Shown here piece by piece: positions 1 through 64,000 of a stretch of DNA of 64,000 nucleotides. The notes beneath the pieces are model-generated. The model made no database searches. It worked only from the letters and a program-made list of their open reading frames with translations, and was not told where the DNA came from. Source of the stretch: Zoogloea oleivorans (GTDB lineage: Bacteria; Pseudomonadota; Gammaproteobacteria; Burkholderiales; Rhodocyclaceae); assembly GCF_008107625.1 (NCBI RefSeq), contig NZ_SDKK01000002.1, forward strand, positions 221,756 to 285,755. The letters are read 5' to 3'. The stretch's first letter is position 1; each line of letters begins with the position of its first letter. The position numbers and the translations under genes are program-made.

Positions 1-1099
1 GCTTCGCCCATGGGGTGTCCTCGCGCCAACGGATGATGGCATCGGCCGGCAGCCCCGGCGTGAGGCGGTGCTCCGGGTTTACATCCAGATACAGCTTGAC
101 CGCATAGACCAGCTTGACCCGCTCGTCCGGTGTTTGCACCTCCTTCGGCGTGAACTCCGCCCGCGCGGCGATGTAGCGCACCGTGGCGGGGAACGGCCGG
201 TCGGGGAAGGCGTCGGTGTACACCCGCGCCGGCAGCCCCAGGCGCACCTTGCCGATGTCCTTCTCCGGCACATAGGCCTTGAGATAGAGGCGGTCGAGAT
301 CGACGATGTCGAAAAGCGGCGCACCCGCGCCGACCACCTCGCCCGCATTCACCAGACGCTGGGTGATGATGCCGTCGGCAGGCGCGACAATGGCGAGATC
401 GGCGAGCACGCTCTCGGCCTCTTTCAGCGCGGCCCGCGCCTGATCGAGCTGGGCGGCCAGGGCCTTCACTTCATCCTTTCTGGCGCCCAGCCGTTCATCG
501 CCCAGACGCGCCTGGGCGAGCTGCCTTTCCGCCACGCGCACGGCCTCTTCGGCCGAGCGCGCCTGGTTGGCCGCGACCTCGGCGGCGAGCGCCATCTGCT
601 CGTAACGGTGCCGATCCACCGTTCCCGCCTCGGCCAGCCGGCGGAAGCGTTCGGCATCCCGCGCCGCCTGCTCCGCGCTGGAGTGGGCCGAGGCGAGCTG
701 CGCGCGGGCATGGGCGAGGTTGGCCTCGGCGGTCTGGATCGCCAGGGGCAGGTCCTTGCGCGCGACTGCGAGCGCCGTCTGCGCCGCCCGCCATTGCGCC
801 TCCATGGCGCTTGCCGCCTGGCGGGCCTGATCGAGCCTGGCGCGGACCTGGGCATCGTCCAGGCGGGCGAGCACCTTGCCCTTCTGCGTGCTATCCCCTT
901 CGCGGGCAGGGAGATCAGCCACCTTACCCGGCATCTTTCCGGCGACGGCATAGTGATCGCCCTCGATACGGCCGTTGGCTTGGATCAGTCCATCAGGCAG
1001 CGGCGGCGTGCGCAGCCAGAACCACCAACCCGCGACGGCGAGCAGGGCCAGCACGGTCAATCCGGAAACGAGCCCAACGAACGGGATGTTCTTCTTCAC
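1..1099 (-). CDS. HlyD/EmrA-type periplasmic adaptor, 3' end beyond window
   Basis: This is a membrane-fusion adaptor that would link an inner-membrane exporter to a TolC channel. Translation from a GTG at 1099 gives a short cytoplasmic start, one N-terminal transmembrane helix (about residues 6-24), a lipoyl/biotinyl half-motif around residues 35-70, a long Ala/Glu/Arg-rich coiled-coil hairpin and a beta-barrel region. The frame stays open for 366 codons to the window edge. The start is supported by a GGGAG Shine-Dalgarno just upstream. The gene follows the TolC-type gene after 13 bp on the same strand, and this adaptor type commonly precedes ABC-2 transporter genes, so an ABC exporter may lie past position 1 (inference). 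Long reading frames on the plus strand here are shadows. Confidence 0.85.
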   Translation of the reverse strand, partial: MKKNIPFVGLVSGLTVLALLAVAGWWFWLRTPPLPDGLIQANGRIEGDHYAVAGKMPGKVADLPAREGDSTQKGKVLARLDDAQVRARLDQARQAASAMEAQWRAAQTALAVARKDLPLAIQTAEANLAHARAQLASAHSSAEQAARDAERFRRLAEAGTVDRHRYEQMALAAEVAANQARSAEEAVRVAERQLAQARLGDERLGARKDEVKALAAQLDQARAALKEAESVLADLAIVAPADGIITQRLVNAGEVVGAGAPLFDIVDLDRLYLKAYVPEKDIGKVRLGLPARVYTDAFPDRPFPATVRYIAARAEFTPKEVQTPDERVKLVYAVKLYLDVNPEHRLTPGLPADAIIRWREDTPWAK

Positions 1100-1112
1100 G
1101 CTGGCTCCCTCT

Positions 1113-2417
1113 CTAAAGATCGCCCACGGCACGCTTCAGTCGCAGTCCAGCCAGCGCGGCGTCATAGTGCGCGGCGGCGTGATTGGCCTCGCTGTTGACG
1201 CGCAGGGTTTCGGCGTCCAGCACCTCGGTATGGGTGGACAGGCCGTTGGCATAGCGGTCGCGCACCACGCGCAGGTTTTCCTCGGCCTGGTCGATGGCCG
1301 AGCGGGTGACCTCGATGCGCTTTCCCGTTTCCTCCACGTCGAGCCAAGTCTGGCGCACCTGCAGGGCGACCACCGAGGCGAGCTCCTCGCGCTGCTCCGT
1401 CAACGCTGCCGCCTGGCGCTCGACCGCGCCGGCGCGGTGACCGGCCACACCGCCATCGAACACGTTCCATCGGGCTCCCAGGGTGACCATCCACTGCCCT
1501 TCATGCACCTGATAGCGGTTTTGCTGGTAGCCATAGCCGCCGGACAGCGCAATCTGCGGACGATTTTCTCCGCGCACGGCTGCCGCCTGATGGCGTAAGG
1601 CCTCGATCTGTCCGGCCAGCGCGGCCAATTCGCTGCGCTGGACGAGCGCCCGCTCGGTCAAGCGCGCCAAGGGTACCCGACCCGCATCGGGGGCCAGTTC
1701 ATCCAAGCTGACGGCCTGGTCAAGCGGTCGCCCCAGCAGCCGGTTGTAGGCCGCGCGGGCCAGATCCAGGGCATTGGCCGCCTGCAGGGCCTTTTGCCGT
1801 GCATCGGCCAGGGCGACCCGCACGGAGAGCAGGTCGCTCCTGGCCACCATGCCCTGCTCGTGCAGGTTTCCCACATCGCGAGCATGGGCCGACAGACTCT
1901 CGACATGGCTTTCGGCGACCTTCAGCATCCGGCCGGCGCGCAGCCCGTTGACGTAGGCATCGGCCACGCGCAGCTTGAGGTTCTGCACGTCGGCCGTCTC
2001 GCCCAGCCTCGCCGCCTCCAGGCCCGCCGCCGCCGCATCGATGCCGCGCTCGATGCGGCCCCCGGTGTAGAGCGGCAGGGTCGCCATGGCCTTGTAGGCG
2101 GCGCTGTCTTGCTGGGCCATCGGCAGCTGCAGCGACTGGCCGAGCAGGTCGGCCCTGAACGCCGGCGTCTTGTCGAGGGCGATATAGCCTGCCTCCAAAC
2201 TCACGCTGGGCAGGCTGCTGGATCGGGCAGCCTCCAGCAGGCTCTCGGCGGCGCCGGTGTTTTCGCGCGCCGCCTTCAGGCCGCGGTCCACGGCCAGGGC
2301 GGTGTCCCATGCCTGCGGCAGGGATTCTGCAGCGGCGTTGCCCGCGAGCAGCGCGGCGGCCAGGCCTGCCAGCGGCAGCAGGCCGCGGAGTCTTTTTGGG
2401 TGATGAGCGGAATTCAC
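1113..2417 (-). CDS. TolC-family outer-membrane efflux protein
   Basis: This is the outer-membrane channel component of a tripartite efflux or type I secretion system, 434 residues, normal for the OEP/TolC family. It has an N-terminal signal peptide (hydrophobic stretch at about residues 12-30 ending in Ala-rich sequence) and two repeated alpha-helical/beta-strand halves rich in Ala, Leu, Arg and Glu, as expected for a trimeric barrel plus periplasmic tunnel. The GTG start overlaps the stop of the RND pump gene by 4 bp (GTGA), showing translational coupling. It probably serves the RND pump just upstream and possibly also the adaptor gene downstream. Substrate is unknown. Confidence 0.92.
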   Translation of the reverse strand: MNSAHHPKRLRGLLPLAGLAAALLAGNAAAESLPQAWDTALAVDRGLKAARENTGAAESLLEAARSSSLPSVSLEAGYIALDKTPAFRADLLGQSLQLPMAQQDSAAYKAMATLPLYTGGRIERGIDAAAAGLEAARLGETADVQNLKLRVADAYVNGLRAGRMLKVAESHVESLSAHARDVGNLHEQGMVARSDLLSVRVALADARQKALQAANALDLARAAYNRLLGRPLDQAVSLDELAPDAGRVPLARLTERALVQRSELAALAGQIEALRHQAAAVRGENRPQIALSGGYGYQQNRYQVHEGQWMVTLGARWNVFDGGVAGHRAGAVERQAAALTEQREELASVVALQVRQTWLDVEETGKRIEVTRSAIDQAEENLRVVRDRYANGLSTHTEVLDAETLRVNSEANHAAAHYDAALAGLRLKRAVGDL

Positions 2418-5400
2418 GTTGTTCCTTCTTTTGTGGCCGCTTCTTTGCGCTGTTTGTGGCGCAGCAGCAGATAGAGCAGCAGGGGCACGACGATCAGGGT
2501 GAGCACAGTGGAGACCAGAGTGCCGAAGATCAGCGAGATGGCCAGGCCGCCGAACACCGGGTCGGCGAGCATCACGGCGCTGCCCAAGACGATGGCCAGC
2601 GCCGTCAGCAGGATGGGACGCAGGCGCACCGCACCGGCTTCGAGGATGGCTTCGCGCAGGTCCATGCCCTGGCGCCGGTAGTCGAGCACGAAGTCGATGA
2701 TGAGCAGCGAGTTGCGCACTACCACGCCGGCCAGGGCGATGATGCCGATCATGGAGGTGGCGTTGAACGGCTGCCCCATGAGCCAGTGTCCCGGAAAGAC
2801 ACCGGCCAGCCCCAGGGGGATCGCCGCCATAGCGACCAGCGGCAGGCTGAAGGACTGGTAATAGGCCACCAGCACCAGGAAGATGAAGGTGATCGCCAGC
2901 CCCAGGGCACCCAGCATGTCGCGGTAGGTATCGAGCGTCATGCGCAGTTCGCCATCCCAGAGCAGGCGGGGGCCGTCCAGGGTGTCGGGCGCCACCGGCT
3001 TGAAGCGCAGGTTGCCGGTCACAAGGCGGCTGCCGTCGGCCAGCGCCAGGCCGTCCAGGCGCCGGTCGAGATCGAGCACCGCGTAGACGGGGGCGGTGGA
3101 TTCGAGCTCGCCGCCCACGAAGGTGACGCGCTCGCCATCCTTGTGCAGGATGGGCCGGTCGGCCCGGGCGGGCGCCACCTGCACCAGTTCCGACAACGGC
3201 ACCCGCTGGCCCTGCCGATTGGTCAGCGACACCCGTGTCAGCAGTTCGGGGTCGATTTGGTGGCTGCGCGGGATTTGCAAGCGGATGGGCACGGGGTTCT
3301 TTTCGCCTTGAACATGGGCGCGCCCCAATGCCTCGCCGTCGATCAAGCGGCGCAGCGCGACGGCCACCTCGGCGACGGTCAGCCCGGAGAGCGCGGCCTT
3401 TTCCCGGTCGACGGTCAGGCGGTGTTGGTACACATCCTCGACCTCGGTGTCGGTGACTTCGACCATGTCGTAGGTTTGCCCGAAGGCCGCTTTGACCTGC
3501 CCGGAGAGCGCGCGCAGTTGCTGCGGGTCGGTGCCGTAGATTTCGGCCAGCACCGTGGCGCGCACCGGCGGCCCCGGCGGGTCTTCCACCAGCTGCACGG
3601 TACTGCCGGGGAAGCGCGCGGCGATGGCCTGCACCGCGGGACGCAGCTCGCGAACGATATCGATTGAGGTCTTGTCGCGCGCCGTTTTGTCCCGGAGGTT
3701 GACGCGGACTTCCCCCACATGCGGTCCCTGCTTGCTGCCGGCGCCGCGCAGCAGGCCATTGAAGTCGATCACACCGGCCTGGCCGATCCAGCTCTGGTAA
3801 TCGCTCACGTCGGGGTTCTGGCGCAACAGGGCACCGATCTCACGGGCGAGGCGATCGGTGGTTTCTACCGGGGTGGTCTCCGGCAGGTCGAAGGTGATGT
3901 TGAAGGTATTCTTGTCGTCCTTGGGCATCATCGCCATCTCGACGCCGAACCAGGCCTGCGGCCCGCTCAGACCCGCCGGGCGCACGAACTGCCAGGCGGC
4001 CTGGAACAGGGAGAGCACGATCGCCAGGGCGGCCAGCAGAAAGACGCCCCGCCGTCTGGGCGGGCGGTCCACCAAGGGCGCCATGAGCGCGTGGTAGAAG
4101 CGGTGCAGGCGGTCCCCGGTGTCGTGGTCTTCCAGGTCGTGCCCCTCGCCCGGTTTGAGCCAGCGGTTGGCCGCCCAGGGCACGACGGCATAGGCCACCA
4201 GCAGGGAGGCGGCCATGGCGACGGGGACGTTGAAGGCGACCGGATAGAAATACTGCCCCGTCATGCCGGAGACGATCAGCAGCGAGCCGAACACCAGCAT
4301 CACCGCCAGCGTCGCAAGGTTGGTGGGGGAGCCGATCTCGTTGACCGCCTGCACCGTGGCCCGCGCCTTGTCCTCCTGGCCGAGGCGGGCGTAGCGGCGG
4401 TGGATGTTCTCGATGACGACGATCGCGGCATCGACCAGCAGCCCGAGCGATAGGATCAGCGCGAACAGGGAGACGCGGTTGATGGTCAGGCTCCCGAAAT
4501 AGGCCGCGCCCAGGGTGAGCGCCAGAATCAGCGGCACCGTCACGCCCACGATCAGCGCCTCCTTCAGCCCCAGGAAGACGGCGGTCACCAGGAACACGGC
4601 CAGCACGGCGATGCCCAGGTGCTCGATCAGGCCGTTGACGGCGGCGTCCGCCTTCTGGCCGTCGTTGCGGGTCACCACGAGCTCGACGTCGGCCGGTACG
4701 AATTGCACCCGCATCCGCTCGATGCGGGCGAGCACCTCATCAGCAACGACCACGGCATTGGTGCCGGCCTTCTTGGCCACAGCCAGTGTCACCGCCGGCA
4801 TCTCCGCCTGCTGCACCTTGCCGAAGCGCGCATCGGCCGGACCGAAGGCCATGCGGCTCAGTTTATCCCGCTCTTCGGGGGGGCCGTCGACGACGCGCGC
4901 CACCTCGCCCAGGTAGATGGGGCGGCCGGCGTGGTTGCCGACGATCAGGCGCCCGAGCTCCTCCGCCGAGGCGAGGAAGCCGTCCAGGTACACCTGGCGG
5001 TTCTCGCCCTGCTGCACCACCGTGCCCAGGGGGGCGGCGACGTTGCCCGCGCTCAGGAAGGCGCGCACCTGGTCCAGCGTCACGCCAAAGGACTGCAGGC
5101 GCTGCGGGTCTAGTTCGATGCGCATCTCCCGGTCGCGGCCACCCTGCACGAAAGTGGTGGATACCGCCTCCAGGCTGCGCAGCCCCTCCAGCATGCGGTC
5201 GGCCAGCCGCTTCAGCGCATAGTCGTCATAGCGCTCCGAGGCCAGAGTGACCGTGACGATGGGCACGTCGTCTACGTCCACACTGCGGATGAGCGGCTCC
5301 ATCGCCCCGAGGGGCAGGCGGTCGCGCTGGCCGAGCACGCGGTCGTAGAGCTTGACCAGGGATTTCTCCTTGTTCTCCCCTACCTTGAACTGCACCATCA

Positions 5401-5695
5401 GCACGCCCAGCGAGTTCATTGCCGTGGCGTAGGTGTGGTCCACCCCCGGGATCTGCTTGACGATACCCTCCAGTGGCCGGATCACTAGTTCCTCCACCTC
5501 TTCGGGGGAGGCGCCGGGCAGGGCCACCCGCACCTCGGCGCCGGGCACCACGATCTGCGGGTTTTCCTCGCGCGGGGTGAGCGCCATTGCCAGCAGGCCC
5601 AGCAGCGCACAGGCGAGCATGAACAGCACGGTCAGTTTGGAGGAAACGAATATCTCGGCCAGGCGTCCGGCGCTGTTGAGTCTGCGGTCGGTCAT
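2414..5695 (-). CDS. RND-family efflux pump permease
   Basis: This is the inner-membrane proton-driven pump of a tripartite system, about 1093 residues, typical for the AcrB/MdtB (HAE1) class. It shows the N-terminal helix, two large periplasmic loops, and the two bundles of transmembrane helices. I chose the ATG at 5695 because it overlaps the adaptor stop as TGATG; an upstream in-frame start at 5809 would add an Arg-rich tail lying inside the adaptor gene. In TM4 the motif reads GLLVDAAIVVIEN, so only one of the two acidic residues found in AcrB (D407/D408) is present. In the TM10 region the AcrB lysine (K940) appears as Arg (VRNSLLIIDF). The proton relay may therefore differ from AcrB. Confidence 0.93.
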   Translation of the reverse strand: MTDRRLNSAGRLAEIFVSSKLTVLFMLACALLGLLAMALTPREENPQIVVPGAEVRVALPGASPEEVEELVIRPLEGIVKQIPGVDHTYATAMNSLGVLMVQFKVGENKEKSLVKLYDRVLGQRDRLPLGAMEPLIRSVDVDDVPIVTVTLASERYDDYALKRLADRMLEGLRSLEAVSTTFVQGGRDREMRIELDPQRLQSFGVTLDQVRAFLSAGNVAAPLGTVVQQGENRQVYLDGFLASAEELGRLIVGNHAGRPIYLGEVARVVDGPPEERDKLSRMAFGPADARFGKVQQAEMPAVTLAVAKKAGTNAVVVADEVLARIERMRVQFVPADVELVVTRNDGQKADAAVNGLIEHLGIAVLAVFLVTAVFLGLKEALIVGVTVPLILALTLGAAYFGSLTINRVSLFALILSLGLLVDAAIVVIENIHRRYARLGQEDKARATVQAVNEIGSPTNLATLAVMLVFGSLLIVSGMTGQYFYPVAFNVPVAMAASLLVAYAVVPWAANRWLKPGEGHDLEDHDTGDRLHRFYHALMAPLVDRPPRRRGVFLLAALAIVLSLFQAAWQFVRPAGLSGPQAWFGVEMAMMPKDDKNTFNITFDLPETTPVETTDRLAREIGALLRQNPDVSDYQSWIGQAGVIDFNGLLRGAGSKQGPHVGEVRVNLRDKTARDKTSIDIVRELRPAVQAIAARFPGSTVQLVEDPPGPPVRATVLAEIYGTDPQQLRALSGQVKAAFGQTYDMVEVTDTEVEDVYQHRLTVDREKAALSGLTVAEVAVALRRLIDGEALGRAHVQGEKNPVPIRLQIPRSHQIDPELLTRVSLTNRQGQRVPLSELVQVAPARADRPILHKDGERVTFVGGELESTAPVYAVLDLDRRLDGLALADGSRLVTGNLRFKPVAPDTLDGPRLLWDGELRMTLDTYRDMLGALGLAITFIFLVLVAYYQSFSLPLVAMAAIPLGLAGVFPGHWLMGQPFNATSMIGIIALAGVVVRNSLLIIDFVLDYRRQGMDLREAILEAGAVRLRPILLTALAIVLGSAVMLADPVFGGLAISLIFGTLVSTVLTLIVVPLLLYLLLRHKQRKEAATKEGTT

Positions 5696-6774
5696 CACGG
5701 CGCCTCCGCCGGCATGACGCGGTCGCCGTCGCGCAGGGCGGGCTCGACCGCTGCCACGAAGCGCTCGTCGGCTGCCAGACCGGCGCTCACCTCGACCCGG
5801 TCGGGCCATTCGCGGCCGGTGCGCAGCCAGCGGAACAGCGCCCGGCCCTCGCCGTCCAGCACGAAAACGCCGGTGAGCCCGCCGCGCTCGGCCAGCGCCC
5901 GCCGCGGCACCACCGGCGAGGGGCTTTCCCCGACCGTGAAGACTGCGCGGCCGAACATCCCCGGCATCAGCCCTACCGTCTCTGGCAGCGCGATCTTGAC
6001 CTGGTAGCTGCGAGTAACAGGATCGCCGGAGGGAACCACCCGGGTCACCGTGCCTTCCAAGGGCGTGGGCAGGCGGTCAAGGCTGACCACCGCCGGCTTG
6101 CCCTCGCCCATGGCGGCGACCTGGCCTTCCGCCACGAAGGTCTCGAACAGCAGGCCACGCCCCGACTCCACGGTCAACAACGGCATGCCGGGCACAGCGA
6201 GATCGCCGGCCCGTTTCAGGCGGGCCACCACCGTGCCGGCCACGGGGCTGACGATTTCGGCATAGGCGCGCTGGGCCAGCGCCGTGTCGAGACCGGCGCG
6301 CGCCTGGTTCAGGGCCTCGCGGGCGGCGTCAAACTTCAGGCGCACCTTGCGCATCTCGTTTTCCGAGACGCTGCCGCGTTCGAACAGGCGCTCGAATCGC
6401 TCGAGGTCAGTCTGCGCATCCCGGAAGGCGGCCTCGGCTGCGCCTTGGGCCGCGCGCGTTTGGCGGATGCCGCCTTCCACGTCCGCGGCATCGAGGCGGG
6501 CAAGCACCTGGCCGCGCCGCACCCGTTCACCCTCCTGCACTTGGATCTCGCGGATATAACCGCTCAGCCGCGAGGCGACCTCGACGCGCTGATCGGACAC
6601 CACCGAGCCGACCGTAGTGTACTCGACCGGTGCACTGGCGCTCGCCGTCATGACCGGAAGATTCCAGGTCTTGGCGTCGATTTGAGTCGGGGCCTCCGGC
6701 GCTTTACCGCATCCGGTCAAGAGAGCGTAGAGCGCCAGCGGCGCCATGTGTGTGAGCAGGGTTTTTCTTTTCAT
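5695..6774 (-). CDS. RND-type periplasmic adaptor lipoprotein
   Basis: This 359-residue membrane-fusion protein should connect the downstream RND pump to the TolC channel. The N-terminus has a signal sequence ending in a lipobox (LLTGC, Cys at about residue 22), so the mature protein is lipid-anchored in the inner membrane facing the periplasm. A barrel-sandwich/lipoyl half (around residues 70-100), a coiled-coil hairpin (about 105-170), the second lipoyl half and a C-terminal beta-barrel and membrane-proximal domain follow in the standard order. It overlaps the pump gene by one base. The gene is separated from the glycosyltransferase gene by 266 bp, the longest gap in this cassette, so a secondary promoter is possible. 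Confidence 0.92.
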   Translation of the reverse strand: MKRKTLLTHMAPLALYALLTGCGKAPEAPTQIDAKTWNLPVMTASASAPVEYTTVGSVVSDQRVEVASRLSGYIREIQVQEGERVRRGQVLARLDAADVEGGIRQTRAAQGAAEAAFRDAQTDLERFERLFERGSVSENEMRKVRLKFDAAREALNQARAGLDTALAQRAYAEIVSPVAGTVVARLKRAGDLAVPGMPLLTVESGRGLLFETFVAEGQVAAMGEGKPAVVSLDRLPTPLEGTVTRVVPSGDPVTRSYQVKIALPETVGLMPGMFGRAVFTVGESPSPVVPRRALAERGGLTGVFVLDGEGRALFRWLRTGREWPDRVEVSAGLAADERFVAAVEPALRDGDRVMPAEAP

Positions 6775-7015
6775 GGGGCGGGTTTTTCCGATTGGACTTT
6801 AAATGGTGATTAGCAGGACGCGGGCCAGCCATTCTGCGGACGCGGCCTTGTCGGTGCCGCGAGTGTTGCGGCGGCCGGTGCGGAGCGGCCTCGTAGGCAG
6901 CGCGCTCCGGCTGGGGCATCCGCATCTGAAACTGTTTGCCGAGCTGATCGGCACCGAATGCCGTTGTGCTGCCGAAAGACAGAAGAGCGCCGGACAGAAC
7001 GTGCGAGAGCCACAT
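6704..7015 (-). CDS. Possible small secreted protein in the gap before the adaptor
   Basis: The 266-bp stretch between the glycosyltransferase and adaptor genes contains a 103-codon frame starting at an ATG at 7015. Its first ~21 residues look like a signal peptide (hydrophobic, ending in an Ala-Phe-Gly site). The rest is rich in His, Arg and Pro, and its last 70 bp overlap the start of the adaptor gene in another frame. I do not recognise it and see no good ribosome-binding site. It may be real, or simply non-coding leader for the adaptor-pump operon. Confidence 0.25.
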   Translation of the reverse strand: MWLSHVLSGALLSFGSTTAFGADQLGKQFQMRMPQPERAAYEAAPHRPPQHSRHRQGRVRRMAGPRPANHHLKSNRKNPPHEKKNPAHTHGAAGALRSLDRMR

Positions 7016-7040
7016 TGAATGGGGGCGTGGTGAAGGCAAG

Positions 7041-9569
7041 TTACTTCTCTCTTTTGCGGAAATACACCTGGGCAACGCGGCGAGCAAACACCACCTTTTG
7101 ACGCCACCAAACATGCAGCGATGTCCGCACTCTGTCGGTCCACGAAGCGCCCGGGGGCAACAGCTCCCGTCCCAGCACCGACTCGAACGCCCGTAGCTGC
7201 GCCAAGTAGACCTGGACGTGACGCAATTCGAAGCGCTGCGGGTCGATCTGCCCGTAGTCTTCCACGAGCCGGTTGAATAGCGCGCGCAGCCGGTCCGCGC
7301 GAAGACGGAGCAGACCGTCTTCGGCATGCTCCGTCGCCAGCCGGGCGAGTTCGAGTCCCCGATTGACGAGCGCGTCAAACCCCTTGATGGCAGGGCGACC
7401 CTCCAAGCGCCCGATCCGCTGGAACGGAAGTTCCAAGTACACCGCGAGCACACGCCGCAAGTCGGCGAGGATCGCCTCCTCCAGTGCCAGGGGAGGACGC
7501 TCGACAAGCGGGATATCCTCGGTTCCCGATGCCGACCGGCAGGCCCGCAAGTCCTCGACATAAAGCCGGGAATCGCTGAAATACCCAGTGACCTGTCGGG
7601 TTGTTGCCTGCTCAAGCTCGTCGCGAGACGCGTCGCTGAGCACGCGCGCCATCGAGCGCAATGGCTGCCACATCGAGAGCGGAAAACGGGAAAAGCGATA
7701 AGGCGCCTGAGTTCCAGGCAGCAAACGGTAGGCGATCAATTCCTCCTGCAACGACGGGTCTTCTTCGAACCGTGCTCGGATGCCCTCGAACACGTCCAAA
7801 GGCATGCTCGGCAGCCCTATCCGGTTGCCGAGGGAGCGGCGGCCATAGCCACCGGCCGCAAGCATCTGCGCCACGACGTCCGCGCAATTGAAATCGCTCC
7901 GGTGCCATTGCAGGCTGCCATCCCGGAACGCGCCTTCCTGGCGGCGCGCCTCGGCCACCATCGCGGCGCGGCTTTCGGGGGGAACGCCCCGGACGCGCAA
8001 ACCGAGCGTCTCGCGGCCGTAGGCCATGCCATAGGTGTTGGTATGAACTTGCGATGGGGACGGACGAGTGACACCGTACAAATAGTCCGCAAGGCTCACG
8101 TGCTGGAGAAAATTTGGATCGACGGAAGGGTCCGCGATGTGGTTCGCGCTATAAACGACGCCCTCGATACGGATGGCAAGGTGTCCGAACGGATTTTCGC
8201 GGACGATCCGCTCCGGCGTCTGCGAGGTCGCGTAGGAAAGCAGCAACTCGACCTCGGCCGGTGACTCGGCGTCGAGTCGCGCGAGCGCTGCGTCGATGCC
8301 GAGCACCGGCGCGCCATCTTCGACCCCGTAAGTCGGCAATGGATGTACGGGATCCTCCGCGTCGTCCAGTGCGAACCGGGCGATGCTGACGATGTTCGTC
8401 CGCTCTCTGTACTGCCGTTGGGCGGTGAGGATTTCTTCCCGTCGGACCGGATCGGAGAGGATTTCCTCGACCAGTCTTCCCGCGTCTTCCGCATTGCCAG
8501 CAAAACTGGCCAGCCCTTGGCGCACGAACAGGGCGGCGTTCTCGCGCTCGTGGCCGCTGATGACATCGAGGAGGATGGTCGGCACGCCGATCGTGAACGC
8601 TTCCGCCGGCGTCAGTCCTCCCGCCTTGGTGATCAGGACGTCGGCGGCGCCCATGTACGCAGTCATGTCGGATCGTGGCACCAGTCCCACGACCTTCAGT
8701 GTTAGCCGCGACGGCAGGCTTCCGCGCAGCTCCTCCAGCCTGGCGCGCAGGCGCGCATTCGCGCCACAGGCGGCGATGATCTGCAGGCTGCCGGGAACAT
8801 GACGCATCACGCTGTCGATGATGCCCGCATAGTCCCCCTGGCCTTCCTTGCCGCCCGCGAGCGTCAGGGTGGGAATGTCCGGCGATAACCCGATACGCGC
8901 GCGGATGTCCTGGCGAGCGACTGCGGACACCGCCTCAACCTGCACCGGCATCCCGCTGGTGATTACCTTGTCCGGTGGCACGCCTGCCGCCAGCCAGCGC
9001 GATTCCAGTTCCGGGTGCGCCAGAAAGGTGCGATCGATCAGCTTGGAGATACGTGGAAAGTAGCCCTCGAAAAAGTCCGTATGCAGCCAACCGATTCTTC
9101 GATTGGCCAGGAACCCCTTTTCGCGCAGCGTTCCCAGCACCTGGGCGGCGCCGTAGTGGGTCGACAGGATGACGTCCGGCGCCTCTTGGGTCAGGTAGGC
9201 GTGAACTTTCCCCTCCGGATAGTCCGTGGGCAGCATCGACAGCGAGGGAATGCGGTTGCCTCTGGTTTGCGTCGCGTCGAACAGGCTCTCGAAGCACTCG
9301 GGCAAGTTGCTGGCGACGAACCAGTACAGGCGTTCGTCGACTCTCCGCCAAACCGGGTGCATGAAGGCGCGAATGTCCTGCAGAACCACCTCGGTGCGCC
9401 GGGATTGTCGATGTATCTCAGCCCTTATGGCTTGGGCAGCGCTGATGTGCCCGTAGCCGATCGACGAATAGAAAATGACGATCTTCTTCGCTGGCAAGGA
9501 CGCGTCCACTTTCATTCCCTGCTGGCTTGCCACGCGGGCCGGCTGAGGGTTGGGGCTCATTAAATTCAT
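7041..9569 (-). CDS. GT28/MGDG-synthase-like glycosyltransferase fused to a permuted papain-like domain
   Basis: This 842-residue protein is a two-part fusion. Residues about 28-395 look like the MGDG-synthase/MurG glycosyltransferase family: an N-terminal glycine-rich loop (SSIGYGH at 35-41) and the donor-site motif around residues 314-333 (TKAGGLTPAEAFTIGVPTIL). That family transfers a sugar to a membrane lipid such as diacylglycerol. Residues about 440-600 carry FGHLAIR (His463) and later FNCADV (Cys562), the His-before-Cys order of permuted NlpC/P60 or papain-fold enzymes, which act on lipids or amides. The C-terminal 200 residues are helical. The start overlaps the upstream gene by 4 bp. 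The neighbouring patatin and polyprenyl-synthase-like genes also suggest lipid work. Domain calls are from motifs only. Confidence 0.75.
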   Translation of the reverse strand: MNLMSPNPQPARVASQQGMKVDASLPAKKIVIFYSSIGYGHISAAQAIRAEIHRQSRRTEVVLQDIRAFMHPVWRRVDERLYWFVASNLPECFESLFDATQTRGNRIPSLSMLPTDYPEGKVHAYLTQEAPDVILSTHYGAAQVLGTLREKGFLANRRIGWLHTDFFEGYFPRISKLIDRTFLAHPELESRWLAAGVPPDKVITSGMPVQVEAVSAVARQDIRARIGLSPDIPTLTLAGGKEGQGDYAGIIDSVMRHVPGSLQIIAACGANARLRARLEELRGSLPSRLTLKVVGLVPRSDMTAYMGAADVLITKAGGLTPAEAFTIGVPTILLDVISGHERENAALFVRQGLASFAGNAEDAGRLVEEILSDPVRREEILTAQRQYRERTNIVSIARFALDDAEDPVHPLPTYGVEDGAPVLGIDAALARLDAESPAEVELLLSYATSQTPERIVRENPFGHLAIRIEGVVYSANHIADPSVDPNFLQHVSLADYLYGVTRPSPSQVHTNTYGMAYGRETLGLRVRGVPPESRAAMVAEARRQEGAFRDGSLQWHRSDFNCADVVAQMLAAGGYGRRSLGNRIGLPSMPLDVFEGIRARFEEDPSLQEELIAYRLLPGTQAPYRFSRFPLSMWQPLRSMARVLSDASRDELEQATTRQVTGYFSDSRLYVEDLRACRSASGTEDIPLVERPPLALEEAILADLRRVLAVYLELPFQRIGRLEGRPAIKGFDALVNRGLELARLATEHAEDGLLRLRADRLRALFNRLVEDYGQIDPQRFELRHVQVYLAQLRAFESVLGRELLPPGASWTDRVRTSLHVWWRQKVVFARRVAQVYFRKREK

Positions 9570-10351
9570 GATTGCTTTTCACCGCCTCCAGCCTCGATGC
9601 CGGCCGCGATCCGTTCAGCCAGTTCGAGTGGACGGCCGTTCCCTGTGGCCGTCGCAAGGGTGCGCGCCTCCTGCGTCGCCTGGCGGCACAGGTCGCGCGC
9701 TGCGCACAGGAGGGCGGTGCGTGCCTCGCAGCGCTCCATGGCATTGGCTTCTTGCAGCAACACGTGGCTCGCCACGAGGGTTTCGCCGTAGCGCCGAGCG
9801 ACGCCGGCGAGCGGTTCCGGGTAGCCCGCGAGCGCAGCCCCCGTGGCACCGGCCGCCCCGCCCAGCGGCGCCGCCAACCGTTGACGGGTTCGCACCCGCT
9901 GCGTCGGGTCATCGACGCCATCTTGCGCCGGGCTCAGATTGGCGGCCTCCAACTCCGCGGCACGGTTGACCGCATTGGAAACCAGGGCGAGGACTCGCAG
10001 GTCGGCGCAGCGCACCAGCAGGCGGAAGGCCCCGGTGGTCAAATAGTCGCCCGCCAGCACGGTGGCGGCGTTGCCGAGCTGCGCGGATGGGCCGCTCGCC
10101 GCATCGACGTGGGCATGCAATTGCTGCAGGCTGAGATGGATCAGGTCCAGGGCCGTGCCGGCGTCGATGCCCGCCTGCCCGGAGTGGAAGCTGCTGGTCA
10201 CCAGCGCCCGGATCGGAATCCGCGGGCCCGACAGCAACAGGCGCAAGGCAAGCTGGACGGGCGCCGCCTCGCAGGTCAGGGCATCTGCAATGGTGGCGCG
10301 GACGCCCGTCATCACAGCCTCGGGAAAGTTCATGGGATGCCTGTCAGTCAT
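9566..10351 (-). CDS. Degenerate polyprenyl-synthetase-like protein
   Basis: This all-helical protein of 261 residues resembles trans-isoprenyl diphosphate synthases: it keeps the helix context LDLIHLSLQQLH around residues 70-85 and the later segment LAGDYLTTGAFRLLVRCADL with the following RVLALVSNAVNRAAELE. The first Asp-rich motif (DDxxD), normally just after the LIH helix, reads QQLHAHVD, so the metal-binding aspartates are missing. I see no second DDxxD either. It is therefore unlikely to make isoprenoids and may be a regulatory or binding subunit (inference). It overlaps both neighbours (4 bp with the glycosyltransferase, 8 bp with the patatin gene), so it is part of the same operon. Confidence 0.6.
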   Translation of the reverse strand: MTDRHPMNFPEAVMTGVRATIADALTCEAAPVQLALRLLLSGPRIPIRALVTSSFHSGQAGIDAGTALDLIHLSLQQLHAHVDAASGPSAQLGNAATVLAGDYLTTGAFRLLVRCADLRVLALVSNAVNRAAELEAANLSPAQDGVDDPTQRVRTRQRLAAPLGGAAGATGAALAGYPEPLAGVARRYGETLVASHVLLQEANAMERCEARTALLCAARDLCRQATQEARTLATATGNGRPLELAERIAAGIEAGGGEKQS

Positions 10352-11285
10352 CAGTGGGCGCTCCTGCCCAGCGGGCCAATTGCTGCGCCGCGCTGCGGTA
10401 GCCGATCTCGATGATTTCCTCGGCGCGGTCGAACTCCATGAAACGCACCGCGCCCAGCGGCGGGCGGATGAGGATGTCCGGCTTGTCCTGCCGCAGGCTG
10501 GCCTGGGTCATGCGCGCCTGCATGATGTAGATCGAGGTCAGCAGGACATCGAAGATGCCCGGCAGCGGTTCCTTGTGCAGCCAGGCTTCGAACTGGACCA
10601 AGCCGGGGTTTGTTCGGAGGCTTGCCAGCAGGCGCGCCATGGCCTGGGTATGGAATGTTCCCTGTGAGTTCGAATCTGGGCGGGATACCCGGCTCGCCAC
10701 GATGTCGTGGTTGAGGTCGACGGCGATGACCAGGCCTGCGCCCATGGCACGCACCACACTCACCGGCACCGGGTTGACCAGACCGCCGTCGACGAGAATG
10801 CGGCCGTTGCTGCGCACCGGCGTGAAGATGCCGGGCACCGAGATGCTGGCGCGCACCGCATCGATCAGGTCGCCCCAGGCGCACACCACCTCCTCGCCGC
10901 TCATGATGCAGGTGGCCACGGCGCGGAAGGGGATCGGCAGATCCTCGATGCTTGCGGCCGCCACATGGGCGCGTACAAAGTCCGCGATCTTCTGGCCGTC
11001 GATCAGCCCGGAACGGGGGAGAACGGGGTCGAGCATGCCGACGATCTGCCGCCAATCGAAGGCGCGAAAACGGTCGGCCAAGCCCCCGATCTTGCCGGCG
11101 GCATATACCGCGCCCACCACCGCGCCTATGCTGGTGCCGGCGACCAGATCGACCTTGATCCCGGCCTCCTCGATGGCACGCAGCACGCCGATGTGCGCCA
11201 GCCCGCGCGCTGAACCGCTGCCCAGCGCCAGGCCGACCTTGCGCGCGGGCGGATTGGGAACGGTTTCGGGTGCTGGTTTCGCCAT
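10344..11285 (-). CDS. Patatin-like phospholipase (RssA/NTE type)
   Basis: This is a 313-residue serine lipase-fold protein with the full patatin signature. The oxyanion-hole loop GSGSARG lies at residues 22-28, the nucleophile elbow GTSIG at 50-54 (Ser52) and the catalytic DGG at about 166-168. This family hydrolyses acyl chains from phospholipids or neutral lipids and is usually cytoplasmic or membrane-associated. No signal peptide is visible. It starts two bases after the stop of the UbiB-like gene and overlaps the next gene by 8 bp. The context suggests phospholipid turnover or acyl supply for the cassette's envelope function. Confidence 0.9.
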   Translation of the reverse strand: MAKPAPETVPNPPARKVGLALGSGSARGLAHIGVLRAIEEAGIKVDLVAGTSIGAVVGAVYAAGKIGGLADRFRAFDWRQIVGMLDPVLPRSGLIDGQKIADFVRAHVAAASIEDLPIPFRAVATCIMSGEEVVCAWGDLIDAVRASISVPGIFTPVRSNGRILVDGGLVNPVPVSVVRAMGAGLVIAVDLNHDIVASRVSRPDSNSQGTFHTQAMARLLASLRTNPGLVQFEAWLHKEPLPGIFDVLLTSIYIMQARMTQASLRQDKPDILIRPPLGAVRFMEFDRAEEIIEIGYRSAAQQLARWAGAPTDD

Positions 11286-11287
11286 CT

Positions 11288-12961
11288 CTAGCCCTTGCCG
11301 CCACGCCAGATGGAGAACAGCACCCAGATGCCGCCGATGACGGCGGCGATGAAGCCGAGCAAGCCGAAAGATGGCAGGCCGGGCTCGCGCTCGACGGTCA
11401 TGACGATGGCCGAGCCGATGATCAGGGCGGCGGTGACGACGCTGATCGCCAGGCGGCTGGCGGCGCGGTCGAGACGGTCGCCGAAATGCTTGAGGGGCAG
11501 GACCTCGACTTGCACCAGGAGCTTGCCGCGCCGCGCGGCGCGCAGGAGCTGGCGCAGGTCTTGCGGCAGCCCGGCGACGAGGGCAAGCGTGTCGCGCAAG
11601 GCGCGCCAGCCGCGCCAGACCAGGGCGCCGGGCGCGGCGTGGGCGAGCAGCACCCGTTCGAGAAACGGCGTAGCCTCGCCCGCCATGTCGAAGTCGGGGT
11701 CGAGCTGGCGCCCCAGTCCCTCCAGGGCGATGAAGGCCTTGATCAGCAGCGCCAGGTCGGGCGGCAGGGTGAGGCCGTGCTCGCGCAGGATGGCGACCAG
11801 GTCGGAGAGCATAGCGCCCAGATCGAGGTTCTTGAGCGGCACGCCGTGATACTGGTCGACGAAGGCGTCGATCTCGGGCTGCAAGGTCTCGCTGTCGATC
11901 TCGGCGCCGCCGCTCCAGTCCAGCAGCACTTCGGCCACCTTCTCCGCATCGTGGCTGACGAGACCGTGCAACAGCACGGCCAGCTGATAGCGGCGCTCCT
12001 CGGAAAGGCGCCCGACCATGCCGAAGTCAATGAAGGCGATGCGGTTGTCCGGCAGGTAGAAAACGTTACCGGGATGCGGGTCGGCGTGGAAGAAGCCATC
12101 TTCGAGCATCATCTTGAGCACGGCCCGGGCACCGCGACGGGCCAGCAGCCTGCGGTCGAGGCCGGCCGCGTCCACGGCGGCCAGGTCGCGGCCGGCAATG
12201 CCCTCGACATAGTCCTGCACATTGAGCCGCCCGCCGGTCCACGGCCAGTGGATGCGGGGAACGACGATCTCGGGGTGGGCGGCGAAGTTGGCGGCGATGC
12301 GCTCGGCGCTGCGGCCCTCGGCGGAAAAATCCAGTTCGCGGCGCAGCGACAGGGTGAAATGGCGCACCACCTCCCGCGGCCGGTAGCGGCGCAACTCGGG
12401 CGCTTCCGCCTCGACGATCTCGGCGAGACGGGCCAGCAGGCGCAGGTCAGCCTCCACGATCGGCCGGATGCCGGGGCGCCGCACCTTGAGGATGACCGCC
12501 GTGCCGTCAGCCAGCCAGGCGCGATGCACCTGGGCCAGCGAGGCCGCCGCCAGCGCCTGCATCTCCAGGCGCGGAAAGATGGCCTCGGGCGGCTCGCCCA
12601 GGTCCTCCGTCAGTTGCGGCAGCAGCTCGGCGAAAGGGATGGCGGGCGCTGCGTCCTGCAGCTTGCTGAACTCGGCGATCCATTCCGGCGGGAACAGATC
12701 TACGCGGGTGGCGAGGATCTGCCCCAGCTTGACGAAGCTCGGCCCCAGCTCCTCCAGCGCCCGGCGCACGCGGGCCGGCGGCTCCAGCCGCGCCAGTTCC
12801 TCCGGTTCGTGCCAGTGCAGGGCGCGGCCGGCACGTTCCAGGGCGCCCGCCATGCCGATCCGCCGCACCAGATCGCCGAAGCCGTAGCGGATCAGGACTG
12901 AGGCGATGTCATGCAGGCGGCCCAGGTCGCGGACGGCGCCGATCGCTTGCCATAGCATCAA
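11288..12961 (-). CDS. ABC1/UbiB-family atypical kinase
   Basis: This 557-residue protein belongs to the ABC1/ADCK/UbiB protein-kinase-like family. Seen motifs are KLGQ (residues 78-81), the Ala-rich loop AAASLAQVH (138-146) that replaces the normal P-loop, the likely Lys at about 159, HADPHPGN (292-299) and DFG (312-314). Two hydrophobic helices at the C-terminus anchor it in the membrane, as in UbiB. Family members support ubiquinone or other isoprenoid-lipid metabolism through ATPase-like activity. No ubi genes are nearby, so this is likely a cassette-specific paralogue rather than the housekeeping ubiB. It overlaps the upstream gene by 4 bp. Confidence 0.9.
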   Translation of the reverse strand: MMLWQAIGAVRDLGRLHDIASVLIRYGFGDLVRRIGMAGALERAGRALHWHEPEELARLEPPARVRRALEELGPSFVKLGQILATRVDLFPPEWIAEFSKLQDAAPAIPFAELLPQLTEDLGEPPEAIFPRLEMQALAAASLAQVHRAWLADGTAVILKVRRPGIRPIVEADLRLLARLAEIVEAEAPELRRYRPREVVRHFTLSLRRELDFSAEGRSAERIAANFAAHPEIVVPRIHWPWTGGRLNVQDYVEGIAGRDLAAVDAAGLDRRLLARRGARAVLKMMLEDGFFHADPHPGNVFYLPDNRIAFIDFGMVGRLSEERRYQLAVLLHGLVSHDAEKVAEVLLDWSGGAEIDSETLQPEIDAFVDQYHGVPLKNLDLGAMLSDLVAILREHGLTLPPDLALLIKAFIALEGLGRQLDPDFDMAGEATPFLERVLLAHAAPGALVWRGWRALRDTLALVAGLPQDLRQLLRAARRGKLLVQVEVLPLKHFGDRLDRAASRLAISVVTAALIIGSAIVMTVEREPGLPSFGLLGFIAAVIGGIWVLFSIWRGGKG

Positions 12962-13818
12962 ACGTCCTTGCCCGTATTTTTCGATTCCAGACGGGCAGCG
13001 ATGCCTTGGAGCAGGCCGGCGGCCAGACCGGCCAGCAGCGCGGCTTCATGGCGCACGACCTCCGCCCCTTTCTTGGCCTGATCCCGCGCACCTGCCGTAA
13101 CGGCCTGGGTCAGTTGCTCGAGCGCGATCCGGGTACGTTGGCCGACGGCCGAGCCACTGCCGCGGGCATGTTCGGCAAGCTCGGTGAAGGTGGCCTGGAC
13201 GGTGCCCCGGGTATCGCGCGCTGCGTCCTGCAGCGTTTCGATGAACAGCGTCTGCAGCGTGGCCAGTTCGTCCGCCGCCTGCTTCAGCCCCTGCCGGGAG
13301 AACTCACTGGTGCGACCCGTGGCCTCCTGAATGGCCAATTGTGCGGCCTCCGCTGCTCCGGCCAGCGCCTCGTCCAGACCGCGCATCGCCTCTTTCAGCG
13401 CTTGTCCGCCGCGTTCCCCGAGCGGCACGGCGCCTTCGCGGGCGCCTCTGACCACGGCCGCCGTCACGCGTTTGAGTGCATCGGCATCAAGATGCCCGCG
13501 CGTGAGAGCATCGAGCGTGATCGCACGCACCTGAGAGGCGATCGCGGCCGGGTCGGTGGCAAGTGCGCCTTGTACGCGTTGCTCGAGTTCCTCTGGCGTC
13601 ATGGAGGGAAGACGTCCCTGCTCCTTGAGCATCCGGTCGATCTCGGCCTCGGCCTCCAGCCAGTCCTCTGCCACGTTGCCGCCCACAAAGCCGCTCTTTT
13701 CCGCGCGAAAATAGGCGGCCTCCGCGATCATTCGATAGCGTTCCTCGGCGGTGACGGGCGGATTCTTCTCCGCAACGGATTCCTGCGCCGCATTCGAAGT
13801 GGAAGTGGATTTGGCCAT
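12958..13818 (-). CDS. DUF2934/DUF6781-like helical protein
   Basis: The protein has 286 residues. The first ~65 resemble a DUF2934 domain (RYRMIAEAAYFRAEKSGF followed by DWLEAEAEID). The remainder is a long series of amphipathic helices rich in Ala, Gln, Glu and Arg, with phasin-like character and a hydrophobic Ala/Leu patch near the C-terminus. No catalytic motif is visible. It is the first gene after the TetR regulator, with an 89-bp gap, and its stop overlaps the UbiB-like start by 4 bp. A role as a membrane- or lipid-surface-coating protein is possible, but this is a guess from composition. Confidence 0.7.
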   Translation of the reverse strand: MAKSTSTSNAAQESVAEKNPPVTAEERYRMIAEAAYFRAEKSGFVGGNVAEDWLEAEAEIDRMLKEQGRLPSMTPEELEQRVQGALATDPAAIASQVRAITLDALTRGHLDADALKRVTAAVVRGAREGAVPLGERGGQALKEAMRGLDEALAGAAEAAQLAIQEATGRTSEFSRQGLKQAADELATLQTLFIETLQDAARDTRGTVQATFTELAEHARGSGSAVGQRTRIALEQLTQAVTAGARDQAKKGAEVVRHEAALLAGLAAGLLQGIAARLESKNTGKDV

Positions 13819-13907
13819 GGTCGCTGCTCCTTTTCAAAGTGAGAGTGTGGAAAATCCGGCGTGTGCGGGGCCGGGTATCGGTATGAGCTTGTCCAGGCGC
13901 CCCATCC

Positions 13908-14534
13908 TCAGCGTGCCTCCCCATCGGCTGAGGCCAGCCTCCCTCGCAGCAGATCGCATACGTGGCGTGCCAATACCTCGGGGTTGTCCTGCTGGGGCCG
14001 GCGTCCTGGCATGAACTTACGGGTTGCACCGGCTTGGAAATGGAAGATCACCAGGCCAAAGATCGACATCGCGAGCAGGTGGGCATCCACATGTGGGTCC
14101 AACTCGCTGGCGAGATCGTGGACGGCAACGAACATGTCCCTGAATACCTGTTTGGCCAAGGTACTCTGACGCGCCTCGTTGGTGTCCAGCAGTACCCACT
14201 GCACCAGCCGCAGAAAGTCCTTGTCCGAGGCCATCATCCGGGCGAGCCCCGCAACAAAGCATTCAAGCCGTTTCCATGGGGTGCCGTTGCCGGCCAGCAT
14301 GTCTTTCAGTGCGGCCACTCTTTCCCGGAATTCGTAGGCCACCGCATCGAGATAGAGCTGGTTCTTGTCGGCGAAGTGGTAGTAAAGCGCCGCCTGGGTG
14401 AGGCCGACGGCGGCAGCGATATCGCGCATCGAGACGCCGTCATAACCGTGCCGCGCAAACAAAGGCGTCGATAGCTCAAGAATCTCTTCCCGCGTTTTTC
14501 GCTTGCGAATGATCCTAATCGGCTGGCGGATCAT
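13908..14534 (-). CDS. TetR/AcrR-family transcriptional regulator
   Basis: This is a 208-residue one-component repressor. The N-terminal helix-turn-helix is clear at residues about 14-60 (TREEILELSTPLFARHGYDG, then SMRDIAAAVGLTQAALYYHF). The C-terminal half is the helical ligand-binding and dimerisation domain. It lies upstream of, and on the same strand as, the lipid/RND cassette, the usual place for a TetR controlling an efflux operon. The region just upstream (14535-14600) has an AT-rich stretch with AACGAACGATCAGT, which resembles operators of AcrR-type regulators. Autoregulation is likely (inference). The ligand is unknown. Confidence 0.93.
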   Translation of the reverse strand: MIRQPIRIIRKRKTREEILELSTPLFARHGYDGVSMRDIAAAVGLTQAALYYHFADKNQLYLDAVAYEFRERVAALKDMLAGNGTPWKRLECFVAGLARMMASDKDFLRLVQWVLLDTNEARQSTLAKQVFRDMFVAVHDLASELDPHVDAHLLAMSIFGLVIFHFQAGATRKFMPGRRPQQDNPEVLARHVCDLLRGRLASADGEAR

Positions 14535-14612
14535 AGATTGGTGGCCCTTCCGATAAACTTAACGAACGATCAGTATATCTCTGTCAGATGTGGTTTGCAC
14601 CATCCAGCCTAC

Positions 14613-14986
14613 TGAGAACCTGTTCACAATCCTTTGAGCAGTAGTGCGATGAAGGCCAAGTGGACGAACTGCAAGCTGGTGTTGAGTTTCCGCTCGCAGT
14701 TTTTCCAGTGGCGGCGGCATTTCTCGATCCAGGCGAATGACCGCTCGACGACCCATCGCTGAGGCATGACGGCAAAGGAATGCAACTCGCTGTGCTTGGC
14801 GATTTGGACTTCAGCGCCAAGCCATTCCTCAACGGCATGAGCGAATGGCTGGCCGACATAGCGTAAGCGCCCGGAAAACTCACCTGTCCCATGGCGCGGT
14901 CATCCGCTGAAGATCGTGCCCACCAATTTCGATGGTGACACTATGGACGTTGGCATCCCGCGCCGAGCCCGGCGAACAGGTTCTCA
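14613..14986. mobile_element. Internally deleted IS5-type element with terminal inverted repeats
   Basis: A 13-bp sequence TGAGAACCTGTTC at 14613-14625 recurs in exact inverted form (GAACAGGTTCTCA) at 14974-14986, 374 bp apart from outer edge to outer edge. Between them lies the 3' end of an IS5-family transposase. The normal element is more than 800 bp, so most of the transposase has been lost and this copy is inactive. It marks the junction between the lipid/RND cassette and the ICE core. Confidence 0.75.
14624..14893 (-). pseudogene. IS5-family transposase C-terminal remnant
   Basis: Reading the minus strand gives about 80 residues typical of the end of an IS5-group DDE transposase, including VMPQRWVVERSFAWIEKCRR, then HWKNCERKLNTSLQF and a Leu-rich tail before TGA at 14624-14626. 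The conserved ERSFAW segment carries the final glutamate of the DDE triad. Upstream of about 14893 the frame is closed by a stop and the rest of the gene is missing. Confidence 0.8.
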
Positions 14987-15087
14987 TTGCCAAGTACCAG
15001 GGCATCGTGTGCTACGAACGCAACCGCCAATGGCGAGGTAGAAGCGATGCTTTACCAAAGATGAGGGGAGGCCCCTCGAAGTCGGCT

Positions 15088-15243
15088 TGCAGGGGCGGGC
15101 TCTTCGTCAGTTTCTCTCCTGCCGTGAGTGACAGAGCGGCGAAAGCGATGCGGGAGACCATGCGTCACTGGCGGCTGCATCATCGTGGTGACCTTCCTTT
15201 GGACGATCTCGTACGTTGGACTCGCTCCGTGATTCATGGGTGG
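15088..15243 (+). pseudogene. Group II intron reverse transcriptase/maturase remnant
   Basis: About 52 codons on the plus strand match the maturase (domain X) region of group II intron proteins. The visible features are a FSPAVSDRAAKAM segment, then MRHWRLHHRGDLPLDDLVRW and a terminal SVIHGW. In intact proteins the last motif continues as GWINYYG with a further 50-80 residues, but here the sequence changes after GW. No reverse-transcriptase domain or intron RNA structure remains upstream. It is a truncated scar between the IS remnant and the relaxase gene. Confidence 0.7.
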
Positions 15244-15262
15244 GTTGCCGATAGGTGCCTTC

Positions 15263-17074
15263 CTACACAGGATCGGCGGCAGCAGATACCGACAGGTAAG
15301 GGTTGTTCGGTGGCATATCGCTGAACAGGACTCGCGGGTCTTCCAGCAGGTAGCCGTGGAGTCTCCGCGATTTCCGCGGCCCTGTGACTGCGCATATCCA
15401 GATGTTCAGACCATTCTGCTGCTTGCGGTGCAATTGCAGCTTCTCGAAGCGTTTTTGCACCCATTGCCAATCGGCCAGTTGGTCTTGCCTGGCAAGGAAG
15501 GCGGTTCTTGGATGTTCCTGAGCGTAACGCTGGAACACGCCGGGGCTGACCAGATAGACGGTATCGGCGACCGTATGCACCAGTGCCTTGGTGTCATTGA
15601 TGATGAGCTTGCGCTCTTCGATATGCCGGCGCAGCCAGGCGACGAAATGCTCGCCTGACGGCGTTTCCTCCAATCCTGGAATCGACGCAGGCGTCGCCGA
15701 GTCGAGCGGTAACCTTGACTCACCTGACTCAAGAGGCGGCTCTTCCAGGGTTGGAGAAAACATTTCGGTGGTCGACGAGAGAACAGCCGACGCCATATCT
15801 GGAATGTCGAGCAGATCCAGAAGCGCCTCGACGCCTTCGCCGGCTGGCTGCGCCGACAGAGGCTCGGGGGCGACCGAGTCCGGTACGGCGGGCAACGATG
15901 CGGAAACAGTTGCTTCCCCCTCGTCCTGCACCACCATCACTGTGCCGGCGAACGGTGTGGGCCGCTCATTGCCTTCCCAGATCAGCGACGGTGCGAGGCG
16001 CAGGAGCGTGAAGGTGTGAGACCAGCCCGCGTCGCTGGTGATGGTCGCCTTCCAGATGGCCTTGCCCTCTGGCGTCGGTTGCGCAATGCCATGGTCCTGC
16101 AGCACGTTGAAGACGGCGGTGTTGCTGGACGGGATGCCATCGATGCCCTGGGCCAGCAGATGGGCGCGCAGCTTGTCCGAGACCGTCTTGCTGACCAGCC
16201 ACAGTGCATCCTGGGTCAGCCATCCGTCCGAGGCCTGGGGCTGGTTCAGTTTGAACTCTTCCTTGAGCAGGTAGCGCAATCCGTCGAGGAGCTTGCGTTG
16301 GAGCGCATGGCGGGGTGCCGCCAGCGCCTTGGCCGGATCACCACCCAGCGCCTGGGCGACCGAGGCTTGGTCGGCCTGCACGACCAATTCCCCGAGCATG
16401 CCGGCATGCTCGTACTGGCCGGCCAGCACGTACAGGAGTGCCGACCACAGGTCCGGATACACGCTGAGCCAGTCGAAGATACCGGCGTCGAGCAGTCGGG
16501 CGTAGAGCAGCCCGGTAGCTGCGCTGTGCAGCCGGTATTCGCGTGCCTTGTGGTAGCGGAAGCGGTACGGCTTCCGGAGCGGACCATGCCAGGGATGCCA
16601 GATCGTGCCGTCGGCATACTCGACATGCAGGTCGACGGCGACCTTGCCGACGTCGTGCAGCAGTGCCGCGTAGGCGATGCCCGCAGTCCAGGCCTCGGCC
16701 TGGGCGGCCTGGGCTTCCGGCGTGGCGCCGGCCGGCAGGAGATGGGACTGTCGCAGCTTCAGCGCGTAGGCCACGATTTCCAGGCCGTGGTCCAGCATGC
16801 CGCCCAGGTAGGCGTGGTGGTGGCTTTCCGAGGCTGGAAAATTCTGGACCAGCTCGGCGTAGCGCTCCAGTGGCGCCCGATACAGCGTGGCGAACTGGTC
16901 ACGGGAGACGGACGTGCGCTGCCAGATGTGTTCCAGCAGCTTCTGCCGGCGCGGTGTCGCCAGCAGTGATGCGGCCGATTCCGTCCGCGTCAGCCCTTTG
17001 GGGGGCTCGGCGGAGGGAGTGGGCGTCACTGCGGTGGCAGGTGGCATCCGTTTGCGTTGGAACAGCGAGAGCAT
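15263..17074 (-). CDS. traI: MobH-type ICE relaxase TraI
   Basis: This is the DNA relaxase that nicks oriT and starts ICE transfer, of the TIGR03760 (ICE TraI, Pseudomonas fluorescens type) family, about 603 residues. The N-terminal TraI_2 domain has the HD-hydrolase-like metal-binding signature typical of MobH: SESHHHAYLGGMLDHGLEIV (near residues 98-118) and AALLHDVGK. The C-terminal TraI_2_C domain (about residues 490-590) is a winged-helix-like segment. I start it at the ATG at 17074 (MLSLFQRK), which has an AGGA upstream; a longer frame begins at 17230 but its extra residues are low-complexity. It sits at the edge of the core, next to variable cargo, as in ICEclc relatives. Confidence 0.92.
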   Translation of the reverse strand: MLSLFQRKRMPPATAVTPTPSAEPPKGLTRTESAASLLATPRRQKLLEHIWQRTSVSRDQFATLYRAPLERYAELVQNFPASESHHHAYLGGMLDHGLEIVAYALKLRQSHLLPAGATPEAQAAQAEAWTAGIAYAALLHDVGKVAVDLHVEYADGTIWHPWHGPLRKPYRFRYHKAREYRLHSAATGLLYARLLDAGIFDWLSVYPDLWSALLYVLAGQYEHAGMLGELVVQADQASVAQALGGDPAKALAAPRHALQRKLLDGLRYLLKEEFKLNQPQASDGWLTQDALWLVSKTVSDKLRAHLLAQGIDGIPSSNTAVFNVLQDHGIAQPTPEGKAIWKATITSDAGWSHTFTLLRLAPSLIWEGNERPTPFAGTVMVVQDEGEATVSASLPAVPDSVAPEPLSAQPAGEGVEALLDLLDIPDMASAVLSSTTEMFSPTLEEPPLESGESRLPLDSATPASIPGLEETPSGEHFVAWLRRHIEERKLIINDTKALVHTVADTVYLVSPGVFQRYAQEHPRTAFLARQDQLADWQWVQKRFEKLQLHRKQQNGLNIWICAVTGPRKSRRLHGYLLEDPRVLFSDMPPNNPYLSVSAAADPV

Positions 17075-17332
17075 GGCGAATCCTGGATGGCGGGCTGTTC
17101 GGGGGAGCCTCTTGGCCCTTTCGGGTAGGGCCTTTCCCCTTGACCCCGTTCCCTTGCCCCTTCCCAGCCCTTTGTCCTTTGTCGGAAAGTCTTTGGTATA
17201 GAGCAGCGAAGGTAGCCGAGCCACAGCCAATGCGGGACTGGCCCAAATCGGATTCTGGCGGGAAGGCGCCTGTGCCGGGGCTACGATGGGGCCTTCTCTT
17301 TCAACTGGATGGAGGCCCCATGCTCAGGCAGA

Positions 17333-17361
17333 TTGACGATGTAAGGAAAATTCCTTACCAT
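17333..17361 (+). promoter_or_regulatory. Promoter with embedded palindromic operator for prlF-yhaV
   Basis: A -35 box TTGACG (17333-17338) and a -10-like TACCAT (17356-17361) are spaced by exactly 17 bp. The spacer holds a perfect inverted repeat, GTAAGGAA-AA-TTCCTTAC (17341-17358). The ribosome site AGGAG (17377-17381) is 7 bp before the prlF ATG. PrlF-type antitoxins repress their own promoters, so this palindrome is the probable binding site (inference from position). Confidence 0.7.
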
Positions 17362-17388
17362 GCAAGTGTTGTCATCAGGAGAACATCC

Positions 17389-17706
17389 ATGCCTGAGATC
17401 CATGAAGTCGCCACGCTGACCTCCAAGGGCCAGATCACACTGCCCAAGCCCATCCGGCAGGCACTGGGCGTGGACGCCGGCGGAAAAGTGGCCTTCGACC
17501 TGCGCGGAGGCGAAGTCATCGTGACCCGCGCGGACGCCGAGCACGAAGACCCGGCCATCGAGGCCTTCCTGGGCCTGCTGGAGGCCGACATTCGGGCCGG
17601 CCGGCATGTCCAGTCCCTCCCGGATGATCTGGCCCGGGTCATGTTGGCGAGTGCCGGCCACGCGGTCAATCTCGATGAAGACATCGACGGCGAAGTGGCG
17701 CTCTGA
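17389..17706 (+). CDS. prlF: PrlF-type antitoxin
   Basis: This is an AbrB/SpoVT swapped-hairpin DNA-binding antitoxin of 105 residues, paired with a YhaV toxin. The N-terminus reads ATLTSKGQITLPKPIRQALG, the classic AbrB/MazE-like fold, followed by VGAGGKV-type turns and an acidic helical tail that would wrap the toxin. It neutralises the toxin and represses its own operon. Its stop overlaps the toxin start as TGATG. The start at 17389 is backed by AGGAG; the same frame is open far upstream, but that part overlaps the relaxase promoter region. Confidence 0.88.
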   Translation: MPEIHEVATLTSKGQITLPKPIRQALGVDAGGKVAFDLRGGEVIVTRADAEHEDPAIEAFLGLLEADIRAGRHVQSLPDDLARVMLASAGHAVNLDEDIDGEVAL

Positions 17707-18167
17707 TGCAGCGGCACGGTTGGACGCTCTTGTTCCACGAGGGCGTGATCGAGCAGTTGCGCAAGCTGCAGGCGGCCGCAGAACGGGCCGAACAGAACGA
17801 CCCGCAAGGGTTCGAGGGCAACGCCAACGTCAAGCTGTTTCGGGCGCTGAGCCAGTTGATCATGGAGGTCGTGCCGAGCGATCCCTCACGGGACGAGTAC
17901 CGCCAGGGCAACACCCTGGGACCGGCGTACCGTCACTGGCGGCGCGCAAAGATCGGGCGGCGATTCCGCCTGTTCTTCCGCTACGACTCCAAGGCGAAGG
18001 CGATCGTGTTTGCCTGGGTCAACGACGAACAGACCTTGCGATCGGCTGGCAGCGAATCCGATCCCTATGCGGTGTTCGAGAAGATGCTCGGACGTGGCAA
18101 TCCGCCCGACGACTGGGCGGCGCTTGTAGCAACGAGCCAGGCGGAATGGGCATCGAAGGAACGTTGA
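17706..18167 (+). CDS. yhaV: YhaV-type ribonuclease toxin
   Basis: This 153-residue toxin is of the YhaV/RelE-superfamily RNase type, partner of the PrlF antitoxin. Visible family features are the opening GWTLLFHEGVIEQLRKL, the NVKLFRALSQLI helix, the YRQGNTLGPAYRHWRRAKIG segment and RFRLFFRYDS with basic residues for RNA binding, then IVFAWVNDEQTLR. It inhibits growth by cleaving mRNA when free of antitoxin. Such pairs are commonly carried by ICEs and stabilise their maintenance. Translation is coupled to prlF by a one-base overlap. Confidence 0.92.
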   Translation: MQRHGWTLLFHEGVIEQLRKLQAAAERAEQNDPQGFEGNANVKLFRALSQLIMEVVPSDPSRDEYRQGNTLGPAYRHWRRAKIGRRFRLFFRYDSKAKAIVFAWVNDEQTLRSAGSESDPYAVFEKMLGRGNPPDDWAALVATSQAEWASKER

Positions 18168-18283
18168 TTGGATGTCGCATGGAGTTTCAAACGATCTTTG
18201 AAAAATCCACGATGGATCCAATCGACGATCCCTTGGAGCGGGTGCCGAGTGAGAACCCATAGGACGGCCATGAGGTAGCCACC

Positions 18284-18655
18284 ATGAAGCTCGCTGCACA
18301 GACCACTTTCGCGGAACGCGCTGGCCGGACACTGGGCCGGATGTGGCGGGCTTGTGTGCGTCTGGACCGCCAAGCGCACGACTGGCTGGTGGCGCAAGGA
18401 TTGGCGCCTGTTGCCGCCCGAGGGGTGTTGCTGATCCTCAAGCTCGTTGCATTCGGCGTGCTGATTTACGTCGCGCTCTGGCTTGCGATGTTGATCATGA
18501 TCGCCGTGTTTGCGGGTTGGACGGCACGGAACGCCGCTCCCGGCGAAGCGGAGGAATGGGCGATCGGCGATCAAGCGGATCACAAGCGCAGTGTTTTCTA
18601 CGATCCAATCAACTACGACGACGATCCAGACCCCCGCTTTGATGATGAGCGGTAG
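18284..18655 (+). CDS. DUF3742-family ICE membrane protein
   Basis: This 123-residue protein matches the DUF3742 family found beside the TraG-like gene in ICEclc/PAGI-type elements. It has one long hydrophobic segment (about residues 48-78) and a conserved acidic Tyr/Asp-rich tail (VFYDPINYDDDPDPRFDDE). Function is unknown. It converges with the TraG-like gene, the two stops being only 4 bp apart. The 116 bp between yhaV and this gene hold nothing I recognise. Confidence 0.82.
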   Translation: MKLAAQTTFAERAGRTLGRMWRACVRLDRQAHDWLVAQGLAPVAARGVLLILKLVAFGVLIYVALWLAMLIMIAVFAGWTARNAAPGEAEEWAIGDQADHKRSVFYDPINYDDDPDPRFDDER

Positions 18656-18659
18656 GTAG

Positions 18660-20177
18660 TTACTTGGCTGCCCGAACCACGGTGCCCGTGCCCCTTGATC
18701 CGGCTTGGCCTGCTGATTTCGTGCCTTCCGACAGCCCCTGAAGCGCATTGCCGGCGCGGATGCCCACCCATCCCAGGGCCGTCACCCAAAAGCCCGGAAG
18801 CACGATGAACATCGTCGCCATGACGAAGTTCAGCAGCATGTCCCCGAAGGCGTTGTTCAGGCCGATCAGGGGATCGAAGTTCGAATGCGGCCGGCTCGCG
18901 CCGAAGCCCCAGCCATAGAGCGCATCGAGGATCGTGCTGTCGAGCCAGCGCGCGAGCTGGAACCAGAAGTCCACGAAGAACAGCGCAAACTCTACGCAGC
19001 TCACCGCGACCAGGGCCTTCAGCTCGTAGGTGCCGAAGAGCAGCACCAGCGGGATGCAGATGACGAGCGCCATCTTGAGCAGCGACAGCACCATCGGCAA
19101 CGCCTGGCGGACCACATCCATGGCCGGAAAGAAGCCCAGCGAGCCGACGGCCATCCCGAGGTCGCCGGCACCGCGGGTCACGATGTTGGGCAGCGTCTTC
19201 TCGATCTGGCCGCCGTAGTCGGTGTAGACGGCGCCCTGGTTCATCTTCTGCTGCCTGGGTGAGACGACGGCGCGGATCACCGAGTCGTTGACCTCGTTCT
19301 GCGACAGGAACCCCGCCCAGCGGCCGATACGGGAGAGCAGATCGGGATCGACCTGGGCCAGCAGGCGGGCGCGTAGCCCGCTGTTGCCGTCGGACCACCA
19401 CTGCCGGCAGCTCGGATAGCCGCCGCCGCTGTCCACCTGGGCCAGCCCCGCGTCGCGGGTGGCATCGTAGGGCCAAGCCGTGCGCGGCGTGCTCGAATGG
19501 TAGGTGTCGTAGAAGCCGGGCGCGTCGAGGAAGTAGCTCGAACCGATCCAAGTCACGTCGTTCATCTGCTCGTCGGAGAGCGTCGGCCGGTTCATGAACA
19601 GTTTGGCGCGCGAAGGCCCATAGCAGTCGTGCACGAAATCCCCGACCTCCTGGGCCAGTACCGGGTCGTCGATGCGGGTGGAATCGACGTCCATGCGCAT
19701 CTGCCGCAGATCGGTCCCGCAGGGGATCGCCGCCACCGCAGCCCCGGTGACGGCCTTGGAGATGGCGTGCATGAAGAACCACCACACCGGCACCAGCGCG
19801 CTCTGGTTGTTGAGCGTGGTGTAGGCGTTGGACCAGCCCGTGTCCGCCGGCTGCGGAACGCTGACCTGGCACTGCGCGGAGCGGCTCGTATCGAAGCGGA
19901 TCGTGCTCAGGTCCACCGGAATGAAGGGGATGCCGGCGAACATGATGACCACGATCGCCACCCAGACGCGGTTCTCGATGCGCATCGAGGACAGCACACC
20001 TTTGTTGCCCTCGTCCGCGCCTTCCGCGCGCGCCCGCAGCCACTCCTGGATCACGATGGCGACGAACGGGAGCGCGAACACGCCGCTGGCGACGAGGATG
20101 TTCCAGATGCCGTTGTTGACCAGCCAGCCCACCAGGGTCAGGTAATACTCGAGGTAGTCGGTCGTGTAGAGGGTCAT
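18660..20177 (-). CDS. traG: TraG-N-domain conjugation membrane protein
   Basis: This is a 505-residue inner-membrane protein of the TraG N-terminal domain family, involved in mating-pair stabilisation. It has an N-terminal pair of hydrophobic helices, a long periplasmic loop with Cys pairs, and a C-terminal cluster of transmembrane helices (VLSLLKMALVICIPLVLLFG and later segments). The C-terminal entry-exclusion-like part of F-plasmid TraG is absent, as usual in this ICE class. It is the last gene of the first conjugation block in the direction of transcription. Confidence 0.88.
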   Translation of the reverse strand: MTLYTTDYLEYYLTLVGWLVNNGIWNILVASGVFALPFVAIVIQEWLRARAEGADEGNKGVLSSMRIENRVWVAIVVIMFAGIPFIPVDLSTIRFDTSRSAQCQVSVPQPADTGWSNAYTTLNNQSALVPVWWFFMHAISKAVTGAAVAAIPCGTDLRQMRMDVDSTRIDDPVLAQEVGDFVHDCYGPSRAKLFMNRPTLSDEQMNDVTWIGSSYFLDAPGFYDTYHSSTPRTAWPYDATRDAGLAQVDSGGGYPSCRQWWSDGNSGLRARLLAQVDPDLLSRIGRWAGFLSQNEVNDSVIRAVVSPRQQKMNQGAVYTDYGGQIEKTLPNIVTRGAGDLGMAVGSLGFFPAMDVVRQALPMVLSLLKMALVICIPLVLLFGTYELKALVAVSCVEFALFFVDFWFQLARWLDSTILDALYGWGFGASRPHSNFDPLIGLNNAFGDMLLNFVMATMFIVLPGFWVTALGWVGIRAGNALQGLSEGTKSAGQAGSRGTGTVVRAAK

Positions 20178-20192
20178 GACATCCTCCCCGCC

Positions 20193-20546
20193 TCAGCCAT
20201 GGCGCAGCAGTTGGCTGCCTTCGAGCAGTACGATGGTCGTCACGGCCGCGATCTCGACGCGCAGCAGGCGGTGATGCGTTTCGGCTGACGGCTCGCGTTG
20301 CCGCAGGCGCTTCCGCATCCACCACCAGCCATAGGCCGTCGCCGCGTAGAGAAAAAGCCGCCAGACGAGGAAGTGGGCGGAATGCGCGTGCAGCCAGCGC
20401 TCCCAGCCATCAATACCGCCGACGACATGAATGCCGGCGACGTTCACTGCCACCGCGATTCCGGCCACCAGCAGCGCCCACAGCAGTGCGACGCCCACCC
20501 GGCGGTTGAACAGCCACGTAGGCCGCAGCCACGTGCGGCCGGTCAT
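20193..20546 (-). CDS. Small ICE membrane protein of unknown function
   Basis: This protein has 117 residues, with two to three predicted transmembrane helices (about residues 17-40, 55-75 and 93-110) and a basic loop. It is conserved in position between the TIGR03755-type protein and TraG in this ICE class, as I recall, but I cannot assign a function. It overlaps the upstream gene by 4 bp and is separated from traG by 15 bp, so it is co-transcribed. Confidence 0.7.
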   Translation of the reverse strand: MTGRTWLRPTWLFNRRVGVALLWALLVAGIAVAVNVAGIHVVGGIDGWERWLHAHSAHFLVWRLFLYAATAYGWWWMRKRLRQREPSAETHHRLLRVEIAAVTTIVLLEGSQLLRHG

Positions 20547-21943
20547 GGTGTGCTCCGGGGTTTCTGGACTTCCTTGAGGCGGTCGCGCGTGGTGTCGCCC
20601 TCGAAGATGCCGCGCGAGCCGCCGGCGCGCGTGCCGTGGCGCTGGACGATGGCCATCGCGGAGTTGCCCGCCAGCGTGCGCCGCAATTCGAGTTCAGTCT
20701 TGAGATTGCTGATCTCCTGCTCCAGCGCGCCGTTCTCCTGATCGACCGCCTTCACGGCCAGCTCGTTGGCCGCGACGTTGGGCTCCTTCTTGCCGGTCAG
20801 CAGCGTCCGCTGCAACAGCAGTGCCTTCTCCAGCACGCTGGACAGCGCCGCCTCCGAGGCCAGGCGCTTGCCCAGCAGATCCTGGTCGGGCTCGTCACGC
20901 AGGGCCTCGATCACGCCGCGGGTGATCGGCAGCGAGTTGCTGCCGGCCGCTTCCAGGTTCGCCACCGTCGTCGGCTTGGCGCCGGTCACCAGTTCCTGCA
21001 ACGCCTGCAGCTTGGTCTCGTACTCCTCCTGGATCACCGGTGTGAGCCCGACACCGGGCGTGGTTTGGGTCTTGGTGCAGCTTTCGCAGGTGCGCTGCTC
21101 ACGCTCGCCCAGCACGCGCGTCGCCCAGGCTGCAGCCGCACCAGGCGAGGACCAGGTCTGGCAGGTCAGCCGGTTGCCGCAGGTGGCGCGAGAGATCGAC
21201 GAGGTGTCCGTCACACTGCGCCCGTTGAGCAGGTTGTAGCCTGCGCGCGTCACGTCGCCCACCACCTTGATCGACCCCTGGCCCGAGCCGCCCGCGTTGC
21301 CGCCGCCGACCCAGGGCACGCCGTTGTTGCCCCTGTTCGACTCGGCCTGCTCGACGGCCGACACGGCATCGGTGCTGCTCACCGCATCGCGCAGCGCCAT
21401 GCCCTCAGCGAGTTGGTCCCAGCCTGCCTGGCCGCCCGCCATGTCCGCGAGGCGGTTGGCGATGGCCCGGCAGGTCATCTTCGAGCGGTCGAAGTCCAGG
21501 CGAGCCTGCAGGACGCCGTTGGTGAGTAGGTTGTAGAGGCCCGGATCGGCACGCTGGATGATCAGCGCCGGCAGCGACGCCACGGCACTGGTGGCGTTCT
21601 GGATCACCGTGCTCATGATCGCCTGGAAGCCGTTGGTGATGCCATTGAGCTGGTTCTGCAGCGTGGTCGTGATGCTCATGTTTCCGCAGATCAGGTTGCT
21701 GTTCCAACCGACACCGACGCCGATGCTCTGCATGTTTCCCGCACCACCCATGGAAACGGCCCGGCCGCCACCGATGCTGTAGAGCACGTCGTCGCCGATG
21801 ACGCTGCCATTCACACTGACGCCCCTGGGATTGATGCGGGTCTGCGCCCAAGCGACGCCCGCTGCCATGACGGCACAGGCGAGCGCAACGGCCAGGGTGT
21901 AGAGCCTGGCTCGCTGAGTGATGTGGGAAAAGGACACCTTCAT
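20543..21943 (-). CDS. ICE conjugation protein, PFL_4711 family (TIGR03755)
   Basis: This is a periplasmic component of the GI-type conjugation machine, about 466 residues from the ATG at 21943. The start gives a clean Sec signal peptide (MKVSFSHITQ, a hydrophobic core, then AWA). A longer frame begins at 22084 but overlaps the preceding gene. Two Cys pairs occur in CGNRLTCQTW and CESCTK, likely disulfide-bonded and comparable to F-type TraH proteins. The C-terminal region is helical. It lies 10 bp after the PFL_4710-type gene. Confidence 0.85.
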   Translation of the reverse strand: MKVSFSHITQRARLYTLAVALACAVMAAGVAWAQTRINPRGVSVNGSVIGDDVLYSIGGGRAVSMGGAGNMQSIGVGVGWNSNLICGNMSITTTLQNQLNGITNGFQAIMSTVIQNATSAVASLPALIIQRADPGLYNLLTNGVLQARLDFDRSKMTCRAIANRLADMAGGQAGWDQLAEGMALRDAVSSTDAVSAVEQAESNRGNNGVPWVGGGNAGGSGQGSIKVVGDVTRAGYNLLNGRSVTDTSSISRATCGNRLTCQTWSSPGAAAAWATRVLGEREQRTCESCTKTQTTPGVGLTPVIQEEYETKLQALQELVTGAKPTTVANLEAAGSNSLPITRGVIEALRDEPDQDLLGKRLASEAALSSVLEKALLLQRTLLTGKKEPNVAANELAVKAVDQENGALEQEISNLKTELELRRTLAGNSAMAIVQRHGTRAGGSRGIFEGDTTRDRLKEVQKPRSTP

Positions 21944-21953
21944 CGCGGGCACC

Positions 21954-22904
21954 TCACTGGAAATCAACGCTACCGAGGAAAACCTGCCCACGGCGCTGGC
22001 AGCAGGCATAGGGCCGCCACAGCGCCCAGGCGTAGTCGCCTTGCTGCGCTTGTACGCGCGTGTTGCTGTGAGGGAAGACGGCACAAGTGCTGGAAAGTGT
22101 GGGCGTCAGTTCCTGCCACTTGCCGGTGGAAGCGTCGCCCTCCATCAACGCCCCAGCCGGCCAGTAGCCATCGCGCGCATTCGCAAGCAGCGGCTGATAA
22201 ACGTGGATCTGACCACGCCGGGTCACGATGTCACCCGCGCGCTGCACCACCACCGCGCCGCTCTTGTAGTCGTCGGTTTGATGCAGGAAGCCGCCGCGTG
22301 GGTAGACGCTGCCCCACAGGTTGGCGCTGGCGTAGCTTCCGATCTCACGCATACCGGGAATGAGCGCTTCCGGGAACACCATCTCGGGGATGTAGTAGCG
22401 CCAGGCCAGCGTGTCGAGCGTGCTCAGCAGGTAGGGCATGAAGGCTGCGCCGGCTCCCTGACAGGTGTAGCCGGAAGCGCTGGCGAACTGGCTGAACACC
22501 GAGCCACCGGGATGCCCGATCACATCGGCGTTCTTGAACTTGGCGAGGTTGTTCTCGTTGTCGTGGTTCGTGGTGCCATCGCCGCCGGCCTGCGCCATGG
22601 AATTGGGCGTGCTCATCGCCCGCACTTCCCCCCACGGGTTCGCGCCGGTGTTCGAATAGCTGGATACCACCGCATCGGGAACGTAGTGGCGAACCTTGAC
22701 CGAGGTGCGTACCGAGCAACCGAACATGGTGCAGAACAACCAGTAGCAGACACCGACAACGCGGTATTCCAGGCAATCAGGCGACAAGGACGATGAAGTG
22801 ATGGTCGCCGTGTTCAGCGCGAAGCTCGACGTGGCTCCGCATAGCAACAGCGAAGCCATGACTGTCCGCAAGCGTTGGGACGGCGCTGTTGACAGACGGG
22901 TCAT
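21954..22904 (-). CDS. ICE conjugation protein, PFL_4710 family (TIGR03756; TraU-like)
   Basis: This is a secreted conjugation protein of about 316 residues, resembling TraU of F-type systems. The ATG at 22902-22904 overlaps the upstream stop (ATGA) and gives a signal peptide ending near FALN. The mature N-terminus is Cys-rich (CLEYRVVGVCYWLFCTMFGC), a TraU-like hallmark of disulfide-rich pilus-assembly proteins. Further cysteines occur near residues 170, 300 and 335 of the long frame. The neighbouring PFL_4709-type gene is comparable to TrbC. Confidence 0.87.
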   Translation of the reverse strand: MTRLSTAPSQRLRTVMASLLLCGATSSFALNTATITSSSLSPDCLEYRVVGVCYWLFCTMFGCSVRTSVKVRHYVPDAVVSSYSNTGANPWGEVRAMSTPNSMAQAGGDGTTNHDNENNLAKFKNADVIGHPGGSVFSQFASASGYTCQGAGAAFMPYLLSTLDTLAWRYYIPEMVFPEALIPGMREIGSYASANLWGSVYPRGGFLHQTDDYKSGAVVVQRAGDIVTRRGQIHVYQPLLANARDGYWPAGALMEGDASTGKWQELTPTLSSTCAVFPHSNTRVQAQQGDYAWALWRPYACCQRRGQVFLGSVDFQ

Positions 22905-23353
22905 GGCCGCGCGCTCCGATAGGCATCGATACGGGCGGCGGCACGCGCCACGTTGGGCTCGCCGTAGATCACGTAGCGTCGATCGACCACCACTGCGGGA
23001 ATCTTGACGATACCCAAGCCCCAAGCTTCGGCAACATCCTGGTAGGCAAGCCCAATGTGGCGTTGCAACGTCTCGTTGCCCTCACGCAATCGCTGCTGCA
23101 TGATTGCCTCGGCCCGCCCCGGATCGGCCGGTAGCCCCGTCGACAGTTCGGCTTCGATCCGGGCTGGGAGGTCCAGTTCTATGACACGTTCACCACCCAT
23201 GCGCTGGATCGGGTGACGGCTGTCGGTTACGACCAGCACGTCGGCCAGTGCTACCCCGCTCAACAAGACCATGCACAACCCCGTCACCACTACGGCAGCC
23301 ATGGATTGCCACGACGGTGAGCCAGGAAGAAAGCCGTGAGATGAAAACAGCAT
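22901..23353 (-). CDS. ICE conjugation protein, PFL_4709 family (TIGR03757; TrbC-like)
   Basis: This periplasmic protein has about 150 residues from the ATG at 23353, which has a strong GGAGG six bases upstream. A signal peptide ends at about VALA. The mature part contains a thioredoxin-like TrbC_Ftype pattern, with VTDSRHPIQR near the start and GIVKIPAVVVDRRYVIYGEP near the end. It probably works with the TraU-like protein in pilus assembly. An alternative start at 23416 would extend the N-terminus by 21 residues with no better signal. Confidence 0.85.
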   Translation of the reverse strand: MLFSSHGFLPGSPSWQSMAAVVVTGLCMVLLSGVALADVLVVTDSRHPIQRMGGERVIELDLPARIEAELSTGLPADPGRAEAIMQQRLREGNETLQRHIGLAYQDVAEAWGLGIVKIPAVVVDRRYVIYGEPNVARAAARIDAYRSARP

Positions 23354-23465
23354 GTCGCGCCTCCGGGGGGTCGATACAGGCTGTAGTCGAAACCAAGAGC
23401 GTGTGCGGAGCGACAAAGAATCCGTTGCCGGGGAGTCCCCATTTTTCAGGAGTGCTGCAAAAGTA

Positions 23466-23485
23466 TGGGAGCCCGAGGGCTCCCA
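23466..23485 (-). terminator. Rho-independent terminator after the RadC-like gene
   Basis: A perfect inverted repeat, TGGGAGCCC (23466-23474) and GGGCTCCCA (23477-23485), separated by two bases, is followed on the minus strand by ATACTTTTGC. It lies 36 bp beyond the stop of the RadC-like gene and before the PFL_4709-type gene, so it probably limits read-through between those transcripts. Confidence 0.65.
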
Positions 23486-23520
23486 TTGGGATGAACGGCG
23501 GATGCCGGGACAGCGGGGAG

Positions 23521-24015
23521 CTACAGCAGACCGGCCTCAGCGAAGGAGTACGGCTTGCCCTTGCCGACGATGAAGTGGTCCACCACCCGGACATCGACAA
23601 TGGCCAGAGCGGCTTTGAGTCGATCCGTGAGCGAGCGATCAGCGGTCGAAGGCTCGGTCACCCCAGAGGGATGCTGGTGCGCCAGGATCAGCGCCGACGC
23701 GTTGAGGGCCAAGGCGCGCTGGACGACCACCCGCGGGTATACCGAGGTTTGGTCGACTGAACCCTTGAACAACGGCTCGTAGGCGAGCACCTGGTGCTGG
23801 CTGTCGAGGAACACGACAGCGAAGACTTCGTTGGGCTCCACGACCAGTTTCAGGCGCAGGTAGTCACGCACGGCGGCAGGACTGTCCAGCAACGCCCCGG
23901 CTTTGAAGATGCGTTTCTCCAGCAAGTTAATGGCCTGCTGGATGATCCAGCCTTCGTGCTGGGCGGCGATCAGGGTAAGCGACTCCGGGCGGGAATCGGC
24001 GACGACACAAGACAT
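23521..24015 (-). CDS. RadC-like JAB-domain protein
   Basis: This is a RadC (MPN/JAB) domain protein of 164 residues from the ATG at 24015, which has GGAGG upstream. It keeps the zinc-metalloprotease JAMM motif (AHQHPSGVTEPSTAD). The helix-hairpin-helix N-terminal domain of chromosomal RadC is missing, which is usual for the short mobile-element versions. Function is unsettled; ICE and phage copies are thought to deal with host defence or DNA metabolism. The 194 bp upstream (24016-24209) show no further gene. Confidence 0.88.
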   Translation of the reverse strand: MSCVVADSRPESLTLIAAQHEGWIIQQAINLLEKRIFKAGALLDSPAAVRDYLRLKLVVEPNEVFAVVFLDSQHQVLAYEPLFKGSVDQTSVYPRVVVQRALALNASALILAHQHPSGVTEPSTADRSLTDRLKAALAIVDVRVVDHFIVGKGKPYSFAEAGLL

Positions 24016-24209
24016 GGCGAACCTCCAATGGATGAGATTGGAGGGCGTATGCCCCAGGAGGGCAAACCCTCCAAAGGACGACGGGGATGGAACAGAGGAA
24101 GAAGAGGCATCCACCGCCACAAACGCGGCGGCTGTTCGCAGGCGAGGATGCGAAGCGAACGGGTTCGATCAGTGCGGTCGAGCCGCACCGTAGCCTTGAA
24201 GATCGATGG

Positions 24210-24962
24210 CTACCTGGGCATGTCGCCGACAGAGTCGGCTGGCATTTCCTTCGATGGCAAGCCGGTGGTGCCGCTCGCAGTGAGCAGATCGAGAGCAGAC
24301 AGCAGAGCATCGCCCTCGACGGAGCCGTGCAACAAGAGAGCCTTGCCGGTCTCCCGGTCACGTAGTTGCAGCGCCGGCGTAGCGGAAACGCCGTTCTTTA
24401 CCGCCTCCTCAACCTGGGCGTGGATCACCGCGTCGGGCCGATCACTGGCGAGACACTGCTGCGCGGCAGGCGTGAGGTCGGGATAGCGCAGCCCTTCGGG
24501 CAGCCCCTGCCCGTCGCCACGCGTGTTCGCGTAGACCCAGTCTACGGCCTGCCAGAACGCGGCGGGGCCGCCGGCCTCACCGATGCACTCGACCAGGCGT
24601 GCCTCGGCGGAGGCCGCCGGTTCATGCATGGCCAGCGGCAGGTGATGCCATTGCCAGCTCATTTCTGGATGTCCATCGATCCAGTGCTTGAGTACCGGGA
24701 AATAGGTTCGACAGAACGGACACTCCAGATCGGCATACTCAACCACCGTGAAACGCGCATCGGGCCGGCCATAGCGCCAGGGTGGCCTGGATGGTGGTGA
24801 AGGTACAGACGGCACCGTCTCTGTGGAGCTTAGAGGGCGGGTTTCAACTTGTGCCGTGGCACGCGGGCGCAGGAAGGACAAGGCGGCGAGCAGAAGCAAG
24901 GCGGCTGTCAGCAACGCGAGCAGAATGAAACGGCGGGATCGTACGAATCCGGGCAGGTGCAT
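24210..24962 (-). CDS. DsbA/DsbG-like thiol-disulfide protein
   Basis: This is a periplasmic thioredoxin-fold protein, about 250 residues, with an N-terminal signal anchor (residues 12-28) and the active-site motif CPFC in YADLECPFCRTYF. A second conserved stretch, NGVSATPALQL with cis-Pro, fits DsbA/DsbG folds. It probably oxidises or isomerises the Cys-rich conjugation proteins encoded nearby (TraU-like and TIGR03755 types). The start at 24962 follows a GGAGG in the 13-bp gap after the VirB4-like gene. Confidence 0.87.
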   Translation of the reverse strand: MHLPGFVRSRRFILLALLTAALLLLAALSFLRPRATAQVETRPLSSTETVPSVPSPPSRPPWRYGRPDARFTVVEYADLECPFCRTYFPVLKHWIDGHPEMSWQWHHLPLAMHEPAASAEARLVECIGEAGGPAAFWQAVDWVYANTRGDGQGLPEGLRYPDLTPAAQQCLASDRPDAVIHAQVEEAVKNGVSATPALQLRDRETGKALLLHGSVEGDALLSALDLLTASGTTGLPSKEMPADSVGDMPR

Positions 24963-24975
24963 TGCCGCCTCCCCG

Positions 24976-27864
24976 TCACGCCAGCGTATCGAGCGCCAGC
25001 GACTCGATGCCGCGGGCATGGTCGATTTTCTCGGCCACTTTGAAGGCGGCATCCAGCTCGCCGATGCCGTACTGCTGCATCAATTGGTAGCGCTCGGCCT
25101 TCTCCTCCGGCTCGGTTTGGGCCAGCGCTAGGTACAGACTGGGCGGCACCGCGCGGAACAGCACCTCCATCGACTTCGAGAGGATCACGCCTTCGCTAAA
25201 TTTGCCGGCCTCCTTGCGGGCGGAGAGCATCAGCGCCTTCTGCGCCGGGTTCAGCTCGCGGAAGCGCGCGATCTTCTCCACCTCGTCCGGGGGCATGGAG
25301 AGGCAGATCCACCACTCGATCATGTTGAGCATCGGTTCGGCCGCCTTGGGCAGGTCGTCGATGTTCTGGGTCGCCAGCCAGTACCAGGCGCCGAGCTTGC
25401 GCCACATCTTGGTGATCTTGACCACGTAGGGCGCGAGCAGCGGGTTCTTGGTGATGATGTGGCCCTCGTCGGTGACATTGATGATCGGTCGTCCGAGGAA
25501 CTGATCGCGTTCGGCGATGTTGTTCACCGAGTTGATGAGGCTGATGTAGGCAATCGAGAGCTGGGCGTTGTAGCCCTCGCGGGCGAAGGTCGCCAGGTCC
25601 ACGATCGTGATATCGGCCTCGGGCCAGGGTGTGCCGGGACGGTCGAACATCTCGCCGTCGACACCCTGGCAGAACATGTCCATGGCGTCGGCCATCTCCA
25701 GCAGCCGGGTGCGCCGTGCCTCCGGCAGCGTCGCATCGCGGGCGCGTTCGCGCAGCGCGTCGCGCACGTCGCGCGTGAGCACGGTGCGCTTCTCCGCCAC
25801 GCAGCGCTGAGACGCATCGAGGATGCACTGGCGGATCAGGCTGCGGTCGGCGCGCGTCATGCGAGCCTCTTCCTTGTCCTCGCCACCGGTGATCATCAGC
25901 CGCGCGGTAATCTCCAGTTCGCCCAGCACGTCGCGCTGCTCGTCGGCATCGGCGACCTGCGCTACCTCGTCGCGGTCTTCGTCCAGGTCATCAGCATCCA
26001 GCGTCTGCACCTGGCTGGGCGTTTCCACCAGGCGGTGTGCGTCGGCGAACGGGGCGAGGCTGACCCCTGCGCCGGGTGCGAGCTTTACGCGATGCACCGT
26101 GAGGCCCAGCCGCGCCGCGAAGTCGCCGAAGAGGCCGAAGCTGTTGCCCGCCTCGACGATGAAGAGGCGCGGCCGGTAGATCGCCGTCACCTGGTTCAGG
26201 ATGTTGTTGAGCGTGGCGCTCTTGCCCGAGCCGGTGGGGCCGAACAGGAACAGGTGCGCGTTCATCTGCCGGTCGAGGCGATTCAAGGGATCGAAGGTGA
26301 TCGGTCCGCCGCCGCGGTTGAAGAAGGTGATGCCCGGATGCCCCGTCCCCTGGCTGCGGCCCCAGACCGGCGCGAGGTTCGCGGCGTGCTGCACGAACAT
26401 GAGCTGGGTGTACCACTGGCGCCTGTCGAGGGCCGGGTCGAAGATGCAGGGCAGCCAGCGCAGGTAGCTGTTGAGCGGCGCCACCTCGTCTTCCTCGCGC
26501 ACCGGCTGTAGACCAGCATTGAGCATGACATTGACCAGTTGCAGGCCGCGGGCGTCGAGCTGCGCCAGATCGCGCCCGCGCAGGAAGAACGCCAGCGCCC
26601 CGCGATAGAGCTTGTGCGCGCTGCCGATCAGGCTGCGCGCGTGCTGCACGTCCTGGCGGGTCTGCTCCGAAGCGAGCGTCTCGCCGACCGACTTCCTGCT
26701 CAGGTGGTTCAGGTACGCTTCCAGCACGTCCTGGGGCGTGGCGACCAGCGTGAGGCACATCACCGTGTCTTCCGGCATCTGGTCGAACAGCGCATTGACC
26801 GCATCACCGCCCTTGCGGGTCTCGCCGGTGATGTGGCCCGTTGGCGGCGGCATGCGCAGGCGGTCCATCACGATCACCCGGTGTGGCATGCCGTCGAAGA
26901 GCCAAGTGCCGTTGCCCACGTCCGAGCCCGGCTGGCCGAAGAACAGGCGTTGCGCGAAGTCGCCGCTGGCCAGCTCGATCTCACCCTCTTCCGTCTCCTC
27001 GGGATAGCGGGTCAGCGCATAGAAGCGCTCCCGATCCTCGGCGCTCGGCCCCAGCAGCGTCGGGTGGGGATTGAACCAGCGCAACAGCCAGTCGTGGATG
27101 TCGGCGGCGTTCATGCGCCGCGCCTTCACGCCCGCGTTCGCGAGCCCGCCGGCGAGCCGGTCGCAGATCGTGGCCAGGGCCTGCCCGGGGGACTGGCCGC
27201 GCCGCGACGACGCGGTGGTCGGGGTACGCCGGTAGACCACCATGCGCACGCGCCGGACTTGGCCGCGCCATGGCAGGCGTGTCACCGTGGTGTCCTCGAA
27301 CAGGCCGCCGGGCTTGGCGATCGCGCGCAGGTGGTGGGCGAAGAAGCGCAGGTAGAATTCGCTGAAGGCGCTGCCCCGGGCGCGTGGCCGCACGTAGCTG
27401 GCCAGCCCGCGCAGATAGCCGTCCCAGTTCGCCTCGTCCTGGGCGTAGAGCTGGACCACCCAGGGGTTCTCGTCGAGTTCGTCGAAGGAGTCTTGCAGCG
27501 CGTTCTCCAGCGCATCGCGCGCCTGCCACAGCCAGGCCAGTTCGCGACCCTCGGTGCCGACCGGCGCCAATTCAAAGAACGCGGCGACCGACTGGCCGTC
27601 TTCCAGCAGCATGCACTTCGACTCGTTCAGGTATTCCACCCAGGGCAACAGATCGGCGAAGGACGGGGCCACGCCGTAGAGCGCCTGGGCGTCCGCCTCG
27701 GTGGCCGGCTTGCGGCGGCGGACGGCCAGCGCACTGCCGGGCTCGCTGATGCCATGCGTAGCCAGCATCGACACGTGCCGCGTCCATGCGTCGTCGGCAT
27801 CTGCCTCTGCGCCGGCTGGGGTTTCGGCCGGGCGCGCCTGCAGGAAGGGAACGGACCAGGTCAT
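24976..27864 (-). CDS. traC: VirB4/TraC-type conjugation ATPase (TIGR03744)
   Basis: This 962-residue protein is the cytoplasmic ATPase that powers pilus biogenesis and transfer. Walker A is GPTGSGKSATLNN (about residues 540-553), and a DE-containing Walker B lies in INVTDEGHII. The N-terminal half is the usual CagE/TrbE/VirB domain. It overlaps the upstream lipoprotein gene by one base. Length and order match the PFL_4706 family. Confidence 0.94.
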   Translation of the reverse strand: MTWSVPFLQARPAETPAGAEADADDAWTRHVSMLATHGISEPGSALAVRRRKPATEADAQALYGVAPSFADLLPWVEYLNESKCMLLEDGQSVAAFFELAPVGTEGRELAWLWQARDALENALQDSFDELDENPWVVQLYAQDEANWDGYLRGLASYVRPRARGSAFSEFYLRFFAHHLRAIAKPGGLFEDTTVTRLPWRGQVRRVRMVVYRRTPTTASSRRGQSPGQALATICDRLAGGLANAGVKARRMNAADIHDWLLRWFNPHPTLLGPSAEDRERFYALTRYPEETEEGEIELASGDFAQRLFFGQPGSDVGNGTWLFDGMPHRVIVMDRLRMPPPTGHITGETRKGGDAVNALFDQMPEDTVMCLTLVATPQDVLEAYLNHLSRKSVGETLASEQTRQDVQHARSLIGSAHKLYRGALAFFLRGRDLAQLDARGLQLVNVMLNAGLQPVREEDEVAPLNSYLRWLPCIFDPALDRRQWYTQLMFVQHAANLAPVWGRSQGTGHPGITFFNRGGGPITFDPLNRLDRQMNAHLFLFGPTGSGKSATLNNILNQVTAIYRPRLFIVEAGNSFGLFGDFAARLGLTVHRVKLAPGAGVSLAPFADAHRLVETPSQVQTLDADDLDEDRDEVAQVADADEQRDVLGELEITARLMITGGEDKEEARMTRADRSLIRQCILDASQRCVAEKRTVLTRDVRDALRERARDATLPEARRTRLLEMADAMDMFCQGVDGEMFDRPGTPWPEADITIVDLATFAREGYNAQLSIAYISLINSVNNIAERDQFLGRPIINVTDEGHIITKNPLLAPYVVKITKMWRKLGAWYWLATQNIDDLPKAAEPMLNMIEWWICLSMPPDEVEKIARFRELNPAQKALMLSARKEAGKFSEGVILSKSMEVLFRAVPPSLYLALAQTEPEEKAERYQLMQQYGIGELDAAFKVAEKIDHARGIESLALDTLA

Positions 27865-28298
27865 CAGTAGTCCTCCAGACGCTCGCCCGGCATGGCGTAC
27901 TGAACCCGCTGGTAGAGCGGAAACACCGTGGTGTAACCGGGCACCGGCACGGGGTCGGTGCCGGCCAGGTGCGGCAAGACGTACATCACCAGGTCCGGGT
28001 TCGGCAGCCGGTGGAACTGGCGGTAGATTTCGTTGGCCGCCGTGCGGGTGTAGGCCGCATTGTTCGCGGGCGCGGCCTGCACGTCGGCCTCGATCAGCGG
28101 CCGGCGCAGGCCCTGGCGCGCATCGAGCAGTTGCCGGGCCGGCTGGCCCCCGCCAGCGCTGCCGCCGGTCTCCTGGTTCCAGACATCTAGCATGGTGTGA
28201 TCGCCATGCGGCAGCACCTTGTCCTTGCTGGTGGCACAGCCGCCCAGCGCCGTGGCCACGAGCATTGCCACGACCGTATCAGTCCAGTTCCGACGCAT
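27864..28298 (-). CDS. Conjugation-region lipoprotein (TIGR03751)
   Basis: This lipoprotein of about 144 residues starts at the ATG at 28298 (MRRNWTDTVV) with a lipobox LGGC near residue 20. It is a TraV-like or VirB7-like outer-membrane-core component of GI-type systems. The last residues are exposed (GERLEDY). Its 5' end overlaps the 3' end of the TraB-like gene by 20 bp, and a longer frame to 28463 would lie within that gene. Confidence 0.85.
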   Translation of the reverse strand: MRRNWTDTVVAMLVATALGGCATSKDKVLPHGDHTMLDVWNQETGGSAGGGQPARQLLDARQGLRRPLIEADVQAAPANNAAYTRTAANEIYRQFHRLPNPDLVMYVLPHLAGTDPVPVPGYTTVFPLYQRVQYAMPGERLEDY

Positions 28299-29742
28299 GG
28301 GCGCCTCCGATGCGGTGATTGACCCGGCGCCCCTTGGCGTCGTAGTCGATGTTGAGGGGCTGCTCCAGGTGGACGGCGACCTTCGCGCCGGGCTGCACGT
28401 AGATGGCGGCGAAAGCCTGGCCGTAGAGCTTGTTGACCCAATCGGCCATGTCGCGCACGCCACCGGCCAGGATGCGGCCCATGGCCTCGTTGCCCGAGAT
28501 GCCGACCGTGCCGAGCGAGCCGTTGCTGTTGGCGACCACCGCCATACTGCCGTTGTCGGACTTGATCAGCGAGGCCGCACCGGCACCGGCCGCGGTGATC
28601 AGGGCCTGCGAGCCGAGGTACTGCTGGGCGTTGCTGCGCCGCTCGCCGGAGACGCAGGGGATGCCGTAGGGATCGCTGATCCAGCCCAGGCCGCCCTGAG
28701 TGGCACTGCCGCCGGTTTGGCCGCCGTTGCCACCCTGGCTGCGCGAACTGTTCTCCGGCACGGTGCGGATGGTCCCGTCCTGGAACACGAAGGTCACGCT
28801 ACGGATCTGTCCGCGCACGCACGAGAGCGTCCAGTCGCCCGAGGCGGTGCCGCTGACCACGGCGCCGGCCACGTCGGGGATGTCGATGCCGTTGGCGGTC
28901 AGGTTGTCCGGCCCGATCAGCACCTTAAAGGGGTACGGGTCATTGACCGTGCCGTCGATCGGCACGCGTCCGATCAGCGCCGTCATGGCAATCGACCCCA
29001 TCAGCGTCGAGTTCGACGGCACCGTGTAGACCGGCTTGGCGGAGGCACCCATGGCGCGGCTGCCCGCATCGGCGACGGTGCTCGCAACGCTGTCGGCCGT
29101 ATTGGTCAGGGCTTTCTGCGCGGGTCCGAAGCTGGTGGGAAATGTTGGGCCGCTGCTCGCGGCGCCGTTCTTCGGTGGCTTGGCGTCGTCCGGCTCCACC
29201 CAGCGCGTGCTACTGCCGCGAGCGCCGCTGCCCAAGCTGCCGCCGAAGTTCTTGCCGTCGCCTTCCTCCAGGCCCAGCCCGACAGGCAGATCGGCCTGGC
29301 CGCCCTTGCCGGTGAGGCCATCAAGGCGCCGCTGCAGGTCCTGCAGCAGGCTCTGCGTCTGCTGGCGGTCGCTGGCGACCTGCTCACGGTCCTGCTGCAG
29401 GCGGCCGCGCTCGCCGTCCAGGGCAGTCTGGATGCGCTGGTCGACCGCGCTCTCGCGGGCGCGCATGCGTTCGTTCTCGGCCTTCTGGTTCTTGTTGTCG
29501 GTGAGCGCGGTCTGCAGCTCGTTGCGCAACTGCTTGACCTGGGCGACCAGCGTGGCAACGGTGTCGCGCGGTGTGTCGCCCTCGATGCCCAGGGCCTTCA
29601 TCTCCTCGGGCGTGAGCGGATTGGCGGCGCCGGGTTGCGCGGGTTTGGCGCCGCGGTCGCCCGAGAACAGCTTGATGCCGACGAAGATCACCAGCAGCGC
29701 CATCGGGATCAGCAGCCACTTGAGGAGAGGGTTACTCTTCAT
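28279..29742 (-). CDS. TraB/VirB10-like conjugation protein (TIGR03752, PFL_4705 family)
   Basis: This 487-residue inner-membrane protein spans the periplasm and bridges to the outer-membrane core. It has a short cytoplasmic end, one transmembrane helix (about residues 9-25), a coiled coil (about 50-150) and a C-terminal TraB/VirB10-type beta domain. It overlaps the PFL_4704-type gene by 11 bp and is followed by the lipoprotein gene, as in other GI-type secretion systems. Confidence 0.9.
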   Translation of the reverse strand: MKSNPLLKWLLIPMALLVIFVGIKLFSGDRGAKPAQPGAANPLTPEEMKALGIEGDTPRDTVATLVAQVKQLRNELQTALTDNKNQKAENERMRARESAVDQRIQTALDGERGRLQQDREQVASDRQQTQSLLQDLQRRLDGLTGKGGQADLPVGLGLEEGDGKNFGGSLGSGARGSSTRWVEPDDAKPPKNGAASSGPTFPTSFGPAQKALTNTADSVASTVADAGSRAMGASAKPVYTVPSNSTLMGSIAMTALIGRVPIDGTVNDPYPFKVLIGPDNLTANGIDIPDVAGAVVSGTASGDWTLSCVRGQIRSVTFVFQDGTIRTVPENSSRSQGGNGGQTGGSATQGGLGWISDPYGIPCVSGERRSNAQQYLGSQALITAAGAGAASLIKSDNGSMAVVANSNGSLGTVGISGNEAMGRILAGGVRDMADWVNKLYGQAFAAIYVQPGAKVAVHLEQPLNIDYDAKGRRVNHRIGGAHASELD

Positions 29743-30652
29743 CGCGAGCGCCTCCTCCTTCGGCCTGGCCGGCTGCGGCTGCCGGCGGCAGACTCACCGC
29801 CGCGTCGATCGGCGCGACCTTCGGCAGCAGCGACTCGGCCAGGCCATGGCCACGGGTGACGAGGTAGACCACGGTGGTGTCGGCCGATTGGCCGGCGGGC
29901 CCCAGGCTCGCATGCTGAAAGGTCGCCGCGACGAAATCGCCCTGCAGGGCGCGCGGATCGAGGTTCAGCCAGCGCGCGGAGGTGTTGGTGAGCCTCACGG
30001 CCGTCACCCACTGGTCTTCGAGCCGCCATGCGGCCAGCGCCTGTGCGCGCACCGGCAGCGTGGGCAGCAAGGTGCTCAGCGCGAGGCCGCGGCGCAGGTT
30101 CACGCGCCCGATGCCGGCGACCGGCTCGACGGTGCGCAGCGGCGCGTACAAGTTTTGCGCGGCATGGCGCGTCAGCACGACCGATACCGGCGTTTCGCGC
30201 CGGGGAACGGATTTGTCTGCGGGCGCTTCTGCCTGCTGGTCCGCGCCGCTTGCTGCACTGCCGCCGTAGCGCTTCGCGGGGGCCTCCGCTTCCACGATGC
30301 GCACGGGCTCCAGCGCCGGCTGGCCCGCCTTGGCCGGCTCGGCGGCAATGTCGATCAGGATCAGCGCCCCGGATTCGGCATCCTGCAGTTCCAGTCGCGA
30401 CGGCGGAATCGGCTCGCTCGCGCGCAGGTAGATCGCACCGCCCGCGCTCTGCACCCGCAGGTGCGATCCGATGCTCTCCGGCACGCCGATGCGCACGTTG
30501 CGGTCGATGAAGATCACGCGCTCCTGGCCGACCACGAGCGGTACGGCCAGGGGCAGACGCTCCCAGCGCAGGATCTCCACGGCCTGGCTGGTGGAGACGA
30601 GCCCCATGCTGAGCAGGAAGCCGGCCAGGGCCGGCAGGACAAGGCGCTTCAT
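29732..30652 (-). CDS. TraK/VirB9-like conjugation protein (TIGR03749, PFL_4704 family, DUF3438)
   Basis: This secreted protein of 306 residues has an N-terminal signal peptide (MKRLVLPALAGFLLSMG...AVE). The mature part is rich in beta strands (RVIFIDRNVRIGVPES and the segments after it), consistent with the TraK/VirB9 role in the outer-membrane core complex. The C-terminus is Ala/Pro-rich. It overlaps the preceding PFL_4703-type gene by 4 bp. Confidence 0.88.
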   Translation of the reverse strand: MKRLVLPALAGFLLSMGLVSTSQAVEILRWERLPLAVPLVVGQERVIFIDRNVRIGVPESIGSHLRVQSAGGAIYLRASEPIPPSRLELQDAESGALILIDIAAEPAKAGQPALEPVRIVEAEAPAKRYGGSAASGADQQAEAPADKSVPRRETPVSVVLTRHAAQNLYAPLRTVEPVAGIGRVNLRRGLALSTLLPTLPVRAQALAAWRLEDQWVTAVRLTNTSARWLNLDPRALQGDFVAATFQHASLGPAGQSADTTVVYLVTRGHGLAESLLPKVAPIDAAVSLPPAAAAGQAEGGGARDEE

Positions 30653-31338
30653 GAGGCTCCTCCTTGCAGGTGGTTGGCTGCGGCGGGCTGGGCGGCCGGC
30701 GCAGGTGCCGGCGCCGGTTCAATGCGCTGCGGCGCGCTCGCGTAGCAATCCAGGGCCAGGCCGAAGGGGTTGCGCTCCGGATCGACGTCCATGCGTTCGA
30801 CCTTCAAGGCGTAGCGCACCAGTGCGCGCTTGACTTGCTCGGAGCCCAGGTACTCGTCGGCGCTCACGTCGAGGGTGACGATCCAGTTCTTTGCCGACAC
30901 GACCTGGACGCGCGACGTGGGATCGTCGCCGTAACCCCGGCCGGGAATCTCGTAGATACCGCGCACGCGCTGACGCAACTCGCCGTTGCTGCGCCGGAAT
31001 TCGTAGTCCTGCTGCAGGAACGAGCGGCAACTCGGCGTGAGGTAGGCAGACAGCGCCTTGAGGTTGCGCGGGTAGTCTTCCTCGCCGTTGGTTGGCCAGC
31101 GCTGGGCCTGCTGCCAGATGTAGAAGGTGAAGGCGTAGACGCTTTCTGGAGGCACGTCCCACCACTTGCGGGTGCTGCCGGAGCGCAAGTCCGGGGGTAC
31201 GTGGATGGTCAGGCTCTTCGGCGCGCTCCACCAGCCGAACCCAAGCAGCAGTGCCACGACGAAGAGCGCGGCGGCGCCGAGGCGCAAGGTCTTGACGTGC
31301 GCCCGCAGGTGCATGACTTCGTTCTTGAACCGACTCAC
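30649..31338 (-). CDS. TraE/VirB8-like conjugation protein (TIGR03746, PFL_4703 family, DUF2895)
   Basis: This is a bitopic inner-membrane protein of 229 residues: a short N-terminal cytosolic part, one helix at about residues 19-40, then a periplasmic domain with the pattern YAFTFYIWQQAQRWPTNGEEDY. It is the VirB8-equivalent assembly factor of this system. The Pro/Ala-rich C-terminus is variable in the family. Both ends overlap neighbours by 4 bp, so this is one translationally coupled chain. Confidence 0.9.
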   Translation of the reverse strand: MSRFKNEVMHLRAHVKTLRLGAAALFVVALLLGFGWWSAPKSLTIHVPPDLRSGSTRKWWDVPPESVYAFTFYIWQQAQRWPTNGEEDYPRNLKALSAYLTPSCRSFLQQDYEFRRSNGELRQRVRGIYEIPGRGYGDDPTSRVQVVSAKNWIVTLDVSADEYLGSEQVKRALVRYALKVERMDVDPERNPFGLALDCYASAPQRIEPAPAPAPAAQPAAANHLQGGAS

Positions 31339-31808
31339 TGGACAGCCCCCCTGTCACTGCGTGACGCCCTTCCCGAGGGAGGATGGGCAGCACCTCGACG
31401 GATGGACGTGGAAGGCCGCTGGCGCCGCGTGGTCCACCAGCCCGAGCGGGTGATGAGCTGCCGTCCCCCCACGTGGGCCGCCAGGGCAGGATAGCGCAGT
31501 GCGAGCCGCCACTGGAGCTGGCGGTACAGCCAGATGTCGGGCCGGCCGCGCTTTTGCCGGCGCAGGAAGCCGCTACCCGCAAACACGCCGAGCCCGATGC
31601 CGACGACGATCAGCGTCGGCACCATGGCGATGCTGTGCGTGAGCCAGGCCAGCGGTATGCCGGCCAGAAATCCAGCTACGGCCGACAGACCAGCGCAGAC
31701 CCACAGCTCGTCGGCGGTCAGTCCGCGCACGACCACCGGGTGGCGGTTCAGGCGATGCGGCAGGAAGGTCACGAGCCCGTCGCGCGGACTCTCCGGGGAG
31801 CCGGCCAT
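31335..31808 (-). CDS. TraL-like conjugation protein (TIGR03750, DUF3487)
   Basis: This 157-residue membrane protein has the DUF3487 start (FLPHRLNRHPVVVRGLTADEL) followed by two transmembrane helices at about residues 35-85, and a basic C-terminal portion (RRQKRGRPDIWLYRQLQWRL). It corresponds to TraL/VirB3 in position. The C-terminal 30 residues are Arg-rich and probably cytoplasmic. Confidence 0.88.
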   Translation of the reverse strand: MAGSPESPRDGLVTFLPHRLNRHPVVVRGLTADELWVCAGLSAVAGFLAGIPLAWLTHSIAMVPTLIVVGIGLGVFAGSGFLRRQKRGRPDIWLYRQLQWRLALRYPALAAHVGGRQLITRSGWWTTRRQRPSTSIRRGAAHPPSGRASRSDRGAVQ

Positions 31809-31820
31809 CGGTGCCGGCCC

Positions 31821-32186
31821 TCAGAGCACGCCGGTGGCCTTGGTCAGCAGCCAGATGCCGACGACCAGCAGGATCGCGCCTACCGCCACCGTCAGGCCGA
31901 ACTGGCCCCACGTGGTGCGGCCGGTGTGGATTTCGGCATAGCGCGTATAGGCGTGGTAGCAGACCCCGACGAACATCGAGGCGACCACGAGCAGCGCGAT
32001 CAGCAGCACGATGTCGTAGCCGTAGTTCTGCAGCGTCTGCATGATGCCGCTGCCCGCGCCGCGCGACGGGTCTTCCATGGTCGGCAAGCCGGCAGCGAAC
32101 GAAGCCAGCGGCGTGGCCGCGATGCCCAGCGGAGCGAGTACGGCGGCAATGCGCGCGGCGCGATGAGAAGTCGAAGAAGGGTTCAT
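31821..32186 (-). CDS. Pilin-like conjugation protein (TIGR03745, DUF2976)
   Basis: This is a 121-residue protein with a signal peptide (cleavage near SFAAG) and two later hydrophobic helices (about 56-80 and 96-118), the pattern of a TraA/VirB2-type pilin. It sits between the TraL-like gene and the TIGR03758-type gene, as in other ICEs of the family. The gap of 23 bp to the upstream gene contains its own ribosome site. Confidence 0.88.
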   Translation of the reverse strand: MNPSSTSHRAARIAAVLAPLGIAATPLASFAAGLPTMEDPSRGAGSGIMQTLQNYGYDIVLLIALLVVASMFVGVCYHAYTRYAEIHTGRTTWGQFGLTVAVGAILLVVGIWLLTKATGVL

Positions 32187-32209
32187 GGCGATTCAACCTT
32201 TCGTGGTGG

Positions 32210-32449
32210 TCAGGACAGGAGGAAGAAACTCAGCACCAGGTACATCGCGACGAAGCGCACGACCACGCCGAGGAACTGGCGCTGGGTCAGCCGGTTCTCG
32301 GCCCAACCGACATAGGCGGTACGCATCGCCCACACGCCCCACAGCAACAGGATGGCGAAGACGAAGCCGAGGACAACGGTGGAGACGGTCACGGGCGTGA
32401 AACCGCCGTTGGCCTGGAAGGCGGCGACTTGATCGGCGGAAGGTGTCAT
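32210..32449 (-). CDS. Small conjugation membrane protein (TIGR03758, DUF3262)
   Basis: This protein of 79 residues has two hydrophobic helices (about 22-44 and 62-78) separated by a basic loop with WAENRLTQRQF. It is the PFL_4701-family protein that always precedes the pilin-like gene in this ICE class. Its start overlaps the stop of the RAQPRD gene by 4 bp. Confidence 0.87.
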   Translation of the reverse strand: MTPSADQVAAFQANGGFTPVTVSTVVLGFVFAILLLWGVWAMRTAYVGWAENRLTQRQFLGVVVRFVAMYLVLSFFLLS

Positions 32450-32814
32450 GGCAACGGCTCCTGCCGTTCATCGCTGCGTACGTAGTCGCCAGCCAGCGGA
32501 GCGGGATCGCGTGGTTGGGCACGCTGCGGGACGAGGTAGTCCTGCAGGCCGGCGCGGATGCGCTTGAGGTCGGCGCGCAGCCGGGCGTAGTTGAAGTGGT
32601 AGTGGGCACGTTCCCGCGGAGCAGTGCTGGCCGCATGCTCGGCCAGACGGTCGATCAGGTCAAGCTGGCGTACGAGTGTGGCAAGTTGCTCGCGCTCTGG
32701 CGCGTCGTCGGTGGCATGGGCAGGACGCAGAACTAAGAACGACACAGCTAATGCTAGTGGCAAGCCTGCCATCAAGCGAGGCCATGCTAATGTGCGCCGG
32801 CAGGTCTGTCCCAT
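32446..32814 (-). CDS. RAQPRD-family ICE protein (TIGR01690)
   Basis: This is a secreted protein of 122 residues with a signal peptide (MAGLPLALAVSFLVLRPAHA region) and the family's naming motif RAQPRD at about residues 104-109. Between them is a helical region (REQLATLVRQLDLIDRLAEH). Its role in conjugation is not known. It is the first gene of this conjugation block. In related elements it directly follows the PFL_4697-type gene, but here about 20 kb of cargo separates them. Confidence 0.9.
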   Translation of the reverse strand: MGQTCRRTLAWPRLMAGLPLALAVSFLVLRPAHATDDAPEREQLATLVRQLDLIDRLAEHAASTAPRERAHYHFNYARLRADLKRIRAGLQDYLVPQRAQPRDPAPLAGDYVRSDERQEPLP

Positions 32815-33059
32815 CGTGCCATTCCCTCTTGAAGCGAATGGCTAAATGCTGTGGCACGTTTTCGCTTCGCGCCGCAATCAATGTGGAACACCGCATGACC
32901 ATGTTGTCACCGACTGGCATATGGGAGCCAATGCGTGTTCGGCAGGAGGAAGGCGGCGGCCCGCAGGAGCACCGAGATGTTGAGTACCGCCGGGCCCTGA
33001 TGCGGCTGCGTCAGGGCGACTCCGAGGTCGCGTGCTCGAAGCTGATGGAACGGACTAAT
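32815..33059. other. Gene-free junction between defence cargo and RAQPRD operon
   Basis: These 245 bp between the end of the DptH-like gene and the start of the RAQPRD gene must hold the promoter for the conjugation block, or its 5' leader. I see no convincing -35/-10 pair, terminator hairpin or coding region. Plus-strand frames crossing it lack any recognisable protein. Confidence 0.4.
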
Positions 33060-36000
33060 CTAGGCGGCCGTGTGCTCTTTGAGCATTTTCTTGATGAGCG
33101 TCTCGACGAATTCAATGTCGACAAATGGAACTTGGGCGTAGATCACCTCCCTCTCACCTTCGAGTTTCGCTAACAGATGACCTTTGCCCAGCAGACGTTC
33201 CGCGCCTTTTTCGCCAAGAGCGATTTCGGATGTTCCTTCCGAGTCGACACGCAGAATCAGGCGATTGCCCAAATTTGAGCGCAGTTGCATCGGCATAACA
33301 TTGGCATCCGGCCGCTGGGCGGCGAAAATTAGATAGATGCCCGCGGCTCGAGCCTTCACACCGAGCCGCTGAACGATTGCCGACACGGCGTCCTTGTAAT
33401 CTTCCGTCAGCATCCATTCGGCGAACTCGTCGTGAATGAGCCAGATGACAGGCAGGCGTTCGTTTGCTGCGACCTTGGCATTGAAGGCGGCCAGATTGGA
33501 TACGCGCGTTTCCTTGAAGCGAGCGTAGCGGAGGTCCATTTCGGCCACGAGTTCTTCGAGCCGCTGAGTTGCCAAGATCTGATCATCGATGACACCGCCG
33601 TCGATATGCGGCAGCCTGTCGAAAGCGAAATAGTCAACGCCTTGTTTGGGGTCAATCAGGACGATCTTCGCTTGTTCCGGTGTGTTGGTCGCGGCGATCC
33701 CCATGATAATGTTCTGCATCAGCACGGACTTGCCACTGCCGGTGCTGCCCGCGATCAGCGTGTGTGGCGCATGGTCTTTACCAGGTGAGAGGAACAGGGG
33801 AGCGCCCGAGTTTTCTTGCACTGCGATCATGAGCTCTTGATTACCCCAACCGTTCGAGGCCGGTGACCAATCGGACCAAAGGGAGCGGATATCAATGATC
33901 TGGCGTTTGGGTCGCTCCACCGCGACGATGACGGCACCGGGTTCTGGGCGGACCGAGATGACGTTCAGTCCATAGGTCGTCAAAAGCTCGGACCGCTTCT
34001 TCAAGACCTGCTCGACAGTGAGGTTGGCGTTGCCGGCGAACCGCAATAGCGCAGAATTGGGCGTAAGAGCGGACTCGATCAATTTGGCCTGAAGCTGTAA
34101 CTGCTGCAGGGCGCTGCGCGTCGAAAAGGCTGTTTGCTTGAGCCATTCCCCTTCTTCAGGTGCGATAGTGGCCACGTGGAGCGCCGACGCGAGCAAATCG
34201 GCGATCTCCGAATAGGCCCAATGAGCTTGCGCCCGTGTCGGCGAAGAATCGACGGGTAACGGCACGCTATCGCCAGGGAGCGGCGTGTGGAACAGATTTT
34301 CGATGCTCGGTTCCGTTGGCGCTTCAGCGGGTGTGTCCGGCGCTTCAGGAACAGGGAGTGCAGGCAGGGGCGCCGGTCTGCGGACAGGCGCGCGATATGC
34401 ACTGCGGAGAAAGGCAACGCCGGAGCCCGGAGCACGCCAGGTTGGCTCAAAGTCCATATGGTAGAAACCCATGCTGCGCCGGACGTCGGCGGTGCTCTGG
34501 TTGTGCCAGTAGGCCATCAAGAGCTGCTTGAGCGCCTTGCGGCCGATGATTTCCTGATAGGCGTAGCGAGTGTCGGCGACCTCGGTTGCGATCGTGAGAT
34601 CGTCGGCGTCGGACGAGGTCGGAACGAAGACATGAGATAGGCCTTTGAGGTGGACCTCGCAGCGGCCCTCGCGCATAGCGCGGCGCCATTCGCCGAGATC
34701 AATGCCGCGGGCGGCCGGGATGCGGATGCCGTCAAGCATGAGGTCAGCCAGCCGAGCTAGCCAGGATTGGCGGTCGAGCCGCTCCGGATCACCGAATATG
34801 GCGTCTTCTAGGCGCTCAAGCGTATCGCGCAGCTGTTTTTGCGATTCTTTGCGCTTGGCGGCCAGGCTCTCGATCTCGACGTATTTCGCTTCGCTGACAG
34901 CGAGCGTGATTCGCAGTGTGCCTTCTTCGGCGACTTGGGGGCAGATTGCGAGCAGATCGGCGATCTGTTGTTCGCGCTGGCCAAGCCAGGACGCATAGTC
35001 ATCAAGAAAGTACCAGCCGATCAGCTGATCGGCACCCAAGTCGTCACGCAACATGCGGCGGCTCAGCACGATGCCCATGAGTTCGCTGGCGCTCTGGCCG
35101 CATGTGGCCGCACGCAGCACGATGTCACCCGACACATCATTAGCGTCGTCGATCAGGCGATCGGCCAGTGTCCGCACCTCGGCGTCGGTCAGCGGCAGCT
35201 GCAGCGCCTTGAGGCGGCTCATAATCATCGAGCGCAAAAGCGTCATTGGCGCCCGCGAAGAGATGATCAGGTTGCGCCCCTGGGTCGAGATCTGCTTGTA
35301 GCGTATGACCCGGACCTGGTGGTTCATTAGCTGACGCCGGTCGAGAAGCTCGTCGAAATTGACGACCCAATTGCCTAGGTCGTGGGTCTCTTCGAAGATG
35401 CGCTTGGTCCGGCCGTCGGCAAAGTCGAGCTGGCGAACGGGCAAAAACCGTTTGGATGTCGATTCATCGCGGTCGCCTTTGAAAATGCTCGCGACGGCGG
35501 AGATATAGGCCCAGCCCTCGGCGCTTTGTACCGGGCAGCATAGGAAGACCGCTGACTTAAGGTCGTCTCTGGCGGCCGGCCGGCGGCGCGACCAGCGTGA
35601 CGGCAACAGCTTGCGAATGTCGGCTGGTTCGCCTTGTTCGAGATACCATTCAAGTTGCGCGTGACGCGATATGACATCTTGCGAAAAGACGATGTCGTAT
35701 GGATGGCCGTCTTTGGGGTTGGGCGGCGGCGCCTGGTCAGCAATCACCGAGATCCGCAGGCGGGCCATGAAGTCTTGAGAAGCTTCACTCGCGCTATAGG
35801 CGTCTGCCGTAGCTTCGGAGCTCAAGATCGAGCAATAGATGTTACGAAGCTTCTGGCTTTCGATGTGGCGCAGCAGAACTTGGCATCGAACGTCGTCCTC
35901 GTCATCCTGCATGCCGCCGATCTTCGCCACGACCGCCTGAGGCAGCCGCGCGGAATCGCAATTAAACAGTACGACCGACAGGTTGGAGCGTTCGTGCGGT

Positions 36001-38333
36001 TGCAGGGCGAGATAGCGCTTGACGAGGTCATGGACGCAGGAGCCGCCCTCAGCTGGGCTTTCATTGGTGTCGTTCTCGCCTTTGGGGTCGGCGACGGGAG
36101 GTTCATGCAGACTGTAGTCGGCGACCACGTCGCTTACCGTAAGGAATTGTGGGCCGTCATTCGTCCAGATCGACACAATCTCAGGGTATAGCGCGTGCTC
36201 GAAATCATGAGCGATATCCCGGAAGAACAGCTTTGGATCGCCCTCTGCCTCGATGCTGCCGAGAACCTGACTGACGAGATCGACGGCAAGCTTAGACTTT
36301 CGCCATATGGCGACCAGACGCATCGGATGCCAGGGCGCGACGACGGCCGCCGGCCTGCCGCCGTCGATCGGCGCGACACCAATCATGAGCAGTGGCTTGA
36401 GCAGCTTGTCGCGATTGCGATCGCCCTTGGCGAGTGTTAGGACGGTTTCGAGCAGCGCAGCGTACGCTGTCGTCTGATTGAGTACGGAGTCGGCGCCGCC
36501 TCCTTTCGTCGAGAAGTCGACGATTGCGAGCTTGTAGGCACTTTCAAAGGCTGTAAAGGCCTCACCCAATGTCTTGGCATCCTGGGCGGAGAGATAAGCT
36601 TGATCGACGCACTCTTTGACATTGTTGCGCCAAAGCGCGTCGAGATTCCGGTCAGGTTTGGCCGCTGGCACGAATGAGCCGCGATCACGGTCGAACGCCG
36701 GCATGAACGTCTTTACGTTGGCCAAATCGATCGATTTGTCAGCGGTGAATTCGCGCTGTGTGCGGCAGGCCGTGAAGGGATTTTGGGTCAACCGCCCCCA
36801 GTCGTCGACCAATTGGCTCGCGACGCATGAGGGGTCGTAGCGCCAGATCAGCTGCGTCGAATGCTTTTGAATGCTGTCCCCGTCGGTCGTTGTCTCCAAT
36901 TCGACGACGAATTTGAGCTGAAGCGCCGGTTTGGCGGTGGACGTGTTGAGCTTGTTCTTGGCCTTGTCGCCCTTTTTCCAGTCGGAGACAAGCTTGTCGA
37001 ATTCGAAGAGATCGCCGACATCCCAATCGATCATCCCGCCGAACAGACGACGCAGGCCGGCGTAGCGGTGCGCGAAATAGAGACCTGCTTCATAGTTGAG
37101 AGATCGCAGGTCTCTCTTAGTCGCGGATTCGCATTTGATTTTCAGCTTGCGCTGATCGCCTGGCGGCATCCGGTTGTAAAGTGGCTCCATAACCGCGCAA
37201 ATGCCGGCGATGAAGTCGGTTGTTTCGATGGGGCGGCCATATACGAAGCGATCCCAAGCAGACTTCAGCTTCTTGTCGTCTTTGATTTCGCTACGGTGGG
37301 CTTCATAAAAATCCGTGTCTTCATCGATTTTTTCCGACCGCTTGGACAAGAGCTTGAGATATTCCCGCTCCTCATCCTCAAGCTTGTCTTCTTCTAGCTC
37401 ACTGAAGTATTCAAGTGTGTTTTTGCCAAGGTTGAATTTCTCACGCTGCAGGCCATCGAAGATCGGCTTTATTTGCTCCCAATCTTGTTCTGCTAAAGCT
37501 TCGGCCTGGGCGTTCCAGCCGCTGGGCGCCCCGATAAAGGCTTCGATCGCGGGATGACAGGCATTCGGGATCTGGTGCGCAACCTTTTCGAACGCGTTGC
37601 GCAGGTCTTCTTCGCTGAGCAGGAGCTGGCTTGAGGTCTGCTTGAGGAGCAGCCCGGATCGCCTCTTGTGAGCGTTGTTGAATTGCTGCTTCCATGCAGA
37701 TGCATGTCCGCGCTGGCGCTCTTTGAGGCTTCCGAAGCACGCAGGGTCGTTAGGAAGACGTAGTGCCGGCATTGCGGCGCCCAGCGCATCGATGATGGGG
37801 CGACCCGCTTCCTCGTTTTCTCGGCGGGTGCGCAAGATGTAGACGGCAAAGCGGTCGATCGAGACGATTCGAAGATCACGGAGCCCAGTCAGGGCTTTTT
37901 CCCACCATTTTTGCTGTTCCTGGGCGATAGGCAGGCCTTTTGAGGCCTCGCGAACCCAAAGGTCGATGCGCTCCAGTAGCTCAGGGGGGCCAAGTTTCGC
38001 AATTTCACGAATCGAGGCGTCTTCACCATGTTCGTGTTCGGCAAGTAGATAGGCGGCCTTCGGACAATCAGCGTTTCGATAGAAGGTGGCGCTTTCGGTC
38101 GTCAGAGTCTCATCGGGTAGGCCTTGGCCGCTCACAAGCGAGGTCGGTAGCTTGATGTCGATGCGCTCTTTGAGAAACGGATCCGCGAGCACGGCGCGTG
38201 CGACGGCTGCGACCTGTTCGGCGCTGAGATTGAGCACATACCGCGCAGTCGACTGCACTGCGCCCGTATCGGCCTGGAGTTCTTCGCGGAGATAGGCGGC
38301 GGCGACTGCGCCGACGAGCGAGGCTACGTTCAT
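33060..38333 (-). CDS. dptH: DptH-like FtsK/HerA-type ATPase of a phosphorothioation-linked restriction module
   Basis: This is a 1757-residue protein ending in an FtsK/HerA-type motor domain. Walker A is GSTGSGKS at residues 1529-1536, and Walker B is IWLIHDEFAEW near 1630-1640. A further conserved segment, FAAQRPDANVMP, and the VDSEGTSEIALGEKGAERLL region are typical of DNA-translocating FtsK domains. The long N-terminal part (about 1400 residues) is unrelated to FtsK and fits the DptH (TIGR03237) type. DptH acts with DptF and DptG to restrict DNA lacking phosphorothioate marks. It overlaps the DptG-like gene by 4 bp and is the last gene of the operon. The region is visibly less GC-rich than the conjugation genes. 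Family assignment rests on length, domain order and gene order. Confidence 0.75.
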   Translation of the reverse strand: MNVASLVGAVAAAYLREELQADTGAVQSTARYVLNLSAEQVAAVARAVLADPFLKERIDIKLPTSLVSGQGLPDETLTTESATFYRNADCPKAAYLLAEHEHGEDASIREIAKLGPPELLERIDLWVREASKGLPIAQEQQKWWEKALTGLRDLRIVSIDRFAVYILRTRRENEEAGRPIIDALGAAMPALRLPNDPACFGSLKERQRGHASAWKQQFNNAHKRRSGLLLKQTSSQLLLSEEDLRNAFEKVAHQIPNACHPAIEAFIGAPSGWNAQAEALAEQDWEQIKPIFDGLQREKFNLGKNTLEYFSELEEDKLEDEEREYLKLLSKRSEKIDEDTDFYEAHRSEIKDDKKLKSAWDRFVYGRPIETTDFIAGICAVMEPLYNRMPPGDQRKLKIKCESATKRDLRSLNYEAGLYFAHRYAGLRRLFGGMIDWDVGDLFEFDKLVSDWKKGDKAKNKLNTSTAKPALQLKFVVELETTTDGDSIQKHSTQLIWRYDPSCVASQLVDDWGRLTQNPFTACRTQREFTADKSIDLANVKTFMPAFDRDRGSFVPAAKPDRNLDALWRNNVKECVDQAYLSAQDAKTLGEAFTAFESAYKLAIVDFSTKGGGADSVLNQTTAYAALLETVLTLAKGDRNRDKLLKPLLMIGVAPIDGGRPAAVVAPWHPMRLVAIWRKSKLAVDLVSQVLGSIEAEGDPKLFFRDIAHDFEHALYPEIVSIWTNDGPQFLTVSDVVADYSLHEPPVADPKGENDTNESPAEGGSCVHDLVKRYLALQPHERSNLSVVLFNCDSARLPQAVVAKIGGMQDDEDDVRCQVLLRHIESQKLRNIYCSILSSEATADAYSASEASQDFMARLRISVIADQAPPPNPKDGHPYDIVFSQDVISRHAQLEWYLEQGEPADIRKLLPSRWSRRRPAARDDLKSAVFLCCPVQSAEGWAYISAVASIFKGDRDESTSKRFLPVRQLDFADGRTKRIFEETHDLGNWVVNFDELLDRRQLMNHQVRVIRYKQISTQGRNLIISSRAPMTLLRSMIMSRLKALQLPLTDAEVRTLADRLIDDANDVSGDIVLRAATCGQSASELMGIVLSRRMLRDDLGADQLIGWYFLDDYASWLGQREQQIADLLAICPQVAEEGTLRITLAVSEAKYVEIESLAAKRKESQKQLRDTLERLEDAIFGDPERLDRQSWLARLADLMLDGIRIPAARGIDLGEWRRAMREGRCEVHLKGLSHVFVPTSSDADDLTIATEVADTRYAYQEIIGRKALKQLLMAYWHNQSTADVRRSMGFYHMDFEPTWRAPGSGVAFLRSAYRAPVRRPAPLPALPVPEAPDTPAEAPTEPSIENLFHTPLPGDSVPLPVDSSPTRAQAHWAYSEIADLLASALHVATIAPEEGEWLKQTAFSTRSALQQLQLQAKLIESALTPNSALLRFAGNANLTVEQVLKKRSELLTTYGLNVISVRPEPGAVIVAVERPKRQIIDIRSLWSDWSPASNGWGNQELMIAVQENSGAPLFLSPGKDHAPHTLIAGSTGSGKSVLMQNIIMGIAATNTPEQAKIVLIDPKQGVDYFAFDRLPHIDGGVIDDQILATQRLEELVAEMDLRYARFKETRVSNLAAFNAKVAANERLPVIWLIHDEFAEWMLTEDYKDAVSAIVQRLGVKARAAGIYLIFAAQRPDANVMPMQLRSNLGNRLILRVDSEGTSEIALGEKGAERLLGKGHLLAKLEGEREVIYAQVPFVDIEFVETLIKKMLKEHTAA

Positions 38334-39856
38334 GCTGCGGATCTCCGCAAGGGATTTTCGACATAGGCGCAGGCGTCAGAGAGCCGCCGTAGCATGCCGA
38401 TAGTCTTGAGGCGATTTTCGAGCCGCGAGGCATTGGCTTGAAACGCGCGCTTGTCGAAATCTTCCGTGGTGATGGCGAGCTGGCCCTCCTGCTCCCCAAA
38501 GACGAGGCCGTAGCGGTCGTAGAGGCGGCCAAGGAATTGGCCGTAGTCCATGCGCACCGGAACGTTGGCGAGGATTAGGGCCTTGAGAAGTTCATCGGTT
38601 GGTGCGTAGCGCAGCCGATTGGTGCCGCGACGCGAGACCAGCCCTGCGCCTCGTCCGAGGCTGTTGTGGATGTTGGCCGTATGCTGACGATGGCGCCGCT
38701 GCGCTGTGTGACGCAGATTTTCGAGGAGAGCGTCAGGGTCGACTGGGCCGGTGTAGTCCTCATCGGGCCAACGCACTTTTTCTCGCATGATTTCACGGCA
38801 TGCCGCAAATCCCGACTGCTCTGCCGCCGCTGCGATCCACTCCGACGAATTGCCGATGTTTCGCACATAGGTATCGACAGCCGAAAGCGACAGTTGGTTG
38901 TTCGCGATGTAATTGCCTGCCGAAAGCTCGCGAACCAGCGTCTTCTTGGGCGCGACAACTTCGCAAATGAAGTGGGGTTTGGGCTTGTCACAGACGTGGG
39001 CGGCGACCTGTAGCTGATAAAGGGTGATATGAAGTGCTCCAAGGATCGTCAGGTACGGATAGGCGTCGAATCTCGGGAGCTGGAGCTCGAGAACGGCCAG
39101 CCAATCCTGGGCCAGCACCTCAAAGGCGGGATGCTTGGCGTAAGGCAGGTAGCTGCCGCTTCGCGTATGCCGCTCCTCGGCGATTTCCGGTTGGAGGAGT
39201 TCGGTTAGGCGATCGCAGGGATCACGCCGCTCGAACAGATGTGCAAAATGCCGCGCGAGCTCGGGTGCGGCGCTTGATCGCGCGAGCATCTGATAAAGCA
39301 GATCGCCGTTGCGCGTGAAATTGATGTATTCGCGGTTACCCTCAGTGTTGAGGTCTTCATAAATCGCATGGCGCCCGAACGGAAATACGAAGCGCGAACT
39401 CCATCTCTTATTCATGCTGCTTTCGATCGTCGCAGAGCGCAGCATTTCGATGACTTTGACGAGCTGTTCGAAGTTCTGAAATCTGTTCTTGAGGTAAGAA
39501 AAGTCGCGGTGGGCGACCATCTTGGCGTTGCTCTGCATCCACTCGAGCCATTTAGCCCATCCGGTTTCGTTATCGGGATAGAGATCGGCGAGCTCCAGCA
39601 GCTTGTCGTTGTTGAACAAGAGATTACGCAGATAGGGCCGTTGCGCCGGCCGGAAACTGAATGGAAATTGCGTCGCGTCAGCTGCGAATAGCTGTCCGGT
39701 TGCATGAGAAGCTTCTGCGACCGAGAGAAATTCGAGGAATAGGAGCCATGGGTCCTGCTCCCACAGTCGATGGCCCCAGATTTGTTCGTCGAGCCACAGG
39801 TCATTGTCATCATGATAGCTCGCCGGTGGCGGAGGAAGCTGGACAATGTCAGTCAT
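38330..39856 (-). CDS. dptG: DptG-like restriction-module protein
   Basis: The protein has 508 residues with no recognisable catalytic motif. It is assigned as DptG because it lies between DptF-like and DptH-like genes, overlapping them by 8 and 4 bp, and has the expected size. It is rich in aromatic and charged residues (WLLFLEFLSVAEASHATGQL near the N-terminus), with mainly helical prediction. DptG proteins are required for phosphorothioate-dependent restriction but their biochemical role is uncertain. Confidence 0.68.
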   Translation of the reverse strand: MTDIVQLPPPPASYHDDNDLWLDEQIWGHRLWEQDPWLLFLEFLSVAEASHATGQLFAADATQFPFSFRPAQRPYLRNLLFNNDKLLELADLYPDNETGWAKWLEWMQSNAKMVAHRDFSYLKNRFQNFEQLVKVIEMLRSATIESSMNKRWSSRFVFPFGRHAIYEDLNTEGNREYINFTRNGDLLYQMLARSSAAPELARHFAHLFERRDPCDRLTELLQPEIAEERHTRSGSYLPYAKHPAFEVLAQDWLAVLELQLPRFDAYPYLTILGALHITLYQLQVAAHVCDKPKPHFICEVVAPKKTLVRELSAGNYIANNQLSLSAVDTYVRNIGNSSEWIAAAAEQSGFAACREIMREKVRWPDEDYTGPVDPDALLENLRHTAQRRHRQHTANIHNSLGRGAGLVSRRGTNRLRYAPTDELLKALILANVPVRMDYGQFLGRLYDRYGLVFGEQEGQLAITTEDFDKRAFQANASRLENRLKTIGMLRRLSDACAYVENPLRRSAA

Positions 39857-41696
39857 TTGAGAGCTCTACAACTTGGTCGATGGCATTGCCGGTGGTATCC
39901 AGGGCAAGGAGCCGGAATATCAGGCCATCATCATCGTCCAGCACATGACGGTCGATCCCCGCAGCCGAGAGAAGAGCGCTCTTGAATGCCAGCAGATCCT
40001 CATAGCATTCGCGGGAGAAATTGCCAGGTAGTGCGCCTTCGCTCACGCGCATGAGGAATTCGTAGCGCGTGAGGTTGAGGGCCAGCGATCTCGTTTGTCC
40101 GTTGGGCAGCGTCACGATCAGATGCGGAAAGTCGCGGCACAGGGATATTTCGACTCGCTCCACACGCCCGTGGGAGTTGATGGCGACTTTGTCTTCGAGC
40201 AGTTGGCTAATCTTGGCGCCGGAGTGCGACAGACTGGTCGCTAGCAGCAGCTCGCTCTTCGTCGTGGTAAGGAGTCCAGTGAAGATGCGGTTGAGCCCAT
40301 TTACGAGCTTGCTGACTGTTTGACGCGACACACGCCTGCCGTCGTTTAATGGTTGTGCGACATCGCGCAGATATTCGCCAGCACTATTGAATACGGTTAA
40401 ACACCAAAGTTTCAGTTCGTCGGCGTGGGCATCTGGAATCTTGAAAAACAAGCCGCGCCTCTGGTCAATGAGCATGTCTAGGAAGGGGTGCCGTTCGCCG
40501 TTTTGCGCCTCTGGCATCTCGATATAGCTGCGTTGCTCGCCGCGATATCGTTCGGTTGCACCATAGAAGCCGTCGGCCTCGACCAGGTCATGAAAATATT
40601 GGCTGACGTTCTCGTCTTCCGAACCGAAAATCAGGATGTTGTCGATCCGGTTCGTGGTCTCAAAACCGATGCCAAATCGACTGAGATAGTCGAAGATTTC
40701 CTGTGCATCGCGTTTCGCGCTCTTCAGATTGGCACCGAAGAGATTGGCGAAGAGACTCGCCTTGTGGGTTTCTCCAGCGGCGAGGATCTTGGCCACGTCA
40801 GATGCAGACATGAGACCGTCCTTGGCTGCGGGATGGCCCAGGATAGCGTTGGCAAGCAGTAGAAGGACGCGCCGGACCGGGGTGTGGAGCTCGTTGAAGT
40901 CCAAGAGTTGGAATAACGCCACGAGCCGGGTACGCACGAGCGGGTCGCGCAAAAGCTCAAAATTGTGCCGGATCGGACATCCGGGACCGAAGAATCCGTT
41001 CGGTTGCGCGGCGGCATAGCAACTCTCCCAGCCCTCGTGGCCAAGGAGTGCGTCGAGACAGAGTGCCAGTACCGTCGCACTGGGCACTGCGCTGAGATTG
41101 AAGAAATGCAGGCGGTCGGTCGGCTCTGGATCTTCGTCATTCATGAGCCGGGCTTCGAACAACGCCAAGGCGCGCTGTGAGGCAGCATGGTTGCCTAGCT
41201 TTCGCCAGTTTTCGACGAGCGGCCCGTCATTGGCGGCGACCAGGAACAGATTGGACGAGGGCTCGAATAGCGCGGAGCTCAGTTCCTGCAGAAGCTGGGC
41301 CTTTGAGCCGTCTGGATCGTTCTTGCAGAACGGCGTCAGGTCGCGAATGAGATGGAGTGTGTAGGCGTGGCCATTGATGGTCACAGGCAGCTTGTAATAG
41401 GACATATTGCTGGCCCAGGCGTCTGGTGAGCCTCCCAACGCCTCCCATACTTGGTAGCAGAGGTAGCTCTTGCCGTCACCGGCTGTGCCGGTGAGTATGA
41501 CCACGCCGCCGTGGCCTTCTTTGCGGTCGGTGAAGGAGGCGAGTACGTCGCGGCTGAGCGGATGCTCGAAGGCAATGGGTGTGACGCTGAGCTTCTTCGA
41601 CCAGCGTCGAATCTCCTCGTCGTACATGTTCGCGTTGCGCGCGAGAGGACCATATTGCCTGACGAAGCTGATCCATTTTTCGGCGTCGATCGTCAT
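39849..41696 (-). CDS. dptF: DptF-like P-loop ATPase of the restriction module
   Basis: This 615-residue ATPase has Walker A GTAGDGKS at residues 70-77 (VVILTGTAGDGKSYLCYQVW). The following region contains an acidic PYxLP-type switch and a helical C-terminal half. Size, motif position and gene order (DptF-DptG-DptH) fit the DptF (TIGR03238) type. It begins 31 bp after the receiver-domain gene and is translationally coupled to the DptG-like gene. It probably fuels recognition or cleavage of unmodified DNA together with DptG and DptH. Confidence 0.72.
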   Translation of the reverse strand: MTIDAEKWISFVRQYGPLARNANMYDEEIRRWSKKLSVTPIAFEHPLSRDVLASFTDRKEGHGGVVILTGTAGDGKSYLCYQVWEALGGSPDAWASNMSYYKLPVTINGHAYTLHLIRDLTPFCKNDPDGSKAQLLQELSSALFEPSSNLFLVAANDGPLVENWRKLGNHAASQRALALFEARLMNDEDPEPTDRLHFFNLSAVPSATVLALCLDALLGHEGWESCYAAAQPNGFFGPGCPIRHNFELLRDPLVRTRLVALFQLLDFNELHTPVRRVLLLLANAILGHPAAKDGLMSASDVAKILAAGETHKASLFANLFGANLKSAKRDAQEIFDYLSRFGIGFETTNRIDNILIFGSEDENVSQYFHDLVEADGFYGATERYRGEQRSYIEMPEAQNGERHPFLDMLIDQRRGLFFKIPDAHADELKLWCLTVFNSAGEYLRDVAQPLNDGRRVSRQTVSKLVNGLNRIFTGLLTTTKSELLLATSLSHSGAKISQLLEDKVAINSHGRVERVEISLCRDFPHLIVTLPNGQTRSLALNLTRYEFLMRVSEGALPGNFSRECYEDLLAFKSALLSAAGIDRHVLDDDDGLIFRLLALDTTGNAIDQVVELSND

Positions 41697-41727
41697 TATC
41701 CCTTTTCCAACAGCGTTAAACTAAGTA

Positions 41728-43695
41728 TCAGAGCTGCTGCTCATAAGGCGTTAAGAGCAGCACGATCATGGCGTCCGTCAGATCCTTCGGTATGGTCTTG
41801 TCGAAGACGCAATGGATGGCAGTCGGTGGCTTCTTAAGGCTTGCCTTTCTCCATGCCCGTCCAAGGCTCGCCTTAATCTGGTCACCGCTCTCAAAGCTCA
41901 CGCGCTGTACCGTCCCAGCTGCCAAGTGCTGCTTCAGCAGGTTGGCTTGGCTGGAAGCTTGAGCGTCTGCCAAGTGTGCGCGGTCCAGCTTGCCCGAGAG
42001 CCATTCGCCGAAGTCCGATGTCAGACTCAAGGTCGTCGTTGTCGGAGGCTTCTTCTTCGATGTTGCGCCGCCGTCGACAGGGTCTGGCTTGGGCATATGG
42101 CGTCCTTGCACGATGATCACAGAAGCCCAAGGCTCTTTAGTGGCATCAAATTCCTTCTGGAACCCATCTTTGCCTATCAGGACAAGCTTTGCGCGATACG
42201 CTGTCACCGACGGCGGCGCAACAGGCTGACCGATCCGCCCGACGCGCTGAGTTAAGTCTTCTTGACGTGCAAGCGCAGCAACTGGCTTCAATCGAGCCAG
42301 CCGTTTGATGCCACCCCTGCGTTGGGACAGTTCCGCCAATTCCGGGGTCGTGGGGTTCACCGGATCCCAACTCGCCAGGTAGTACTTTTGCCCCTCGCCG
42401 AAAGTCATGCTGACCAAGTCGACCGATCCGTACGCCGTCCGATAGAACGCGAGTGCCACGTCGCTGATCTCTTGCGGAACACAGCGCAGGCACAAGACCA
42501 CGGTCTTCTGACTGGAATGGGGTCTTGCGAGGTCACAGCTCTGATCAACCACGAGAAGGAACTCTTTCGGTGTGCCGTCCCCGTTCAATCTCGCGAAGAG
42601 GTCACCCAGTTGGACCGGCGAACTCTTGGTCTCTGGGAGGTCGTCAGTGATATCCAGCCGCATCACCGAGCGCACGTGCATCTCGGCCAGTCGACTGCCG
42701 GGCGGTACCGTCCCGGGAAACGCGCTGTGCCCAATCAAGTCTGGCAGTTGCGCCCCCAAGGCGCGCACTCCCGCGTCCTCCAGCAGACCGCTCGCGAGCG
42801 ACTCCGAGACTAACCATGACAGGTAATCAGGCAGCCTAGCCTCTTCGACAGCAAGCTCAGCTTCATGAAGCAGCGCGATTTCCGAAGGCTCGATCTTCGA
42901 CAGATTCTGCCGCAACGTCATCGCTGCACGAATGGCACCTAGCCAGAACTCGTCGAGCATGTGCGCCCAAGACTGTTTGCCATGGTAGCCCTCAAGCATG
43001 CGTCTGAGCTTCGGCATGAGCTGTTGGGGGATCTGGTTCTTCTCGACGAAGCAGAAGAAATCCGCCCGAAGCCCCGTTCGTTCCTTGAAAGCTCCCTGCT
43101 GTTCTGCAGCCCCAGGCCTCGACGACATCAGAACAACCAACGGGTACTGCTTGAGAGTACCTTTGTGCCTCGCATCAATGATCAGTTGAGCAAGCTGCGC
43201 GGCGCGCGCTAATGACCGCTCTGGATCTCTCTCGTCTTTGAGGTAGAAGTCCAGAAAGATGACCTGGTATCCGGTAACATCGAGCATCGCGGGGTCAAAC
43301 TTCGAAACTCGGTTGACGCGCCATTTCTGCTCATTCAAGAAGCCCTCAAGCCCTTCGAGAGCGCCTAGCTTTTCTTCTACGTCCTCTGCATATTTTCGGA
43401 AGACGGTTTCAACTAGCCAGGACCAAGCTTGCTTCTCTCGCAAAGCCCAAAGCCGGGCCACAGTGGCCGTGTCTTGAAGAAGCTCATCAAGGTGCTGCGG
43501 AACTGAGGGATCAAGCTCTGGGCGATGAAACTCCCTCTTCACCTGCGTCAACCGCTTCGGTACATCGAGTAGGGTGTCGCGAAATCGAGATACCGCTTCT
43601 CCATCAATATCGACGGGATCAGCCGATGCATAGGCATCGTCGATTACGACAACCTTCTTTAACGGCTTGACGAGCGCTTCTTCAAGAGCCTCCAT
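41728..43695 (-). CDS. Receiver-domain protein of the defence operon
   Basis: This protein has 655 residues from the ATG at 43695, preceded by AGGGGCAAGGA. A receiver-like domain occupies about residues 1-180. It opens with VVVIDDAYA (acidic pair) and, after an unusually long helical insert, has VIFLDFYL with the candidate phospho-acceptor Asp, then VVLMSSRPG in the position of the receiver Ser/Thr. The other ~470 residues are unrecognised and include a QSCDLARP segment. It overlaps the end of the GHKL gene by 14 bp, so the two form a two-component-like pair. A longer open frame continues upstream through the IS on the opposite strand and is not real. Confidence 0.72.
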   Translation of the reverse strand: MEALEEALVKPLKKVVVIDDAYASADPVDIDGEAVSRFRDTLLDVPKRLTQVKREFHRPELDPSVPQHLDELLQDTATVARLWALREKQAWSWLVETVFRKYAEDVEEKLGALEGLEGFLNEQKWRVNRVSKFDPAMLDVTGYQVIFLDFYLKDERDPERSLARAAQLAQLIIDARHKGTLKQYPLVVLMSSRPGAAEQQGAFKERTGLRADFFCFVEKNQIPQQLMPKLRRMLEGYHGKQSWAHMLDEFWLGAIRAAMTLRQNLSKIEPSEIALLHEAELAVEEARLPDYLSWLVSESLASGLLEDAGVRALGAQLPDLIGHSAFPGTVPPGSRLAEMHVRSVMRLDITDDLPETKSSPVQLGDLFARLNGDGTPKEFLLVVDQSCDLARPHSSQKTVVLCLRCVPQEISDVALAFYRTAYGSVDLVSMTFGEGQKYYLASWDPVNPTTPELAELSQRRGGIKRLARLKPVAALARQEDLTQRVGRIGQPVAPPSVTAYRAKLVLIGKDGFQKEFDATKEPWASVIIVQGRHMPKPDPVDGGATSKKKPPTTTTLSLTSDFGEWLSGKLDRAHLADAQASSQANLLKQHLAAGTVQRVSFESGDQIKASLGRAWRKASLKKPPTAIHCVFDKTIPKDLTDAMIVLLLTPYEQQL

Positions 43696-43864
43696 TCCTT
43701 GCCCCTCTATAGCTGACAACGAATCCATGATGGATCCGGTCTTCATCGGCTTCCGCAAGTGCGATTTCCATCGCATTACCTTCCGCAAGCTTCTTCGCGA
43801 TATACAAACCCATCCCGCGCCCTTCGCCAGAAGGCTTGGTCGTGAAGAACGCATTGAATACTTC
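43682..43864 (-). pseudogene. 3' fragment of the IS-split GHKL ATPase gene
   Basis: This fragment encodes the last 60 residues of the GHKL/histidine-kinase-like protein, with the G2 box (FFTTKPSGEGRGMGLYIAKK). It is cut from the rest of its gene by the IS element. Joining 43682-43864 directly to 45461-47668 restores one continuous frame of 796 residues, with the junction reading GDEVFNAFF. Confidence 0.85.
43859..43864. repeat. Left copy of IS target-site duplication TACTTC
   Basis: TACTTC at 43859-43864 is repeated at 45455-45460 on the other side of the element. On the minus strand it reads GAAGTA, encoding the Glu-Val of the split GHKL protein. Confidence 0.85.
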
Positions 43865-45454
43865 GTCGGTCCTGAACAATCAGCCCGCCCCTGTCCCGAC
43901 GCGGGCTGAACGCCCCCTGAGGCCTTGCCGAATCCTCCAGTTTCCAGTGCAATCGCATTCACTTTCTGGAAGATTTGGAGCGCAGGTTTGCGATGACGAC
44001 CCCGGATTTTTTTCGCGCCCGGCTGGACGCGATGATCGATCTGCGTCACCCGCTCGCGGTATTGGCAACCCGCATGCCGTGGGACGAGATCGAATCGGCG
44101 CTGGCGCCGTGCTTTGCCCGCAAGGACCGCCAAGGGCGTCCGATCGAAGGCCTGGATCTGTTCGGCCCGACCTTGCAGGTGGCGGGCGCAGGGACGAGCC
44201 CGGCAGGTCGCCCGCGTCTGCCGATCCGGCTGATGGTCGGGCTGCTGTACCTCAAGCACGCCTTCGGCGAGAGCGATGAAACCGTCGTTCAGAGATGGGC
44301 CGAGAATCCATATTGGCAGTTCTTTTGCGGCGGCGAGTATTTCGAGACCCGGCTGCCCTGCGACCCGAGCGGCCTGACGCGCTTCCGTCGTGCGCTGGGG
44401 GACGCGGGGGTGGAAGAGCTCCTCGCCAAGACCATCGAAACCGCGGTGTCGCTGAAGGCCATCGCCCCGAAGGACCTGGAGCGGGTCATCGTCGATTCCA
44501 CGGTGCAGGAGAAGGCCATCGCGTTTCCCACTGACAGCCGGCTGCTCGACGTGGCCCGGCGCAAGCTGGTGCTGATCGCCAAACGGGCTGGACTCGTGCT
44601 GCGCCAGACCTTCGAGAAGGAAGGCCGCAGCCTCAAGCGGCGGGCCGGCGGCTACGCCCACGCCAAACAGTACCGGCGCCTGCGCCGGGTGCTCAAGCGT
44701 CAGCGGACGATCCTGGGCCGGGTCATGCGTGACCTGGAACGCCACCTGCCGACGCTGGCCGACGGTATGAAGGAGATCGCCACCTTGTGGCTCGAGCGGG
44801 CCCGGCGCATCCACACCCAGCGGCCCAAGGACAAGAACAAGCTCTACGCCCTGCACGCGCCGGAAGTCGAGTGCATAGGCAAGGGCAAGGCCCGCCAGCC
44901 CTACGAATTCGGGGTCAAGGTGGGTATCGCCACCACCGAGAAAGGCAACCTGATCGTCGGCGCCCGGGCCTTTCCCGGCAATCCCTACGACGGCCACACC
45001 CTCGCCGAGCAGATCGAGCAGGCGACGATCCTGATGCAGGACGTCAAAGGCGCCCCGAAGCCCCACACCGCCATCGTCGATCTGGGCTATCGGGGTGTTG
45101 AAGTGCCGGGGGTCGAGATCATCCACCGCGGCCGGATCAAGAGTCTGAGCGCCCAGGCCCGCCGTCTGCTCAAACGCCGCCAGGCGGTGGAACCCGTGAT
45201 CGGGCACCTGAAGGACGACTGCGGACTACGGCGGAACTGGCTGAAAGGATCGGAAGGGGATGTGCTGCACCCGGTGCTGTGTGCCGCCGGGTACAACCTG
45301 CGCTGGTTGATGCGGGCGGTGGCCCGTCTGGGGCTGAAGGCCCTTTTTGCGCTCTGGCTTCTGGTTGGGATGCTTGGGCGGGTGCTCAGCGACAACGCGG
45401 CCCGGCCGTCAGGCTGGCGGCTGGAGGCGGCAAATTGAATATTTCAGGGCCGAC
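43865..45454 (+). mobile_element. IS5-family-like insertion sequence, 1590 bp
   Basis: The element inserted in the GHKL gene. Its ends are imperfect inverted repeats (GTCGGTCCTGAA at 43865-43876; complement of GTCGGCCCTGAA at 45443-45454). It is flanked by a 6-bp direct repeat TACTTC. It carries a single DDE transposase gene in the opposite direction to the host operon. Removing the element and one repeat copy restores the interrupted reading frame exactly, so the insertion looks recent. Confidence 0.88.
43993..45438 (+). CDS. IS transposase, IS5-family DDE type
   Basis: This transposase has about 481 residues. It has the IS5-type N-terminal domain (RPRLPIRLMVGLLYLKHAFG) and a DDE catalytic core with VIVDSTVQEKAIAFPTD, then IVDLGYRG and a final region with RRQAVEPVIGHLKDDCG that contributes the Glu. 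The frame could also begin at TTG 43975, but ATG at 43993 with a GCAGG upstream looks better. It fills almost the whole IS and appears intact, so the element may still be mobile. Confidence 0.88.
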   Translation: MTTPDFFRARLDAMIDLRHPLAVLATRMPWDEIESALAPCFARKDRQGRPIEGLDLFGPTLQVAGAGTSPAGRPRLPIRLMVGLLYLKHAFGESDETVVQRWAENPYWQFFCGGEYFETRLPCDPSGLTRFRRALGDAGVEELLAKTIETAVSLKAIAPKDLERVIVDSTVQEKAIAFPTDSRLLDVARRKLVLIAKRAGLVLRQTFEKEGRSLKRRAGGYAHAKQYRRLRRVLKRQRTILGRVMRDLERHLPTLADGMKEIATLWLERARRIHTQRPKDKNKLYALHAPEVECIGKGKARQPYEFGVKVGIATTEKGNLIVGARAFPGNPYDGHTLAEQIEQATILMQDVKGAPKPHTAIVDLGYRGVEVPGVEIIHRGRIKSLSAQARRLLKRRQAVEPVIGHLKDDCGLRRNWLKGSEGDVLHPVLCAAGYNLRWLMRAVARLGLKALFALWLLVGMLGRVLSDNAARPSGWRLEAAN

Positions 45455-47668
45455 TACTTCATCGCCGCGGTCTTCTGAAATCCCAGGACCGTTGTCCAAA
45501 ACGGTGAGTGTGTTGGCAGCCCTGTCGATGCTGAAGCTGATGATGGGCTCGAACCTCGTCGTCGTCGCAAGCAATTTGAGCCAATAAACCGAGTTGGAGA
45601 TGAAGTTTTCTACGATCTGCAGAAGCTGCCCGCGGACGGCCTTGATCAGCACGGGCGTCTTGCCTAGACCGGTCAGGTCGACTCGGATTCCATGACGCCC
45701 ACATTGAGGTTCGTGCATTTCCACGACATCCCGCAGCATCTGAACTAGGTCAAACGATTCCTTCCTTTGACGCCCCGGCGTCGACAATGGATCTAGGATT
45801 CGGATCCGCCTCTCGAGAGTGCTCAGTTGATCTCGCAGATTCCGAAGCTGGCGGTTTTCGGTAGCGTTGCTCGGCTTGTAGGTCTGCAGCAGCTTCAAGG
45901 CGTTTGCGGAAAGGCGCGCCAATTCATGGAAGATGAACTCCGTCATTAGGCCGACGCCCGCGAGATGGACGTATTTGTCAATGTCCTCCTCATAGGCGCG
46001 CACGGTCATCTTCGAACGCTCCCAGGCTTCGGACATGTCCGTCATGCGAGCAAGCAGGGTGTTGATCGCCGCGACGTCCTCCGGAGCCTTGACTTTGGTC
46101 CTCAGGTGTTGGACCTGTTTCAGCGCCTGTTTCTGGGCTTCCTCCAGGCGCTTCTCCAGCTTCGGAAACTCCTTAGCCGCCGACTCGTCCTGTGCCCCCT
46201 CAACAGCGTTGAGGTAGCTCTTGAACTCGACCACCAAGATGTGGCGCAATAGTGCGATCAGTGCTGCTTTCTCTTCCGTGTCGCGCAAGCCTTCCCGATT
46301 GGTCTGATCCTGCAGATGTGGGTTGCCACGACTGGAGATGCGGACCGCACCGACCAGCTGTTTCCGATTCATTTTGTAGCCCTGCGTGGCCAACGCAATG
46401 CCGTCCAGGTCGAGCCAGTCGTCACGCGCCTCTGCGTACGGATATACGCGATAGTGATCGCGATAAAGCAGTAACCCTCCGCCCCAGTGAGTCAACCACT
46501 GCAGGGCCGCTTCATAGCCATCAGGCTTATCGAGGCGAAGCTTCTGCCGGTTAAACCAATGCGCCTCCATCTCAAAAGGGCCTAGGCTCGCTAGACCCTG
46601 CATCAGCGTACCCGCTGGACGGAATGCCTCGCCCGTCTTTGGACGCTTGCCCTTCAAAGTCAGTGCGCTGAGAAGATGCATCCCCTCCAGGCTGAAGGTC
46701 TTGCTCTGTCCGTAGGCCTTGTAAGTTACCTCACCCGATAGGACAGGTTGCCCGTCGGCATCGAGCGCGAAACTCGCCGAGCATCGTGCATGCGCGTATG
46801 CGAGCTGACGCGTCTGAAACGAAGGGATGTCGACTGACTGCCCATTAAAGTACAGTCGCACATTCGGGCGGCTGAACGAAGTCAGGAACGGATCCACCAA
46901 CTTGGCGAAATCTGTCTTCGCAAGAGACTCCATCTTTTCGATCGACCACTCGCTCGTCAGGTTCGACATGCGGATGATTGTGCCGTGATCAGACGCCTTG
47001 TTCTTCTTCGGCCCGACGTTGGGAGCTGCAGGGAACTCGTCTAGGTTGAGGTGTGGATTGCGTTTGATCGTGGACCAGTCGATCTTGAGTTCATGCAGCG
47101 TCTTATCGCCCGTCTTAGACGTCAAGACGTGAAGCTGATCGCCAAGGCGCACGGCGGAGAGGCGGCCGATGCCCTTTTCACCAAGCACCGTGTGGGTGCT
47201 GTTGCGCATTCGATCGTCCAGGCGGTGGGTGGTGCCAATGGTGAGATAGACGCCACCAAGGTCCTCGAACGACATGCCGCCACCGTCGTCAGTAATCTCG
47301 ACCCAATTGCAGCGTGTGTAGGCGGCATCTAGTGCCTGGATGTAATCACCATTTGACGGCGACAGCGCCTTCTCTAGAAATGCATCACGGTCCGCCTGCG
47401 CTGCCGTGGGCTCCATGCCGGCCTCGAGCATTTGCCGAACCGTATCCCGAGAGAGACTTTCCTTCTTCTGGAAAGATCGCTCAAGGCTCTGGCGAATGCC
47501 GAGGTATTCACTGCGCGGTAATGTGACGCGAACATGTACTGCAATGCGCGTGGCCCGCGCATCTAAAGAGTTCTTCACCAACTCGTAGATAGCGATCTGG
47601 TCGGAGCTGATCAACTCAGCACCGAGTTCAAGCAGGACGCGAGCCTTGACTGTTATACCCACAGACAA
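45386..47668 (-). CDS. Dual GHKL ATPase / sensor-kinase-like protein, truncated by IS
   Basis: The intact gene would encode 796 residues. Two ATPase domains of the GHKL (Hsp90/MutL/histidine-kinase) superfamily are present. The N-terminal one has ELVKNSLDA (28-37), DDGGGM (127-132) and GEKGIGR (163-169), like MORC/Hsp90/MutL. The C-terminal one resembles a histidine kinase: an FIFHELARLSAN H-box-like helix, the N-box IVENFISNSV and G1 box DNGPGI; the G2 box is in the severed 3' fragment. The surviving frame ends with 22 residues encoded by the IS. The first codon is TTG at 47668, with GTG at 47662 as an alternative. It lies 94 bp after the PAPS-reductase gene, and the receiver gene follows it. 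Confidence 0.83.
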   Translation of the reverse strand: MSVGITVKARVLLELGAELISSDQIAIYELVKNSLDARATRIAVHVRVTLPRSEYLGIRQSLERSFQKKESLSRDTVRQMLEAGMEPTAAQADRDAFLEKALSPSNGDYIQALDAAYTRCNWVEITDDGGGMSFEDLGGVYLTIGTTHRLDDRMRNSTHTVLGEKGIGRLSAVRLGDQLHVLTSKTGDKTLHELKIDWSTIKRNPHLNLDEFPAAPNVGPKKNKASDHGTIIRMSNLTSEWSIEKMESLAKTDFAKLVDPFLTSFSRPNVRLYFNGQSVDIPSFQTRQLAYAHARCSASFALDADGQPVLSGEVTYKAYGQSKTFSLEGMHLLSALTLKGKRPKTGEAFRPAGTLMQGLASLGPFEMEAHWFNRQKLRLDKPDGYEAALQWLTHWGGGLLLYRDHYRVYPYAEARDDWLDLDGIALATQGYKMNRKQLVGAVRISSRGNPHLQDQTNREGLRDTEEKAALIALLRHILVVEFKSYLNAVEGAQDESAAKEFPKLEKRLEEAQKQALKQVQHLRTKVKAPEDVAAINTLLARMTDMSEAWERSKMTVRAYEEDIDKYVHLAGVGLMTEFIFHELARLSANALKLLQTYKPSNATENRQLRNLRDQLSTLERRIRILDPLSTPGRQRKESFDLVQMLRDVVEMHEPQCGRHGIRVDLTGLGKTPVLIKAVRGQLLQIVENFISNSVYWLKLLATTTRFEPIISFSIDRAANTLTVLDNGPGISEDRGDEVVGPEIFNLPPPAASLTAGPRCR

Positions 47669-47762
47669 TTACCTACCGGTGCAAGAGCTGAGCGCCCAAT
47701 CAACAGGGGGGCGCTCGACGCTCGGAAGTTTCCCGACAAGATGGCTCTGTGCTCAACAGCAG

Positions 47763-48590
47763 CTACAACTGACATACGAGGCACCCTTGATCATCATCGT
47801 CCTCCGGCACCTCGGCGGAATCCGCTTGGGAGAAGACCTCCATCAGCGTCACGTTTTCGCGGCGCTGGGCCTTGCGCTCGATACGGATCACGTGCTCGCG
47901 CTTGATTTCCTCCATGCGTTCCGGCCGCTCCAGCTCTGCCAGGCTTTCCCCCTGGCTCCACGTGAAGAAGTTACCGGTCTTCTCGTATGGCTTTTCGTAC
48001 GCCTTGGCCTTGTCGTACAAGTCCGGATACGTTTCCTTGAGGCGGACCCACTCAATCTTCTGCTGGTAGAAGCAGAAGTAACATCCCGAGCGGGTACGGC
48101 CCCAGCGTGTGTATGGAGGCATGCCGACGCCGGAATTCCTCAGGATTTCTTCGATGTCGCGCAGCACCAGTCCGTCTTCGCGGAACGGATAGACAGCCTT
48201 GATGTTCGGCTTGTGGCTGATGTAGCCGCTGCGGTCCTCGTCAGCGCGCAATCCAACGTAGTTCACGACCTCGTCGTTGCCGCAATATTGCTCGAAAGGC
48301 TTGAGCTTCAAGGCCCGCGTGCACCAGCGCCGGTGATTGGATGGAATCATGCCGCCGTACATCTCGTACCAGTGGTCGAACCCGACGTCTGCATTGAGAT
48401 GCGTCACTTCCTTGCCGAGGTAGTTCGAGATGCGTTGCAGATACTCGTAGGTCTCGGGAAGCTCCTTGCGCGTGTCGCTGAAGATGTATTCCATCTCCGG
48501 CACGCGGTCACGCAGGTAAATGGCCAGTGCCGCGCTGTCCTTCCCGCCAGACAAGCTGAGAATATGTCTAACCCGCTTCTCGCTTGTCAT
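47763..48590 (-). CDS. DndC-like PAPS-reductase-fold sulfur-transfer enzyme
   Basis: This 275-residue protein is a PP-loop enzyme with SGGKDS at residues 14-19. It has Cys90 (RRWCTRALK), Cys170 and Cys173 (SGCYFCFYQ) and a C-terminal CLVC (270-273), fitting an iron-sulfur cluster and sulfur relay as in DndC. DndC-type enzymes activate DNA for phosphorothioation. Assimilatory CysH is less likely because the gene lies in a defence operon and no cys genes are near. The start at 48590 overlaps the ATPase gene by 23 bp; a longer frame begins at 48623. No cysteine desulfurase (DndA/IscS) is encoded here and would be supplied by the host. Confidence 0.85.
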   Translation of the reverse strand: MTSEKRVRHILSLSGGKDSAALAIYLRDRVPEMEYIFSDTRKELPETYEYLQRISNYLGKEVTHLNADVGFDHWYEMYGGMIPSNHRRWCTRALKLKPFEQYCGNDEVVNYVGLRADEDRSGYISHKPNIKAVYPFREDGLVLRDIEEILRNSGVGMPPYTRWGRTRSGCYFCFYQQKIEWVRLKETYPDLYDKAKAYEKPYEKTGNFFTWSQGESLAELERPERMEEIKREHVIRIERKAQRRENVTLMEVFSQADSAEVPEDDDDQGCLVCQL

Positions 48591-51500
48591 GGTGCTTCTC
48601 CTCGGTGGAATTCGTCGGTGCACGCGTTACCTGCAAGTTCTGCAGTGCCTGCGCCAGTGCAGCAGCGGCGGTCTGTGGGTCAGCACCGGCCTCCTGCGCG
48701 AGCAGGTCCAACAGGTTGTGCGCAAGCCGGGTGGAATGCTCGGTCGTGGCGACCAGCAACGCGGACTCCTGCCCGCTAGCGCTGGTGAGCGTCAGGCTCA
48801 TGAAGCGTTCGGCAGCGCGCGGTGCGCCCTTGCGCTGCATCACCAGACGCAGCCAGCGTCGGTAGTGGCCGGAGATGTCTGTCACAGCCTGAGCAAAACT
48901 GACGACAGTCTCGTCCGTCCAGGCGTCCAAAGGGAGCTGGACGAGTAGGCTGGCCACGGAATCGAGCCACTTCTCGTCCGTCAGCGTTAAGTCCGTGCAA
49001 CGCAGGATAAAGCTCTTGAGTCGGGCGTCTGCCAATCCGGTAGCGGTACCAGAGCATTCGGACTGCAACTGGCTGCGGATCTTGCCAAGCGGGCCGATCA
49101 TCTCAAACGCTTGCCCCAGCTCTGTGACCACAACATCCTGCAGCTTGCGTTGGCTCATGCCCAGATCAACCAGCGCCGCAGACAGCCATTCTTGAAAGGG
49201 GCGTTTCCCCTTGCTCTGGGCATACACTTTAGGCAGCGTCGAGGTCAGCAACTGGATCGGATCCTGCGCTTTGCGCAAAGCCGAGCGAACCAGTGCGGCA
49301 TCCTTGCTGACTCGTCCTGTCTGTTGAGTGAAATCCGACAGCCGTCCGAACCAGCGGTACAGGGCCCGAGCTAGCTCCAGATATGTCGCTTCGCCGCTGG
49401 GCACGGCCCCAAGCGAGGCAAGCACAGCGCCGTAGTCACGCAACAAATTGTGGCCGCCCTGCGCCTGCGGGAGTTCGCGCAACGTGAACGTGTGCGGATT
49501 CCGATGCATGCGCTGAAGGTGCTCGCTCGTGAGTTCCAGCACCAGTGTGCCCCGCTCGAAGACTGCGCAGCGACTGCGATGGATCATCAGGTAAAGCGTG
49601 ACCCATACGCTGGCTGGACCATTGCGTACACCAAACGGCGGAGCAGCAAGCTCCTGAAGCACTTGCTCGAACGTGGGTGCCTCGTCTCTCGTCAGGACGA
49701 GCGAAATCTCAGTCCAGAGTGCGCAGATGTCGACGCGAGCCCCAAGCTTGGGTTCAACGAGCTCGCAGTCGTTGCCGTCGGCCTGCCATATGCCCGTGTC
49801 GCGCAACAGCGTGGCGTGGATTAGCCGCTCGGGCGGGTACTCGTTGTCGCGAAAGAGTGTGGCTCCACCGGAACCAGCCAGCAGAGCGTCAAGCAACCGC
49901 TGACGCGCAAGGACGATAGCGGAAGCGGGGCGATCCTTGTTGATCAGCTCGTTGATGATGCGCGGAGCACGGTGGAAGACCTTCTCGAACATCCAAGATG
50001 CCACCTGGCCGACGTTCATCGACTCGCTGTCCGGCACAGCCTTACCCTGGTGCCAATACACTGGGCCAATGCGCCCCGGATTAGACGCCAATGCGGACAA
50101 CACGAGTGCATCGACATCCTCTTTGGCCTGATGGAGGCGGCTCTCGACGTACTGGCTGGTCCAGGGATCGAGCCGCTTGGCCGCTACCTCGCGCTGCACC
50201 GCCAGCCAGATCGCCAACTCTGCGAGCGCCGCCCGCCCCCGAGCGGACAGCGACAGGCAGCAGTGCACGCTGAGCGGATCGTCCGCGTCGCGTACGCGGT
50301 CCAGGACTTGTCGCTCTTCCCGTGAGTCTGCCGTCACCAGGATTAAGCGGAGCCAGCCGTCAGGTTGCCCGTCTGAATCACTTCTGTTGGCGCCTGCATG
50401 GGGCCACGCGGTGACTGTTCCGACATCAATGGCTAGTGTGCGGATCGTTCCCCGGCGGTCATAGTGCTTGTTGGCCACAACCAACCGATTCCCAAGCGCG
50501 TGCGAAGCACCACGCACAGTAAGCTCGTCGTCGCCCGCCTGCGCCGCTTGCTCGTAGAGCGCTTCGATGTTAATGGCATCTGATACAGCGAATCCGTATT
50601 CGGAACGGCTGTGGCGGCAGATCAGCAAGCCTTGGTCCACCAGGCGGTCAAGTAGCGTCCGTGTCTCAGAGACTGAGAGGTTGCCGAGCGCGAATGCGAC
50701 CAACTCCGGAGTAATGCGTAGCGCGAGGGGTGCCTGCACCAACTCCAACACGGCGATGGTCTTGAGTGCCACCAGAGCGTCCGCGTCTTTCGCCTGCCTC
50801 TCAATGCTGACGAGTGCAAATGCCCAACGACGCTCTGCAGCGAGATCGCGAAAGCGTAGCCCATTCCCCGAAGCCAGATAGTCGAACACCTGAGCCAGGC
50901 GATACCAGGGGTATCCCTCTACGGAGGTGACTTGCGCAAAGTCCCGAAGCCCCGCCGGCTCGTTGCTGTTGAGGAAGGCATGGAATGAGCGCTCGCTCTG
51001 ACCATAGCGTTTGGAGACGACGGCCAGCGAAGCCAGCGTCAGCGGATGGAGGGGGTAAAGTTTCTCGGGATGCTGGAACAGACGACGGTCAGCGGGGGTT
51101 GGCGCCCGAAGGATGGATTGCTCCAGCGCCGTTGCGAATAGAGACCGTGCGGCACCCACGAGTTTGGAATCGCGGTGCAGCGCCGGCTTAGTGCCTAGCG
51201 CATGGGTCGCGAAGTGGACGTAGCGCTCGACGGGCTCGTCGAAGGGTATCTCCTCGAAGCGCGACGCGACCTTGTGCCATTCGTCCCCCAGAGCGCGGCC
51301 AATGCCTGCCGCGTAGCTCGCGAAGTGCTGGTGCTGAAGCACAACCATCGCGAGAGAATCGTCCCCTTGCCGGCATGCTTCCTCAGCCAGTTGTTGAAGT
51401 GCGATCAGGTCCCCTGCTTCTGGGTGCATCGCGGCGTGCTCGACGAACTTGCCCACTTCATCAACCAGGAGCAACGTGCCAGAGAAACCCTGTGCTCGAG

Positions 51501-52026
51501 CGACAGACGCGAAATCGCGCATCAGTTCCCCGGCAACCGCGTTGATGGGGCGCCCCTTGTAGAGGCCCGGCTCGCTCAGATGGCGCTTCAGGGCGTTTGC
51601 CCCTTTGCCTTGGTGCCAGCCTTCCAGAGCGCGATGGACTTCCGCTTCCAGCGCTAATCCGATGGACAGCCGCGCTCCCACGATCGCGAGCGCGAAACGC
51701 TTGGAACTTGCGAATAGGTCGGCGACAGACGCGGAGGCTTCCCGCAGCATTTCCGAGGCCGCAGGATGAGTGTCACGACCAGCGAGCAATTGGGCAAGCA
51801 CAATCCCCAGCGCCGACTTGCCGCTTCCGTACGGACCAACCACTTTCCAGGCACGCTGAGACCGACACTCCGCAAGCGCCGTACCGATCTGCTTGAGCGC
51901 CTGGACGGCATTGGGCGTAGGCAGGTAGCTGGCGATGGTCGTATCGTCGTGAAGGTCGCGGCTCAGCGAGATTGAGCGGGTGTGGTGCGCGTTCAGCTCC
52001 AGTCCATCGATGATTCGTTTAAGCAT
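48568..52026 (-). CDS. Large P-loop ATPase of the sulfur-modification module
   Basis: This protein has 1152 residues from ATG 52026. Walker A is GPYGSGKS (64-71) and Walker B LLLVDE (185-190), followed by a conserved LPVQHQHF-like sensor stretch (VVLQHQHFASYA). The rest is a large helical and winged-helix-rich region with no known catalytic motif. Its scale and architecture recall BrxC/PglY-type ATPases of BREX systems, but I see no PglZ, PglX or BrxL here. It overlaps the DUF4007 gene by 8 bp and the PAPS-reductase gene by 23 bp. It may take the place that DndD holds in Dnd systems (inference). Confidence 0.78.
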   Translation of the reverse strand: MLKRIIDGLELNAHHTRSISLSRDLHDDTTIASYLPTPNAVQALKQIGTALAECRSQRAWKVVGPYGSGKSALGIVLAQLLAGRDTHPAASEMLREASASVADLFASSKRFALAIVGARLSIGLALEAEVHRALEGWHQGKGANALKRHLSEPGLYKGRPINAVAGELMRDFASVARAQGFSGTLLLVDEVGKFVEHAAMHPEAGDLIALQQLAEEACRQGDDSLAMVVLQHQHFASYAAGIGRALGDEWHKVASRFEEIPFDEPVERYVHFATHALGTKPALHRDSKLVGAARSLFATALEQSILRAPTPADRRLFQHPEKLYPLHPLTLASLAVVSKRYGQSERSFHAFLNSNEPAGLRDFAQVTSVEGYPWYRLAQVFDYLASGNGLRFRDLAAERRWAFALVSIERQAKDADALVALKTIAVLELVQAPLALRITPELVAFALGNLSVSETRTLLDRLVDQGLLICRHSRSEYGFAVSDAINIEALYEQAAQAGDDELTVRGASHALGNRLVVANKHYDRRGTIRTLAIDVGTVTAWPHAGANRSDSDGQPDGWLRLILVTADSREERQVLDRVRDADDPLSVHCCLSLSARGRAALAELAIWLAVQREVAAKRLDPWTSQYVESRLHQAKEDVDALVLSALASNPGRIGPVYWHQGKAVPDSESMNVGQVASWMFEKVFHRAPRIINELINKDRPASAIVLARQRLLDALLAGSGGATLFRDNEYPPERLIHATLLRDTGIWQADGNDCELVEPKLGARVDICALWTEISLVLTRDEAPTFEQVLQELAAPPFGVRNGPASVWVTLYLMIHRSRCAVFERGTLVLELTSEHLQRMHRNPHTFTLRELPQAQGGHNLLRDYGAVLASLGAVPSGEATYLELARALYRWFGRLSDFTQQTGRVSKDAALVRSALRKAQDPIQLLTSTLPKVYAQSKGKRPFQEWLSAALVDLGMSQRKLQDVVVTELGQAFEMIGPLGKIRSQLQSECSGTATGLADARLKSFILRCTDLTLTDEKWLDSVASLLVQLPLDAWTDETVVSFAQAVTDISGHYRRWLRLVMQRKGAPRAAERFMSLTLTSASGQESALLVATTEHSTRLAHNLLDLLAQEAGADPQTAAAALAQALQNLQVTRAPTNSTEEKHHDKREAG

Positions 52027-52924
52027 GGATGGGAGCCTCCTCGTGTGCATCCAGTAGGTAGTACGGATCGACGCGGTCGCGGTGAAGTACAACGCTTTGC
52101 GTGTCGGAGGTGTCGACGAAACGCACGGCATCGCGCAAGGGGCCTTGTGCCACGTTCTCCACGAAAGCGCGCAACTGGTGTTCATCTAAGCGGAAGACGA
52201 CCCCGGGGCTGTTCACCCCCTTGAGCAGACGATGGAAATCCACAGATGACGAGCCTTGTTCGGACGAAGCTACAAACTCCACTAACGCAATAGCAAACAC
52301 GCGCAGGCTCAAACCGATTGGCGCGCGAAGATCGGTGTTAAAGACGATACGTCCATCTTCTTCCTTGGCGGCGCGCAGCAATGCAAGATCCTGCAGCGGG
52401 CACCAAGAGGTGTCGTCGCCACTACGCTCGGCTTGGTAGTAACTTTGGAGAAAGATGGCTGCATGCTGCTCCAGCGTGCTGGCGGCGAGCGGCCTGGCTG
52501 AACCTTCGGCGCGTTGGGCCAGTGCCGCGACCAGCCGCTGACGGTCGAAGCGCACCAGTCGCCCCTCACCAAACACTTCTGACCAGGCTGCCAGCGCCGC
52601 ACGAGTACATAGACGCCAATGCAACAACCACAGCGACTCAAGAGACTCCAGATGCTGGTCCCACCCGTGCTTGGGGTCGAGCAGCTTGCGTCCGACGGGA
52701 CCAGGTTGGTGCCCATGACCCGTCACGGACACAAGAATGCCCGTGGCCTCGCACCAGAATTGCAGCGACTTCAGCATGTTGCGACCGATACCCAGAGCGT
52801 GCATTGCCCGCTCTTCATCCTTCAAAAGGCCGGGCTCGACAGAGACCGCCTGGTAGGCCTTTGGTAACCAGCCATATCGGCAGACGAAGGACTCGTGTCC
52901 GGAAAAGCGATCGGTGACTGTCAT
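52019..52924 (-). CDS. DUF4007-family protein
   Basis: This 301-residue protein opens with FSGHESFVCRYGWLPKAYQA, the hallmark N-terminus of DUF4007, followed by ALGIGRNMLKSLQFW, a helix-turn-helix-like stretch that could bind DNA. From what I recall, DUF4007 genes recur next to PAPS-reductase-like genes in predicted phosphorothioation or defence loci. Its activity is unknown. It overlaps the AbrB-like gene by 4 bp and the ATPase gene by 8 bp. Confidence 0.85.
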   Translation of the reverse strand: MTVTDRFSGHESFVCRYGWLPKAYQAVSVEPGLLKDEERAMHALGIGRNMLKSLQFWCEATGILVSVTGHGHQPGPVGRKLLDPKHGWDQHLESLESLWLLHWRLCTRAALAAWSEVFGEGRLVRFDRQRLVAALAQRAEGSARPLAASTLEQHAAIFLQSYYQAERSGDDTSWCPLQDLALLRAAKEEDGRIVFNTDLRAPIGLSLRVFAIALVEFVASSEQGSSSVDFHRLLKGVNSPGVVFRLDEHQLRAFVENVAQGPLRDAVRFVDTSDTQSVVLHRDRVDPYYLLDAHEEAPIHA

Positions 52925-53139
52925 GGTGCCTTGGTCTTGTTCTTGGTGCGTTTCGCGCCGATAGAAGCCTCAGCGGCCTCTGCCGATGGAGAGCGTTCGA
53001 CGATGATGGCCTTTGTGGTAGCGTCGAAATACAGATCCACTGAATCACCCTCCTGGATGCCGGCATTGCGTAGCAACGCTTCAGTGAGGGCAATTCGTCC
53101 CATTTTCTGTACTTTTTTTGTACCGAAATGAATCTTCAT
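52921..53139 (-). CDS. AbrB/SpoVT-fold small DNA-binding protein
   Basis: The protein has 72 residues. Residues 1-50 form an AbrB/MazE swapped-hairpin pattern (KVQKMGRIALTEALLRNAGIQEGDSVDLYFD). The C-terminal tail is basic (KRTKNKTK). It is the first gene of the defence operon and, by analogy to other AbrB-like proteins, probably represses or tunes it. It could also be an orphan antitoxin, but no toxin lies next to it. The ATG at 53139 is chosen because the frame upstream to 53283 has no homologous features. Confidence 0.72.
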   Translation of the reverse strand: MKIHFGTKKVQKMGRIALTEALLRNAGIQEGDSVDLYFDATTKAIIVERSPSAEAAEASIGAKRTKNKTKAP

Positions 53140-53221
53140 GAAGTACCCATCAGGGCGAAAACTGGTCAGTAAAGTAGGGAATATTAACCCAATACAGCCC
53201 TCATCAGATACAAGGCATGCG

Positions 53222-53971
53222 CTATAAATATTTCTTGAACGTTCCCGCCGCGATGTCCACCGCAGCCCCCAGCAATACTGCACTAGGCAGCAGGATCAGC
53301 AGCGGATGGACGCTCACCGGCAGTGCCAAGTAAGTCACCCACGGCAGGATAGCCAGCGGCATCAGGCTGGCTTTCGCACGGTGGTAGACGAACCCTGATT
53401 CGCGCCCAGCTCCGAAGCTGCGCACGTCGCGCCGCACCAGCCCATCCACCAGGCCGACGAAGGCGGCCATCAGGAACAGCGGCAAGGTCAGCGTCAGCAC
53501 CAGCAGCCTCACGAGAAATACGAGCACGGTGTAGGCCGAGGCGATCAGGTAGCTCTCCATATGCACATAGACCATGCCCAAGTAGTACCGGAAGTCATGG
53601 GTCTTGCTGCGGGCGCCGGCGCTGGCCTGCGTGGCGGCATCGCGTATCCAGTCGAGCAACCCGCTTTTCACGAACAACCAGTCGTAGGCCAGCTCAACGA
53701 GATGCAGGGTGGCGCGTCCTGGTTCCTGCACCAGTACGCTGCGCGTGAAGCTCTCAGACACCAGGGCCAGCTCGTGGTTGAGCATGCCCTGGGCGTGGCG
53801 CCAGCTTTCCTCGGGCCAGAAGAAGTGCATCCCGACGCACTCGATCACGATGCACAGGAGAAGCGAACCGCACAGCACGCCGAAGAACCGGAACGGCAAG
53901 GTGATGAGGCCCGCGATCAGCCCCTGCTGGCGGACCTGCTGGCGCTGCGCCGCGACGGCCGGATCGCTCAC
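53222..53971 (-). CDS. ICE conjugation membrane protein (TIGR03747, PFL_4697 family)
   Basis: This is an inner-membrane protein of 249 residues with four hydrophobic segments: about residues 22-45, 140-162, 165-180 and 220-240. A conserved stretch VYVHMESYLIASAYTVLVFL lies in the middle. It overlaps the TraD gene by 4 bp. In related ICEs the next gene is the RAQPRD protein; here the defence cargo comes in between. The 82 bp after its stop hold the likely promoter of the AbrB-like defence operon, with an AT-rich stretch around 53170. Confidence 0.9.
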   Translation of the reverse strand: MSDPAVAAQRQQVRQQGLIAGLITLPFRFFGVLCGSLLLCIVIECVGMHFFWPEESWRHAQGMLNHELALVSESFTRSVLVQEPGRATLHLVELAYDWLFVKSGLLDWIRDAATQASAGARSKTHDFRYYLGMVYVHMESYLIASAYTVLVFLVRLLVLTLTLPLFLMAAFVGLVDGLVRRDVRSFGAGRESGFVYHRAKASLMPLAILPWVTYLALPVSVHPLLILLPSAVLLGAAVDIAAGTFKKYL

Positions 53972-56139
53972 GTGCAGGCGCCTTCCTCGCCAGCCTCATC
54001 GGCCGCAGCCATCTGCTGGAAGTTCGCCAGCAGATCGTCCGGCAGCGCCTGATCCTGGAAGCCAGGGACGCCCTCGCTCTCCCACCACTCGCCGGCCTCG
54101 ACGTAATGCTGCCGCATGTAGCCGGCCAGCTCCTGCAAGTCCTTGGGCATAGCCTCGTCGGGGTCGGGTGCCGGCAGCGGCATGCGGATCTTCCACAGTT
54201 GCCCGCCTTCGATGAGCGCGAAGCATTGTCCTTTGGGTAGTCCGACCACGTGTGCCGGCTCGATCAGCGGCACGCTGTTGCTGCTGATTCGGTCCTGGGT
54301 GTTGGAGGTGAATGCGGTGTTGCCGGTCGGGTCGGAGCTGTCGGTCGCGCCGCTCATCACCGTGGTTGCATAGACCTCGACCTTGGGAAGTTGCCGCGTC
54401 AGCAGCTCGGCCGTGGCGGTCTCGCGCACGCGCAGCATGAACAGGTTGTTGAAGTTGCCGACGACCTGGCCGGCCTTGGCGCGGTTGCCGATGCGCGCTT
54501 CGATGTCCGAGAGCGTCTGCGTGTAGGCCGTGACCTGGACTCCGGCGCCACCGCCCTTGTTGATCATCGGGATGAACTCGTCGCCCATCAGCTCGTTGAA
54601 CTCGTCGGCATGGACGTTGATCGGCACCTTTACGCCGGCGGAGGCGCCCGGCAGGCCATCGTCGATGCCGAACTTGTAGATGTGCCCGGCAACCGACACC
54701 AGGTCGCTGAACATCGAATTGCCCACGGCGGCGGCGACCTCCGCATCCGACAGCGCATCCAGACCGACGTAGACCACCGCACGCTTGCGGATGATCTGCA
54801 TCCAGTCGAAGATCGGCCGCGGGTCGTCGAGGTCCGAGTAGTTCGGTGCGAGCAGTTGGGCGATCTTGCCGGTGGTCAGCTTCTCCAGGAGCGGCAGGAG
54901 ACTCGCCACGATCTTGTCGAAGTAGGTGCGGTCATAGCGCACCGCGCTGCGCAGGCCGTCAAGCACCGGGTCGTAGATGCGCACCTGCGAGAGGTACTGC
55001 TCCAGCGCTACGACGCGCTTCTCGCGGCCGATCATGTTGCGCGGGATGTTCTTGTCGTTCAGCCTGGCTTCGAGCTGGACGATGATCTCCCAGGCCTTCG
55101 GCTCGTTCTTCGCGAAGAAGTGCTGGGCGTACTCGATGAACAGCGCATCGATGTTGACGACGTGGCGCTGGATCAGCAGGTAGTCGGGCCGCTGCCCCAG
55201 TTCCACCAGGGCCCGGGCGATGATGTTGACGAAGCGCCAGGCGAACTCGCGGAAGGCGGCGCTGTTGCCCTCGCCCGAGAGCTGGCCCGCGATGCGGGTG
55301 GCGACTTCCGAGATGCGACCGAAACGGCCCACGGCGTTGTAGCGCGCCGAGATGTCCGGCCAGCCCAGGTGGAAGACGTAGAACTCGCCTTCGCGCCCGG
55401 CGCGCCCGGCCTCCACGTACATGCGTTTCAGCAGATCGGCATCGCCCTTGGGGTCGAAGACGATCACCACCTCGTGCTGGCCATTGACCTTGCGGCGAAT
55501 GTCCTGGGTGATGAAGAGTTCGCCCAGGCGTGTCTTGCCCACGCGCGTGGTGCCCAGGACCAGCGAATGGCCGACCCGCTCCCCCAGCGGCAAGGTGACG
55601 TCGACCTCGTTCGGCTCGATGCCGTGCAGGCGAGGCAGTCCGCCGACTGGCTGCAGCGGGCGCGCCGGATTGAGCGGGCTGTCCCAGGCCAGGGCCTTCG
55701 CCAACTTCGAGACCGGGAACGGGGCGAACTCCAGCCGTTCCTCGATCCGCCGCGCCGCCCGATAGATCGCCGTCGGCTCCACGTAGCGGCGGAACTCCGG
55801 CCGGTAGGTCTGCATGAGCCGGTGCGTGTGGCGCTGGTCCCAGCGGAAGCCCCGGCCGATGAACAGCCGCTGCTGGCTCACCGGTACGTCGCGGCTCGTC
55901 ATCACGTAGCGCGGCAATCTGCGGATGTTGCGCCGGTAGCGCAGGATGGCCCAAGCGTCCCGCAGGCGGATGGTGCCGAAGGTCAGAAATGCCAGCGCGC
56001 TGCCCAGCCCCAGCAAGGGGCTCAGCGCGAGCGACCACGGCGCCACCAGGCACAGTAGCGCGGCGCCGGCACAGACCGCGACGGTGTACAGCTCCACCGC
56101 TGGCCGCAGCAACACCTCGACGGCTTGGGACTGGGCCAT
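53968..56139 (-). CDS. traD: Conjugative coupling factor TraD, PFGI-1 class (TIGR03743)
   Basis: This is a 723-residue type IV coupling protein that delivers the relaxosome to the secretion channel. Two N-terminal transmembrane helices (about 18-60) are followed by the motor domain with Walker A VLGTTRVGKTRLGEL (about 190-205) and Walker B-like INVHADEFNELMGDEF. It carries the usual QTLSDIEARIGNRAKAGQVV region. It overlaps both neighbours as expected for this operon and is preceded, 20 bp upstream, by the PFL_4695-type gene. Confidence 0.94.
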   Translation of the reverse strand: MAQSQAVEVLLRPAVELYTVAVCAGAALLCLVAPWSLALSPLLGLGSALAFLTFGTIRLRDAWAILRYRRNIRRLPRYVMTSRDVPVSQQRLFIGRGFRWDQRHTHRLMQTYRPEFRRYVEPTAIYRAARRIEERLEFAPFPVSKLAKALAWDSPLNPARPLQPVGGLPRLHGIEPNEVDVTLPLGERVGHSLVLGTTRVGKTRLGELFITQDIRRKVNGQHEVVIVFDPKGDADLLKRMYVEAGRAGREGEFYVFHLGWPDISARYNAVGRFGRISEVATRIAGQLSGEGNSAAFREFAWRFVNIIARALVELGQRPDYLLIQRHVVNIDALFIEYAQHFFAKNEPKAWEIIVQLEARLNDKNIPRNMIGREKRVVALEQYLSQVRIYDPVLDGLRSAVRYDRTYFDKIVASLLPLLEKLTTGKIAQLLAPNYSDLDDPRPIFDWMQIIRKRAVVYVGLDALSDAEVAAAVGNSMFSDLVSVAGHIYKFGIDDGLPGASAGVKVPINVHADEFNELMGDEFIPMINKGGGAGVQVTAYTQTLSDIEARIGNRAKAGQVVGNFNNLFMLRVRETATAELLTRQLPKVEVYATTVMSGATDSSDPTGNTAFTSNTQDRISSNSVPLIEPAHVVGLPKGQCFALIEGGQLWKIRMPLPAPDPDEAMPKDLQELAGYMRQHYVEAGEWWESEGVPGFQDQALPDDLLANFQQMAAADEAGEEGACT

Positions 56140-56159
56140 GGCCGGCGCTTCACGTCACT

Positions 56160-56696
56160 TCAGGGCTCGATGCCGGTGGCGGTGATCAGCACCGGGTAGT
56201 GGCGGATGCCCAGCCGCTGGGCCAGGTCGTCGCCCGAGGCCGGCGAGAGCGTCAGCCCCGGTGCGAGGCGGCGCAGCTCGGCCAGAGCTTCGGGCGAAGC
56301 CACGTTGACCACCAGCCCCACCGCGTGCAGCTCCTGCAGCGCCGCCCGCCTCTGCTTGAGCCAGGTGCGGGACCGGTCGTCGTCGCCGAGCAGGAATAGC
56401 GGCGTGAGGCCCGATGCGCGAATCACACGGCGTGGCTCGTCGCCCGGTGACAGCCGCGCCGAGCGCACCGGCAGCATGGCCGCCTCGGCATCGGCCGCGC
56501 TACCCACGCGGGGAACCGGTTCCGGCACCGGGGGTGTGGCGCGATCCGAGTCTTGGGGACCCAATGCCTGGTAGTACGGCAGCGCCGAGGTGCCACTGCG
56601 GTCCTCGACGACGATCAGCGGTTCGGAGGTGGCTTGGACGGCGGTACTCGCGGCCAAGAGCAGTCCCAGAGTGGCGGTGAAGAGGATGCGGTTCAT
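56160..56696 (-). CDS. ICE conjugation protein (TIGR03765, PFL_4695 family)
   Basis: This is a secreted protein of 178 residues from ATG 56696 (MNRILFTATLG, a signal peptide ending near VQA). The family feature near the mature start is LIVVEDRSGTSALPYYQALG. The C-terminal part contains LVVNVASPEALAELRRLAPG. Its role is unknown, though it is constantly found before traD. It overlaps the transglycosylase gene by 4 bp. Confidence 0.88.
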   Translation of the reverse strand: MNRILFTATLGLLLAASTAVQATSEPLIVVEDRSGTSALPYYQALGPQDSDRATPPVPEPVPRVGSAADAEAAMLPVRSARLSPGDEPRRVIRASGLTPLFLLGDDDRSRTWLKQRRAALQELHAVGLVVNVASPEALAELRRLAPGLTLSPASGDDLAQRLGIRHYPVLITATGIEP

Positions 56697-57304
56697 GGTG
56701 TGGTGGTCCGGATGGAGGAAAGGGACGCATCCGGACCCAGCACCCGGGCGAGGTGCTGGTGGACGCTGCGGCGGTAACGGGCGGCCGGTGCGCCACCTGC
56801 AGGTCGGTGGTAGCGACCGATGGCGACCAGCCAATCCTCACCGGCCGTGTGTTGCTCCTGCAGGATCTCCGCAGCGATCGCGAGATTGCGGTATGGATCG
56901 AGCAGTTCGCAGGGGTGGACGTAGCGGTGCGCATGGTGGCCGAGGTTGACCTGCCCGAGGCCGGCATCGATGCGGCTGGCCGGCGTGTGAGCGAGAGCCT
57001 TGCGAAGTCCGGTGCAGGCGTTGGCCCGCGTGGGGTAGCGCTCGGCCCTGCCGGCGACATTGAGCGTCCACGGCCAGGGAATCAGGCGGCCGCGCAGCCG
57101 GGTGCCGCTCTCCTGCAGGGCCACTGCGTACAGCACCGGCGACGGCACACCCACCTGTTGCGCAGCGAGCTGGTAGGCTGGGGGCGGCAGTTCCCGGGCA
57201 GGAGCGGGGGACGCACAAGTGCAGGTGCCGAGAACCAGTGCGGCATGGGCGGCCATTGCACTCCACTGCACTAGGCGCCCGGTGGCTATTGGCGCTGCCA
57301 TTGG
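56693..57304 (-). CDS. Lytic transglycosylase-like conjugation protein
   Basis: This 203-residue protein has an N-terminal hydrophobic segment and an SLT-type lysozyme-fold domain. The catalytic Glu is in YAVALQESGTRLRG, followed by IDAGLGQVNLGHHAHRY and a terminal DPYRNLAIAAEIL. It would open the peptidoglycan for the conjugation channel. The start at 57304 overlaps the PFL_4693-type gene by 19 bp and has a GAGG upstream; an internal ATG at 57259 with GGAG is possible. Confidence 0.85.
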   Translation of the reverse strand, partial: PMAAPIATGRLVQWSAMAAHAALVLGTCTCASPAPARELPPPAYQLAAQQVGVPSPVLYAVALQESGTRLRGRLIPWPWTLNVAGRAERYPTRANACTGLRKALAHTPASRIDAGLGQVNLGHHAHRYVHPCELLDPYRNLAIAAEILQEQHTAGEDWLVAIGRYHRPAGGAPAARYRRSVHQHLARVLGPDASLSSIRTTTP

Positions 57305-58017
57305 CCGTTCACCTCGTGCACCACGGCTGGCAGTTCGCCGGGCAAGCCAAGGGACAGCCAGCGCCCGGCGTCGTGATTGAGCGTGATCGTGCGTGCCTGG
57401 ACGCGTCCGGGATCGATGCCGGCCTGGGCCGCCCACTGGCGGATGCGCGCATCGTCCTGACGGCTTCCGACCATGTAGAGATCGAAGGATGTGCCGGCCG
57501 CCTGCAATTGGCGCACGCGCTGCTCGCACGGCGGGCAATCGGCTTTCACGAAAACGGCCAGCCGGCCGGACCCCTTGTTGCCGGAACCGGGCGCATGCGC
57601 GCCGGGCAGGTTCACGCGCTGCTGGCCCGGGAAGAGGCGCTTCCACGCAGCATCGTAGGCGCGTTGGTAGGCAAGTGTCTTATTCACGCGCCTGGATTCC
57701 GCCTGCACCTGCAGTTCCGCATAGCGGTTGCGTTCCTCGTAGCTGCGGGCCTCGATGCCCAGGGCAGTGAGTGGATCGAGGTTGGGCGAATAGATGCCGA
57801 GCGGCCCCTGCATCAGTTGCCGGTAGCGCGCCCATTCCTCGGGGCGCAGCCCCCAGTCCCGCGCCTGGCGTTCGTCGAGTGCGGCGTCCATGCTGTTCTG
57901 CACCTGGCTCGGAGCCGCTCGGGAAGTGGTCACCGGTGCTGATTGCGCGACTGTATCGGCCGCAGCGATGGTGAGGGCCATGGCAAGGCTGATCGCAGAC
58001 GCAAATCCCGGTTTCAT
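57286..58017 (-). CDS. ICE conjugation protein (TIGR03759, PFL_4693 family)
   Basis: This is a periplasmic protein of 243 residues from ATG 58017, which has GGAG upstream and yields a signal peptide. The conserved middle part reads RDWGLRPEEWARYRQLMQGP. The C-terminal portion is thioredoxin-like with CPPC (VKADCPPCEQRVRQL) and a later GLPGELPAVVHEV. It may form or guide disulfides during channel assembly. Confidence 0.87.
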   Translation of the reverse strand: MKPGFASAISLAMALTIAAADTVAQSAPVTTSRAAPSQVQNSMDAALDERQARDWGLRPEEWARYRQLMQGPLGIYSPNLDPLTALGIEARSYEERNRYAELQVQAESRRVNKTLAYQRAYDAAWKRLFPGQQRVNLPGAHAPGSGNKGSGRLAVFVKADCPPCEQRVRQLQAAGTSFDLYMVGSRQDDARIRQWAAQAGIDPGRVQARTITLNHDAGRWLSLGLPGELPAVVHEVNGQWQRQ

Positions 58018-58028
58018 GGCACACGCTC

Positions 58029-58673
58029 CTACGGCAACGTGATGCGGAGCGTCTGGCCATCCACGCGGAACACGGCGACATGCACCTCGATGGCCTGCAG
58101 GTGCCATGCACCGACGGAATTGCCCTCACGCAGCAGCCGCACTTCGGGTAGCGAAGTCGCTCCTGGCGCCGCAACCGACAGGAAGCGTTCGCCGCCGCGC
58201 AGCTCAAGGCCGACCACGCTGAACGGCGGTTCGAGCACCTTGGGTTTCGCTGCCTCGGCGGTGCGGCGGGATACCGTCGCTGGTGGCGGCGCCTTCTTCA
58301 GGCGCGCTTCGATCGCGCCCACGCGAACCTGCAGTGCCTGAAGGTCTTCGCCGCGGGCATCCGCCGCCTGTACCTGTTCGACGTGCGACAGCCGCTCCTC
58401 GAGGGCCTGGCGGGCGGCGTCGAAGTCCGTCTGGGTGATAGGCTTGGGCTGGTGCTTGACCGCTTCGGCCTGCTGTTCGAGGTCGCCGACGCGCGTGGCG
58501 AGTGCCTGGACATGGGCGTCCTGGGCGCTGGTGTGGCTTTGCTCGGTCAGGCGCGACAGTCCGACACTGTTGACGATGGTCAGAGCGCTGACGAGCAGCA
58601 GCCAGACGCCTGCGGCGATCCTGAGCCAGCGCGTGCGGTCGTTGCTGGCGGGAGGGATCTGAGGGATGTTCAT
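58029..58673 (-). CDS. ICE-core membrane-anchored coiled-coil protein
   Basis: This is a 214-residue protein with one transmembrane helix at about residues 17-40, a coiled coil (about 45-115) and a beta-rich C-terminal end (LELRGGERFLSVAAPG). It follows the PilL-like lipoprotein gene with a 4-bp overlap, as in related ICEs. Function is not known to me. I start at the ATG at 58673; the longer frame lies within the PilL-like gene. Confidence 0.75.
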   Translation of the reverse strand: MNIPQIPPASNDRTRWLRIAAGVWLLLVSALTIVNSVGLSRLTEQSHTSAQDAHVQALATRVGDLEQQAEAVKHQPKPITQTDFDAARQALEERLSHVEQVQAADARGEDLQALQVRVGAIEARLKKAPPPATVSRRTAEAAKPKVLEPPFSVVGLELRGGERFLSVAAPGATSLPEVRLLREGNSVGAWHLQAIEVHVAVFRVDGQTLRITLP

Positions 58674-59242
58674 GGCCGGACCTCCCGAGGCTCTGCGGCC
58701 TCGACCCGATCTTGATCTGCGCCCGGAACGACGCCAGTCGGGACTGCGATCGAACTGGCGGAAGCGGGTGCCGCCTGGCGCAGGAAGCACACGTGGCGGG
58801 AGGCATCGTCGACCGACAAAACCCATGCCGGGCCGGCGAGCACCAGCAGCGCGTCGCGCAGAGCCAGCGGCCCGAGACGCAGATGCGCTGCGGGCAACGG
58901 AAGCGCATACAGGGCCGTGGCATCCGCAGCGTCACAAAGGCGATAGCCCGTTCGGCGGAGGACGTGACGCATGGCGTCGCCCACGCTCGCGTCGAAGGTG
59001 GGTGGAATCGCGACCTCGACGACCTGCTCCATCAGGTCACGCTGAGCCGGTTCCGGCACCAGCTCGACCAGGGTGTAGCGCCCCTGGCGGACGACGGGAA
59101 CGAGTTCCGGCGTCTGCTCAGGCACAGCCTCGACCGGCGAAAGGCTTCCGGGTTCAGAGGGGGCCGGAATCGTCGTGCAGCCGGACAGCAATCCGCCGAG
59201 CACGAAAAGCGCACAAAGTAGTCGGGCAGAAGATGATGGCAT
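58670..59242 (-). CDS. PilL-like lipoprotein (TIGR03748)
   Basis: This is a 190-residue lipoprotein with a lipobox LLSGC near residue 22 and the PilL_N-type pattern GRYTLVELVPEPAQRDLMEQVV. A secretin-like STN fold is suggested by VGDAMRHVLRRTGYRLC. In ICEs of this class it heads the conjugation operon and is associated with type IV pilus-like parts. The 176-bp stretch upstream to the terminator contains the likely promoter. Confidence 0.85.
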   Translation of the reverse strand: MPSSSARLLCALFVLGGLLSGCTTIPAPSEPGSLSPVEAVPEQTPELVPVVRQGRYTLVELVPEPAQRDLMEQVVEVAIPPTFDASVGDAMRHVLRRTGYRLCDAADATALYALPLPAAHLRLGPLALRDALLVLAGPAWVLSVDDASRHVCFLRQAAPASASSIAVPTGVVPGADQDRVEAAEPREVRP

Positions 59243-59420
59243 GTGGCAACCCTTGGCGACGAGATGCCATCACCATTGCAGAAAGGTGCCGTGCAGGCAG
59301 CCGGGAATCGGGCATTGACCGTTCCCCAATTCCGAGGAGGTGCCATGCGCCCCAGGCGTGCGACATCCGCCGGATCGAGAACTTCGGGACAAGGAACGGA
59401 AACAGCGCCAGCTTCGCTGA

Positions 59421-59446
59421 AAAGAAGCGGCCCCCGAAGGGGCCGC
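59421..59446 (-). terminator. UUCG-loop rho-independent terminator after the helicase gene
   Basis: On the minus strand the sequence forms an 8-bp stem (GCGGCCCC / GGGGCCGC) closed by a TTCG tetraloop, followed by TTCTTTTC. It lies 16 bp past the stop of the helicase gene (59462) and would end that transcript ahead of the PilL-led operon. Confidence 0.8.
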
Positions 59447-59461
59447 CAAGTCCAGCAACTC

Positions 59462-61732
59462 TCAATGCACCAACTGCCGTGCCAGCGCCACCTCCACCGA
59501 ATCGCCATCCTGGTTCAGGACATCGAGCCCCGATTCAGGTACGTCGCCCGAGGTGGATTGCGAGACCATGATCTTCCTGGCCATCAGCCCCAGGCAAGTC
59601 ATCTGCGAGGAACTGGCGTAGCCGAGATAGATCACGCGCACCGGTTGCTTCTGGCCGATGCGCCATGAGCGCCGCGCCGCCTGCTGCAGCGAATACACGT
59701 TGTAGCCCGATTGCATGAAAACGATGGTCGGGAATTCCAGCAGGTCCAGCCCGGTTTTGACCAGCTCGGGATTGGTGATGAGCACGTTGATGCCGCGGTC
59801 CAACTGCTCGGCGATCCAGTCCTCGCGGCGGGAGGCATCCACGCTTGCGCGCAGCACCGCCACCTTGAAGCCCTCCTGCTCCAGCAGCACCTTCAGGCGC
59901 GACGTGGTGTCGCGCGTGCCGGTGTAGACCGAATAGACCAGAGTCTTGCGACCTTCCGCTTTCTCCTGCTTGCATATCTCGATCAGCTCGCGCTCCTTGG
60001 GCATCACCTCCAGCTCGTTGAACTGAGCCGGGACGAATTCCAGGGTGTTGCGCGTGCGCGGATGCACCACGGTTTCCGACCGGAAGCAGCAATCCGGCCA
60101 GGCCAGCAGCACGTTGAGGACCACGCCGAGCAGTGTCGTGTCGCGTTTGGCCAGGGCCTGCTTCAGCTCCTGGGTCAGTCGACCCGCCAGATCGCGGTAG
60201 GCTGCGGCCTGCGCCGTATCCATCGCGACTTCGCGGAACTCCTCGTCGTAGGGCGGCAACACGTTGCCACCGATGTCCTTGAGCTTGAGGAAGACGGTGA
60301 ACGGCAGGACGCAACGCAGCACGCCCTTGGGACCGAAACCCGGCGCCTTGACCGTGCGCACCGACACCTTGGTGCCCTTGGCCGTCTTGTGCGCCGTGCC
60401 CGTGCTCTCCGAATAGATGTCCTTGAGCACGCCGTGATCGCGCATGAACGCCATCGCGGCCGAGGTCATGCTGCCGCTCTTGGTCGGGCGGTAGCCGTCT
60501 TCGATCATCCGCCCGGGCAGGGCTCGGAACAGCAGATGGAACAGGTCGTCGCCGTAGCCGCCCATCAGCGTGCCGGTGAGCAGCAAGGTCTTGCGCGACT
60601 TCGCTGCGAGCACGCCCATGGCCTGGCCCTGAGCGGAACCGCCGTTCTTGTACTCGTGTGCCTCGTCGGCGATGAGCAGGTCGAACGTGCCCTGGGGCAG
60701 ATAGCGCTTGATGTACTCGGACGGCTGGTAGCCGCCCTCGCCAAAACCAAACTCCATGTTCGCCATCGCGCGCTCCATGCGGTGCGCCTGGCGATCCGAG
60801 AAGACCAACTCACCCCGGTCGTCCATCAGGTTGATGAACTCGTGGATGTTGTCGCCGAGCATCGACGCAAGGAACGCATCGCCGAACTTCTGCATCAGCT
60901 TCTGCGCGGTGACTTCCCCGATGGTCGGGATGCGCTTCAAGGCTTTGAGCACGGACGAGGACTGGTCGCTGGCGGACAGGCTCCTCGGGCGGATCAGCGT
61001 CCACAGCGGTGCGGCGCACTGGCTGCACTTGCGGCGGTACTCCTCGGCTTCCAGCTCGACCGGGTTGGCCGGCTCGCCGTCGAGGTCGGCAATGACATGG
61101 CCGCAGTCCGGGCACGCCCCCACGTCGCCGTGGCGTGTGCGGTGGAGGGTGAAGACAGGTTTCCAGTGGAACCCCATCCGCATCCGCACGCGGCCCAGGA
61201 CGAAGAACTCCTGGCCGCTCGCCGGCACGCCCAACTGCTCGCGGAGCTTCAGCAGCTTGAGCAAGGTGTCCGGGCCGTTGAGCACCCAGACCTTGGCGCC
61301 GGCCACCGTCTCCTGGATTTCGCGCCGCCACTTGTAGACCAGGTGAGGTGGCGAGAGCACCAAGGTGCGGCGGTAGCCTTCGGCGTTGAGCACGGCGGCC
61401 GTCGCGATGCCGACGGTCGTCTTGCCGCATCCCATCTCGCCATTGACGATCGCGGCGCGTTCGCCGCGGTCAACCAACAGCTCGGTGACGGCATGGACTA
61501 CATCGGCTTGCGCCTGGAACAGCTTGCGCTTGAGACTGGCGAGGACGATCTGCCGATGCGACCGTGCCTGTCCGGCGTAGACCGGGGGATTGGCTCGGTT
61601 GAGCGAGTCCAGCAGCTCGTCGCCGAATTCGGACACGAAATCCTGCAGACTGAGAGTGAGAGGAGAAGCGGACGATTCGAGCAGATCGCCCTGCACAGCG
61701 GTTTCGGGAGTGGTTTCGAGATCGAGGGACAT
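59462..61732 (-). CDS. SNF2-like DEAH helicase with zinc-ribbon insert
   Basis: This 756-residue superfamily 2 helicase has Walker A GEMGCGKTT (98-106), DEAH (356-359) and LLLTGTLMGG as motif III. C-terminal motifs include VLITNPELVKTGLDL and the SNF2-like QQAARRSWRIGQKQPVRVIYL. A zinc ribbon inserted between motifs I and II has Cys207, Cys210, Cys236 and Cys239. It starts at ATG 61732 with GGAG upstream. Such helicases are constant in this ICE class, with the methyltransferase-like gene beside them, but their task is unknown. DNA remodelling or protection after transfer is possible. Confidence 0.9.
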   Translation of the reverse strand: MSLDLETTPETAVQGDLLESSASPLTLSLQDFVSEFGDELLDSLNRANPPVYAGQARSHRQIVLASLKRKLFQAQADVVHAVTELLVDRGERAAIVNGEMGCGKTTVGIATAAVLNAEGYRRTLVLSPPHLVYKWRREIQETVAGAKVWVLNGPDTLLKLLKLREQLGVPASGQEFFVLGRVRMRMGFHWKPVFTLHRTRHGDVGACPDCGHVIADLDGEPANPVELEAEEYRRKCSQCAAPLWTLIRPRSLSASDQSSSVLKALKRIPTIGEVTAQKLMQKFGDAFLASMLGDNIHEFINLMDDRGELVFSDRQAHRMERAMANMEFGFGEGGYQPSEYIKRYLPQGTFDLLIADEAHEYKNGGSAQGQAMGVLAAKSRKTLLLTGTLMGGYGDDLFHLLFRALPGRMIEDGYRPTKSGSMTSAAMAFMRDHGVLKDIYSESTGTAHKTAKGTKVSVRTVKAPGFGPKGVLRCVLPFTVFLKLKDIGGNVLPPYDEEFREVAMDTAQAAAYRDLAGRLTQELKQALAKRDTTLLGVVLNVLLAWPDCCFRSETVVHPRTRNTLEFVPAQFNELEVMPKERELIEICKQEKAEGRKTLVYSVYTGTRDTTSRLKVLLEQEGFKVAVLRASVDASRREDWIAEQLDRGINVLITNPELVKTGLDLLEFPTIVFMQSGYNVYSLQQAARRSWRIGQKQPVRVIYLGYASSSQMTCLGLMARKIMVSQSTSGDVPESGLDVLNQDGDSVEVALARQLVH

Positions 61733-61831
61733 GGTGATGCTCCAAAGTAATGGGGCATGCACCTCCCCCTGCAGGGCGATGGCATGCCCCGGGGTGGGGA
61801 GAATGGAACGGCGCGGGGCCGTCGAGAAGGA

Positions 61832-62137
61832 TCAGTACTCGCTGGGCAACAGCAGCGTCGTGACGCTGCGATCCCATTCGGTGATGATCCAGAGCTTCAG
61901 ATCGGGCGCGACCTGGTAGGACGAGAACAAACGATCTTCGCCGGATTTCAGTGCGGCGTCGTTCTGCTGCCTGTCACCTTCGTCGAGATCGCCCCAATCG
62001 CCGCTGAGATGGCGACGCAGGTACGGAGACGGATTGAGCCGGCCCTGCTGGACCAATGCATCGATGCCGATGGTCATGACTACCTGACCGGGCGAGAAAC
62101 GTGCTTGTGACGCGAGGTTGAGGACTGCGAGTGCCAT
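61832..62137 (-). CDS. Small ICE-core protein of unknown function
   Basis: This protein has 101 residues from ATG 62137, with AAGGAG upstream. It has a soluble composition, with GQVVMTIGIDALVQQG and LKLWIITEWDRSVTTLLLP. The C-terminal segment resembles small plasmid- or ICE-borne proteins that accompany the helicase, but I cannot name it. Confidence 0.75.
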   Translation of the reverse strand: MALAVLNLASQARFSPGQVVMTIGIDALVQQGRLNPSPYLRRHLSGDWGDLDEGDRQQNDAALKSGEDRLFSSYQVAPDLKLWIITEWDRSVTTLLLPSEY

Positions 62138-62238
62138 GGTGGGCTCTCCTTCTGGAAGAAGGGGCCACGGCACCCCATCGGGGCGACATGACCCCGGTGG
62201 GTGGATGAAAGCGACGGCGAACCGTCAGGGAACAGCGA

Positions 62239-63348
62239 TCAGCGGATGGTCAGCACATCTCCCCGTGTCGGGGAACCTGGCGTCATGTCCCAGGCGCGGA
62301 TGACCGGCACGAACTTGTCGGTGAGGATGCGCGTCTCGGCCACGGAGCCGTCGTCGCGTTCGGTGTATTCCGTCTGGAGAGTCTTCTCCTTGTGGGTATC
62401 ACCTTTGACGACGAGCACGCGCCCGGTCCTGGACCTCACCACGCCAGAGATCGCGCCCGCGGCCAGGGCCAGGGCGAGATGCCAATGCGACAAGGCCCGT
62501 GCCGGAGGGCGCAGCGCCTGCTGCGCGGCACCGAGGTGCGTATCGAGTGCCGGCCAGAGCCCTTGCAGCCGGCCGACCTCGTCGGCGAACTGCTCGGGTT
62601 CCATCGTCACGCGATAGAAGTGCTCCGGTTCGGCCGGGCTGATGGGGACCGAGTACGGCAGGAACGGCCATTCCAGCGGCAGTTCCTCGGCTTCGGCGTC
62701 GCCTTGCCCGATCTGTAGCAGCAGACCGCGCGTGGCCTTGACCGAATCCGATGCCTGGTCGCGCTGGCGAACCCTGCGACCGAAGACCACCACCTGCTTG
62801 AACTGCGTCTCCACCGCACGGTAGATGCGCAGATCGGCGAAGTGGCGCGTCAGCCATCCGACCAGTTCGGCATCGAGCACGTAGGACGGCACGATGAAGA
62901 CCAGCACGCCGCCGTACTGCAGCAGCGGCAGCGCACGCTGATAGAACAGCTTCTCCAGCCTGGCCCGACCCTGGCCCTGGTAGCCGATGTTCCCGTTGGC
63001 GTCCTTGCTCAGGTCGCCATAGGGCGGGTTGAGCCACAGCAGGCCAAAGGTCTGGCGCGAGATCAGCGTGTCCATCAGGTCGCCATGGATGCAGCGATCG
63101 ACGAGTCCGCGTGCGTGTGCGGCGCGTTCGTCGTCGTACTCGACGGCGAAAGCCTTGACCTGCTCGCGCCCGAGGGCGTGAGCGACTTCGGCAATCGCCA
63201 CGCCTTCGCCGGCGCAGGGATCGAGAATGCACATCGGCCCGTCAGAAGGGGCCAGCGCAGTGAGCGCTCTTTCGAGCGTGGGCTCGTCCGTGGGGAAATA
63301 CCCGTTCTTAACGAAATTGCGGGCGAGCCGCGGAAACATGAGTGCCAT
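62239..63348 (-). CDS. DNA-methyltransferase-like protein (DUF6094-like)
   Basis: The protein has 369 residues. The SAM-binding motif is DPCAGEG at 43-49, and the catalytic NPPY motif at 107-110 (LLWLNPPYGDLSKD) matches amino-DNA methyltransferases (N6-adenine or N4-cytosine type). The C-terminal half is unlike common restriction methyltransferases. No endonuclease is adjacent, so it may be an orphan methylase that protects the element's DNA on entry. It starts at ATG 63348 with AGGAG upstream. Confidence 0.85.
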   Translation of the reverse strand: MALMFPRLARNFVKNGYFPTDEPTLERALTALAPSDGPMCILDPCAGEGVAIAEVAHALGREQVKAFAVEYDDERAAHARGLVDRCIHGDLMDTLISRQTFGLLWLNPPYGDLSKDANGNIGYQGQGRARLEKLFYQRALPLLQYGGVLVFIVPSYVLDAELVGWLTRHFADLRIYRAVETQFKQVVVFGRRVRQRDQASDSVKATRGLLLQIGQGDAEAEELPLEWPFLPYSVPISPAEPEHFYRVTMEPEQFADEVGRLQGLWPALDTHLGAAQQALRPPARALSHWHLALALAAGAISGVVRSRTGRVLVVKGDTHKEKTLQTEYTERDDGSVAETRILTDKFVPVIRAWDMTPGSPTRGDVLTIR

Positions 63349-63414
63349 GGGATTCTCCTGAAGGCGGGAATGAAGGAAAGCGGACATGCGGGGCATGCCC
63401 GATGGGGAAGCGTC

Positions 63415-64000
63415 TCAAGCCACCGTTTCGAGCGGCAGCGCTGAGACAGGCTCGGGCCGAGGCGTCTCAGCGGCGAGCACCCCACTGCGGATCAAGCCGC
63501 CCAGGGTCTGGGTCAGCACCGGCACGTCGATGGCGAGTCGGTGGCCTTCCAGTGGGCCGAGGGCGAACGGCAGGCGGGTCAGCATCGACTTCGCCTGCAG
63601 CAGCTCCAGCACGAGGTCGCGCCAGTGATCGAGCAGCGGCAGCGGGCAGGTGTCGCGCACCAGCAACCACAGCCGGTCGAGCCGGTGTGTGGAGTCGCGT
63701 GGCAGAAGCGCCAGCGCGCTGGCGTTGGCCTTATCGGGACGCACGCAACGGCGGTCGAACAGCCACACGTTGGAAAGCGAGCCGAACAGCGTGCGCCGGT
63801 AGGCGCGCGCGCTGCGCTTTTCCAGATTCTCGACGTTGCCGACGAAAACCGGGACGCTGCCGCCTTGCTCGGTGATGAGATGGAACTGGTCCAGTCCCTG
63901 TTCATCCCGTCCCAGGGTCAGGCGAGCGAGGAATTCCTGAACCGCGGTGTCGCGCGCCCAGATGGAGAGAAAGACCAGGTTGCCGTTCTCGTTACCGATG
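63415..64000 (-). CDS. ICE-core protein of unknown function, 5' end beyond window
   Basis: A continuous frame of 194 codons runs from the window edge to the stop at 63415. The start is outside the window. It contains a WARDTAVQEFLARLTLG segment and, later, WLFDRRCVRPDKANAS. A GTG at 63768 is only an internal codon. It looks soluble, and I do not recognise the family. Confidence 0.75.
   Translation of the reverse strand, partial: IGNENGNLVFLSIWARDTAVQEFLARLTLGRDEQGLDQFHLITEQGGSVPVFVGNVENLEKRSARAYRRTLFGSLSNVWLFDRRCVRPDKANASALALLPRDSTHRLDRLWLLVRDTCPLPLLDHWRDLVLELLQAKSMLTRLPFALGPLEGHRLAIDVPVLTQTLGGLIRSGVLAAETPRPEPVSALPLETVA

Follow-up and report, generated by a model that had tools for sequence, protein, structure and literature searches.

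The 64,000-nucleotide stretch of Zoogloea oleivorans DNA analysed here (the window) carries a phosphorothioation-type defence operon in which the genes of an SspBCD-SspFGH system are joined by a third module that pairs a MORC-like histidine kinase with a receiver. We suggest, at a probability of about 0.55, that this module is a phosphorelay sensor and effector for phosphorothioate marking. A preliminary description of the same DNA had seen a modification half, a restriction half and a signalling-like pair between them, an arrangement that the present analysis supports, and had raised a distinct class of DNA-sulfur defence as a possibility. As judged by profile matches, the core is the SspBCD-SspFGH system published in 2021 (Wang et al., PMC8092258), and hence no new class by itself. 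The part deserving attention is the GHKL/receiver pair, which had been noticed but not stressed.

Results

The operon and its genes

Nine minus-strand genes with mostly overlapping junctions occupy 53139..33060, as had been described. In L005, an intact copy of the locus, the gaps are -4 (abrB/B), -8 (B/C), -23 (C/D), +94 (D/GHKL), -14 (GHKL/REC), +31 (REC/F), -8 (F/G) and -4 (G/H). No family was found for the small first gene (52921..53139, minus strand, ATG at 53139; 72 aa): its earlier designation as AbrB-like was not borne out, there being no Pfam match at E<=0.01 and two unrelated sub-threshold names at E<=1. Copies that are 73-100% identical lie 5′ of sspB in L002, L003, L005, L007 and L008.

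The next three genes, all on the minus strand, make up the modification half. The DUF4007 protein (52019..52924, 301 aa; PF13182, 197 bits) matches PADLOC SspB (PDLC02764, 374 bits). The large ATPase (48568..52026) has the 1152 residues and the P-loop, GPYGSGKSAL, that had been reported, and matches SspC (PDLC02777, 1636 bits). The PP-loop, PAPS-reductase-like enzyme (47763..48590, 275 aa) likewise has its LSGGKDS motif and a PAPS_reduct match, and is SspD (PDLC02782) by 396 bits as against 17.2 bits for DndC, the family first proposed. The restriction half, also on the minus strand, consists of sspF (39849..41696, 615 aa; 681 bits, DndF 17.6 bits), sspG (38330..39856, 508 aa; 637 bits) and sspH (33060..38333, 1757 aa; 2224 bits), the last with an FtsK/SpoIIIE-like C-terminus (PF01580, 115 bits). 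Two IscS cysteine desulfurases above the TIGR02006 cut-off are encoded elsewhere in the genome, outside the operon.

The preliminary description had read these genes as a Dnd-type operon with DptF, DptG and DptH, whose modification half had lost DndB, DndD and DndE and gained the DUF4007 protein and large ATPase as replacements. There is a superficial likeness in the PP-loop enzyme, the P-loop ATPase and the FtsK-like protein. However, the six ssp genes score 374-2224 bits against PADLOC Ssp models and at best 17.6 against Dnd, no dpt model is among the NCBIfam matches, and profile searches run as a check place the trio outside the Dpt families; the supposed replacements are SspB and SspC. Dnd/Dpt identity was thus rejected on margins of hundreds of bits, and the Dnd reading, already refuted, retains virtually no probability. 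A BREX type 4 assignment was also rejected: among the nine operon proteins there is no match to PglZ or BrxL, and BrxC and BrxP matches are weaker than those to SspC and SspD.

The operon sits on a conjugative-type mobile element. The adjoining backbone (53222..56139, minus strand) encodes DUF4400 and a TraG/TraD-type coupling protein, and on the operon's other side are minus-strand conjugation genes (15263..27864), including TraI_2 (15263-17230), TraG_N (18660-20177) and TraC (24976-27864).

The kinase and its interruption

Between sspD and sspF lie the GHKL gene and the receiver gene. The two GHKL domains that had been described are indeed present in the window's protein piece (Pfam), but the gene is broken, which had gone unstated. 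Alignment to L005 and L002 places its 5′ part (738 codons) at 45455..47668 and its 3′ remainder at 43682..43868, both on the minus strand, separated by a 1586-bp insertion sequence (43869..45454, plus strand) whose transposase ORF (43975-45438, plus strand) matches DUF772 and DDE_Tnp_1. A single full-length copy of this element was found in the genome, along with five partial matches elsewhere. The insertion point precedes the G2 box of the kinase ATP-binding domain. With the end of the kinase domain cut off by the insertion, the phosphorelay module is probably inactive in this strain, which keeps BCD and FGH while having lost the kinase; we count this against our preferred explanation. Uninterrupted copies of the gene occur in Zoogloea dura and Aromatoleum.

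By sequence and predicted structure, the GHKL protein combines a MORC-like ATPase and a cytosolic histidine kinase in one chain. HATPase_c_3 and HATPase_c occur in one protein in L004, L005 and L008. The predicted structure (pLDDT 78.9) matches both MORC2 with DNA (E 6e-12) and the histidine kinase ZraS (E 1.4e-11), and by sequence the kinase half matches histidine kinases with a best E of 2.9e-44. Across 49/49 aligned sequences the N-terminal GHKL motifs are conserved, as are the phospho-His (His581), N688, N692, G753 and G755. There is no match to PF19191 at E<=0.01 in four GHKL proteins (window piece, L004, L005, L008).

The receiver protein

The receiver protein (41728..43695, minus strand; 655 aa) has an N-terminal receiver and a C-terminal domain, recognised by conserved residues; the longest ORF over the gene (41728-45207) extends into insertion-sequence DNA. 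The receiver residues implied by the earlier label are present (D19, D20, D149, S191, K219). D20, D149 and K219 are conserved in 14/14 Ssp-linked receivers and D19 in 13 of the 14. The two-component residues are all present in the pair: phospho-His, N and G boxes in the kinase, and acidic pair, Asp and Lys in the receiver. In the C-terminal domain a Cys-Asp (C387-D388 in the window) is conserved in 14/14 and may form an active site or bind a ligand.

The window's protein matches no Pfam family at E<=1, DNA-binding families included, and three receivers (window, L004, L064) have no match to PF19192; membership in HEF_HK/Response_reg_2 was rejected on the proteins scanned for PF19191 and PF19192. 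The L064 receiver has a weak Pfam Response_reg match (E 0.0014) below the family cut-off. A receiver profile found nothing at E<=10 among PDB sequences, a profile of the C-terminal output domain found nothing significant in PDB, and the structural model had no match in BFVD at E<=0.001. That model is weak (pLDDT 59.6); it offers no more than a lead towards a MazF/PemK fold (Foldseek 6l29_A, probability 0.95, E 0.09, TM by target 0.49), to which the profile search of the output domain added nothing and for which comparison with one PemK gave a probability of 0.3%.

By tblastn the receiver was found in two plasmid records, because it diverges faster than the GHKL protein. Elsewhere it was recognised by gene position, conserved residues and a purpose-built profile; its training set comprised 14 of these proteins, for which the scores are circular, and did not include L028, G240, G1250, G1397, G1308, G1284 or L064.

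Occurrence of the pair

The pair recurs with Ssp-type phosphorothioate systems in distant bacteria. In 16/16 plasmid records, sspD lies within 12.2 kb of a near-full-length GHKL homologue (86-99% covered, at least 29% identity), a co-occurrence with a hypergeometric probability of 1.6e-47, or 1.1e-35 after collapsing to 12 distinct plasmids. At 80% coverage or more there are 22 plasmids; the six left out of this count, at 21-24% identity, are absent among the 60 sspD matches listed (there are 34 more). In each of the 12 of these 16 records that were fetched, the gene immediately following encodes the receiver, and ssp genes lie no more than about 10 kb away. Pairs near sspD or FGH span Pseudomonadota and Chloroflexota.

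Among sspD loci from three genome draws the pair is in the minority (5/27; 1/9, 0/8 and 4/10 per draw) and missing from all eight loci of the second draw; it is therefore not essential to Ssp. Three of the five pair-bearing loci are without FGH and two have it. The 24 of 27 loci with at least 18 kb of sequence include nine with FGH, five with the pair, and five others with an SF2 helicase and/or a GHKL ATPase near sspD.

The pair is near FGH in the window and in L017, L021, L022, L024, L025, L026, G1250 and G1397; FGH was not found in the fetched 22 kb of pair loci L018, L020, L023, L027 and L028. Locus L018, which also has BCD, comes from Methylorubrum extorquens ATCC 55366. SspG, sought with the closest PADLOC model and with G000 and G1250 as positive controls, was not found in four genomes with BCD and the pair (B. 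latens, G240, G1308, G1284). SspE was searched for among chosen neighbours. No neighbour common to all 12 loci compared (L008, L018, L019, L020, L023, L027, L028, L064, G240, G1308, G1284, L004) was found. Other candidate effectors, in pair loci free of FGH, are an annotated endonuclease in L027 and an 805-aa protein common to L019 and L020 (69% identity, no PADLOC hit), the latter being the best further candidate. In the A. baumannii locus L027 the pair is beside SspD-C-B, and a second, ordinary HAMP-kinase/response-regulator pair is also present.

The pair stands alone and intact beside a TniQ gene in L004/G039, a genome 97% complete and without sspD, and the genome of L006, in which sspD is also missing, holds a receiver remnant. 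Near its ssp genes and pair, G1284 carries relatives of the Tn7-like genes of L004. Distant kin of the pair follow DNA methyltransferases, and are followed in turn by HNH genes in 11/32 cases and by metallo-beta-lactamase-like genes in 3/32.

Co-variation and selection

In a mirror-tree comparison that takes in the close relatives L003, L005, L007, L008 and L014, so that its pairs are not independent, the GHKL protein and receiver co-vary tightly (r=0.98) and each more loosely with SspBCD (0.56-0.65); values with SspF/G are 0.45-0.69 from only 10-15 pairs. In L014 the pair has been replaced (GHKL 33%, REC 18% identity) while SspB/C/D/F are still 83-96% identical. The tight and loose co-variation suggests that the pair is an exchangeable third module. 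Purifying selection is evident from dN/dS of 0.05-0.14 in unsaturated comparisons, which leave out the pair versus L014 and SspC and SspD versus L008.

Discussion

The phosphorothioate mark in the literature is CpsCA. In the mechanism that we favour, SspBCD, with IscS, would mark self DNA with sulfur, and an ATP-driven MORC-like clamp would inspect DNA. By analogy with known families, ATP-dependent clamping, autophosphorylation of His581 and phosphotransfer to Asp149 of the receiver protein would be expected. What is sensed is our guess: invading or unmarked DNA would close the clamp and turn on the kinase. We likewise guess at the output, in which the C-terminal domain would either act alone as a restriction/effector partner of SspBCD or gate SspFGH.

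Histidine kinase and receiver pairs are usually transcriptional, and it is possible, though clearly less probable, that this one is an ordinary two-component regulator tuning ssp gene expression. The pair beside SspD-C-B in A. baumannii could be so read, as could the histidine kinase genes that neighbour SspE in 211 Acinetobacter strains, for which regulation of SspE was speculated in 2020 (PMC7464106). Against this, the window's receiver has no recognisable DNA-binding family, its conserved Cys-Asp may be catalytic or ligand-binding, HNH or metallo-beta-lactamase-like genes follow some methyltransferase-linked kin, and on the sensor side a MORC-like ATPase takes the place of the usual ligand sensor. 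We give somewhat less weight still to the idea that the pair is an accessory gate only, with no effector, switching on the SspFGH nuclease complex during infection. Its position between sspD and sspFGH in the window, and near FGH in eight other loci, would fit a gate; the pair loci and genomes in which FGH or SspG was not found, and the low co-variation with SspF/G, do not.

An improbable alternative is that the pair is independent cargo hitch-hiking on mobile elements shared with ssp. Many copies are plasmid-borne, the L004/G039 pair and the L006 remnant occur without sspD, and G1284 has L004-like Tn7-like genes near its ssp genes and pair. Chance sharing of plasmids is nevertheless difficult to reconcile with sspD on all 16 of them, with association in two phyla and with the tight junctions inside the operon.

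If the phosphorelay reading is correct, sulfur and methyl marks serve as inputs to signalling machinery of one kind, and MORC-type ATPases acquire a function in bacteria that can be read out as phosphorylation. The pair may be a missing partner of "orphan" sulfur-marking genes. More tentatively, SspBCD sulfur might be one of several swappable marks in a phosphorelay restriction class, in which a MORC-type clamp senses that a mark, methyl or sulfur, is missing and triggers a His-to-Asp relay into a receiver-linked effector, built into the Ssp receivers and possibly MazF-like. For many orphan sspBCD operons, perhaps that of A. baumannii global clone 2 among them, restriction would then fall to the relay instead of SspE or SspFGH.

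Comparison with known systems

Detocs is a two-component defence system in which a histidine kinase passes phosphate to a receiver-effector; its sensor, effector and gene context differ from those of the Ssp-linked pair. The window shares the sspB, C, D, F, G and H families with SspABCD-SspFGH, where the cysteine desulfurase iscS is used with sspBCD as we propose here (PMC8092258). The terms "histidine kinase" and "GHKL" are absent from that paper's main text, and SspFGH with IscS-SspBCD protected E. coli without such a pair; FGH therefore needs none there. Wang et al. reported that 2,211 of 2,678 sspBCD operons are without both sspE and sspFGH and suggested that other restriction partners may exist (PMC8092258), a question that our counts of the pair, FGH and helicase/GHKL genes in sspD loci make concrete.

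Parts of the pair's biology are already in print, as methyltransferase-linked kin (2021) and as a kinase beside Acinetobacter ssp (2020). The Acinetobacter kinase genes (PMC7464106), and the two-component system of the A. baumannii GC2 ssp region (PMC12421847), may represent this pair within a single genus; L027 holds two pairs, and which of them is meant is uncertain. In the relevant sections of those reports no MORC-kinase/receiver module or wide spread is described. MORC and paraMORC proteins of restriction-modification operons (Iyer et al. 2008, PMC2292703) similarly place an N-terminal GHKL-S5 ATPase in DNA-modification operons, whereas the Ssp-linked ATPase forms one protein with a complete histidine kinase and is paired with a receiver. 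A close parallel in organisation is the TCS-like R-M element (Bellieny-Rabelo et al. 2021, PMC8011034), composed of HATPase_c_3, HEF_HK (PF19191) and HATPase_c with Response_reg_2 (PF19192), and adjoining C5/N6 methyltransferases. The four GHKL proteins and three receivers scanned differ from it in being without PF19191 and PF19192, and the partner of the Ssp-linked pair is phosphorothioation, which the relevant sections of that report do not mention. Common to both are a paraMORC-like GHKL domain, a histidine kinase and a receiver near DNA modification genes, with the conserved His and Asp.

Results

The operon (53139 to 33060, minus strand) comprises nine genes, six of which were named by profile scans as SspB (the DUF4007 protein), SspC, SspD, SspF, SspG and SspH; the small first gene received no family assignment. 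Its proteins scored below 18 bits against Dnd families and no dpt model was among the NCBIfam matches, and the operon therefore carries the SspBCD-SspFGH gene set described in PMC8092258. The DndC-like enzyme and DptFGH-like trio of the preliminary description are thus SspD and SspF, SspG and SspH, while its DUF4007 domain was correctly recognized but belongs to SspB and not to a replacement for DndB, DndD and DndE. The operon has no sspA; outside it, the genome encodes two IscS proteins that exceed the curated cut-off, and iscS also serves the published Vibrio anguillarum system (PMC8092258).

Conjugation genes (TraG/TraD-type, DUF4400, TraC, TraG_N, TraI_2) flank the operon on both sides. 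Positions 31731-43868 and 45455-55288, whose outer limits (31731 and 55288) are set by the extent of the fetched loci, are 99.98-99.99% identical to Zoogloea dura and Aromatoleum tolulyticum, and such identity across genera points to recent intergeneric transfer. Relative to both loci, the window has 1586 extra bases at 43869-45454, within which a DUF772/DDE transposase is encoded on the plus strand (profile match). On the intact copy the two flanking alignments share 10 bases, as expected from a target-site repeat. The insertion interrupts the GHKL gene after 738 codons, ahead of the kinase-domain G2 box (G753, G755). The GHKL-receiver pair of this strain is thus probably non-functional, with the reading frames of sspBCD and sspFGH left intact. 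The intact 796-residue GHKL protein used below is from Z. dura.

The GHKL protein has an N-terminal HATPase_c_3 and a C-terminal HATPase_c domain. In its AlphaFold2 model (49-sequence alignment, pLDDT 78.9), a GHKL-S5 head can be read, followed by a long coiled coil, a hairpin of two helices that bears His581, and the ATP-binding domain of a kinase. The Foldseek matches of this model include DNA-bound MORC2 (E 6e-12) as well as histidine kinases, ZraS among them (E 1.4e-11), and the C-terminal half matches histidine kinases in sequence (best E 2.9e-44). His581 and the motifs of both ATP sites are conserved in all 49 aligned sequences, except that D725, G727 and G729 are each found in 48. The 655-residue partner carries a receiver signature, with D20, D149 and K219 in 14/14 Ssp-linked proteins and D19 and S191 in 13/14. 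In its second domain, Cys387-Asp388 is present in all 14, and Cys387 in 32/34 of a wider set. The receiver model is weak (pLDDT 59.6); a Foldseek match of the second domain to MazF-mt1 had probability 0.95 but E 0.09, several unconvincing matches had better E-values, and profile tests gave no support for a MazF-type fold.

A tblastn search of 72,556 plasmids with the intact GHKL protein gave 437 records, 22 with coverage of at least 80%. Each of the 16 that also had at least 29% identity is one of the 94 records in which SspD was matched, at 22 to 12,176 bases from sspD (hypergeometric 1.6e-47; 1.1e-35 when counted as 12 distinct records). Of these 16 loci, 12 were fetched, and in every one a receiver gene lies directly 3′ of the GHKL gene with ssp genes close by. 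Gene order varies: A-B-C-GHKL-REC-D-F-G-H in Chlorohelix (Chloroflexota), A-B-C-D-GHKL-REC in Methylorubrum (no FGH within the stretch fetched), F-G-H-GHKL-REC alongside D-C-B in Polaromonas, and GHKL-REC alongside D-C-B in Acinetobacter baumannii. Among these plasmids, an annotated IS5-family transposase splits sspF in Rhizorhabdus pUPO218 (L022:6933-9653), and in the Methylorubrum cluster an annotated DNA adenine methylase (L018:3069-3773; Type II methyltransferase models, 89 bits in two stretches) precedes sspA. The Devosia and Ensifer loci, with sspABC and the pair, share an 805-806-residue protein (L019:14630-17050 and L020:7276-9693; 69% identity) with no PADLOC match.

SspD was also searched for in evenly drawn genomes, 369 from the window's class, 385 from the class of genome G693 and 399 from the window's order, the first and third draws possibly sharing genomes. 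All 27 distinct sspD loci beyond the window's own genome (E 1.5e-91 or better) were fetched, three being on contigs below 11 kb. Five contain the pair (genomes G240, G1250, G1397, G1308 and G1284; 1/9, 0/8 and 4/10 by draw), nine contain FGH (three divergent, at 30-68 bits by custom profiles) and two contain both. The closest SspG model found none in G240, G1308, G1284 or B. latens, where a divergent SspG could escape it, and matched the positive controls G000 and G1250.

Near sspD, several loci encode an SF2 helicase (ResIII), a separate HATPase_c_3-type GHKL ATPase, or both, a candidate further partner of sspBCD. Both were confirmed in L144 (2797-6250; PbeA-like, 71 bits, and MzaB-like, 59 bits) and L155 (953-4354), and one of the two in L147 (2778-4436), L158 (1274-3214) and L042 (829-2448). 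A gyrB gene adjoins the islands of sspBCD and the pair in L008 (12258-14759, by Pfam) and G1308 (L168:8927-11356, a 67% identical protein), a location that suggests an insertion hotspot. At L004:1055-11965, whose contig coordinates match genome G039, the pair occurs without any ssp gene, beside a Tn7-like-looking set of TniQ (by Pfam) and three genes (one with a weak AAA domain, the others assigned by position); sspD is absent from this genome (97% complete). Relatives of all four genes (25-35% identity) lie near sspBCD and the pair in G1284 (L174/L175).

Identities compared over 18 loci (153 pairs) show tight co-variation within modules (SspB-C 0.99, SspB-D 0.92, GHKL-REC 0.98; SspF-G 0.995, from 10 pairs). 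SspBCD co-varies with SspF/G at 0.85-0.95 (10-15 pairs) and only loosely with the pair (0.56-0.65). In genome G030, identity to the window family is 83-96% for SspB, SspC, SspD and SspF but 33% for GHKL and 18% for the receiver, and by these values the pair has been swapped. The dN/dS of GHKL and receiver (0.05-0.14) is close to the 0.02-0.13 spanned by the Ssp proteins.

A GHKL profile found 107 relatives on viral contigs, of which 80 were kept; seven regions from genomes that hold other relatives bring the total to 87 loci. Two IMG/VR contigs (L064, L065) carry recognizable ssp genes with the GHKL gene; the system therefore occurs on contigs classed as viral. Many other loci have a DNA methyltransferase gene, then the GHKL gene, then a receiver-like gene. 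Among 49 upstream genes scanned from the 87 loci (same strand, 300-620 residues), N6_Mtase matched 18, Eco57I 14, C5 DNA_methylase 13 and N6_N4_Mtase 8, counts that may overlap. Among 54 of 79 downstream genes scanned, Response_reg matched 14 and Response_reg_2 two (E≤0.01), the remainder being receiver-like by position and eye alone. Second downstream genes (32 of 39 scanned) gave HNH in 11, polynucleotide-kinase-type phosphatase in four and Lactamase_B in three. Such cassettes are found in L061, L074, L087, L096, L109, L117 and others, on viral-classed contigs and in one genome region, some with an HNH, metallo-beta-lactamase-like or polynucleotide-phosphatase-like gene after them.

Discussion

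The simplest mechanism for the pair is a phosphorelay, in which a MORC-type clamp would sense DNA and drive the histidine kinase, whose phosphate would switch a receiver with an effector domain. The main rival is a transcriptional role for the pair. Some methyltransferase cassettes have output genes that resemble nuclease genes. Where ssp loci lack FGH, the second domain of the receiver itself is the first candidate for the output, because the loci compared have no other gene in common, although few neighbours were scanned. Other possible effectors are an annotated endonuclease gene in an A. baumannii locus (L027) and the 805-residue protein of Devosia and Ensifer.

Three papers may touch on the pair. 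Histidine kinase genes adjoin SspE in 211 Acinetobacter strains, where regulation of SspE was suggested (PMC7464106), and the region of the A. baumannii clone-2 Ssp system, which lacks a cognate nuclease, was noted to contain a two-component system (PMC12421847). It is not certain which pair these papers refer to, because L027 holds both a GHKL-receiver pair and an ordinary HAMP kinase/response regulator pair. In a prediction paper of 2026, the domains named in a figure legend for predicted, unvalidated systems include HATPase and REC (PMC13092281). Apart from these, the matches listed in open-licence literature (searched for sspBCD with histidine kinase, GHKL/receiver with phosphorothioate, paraMORC with kinase and phage defence, HEF_HK, and Response_reg_2) contained no description of the pair as an Ssp module.

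Finally, a 2021 paper (PMC8011034) described methyltransferase-linked cassettes of this type as two-component-like elements. By term search, the main text of that paper contains no phosphorothio-, DUF4007, PAPS or Ssp, and neither Pfam domain of its element matched the Ssp-linked family members scanned. The marking genes and the type of two-component-like element are thus known; what is new is their combination and its breadth.
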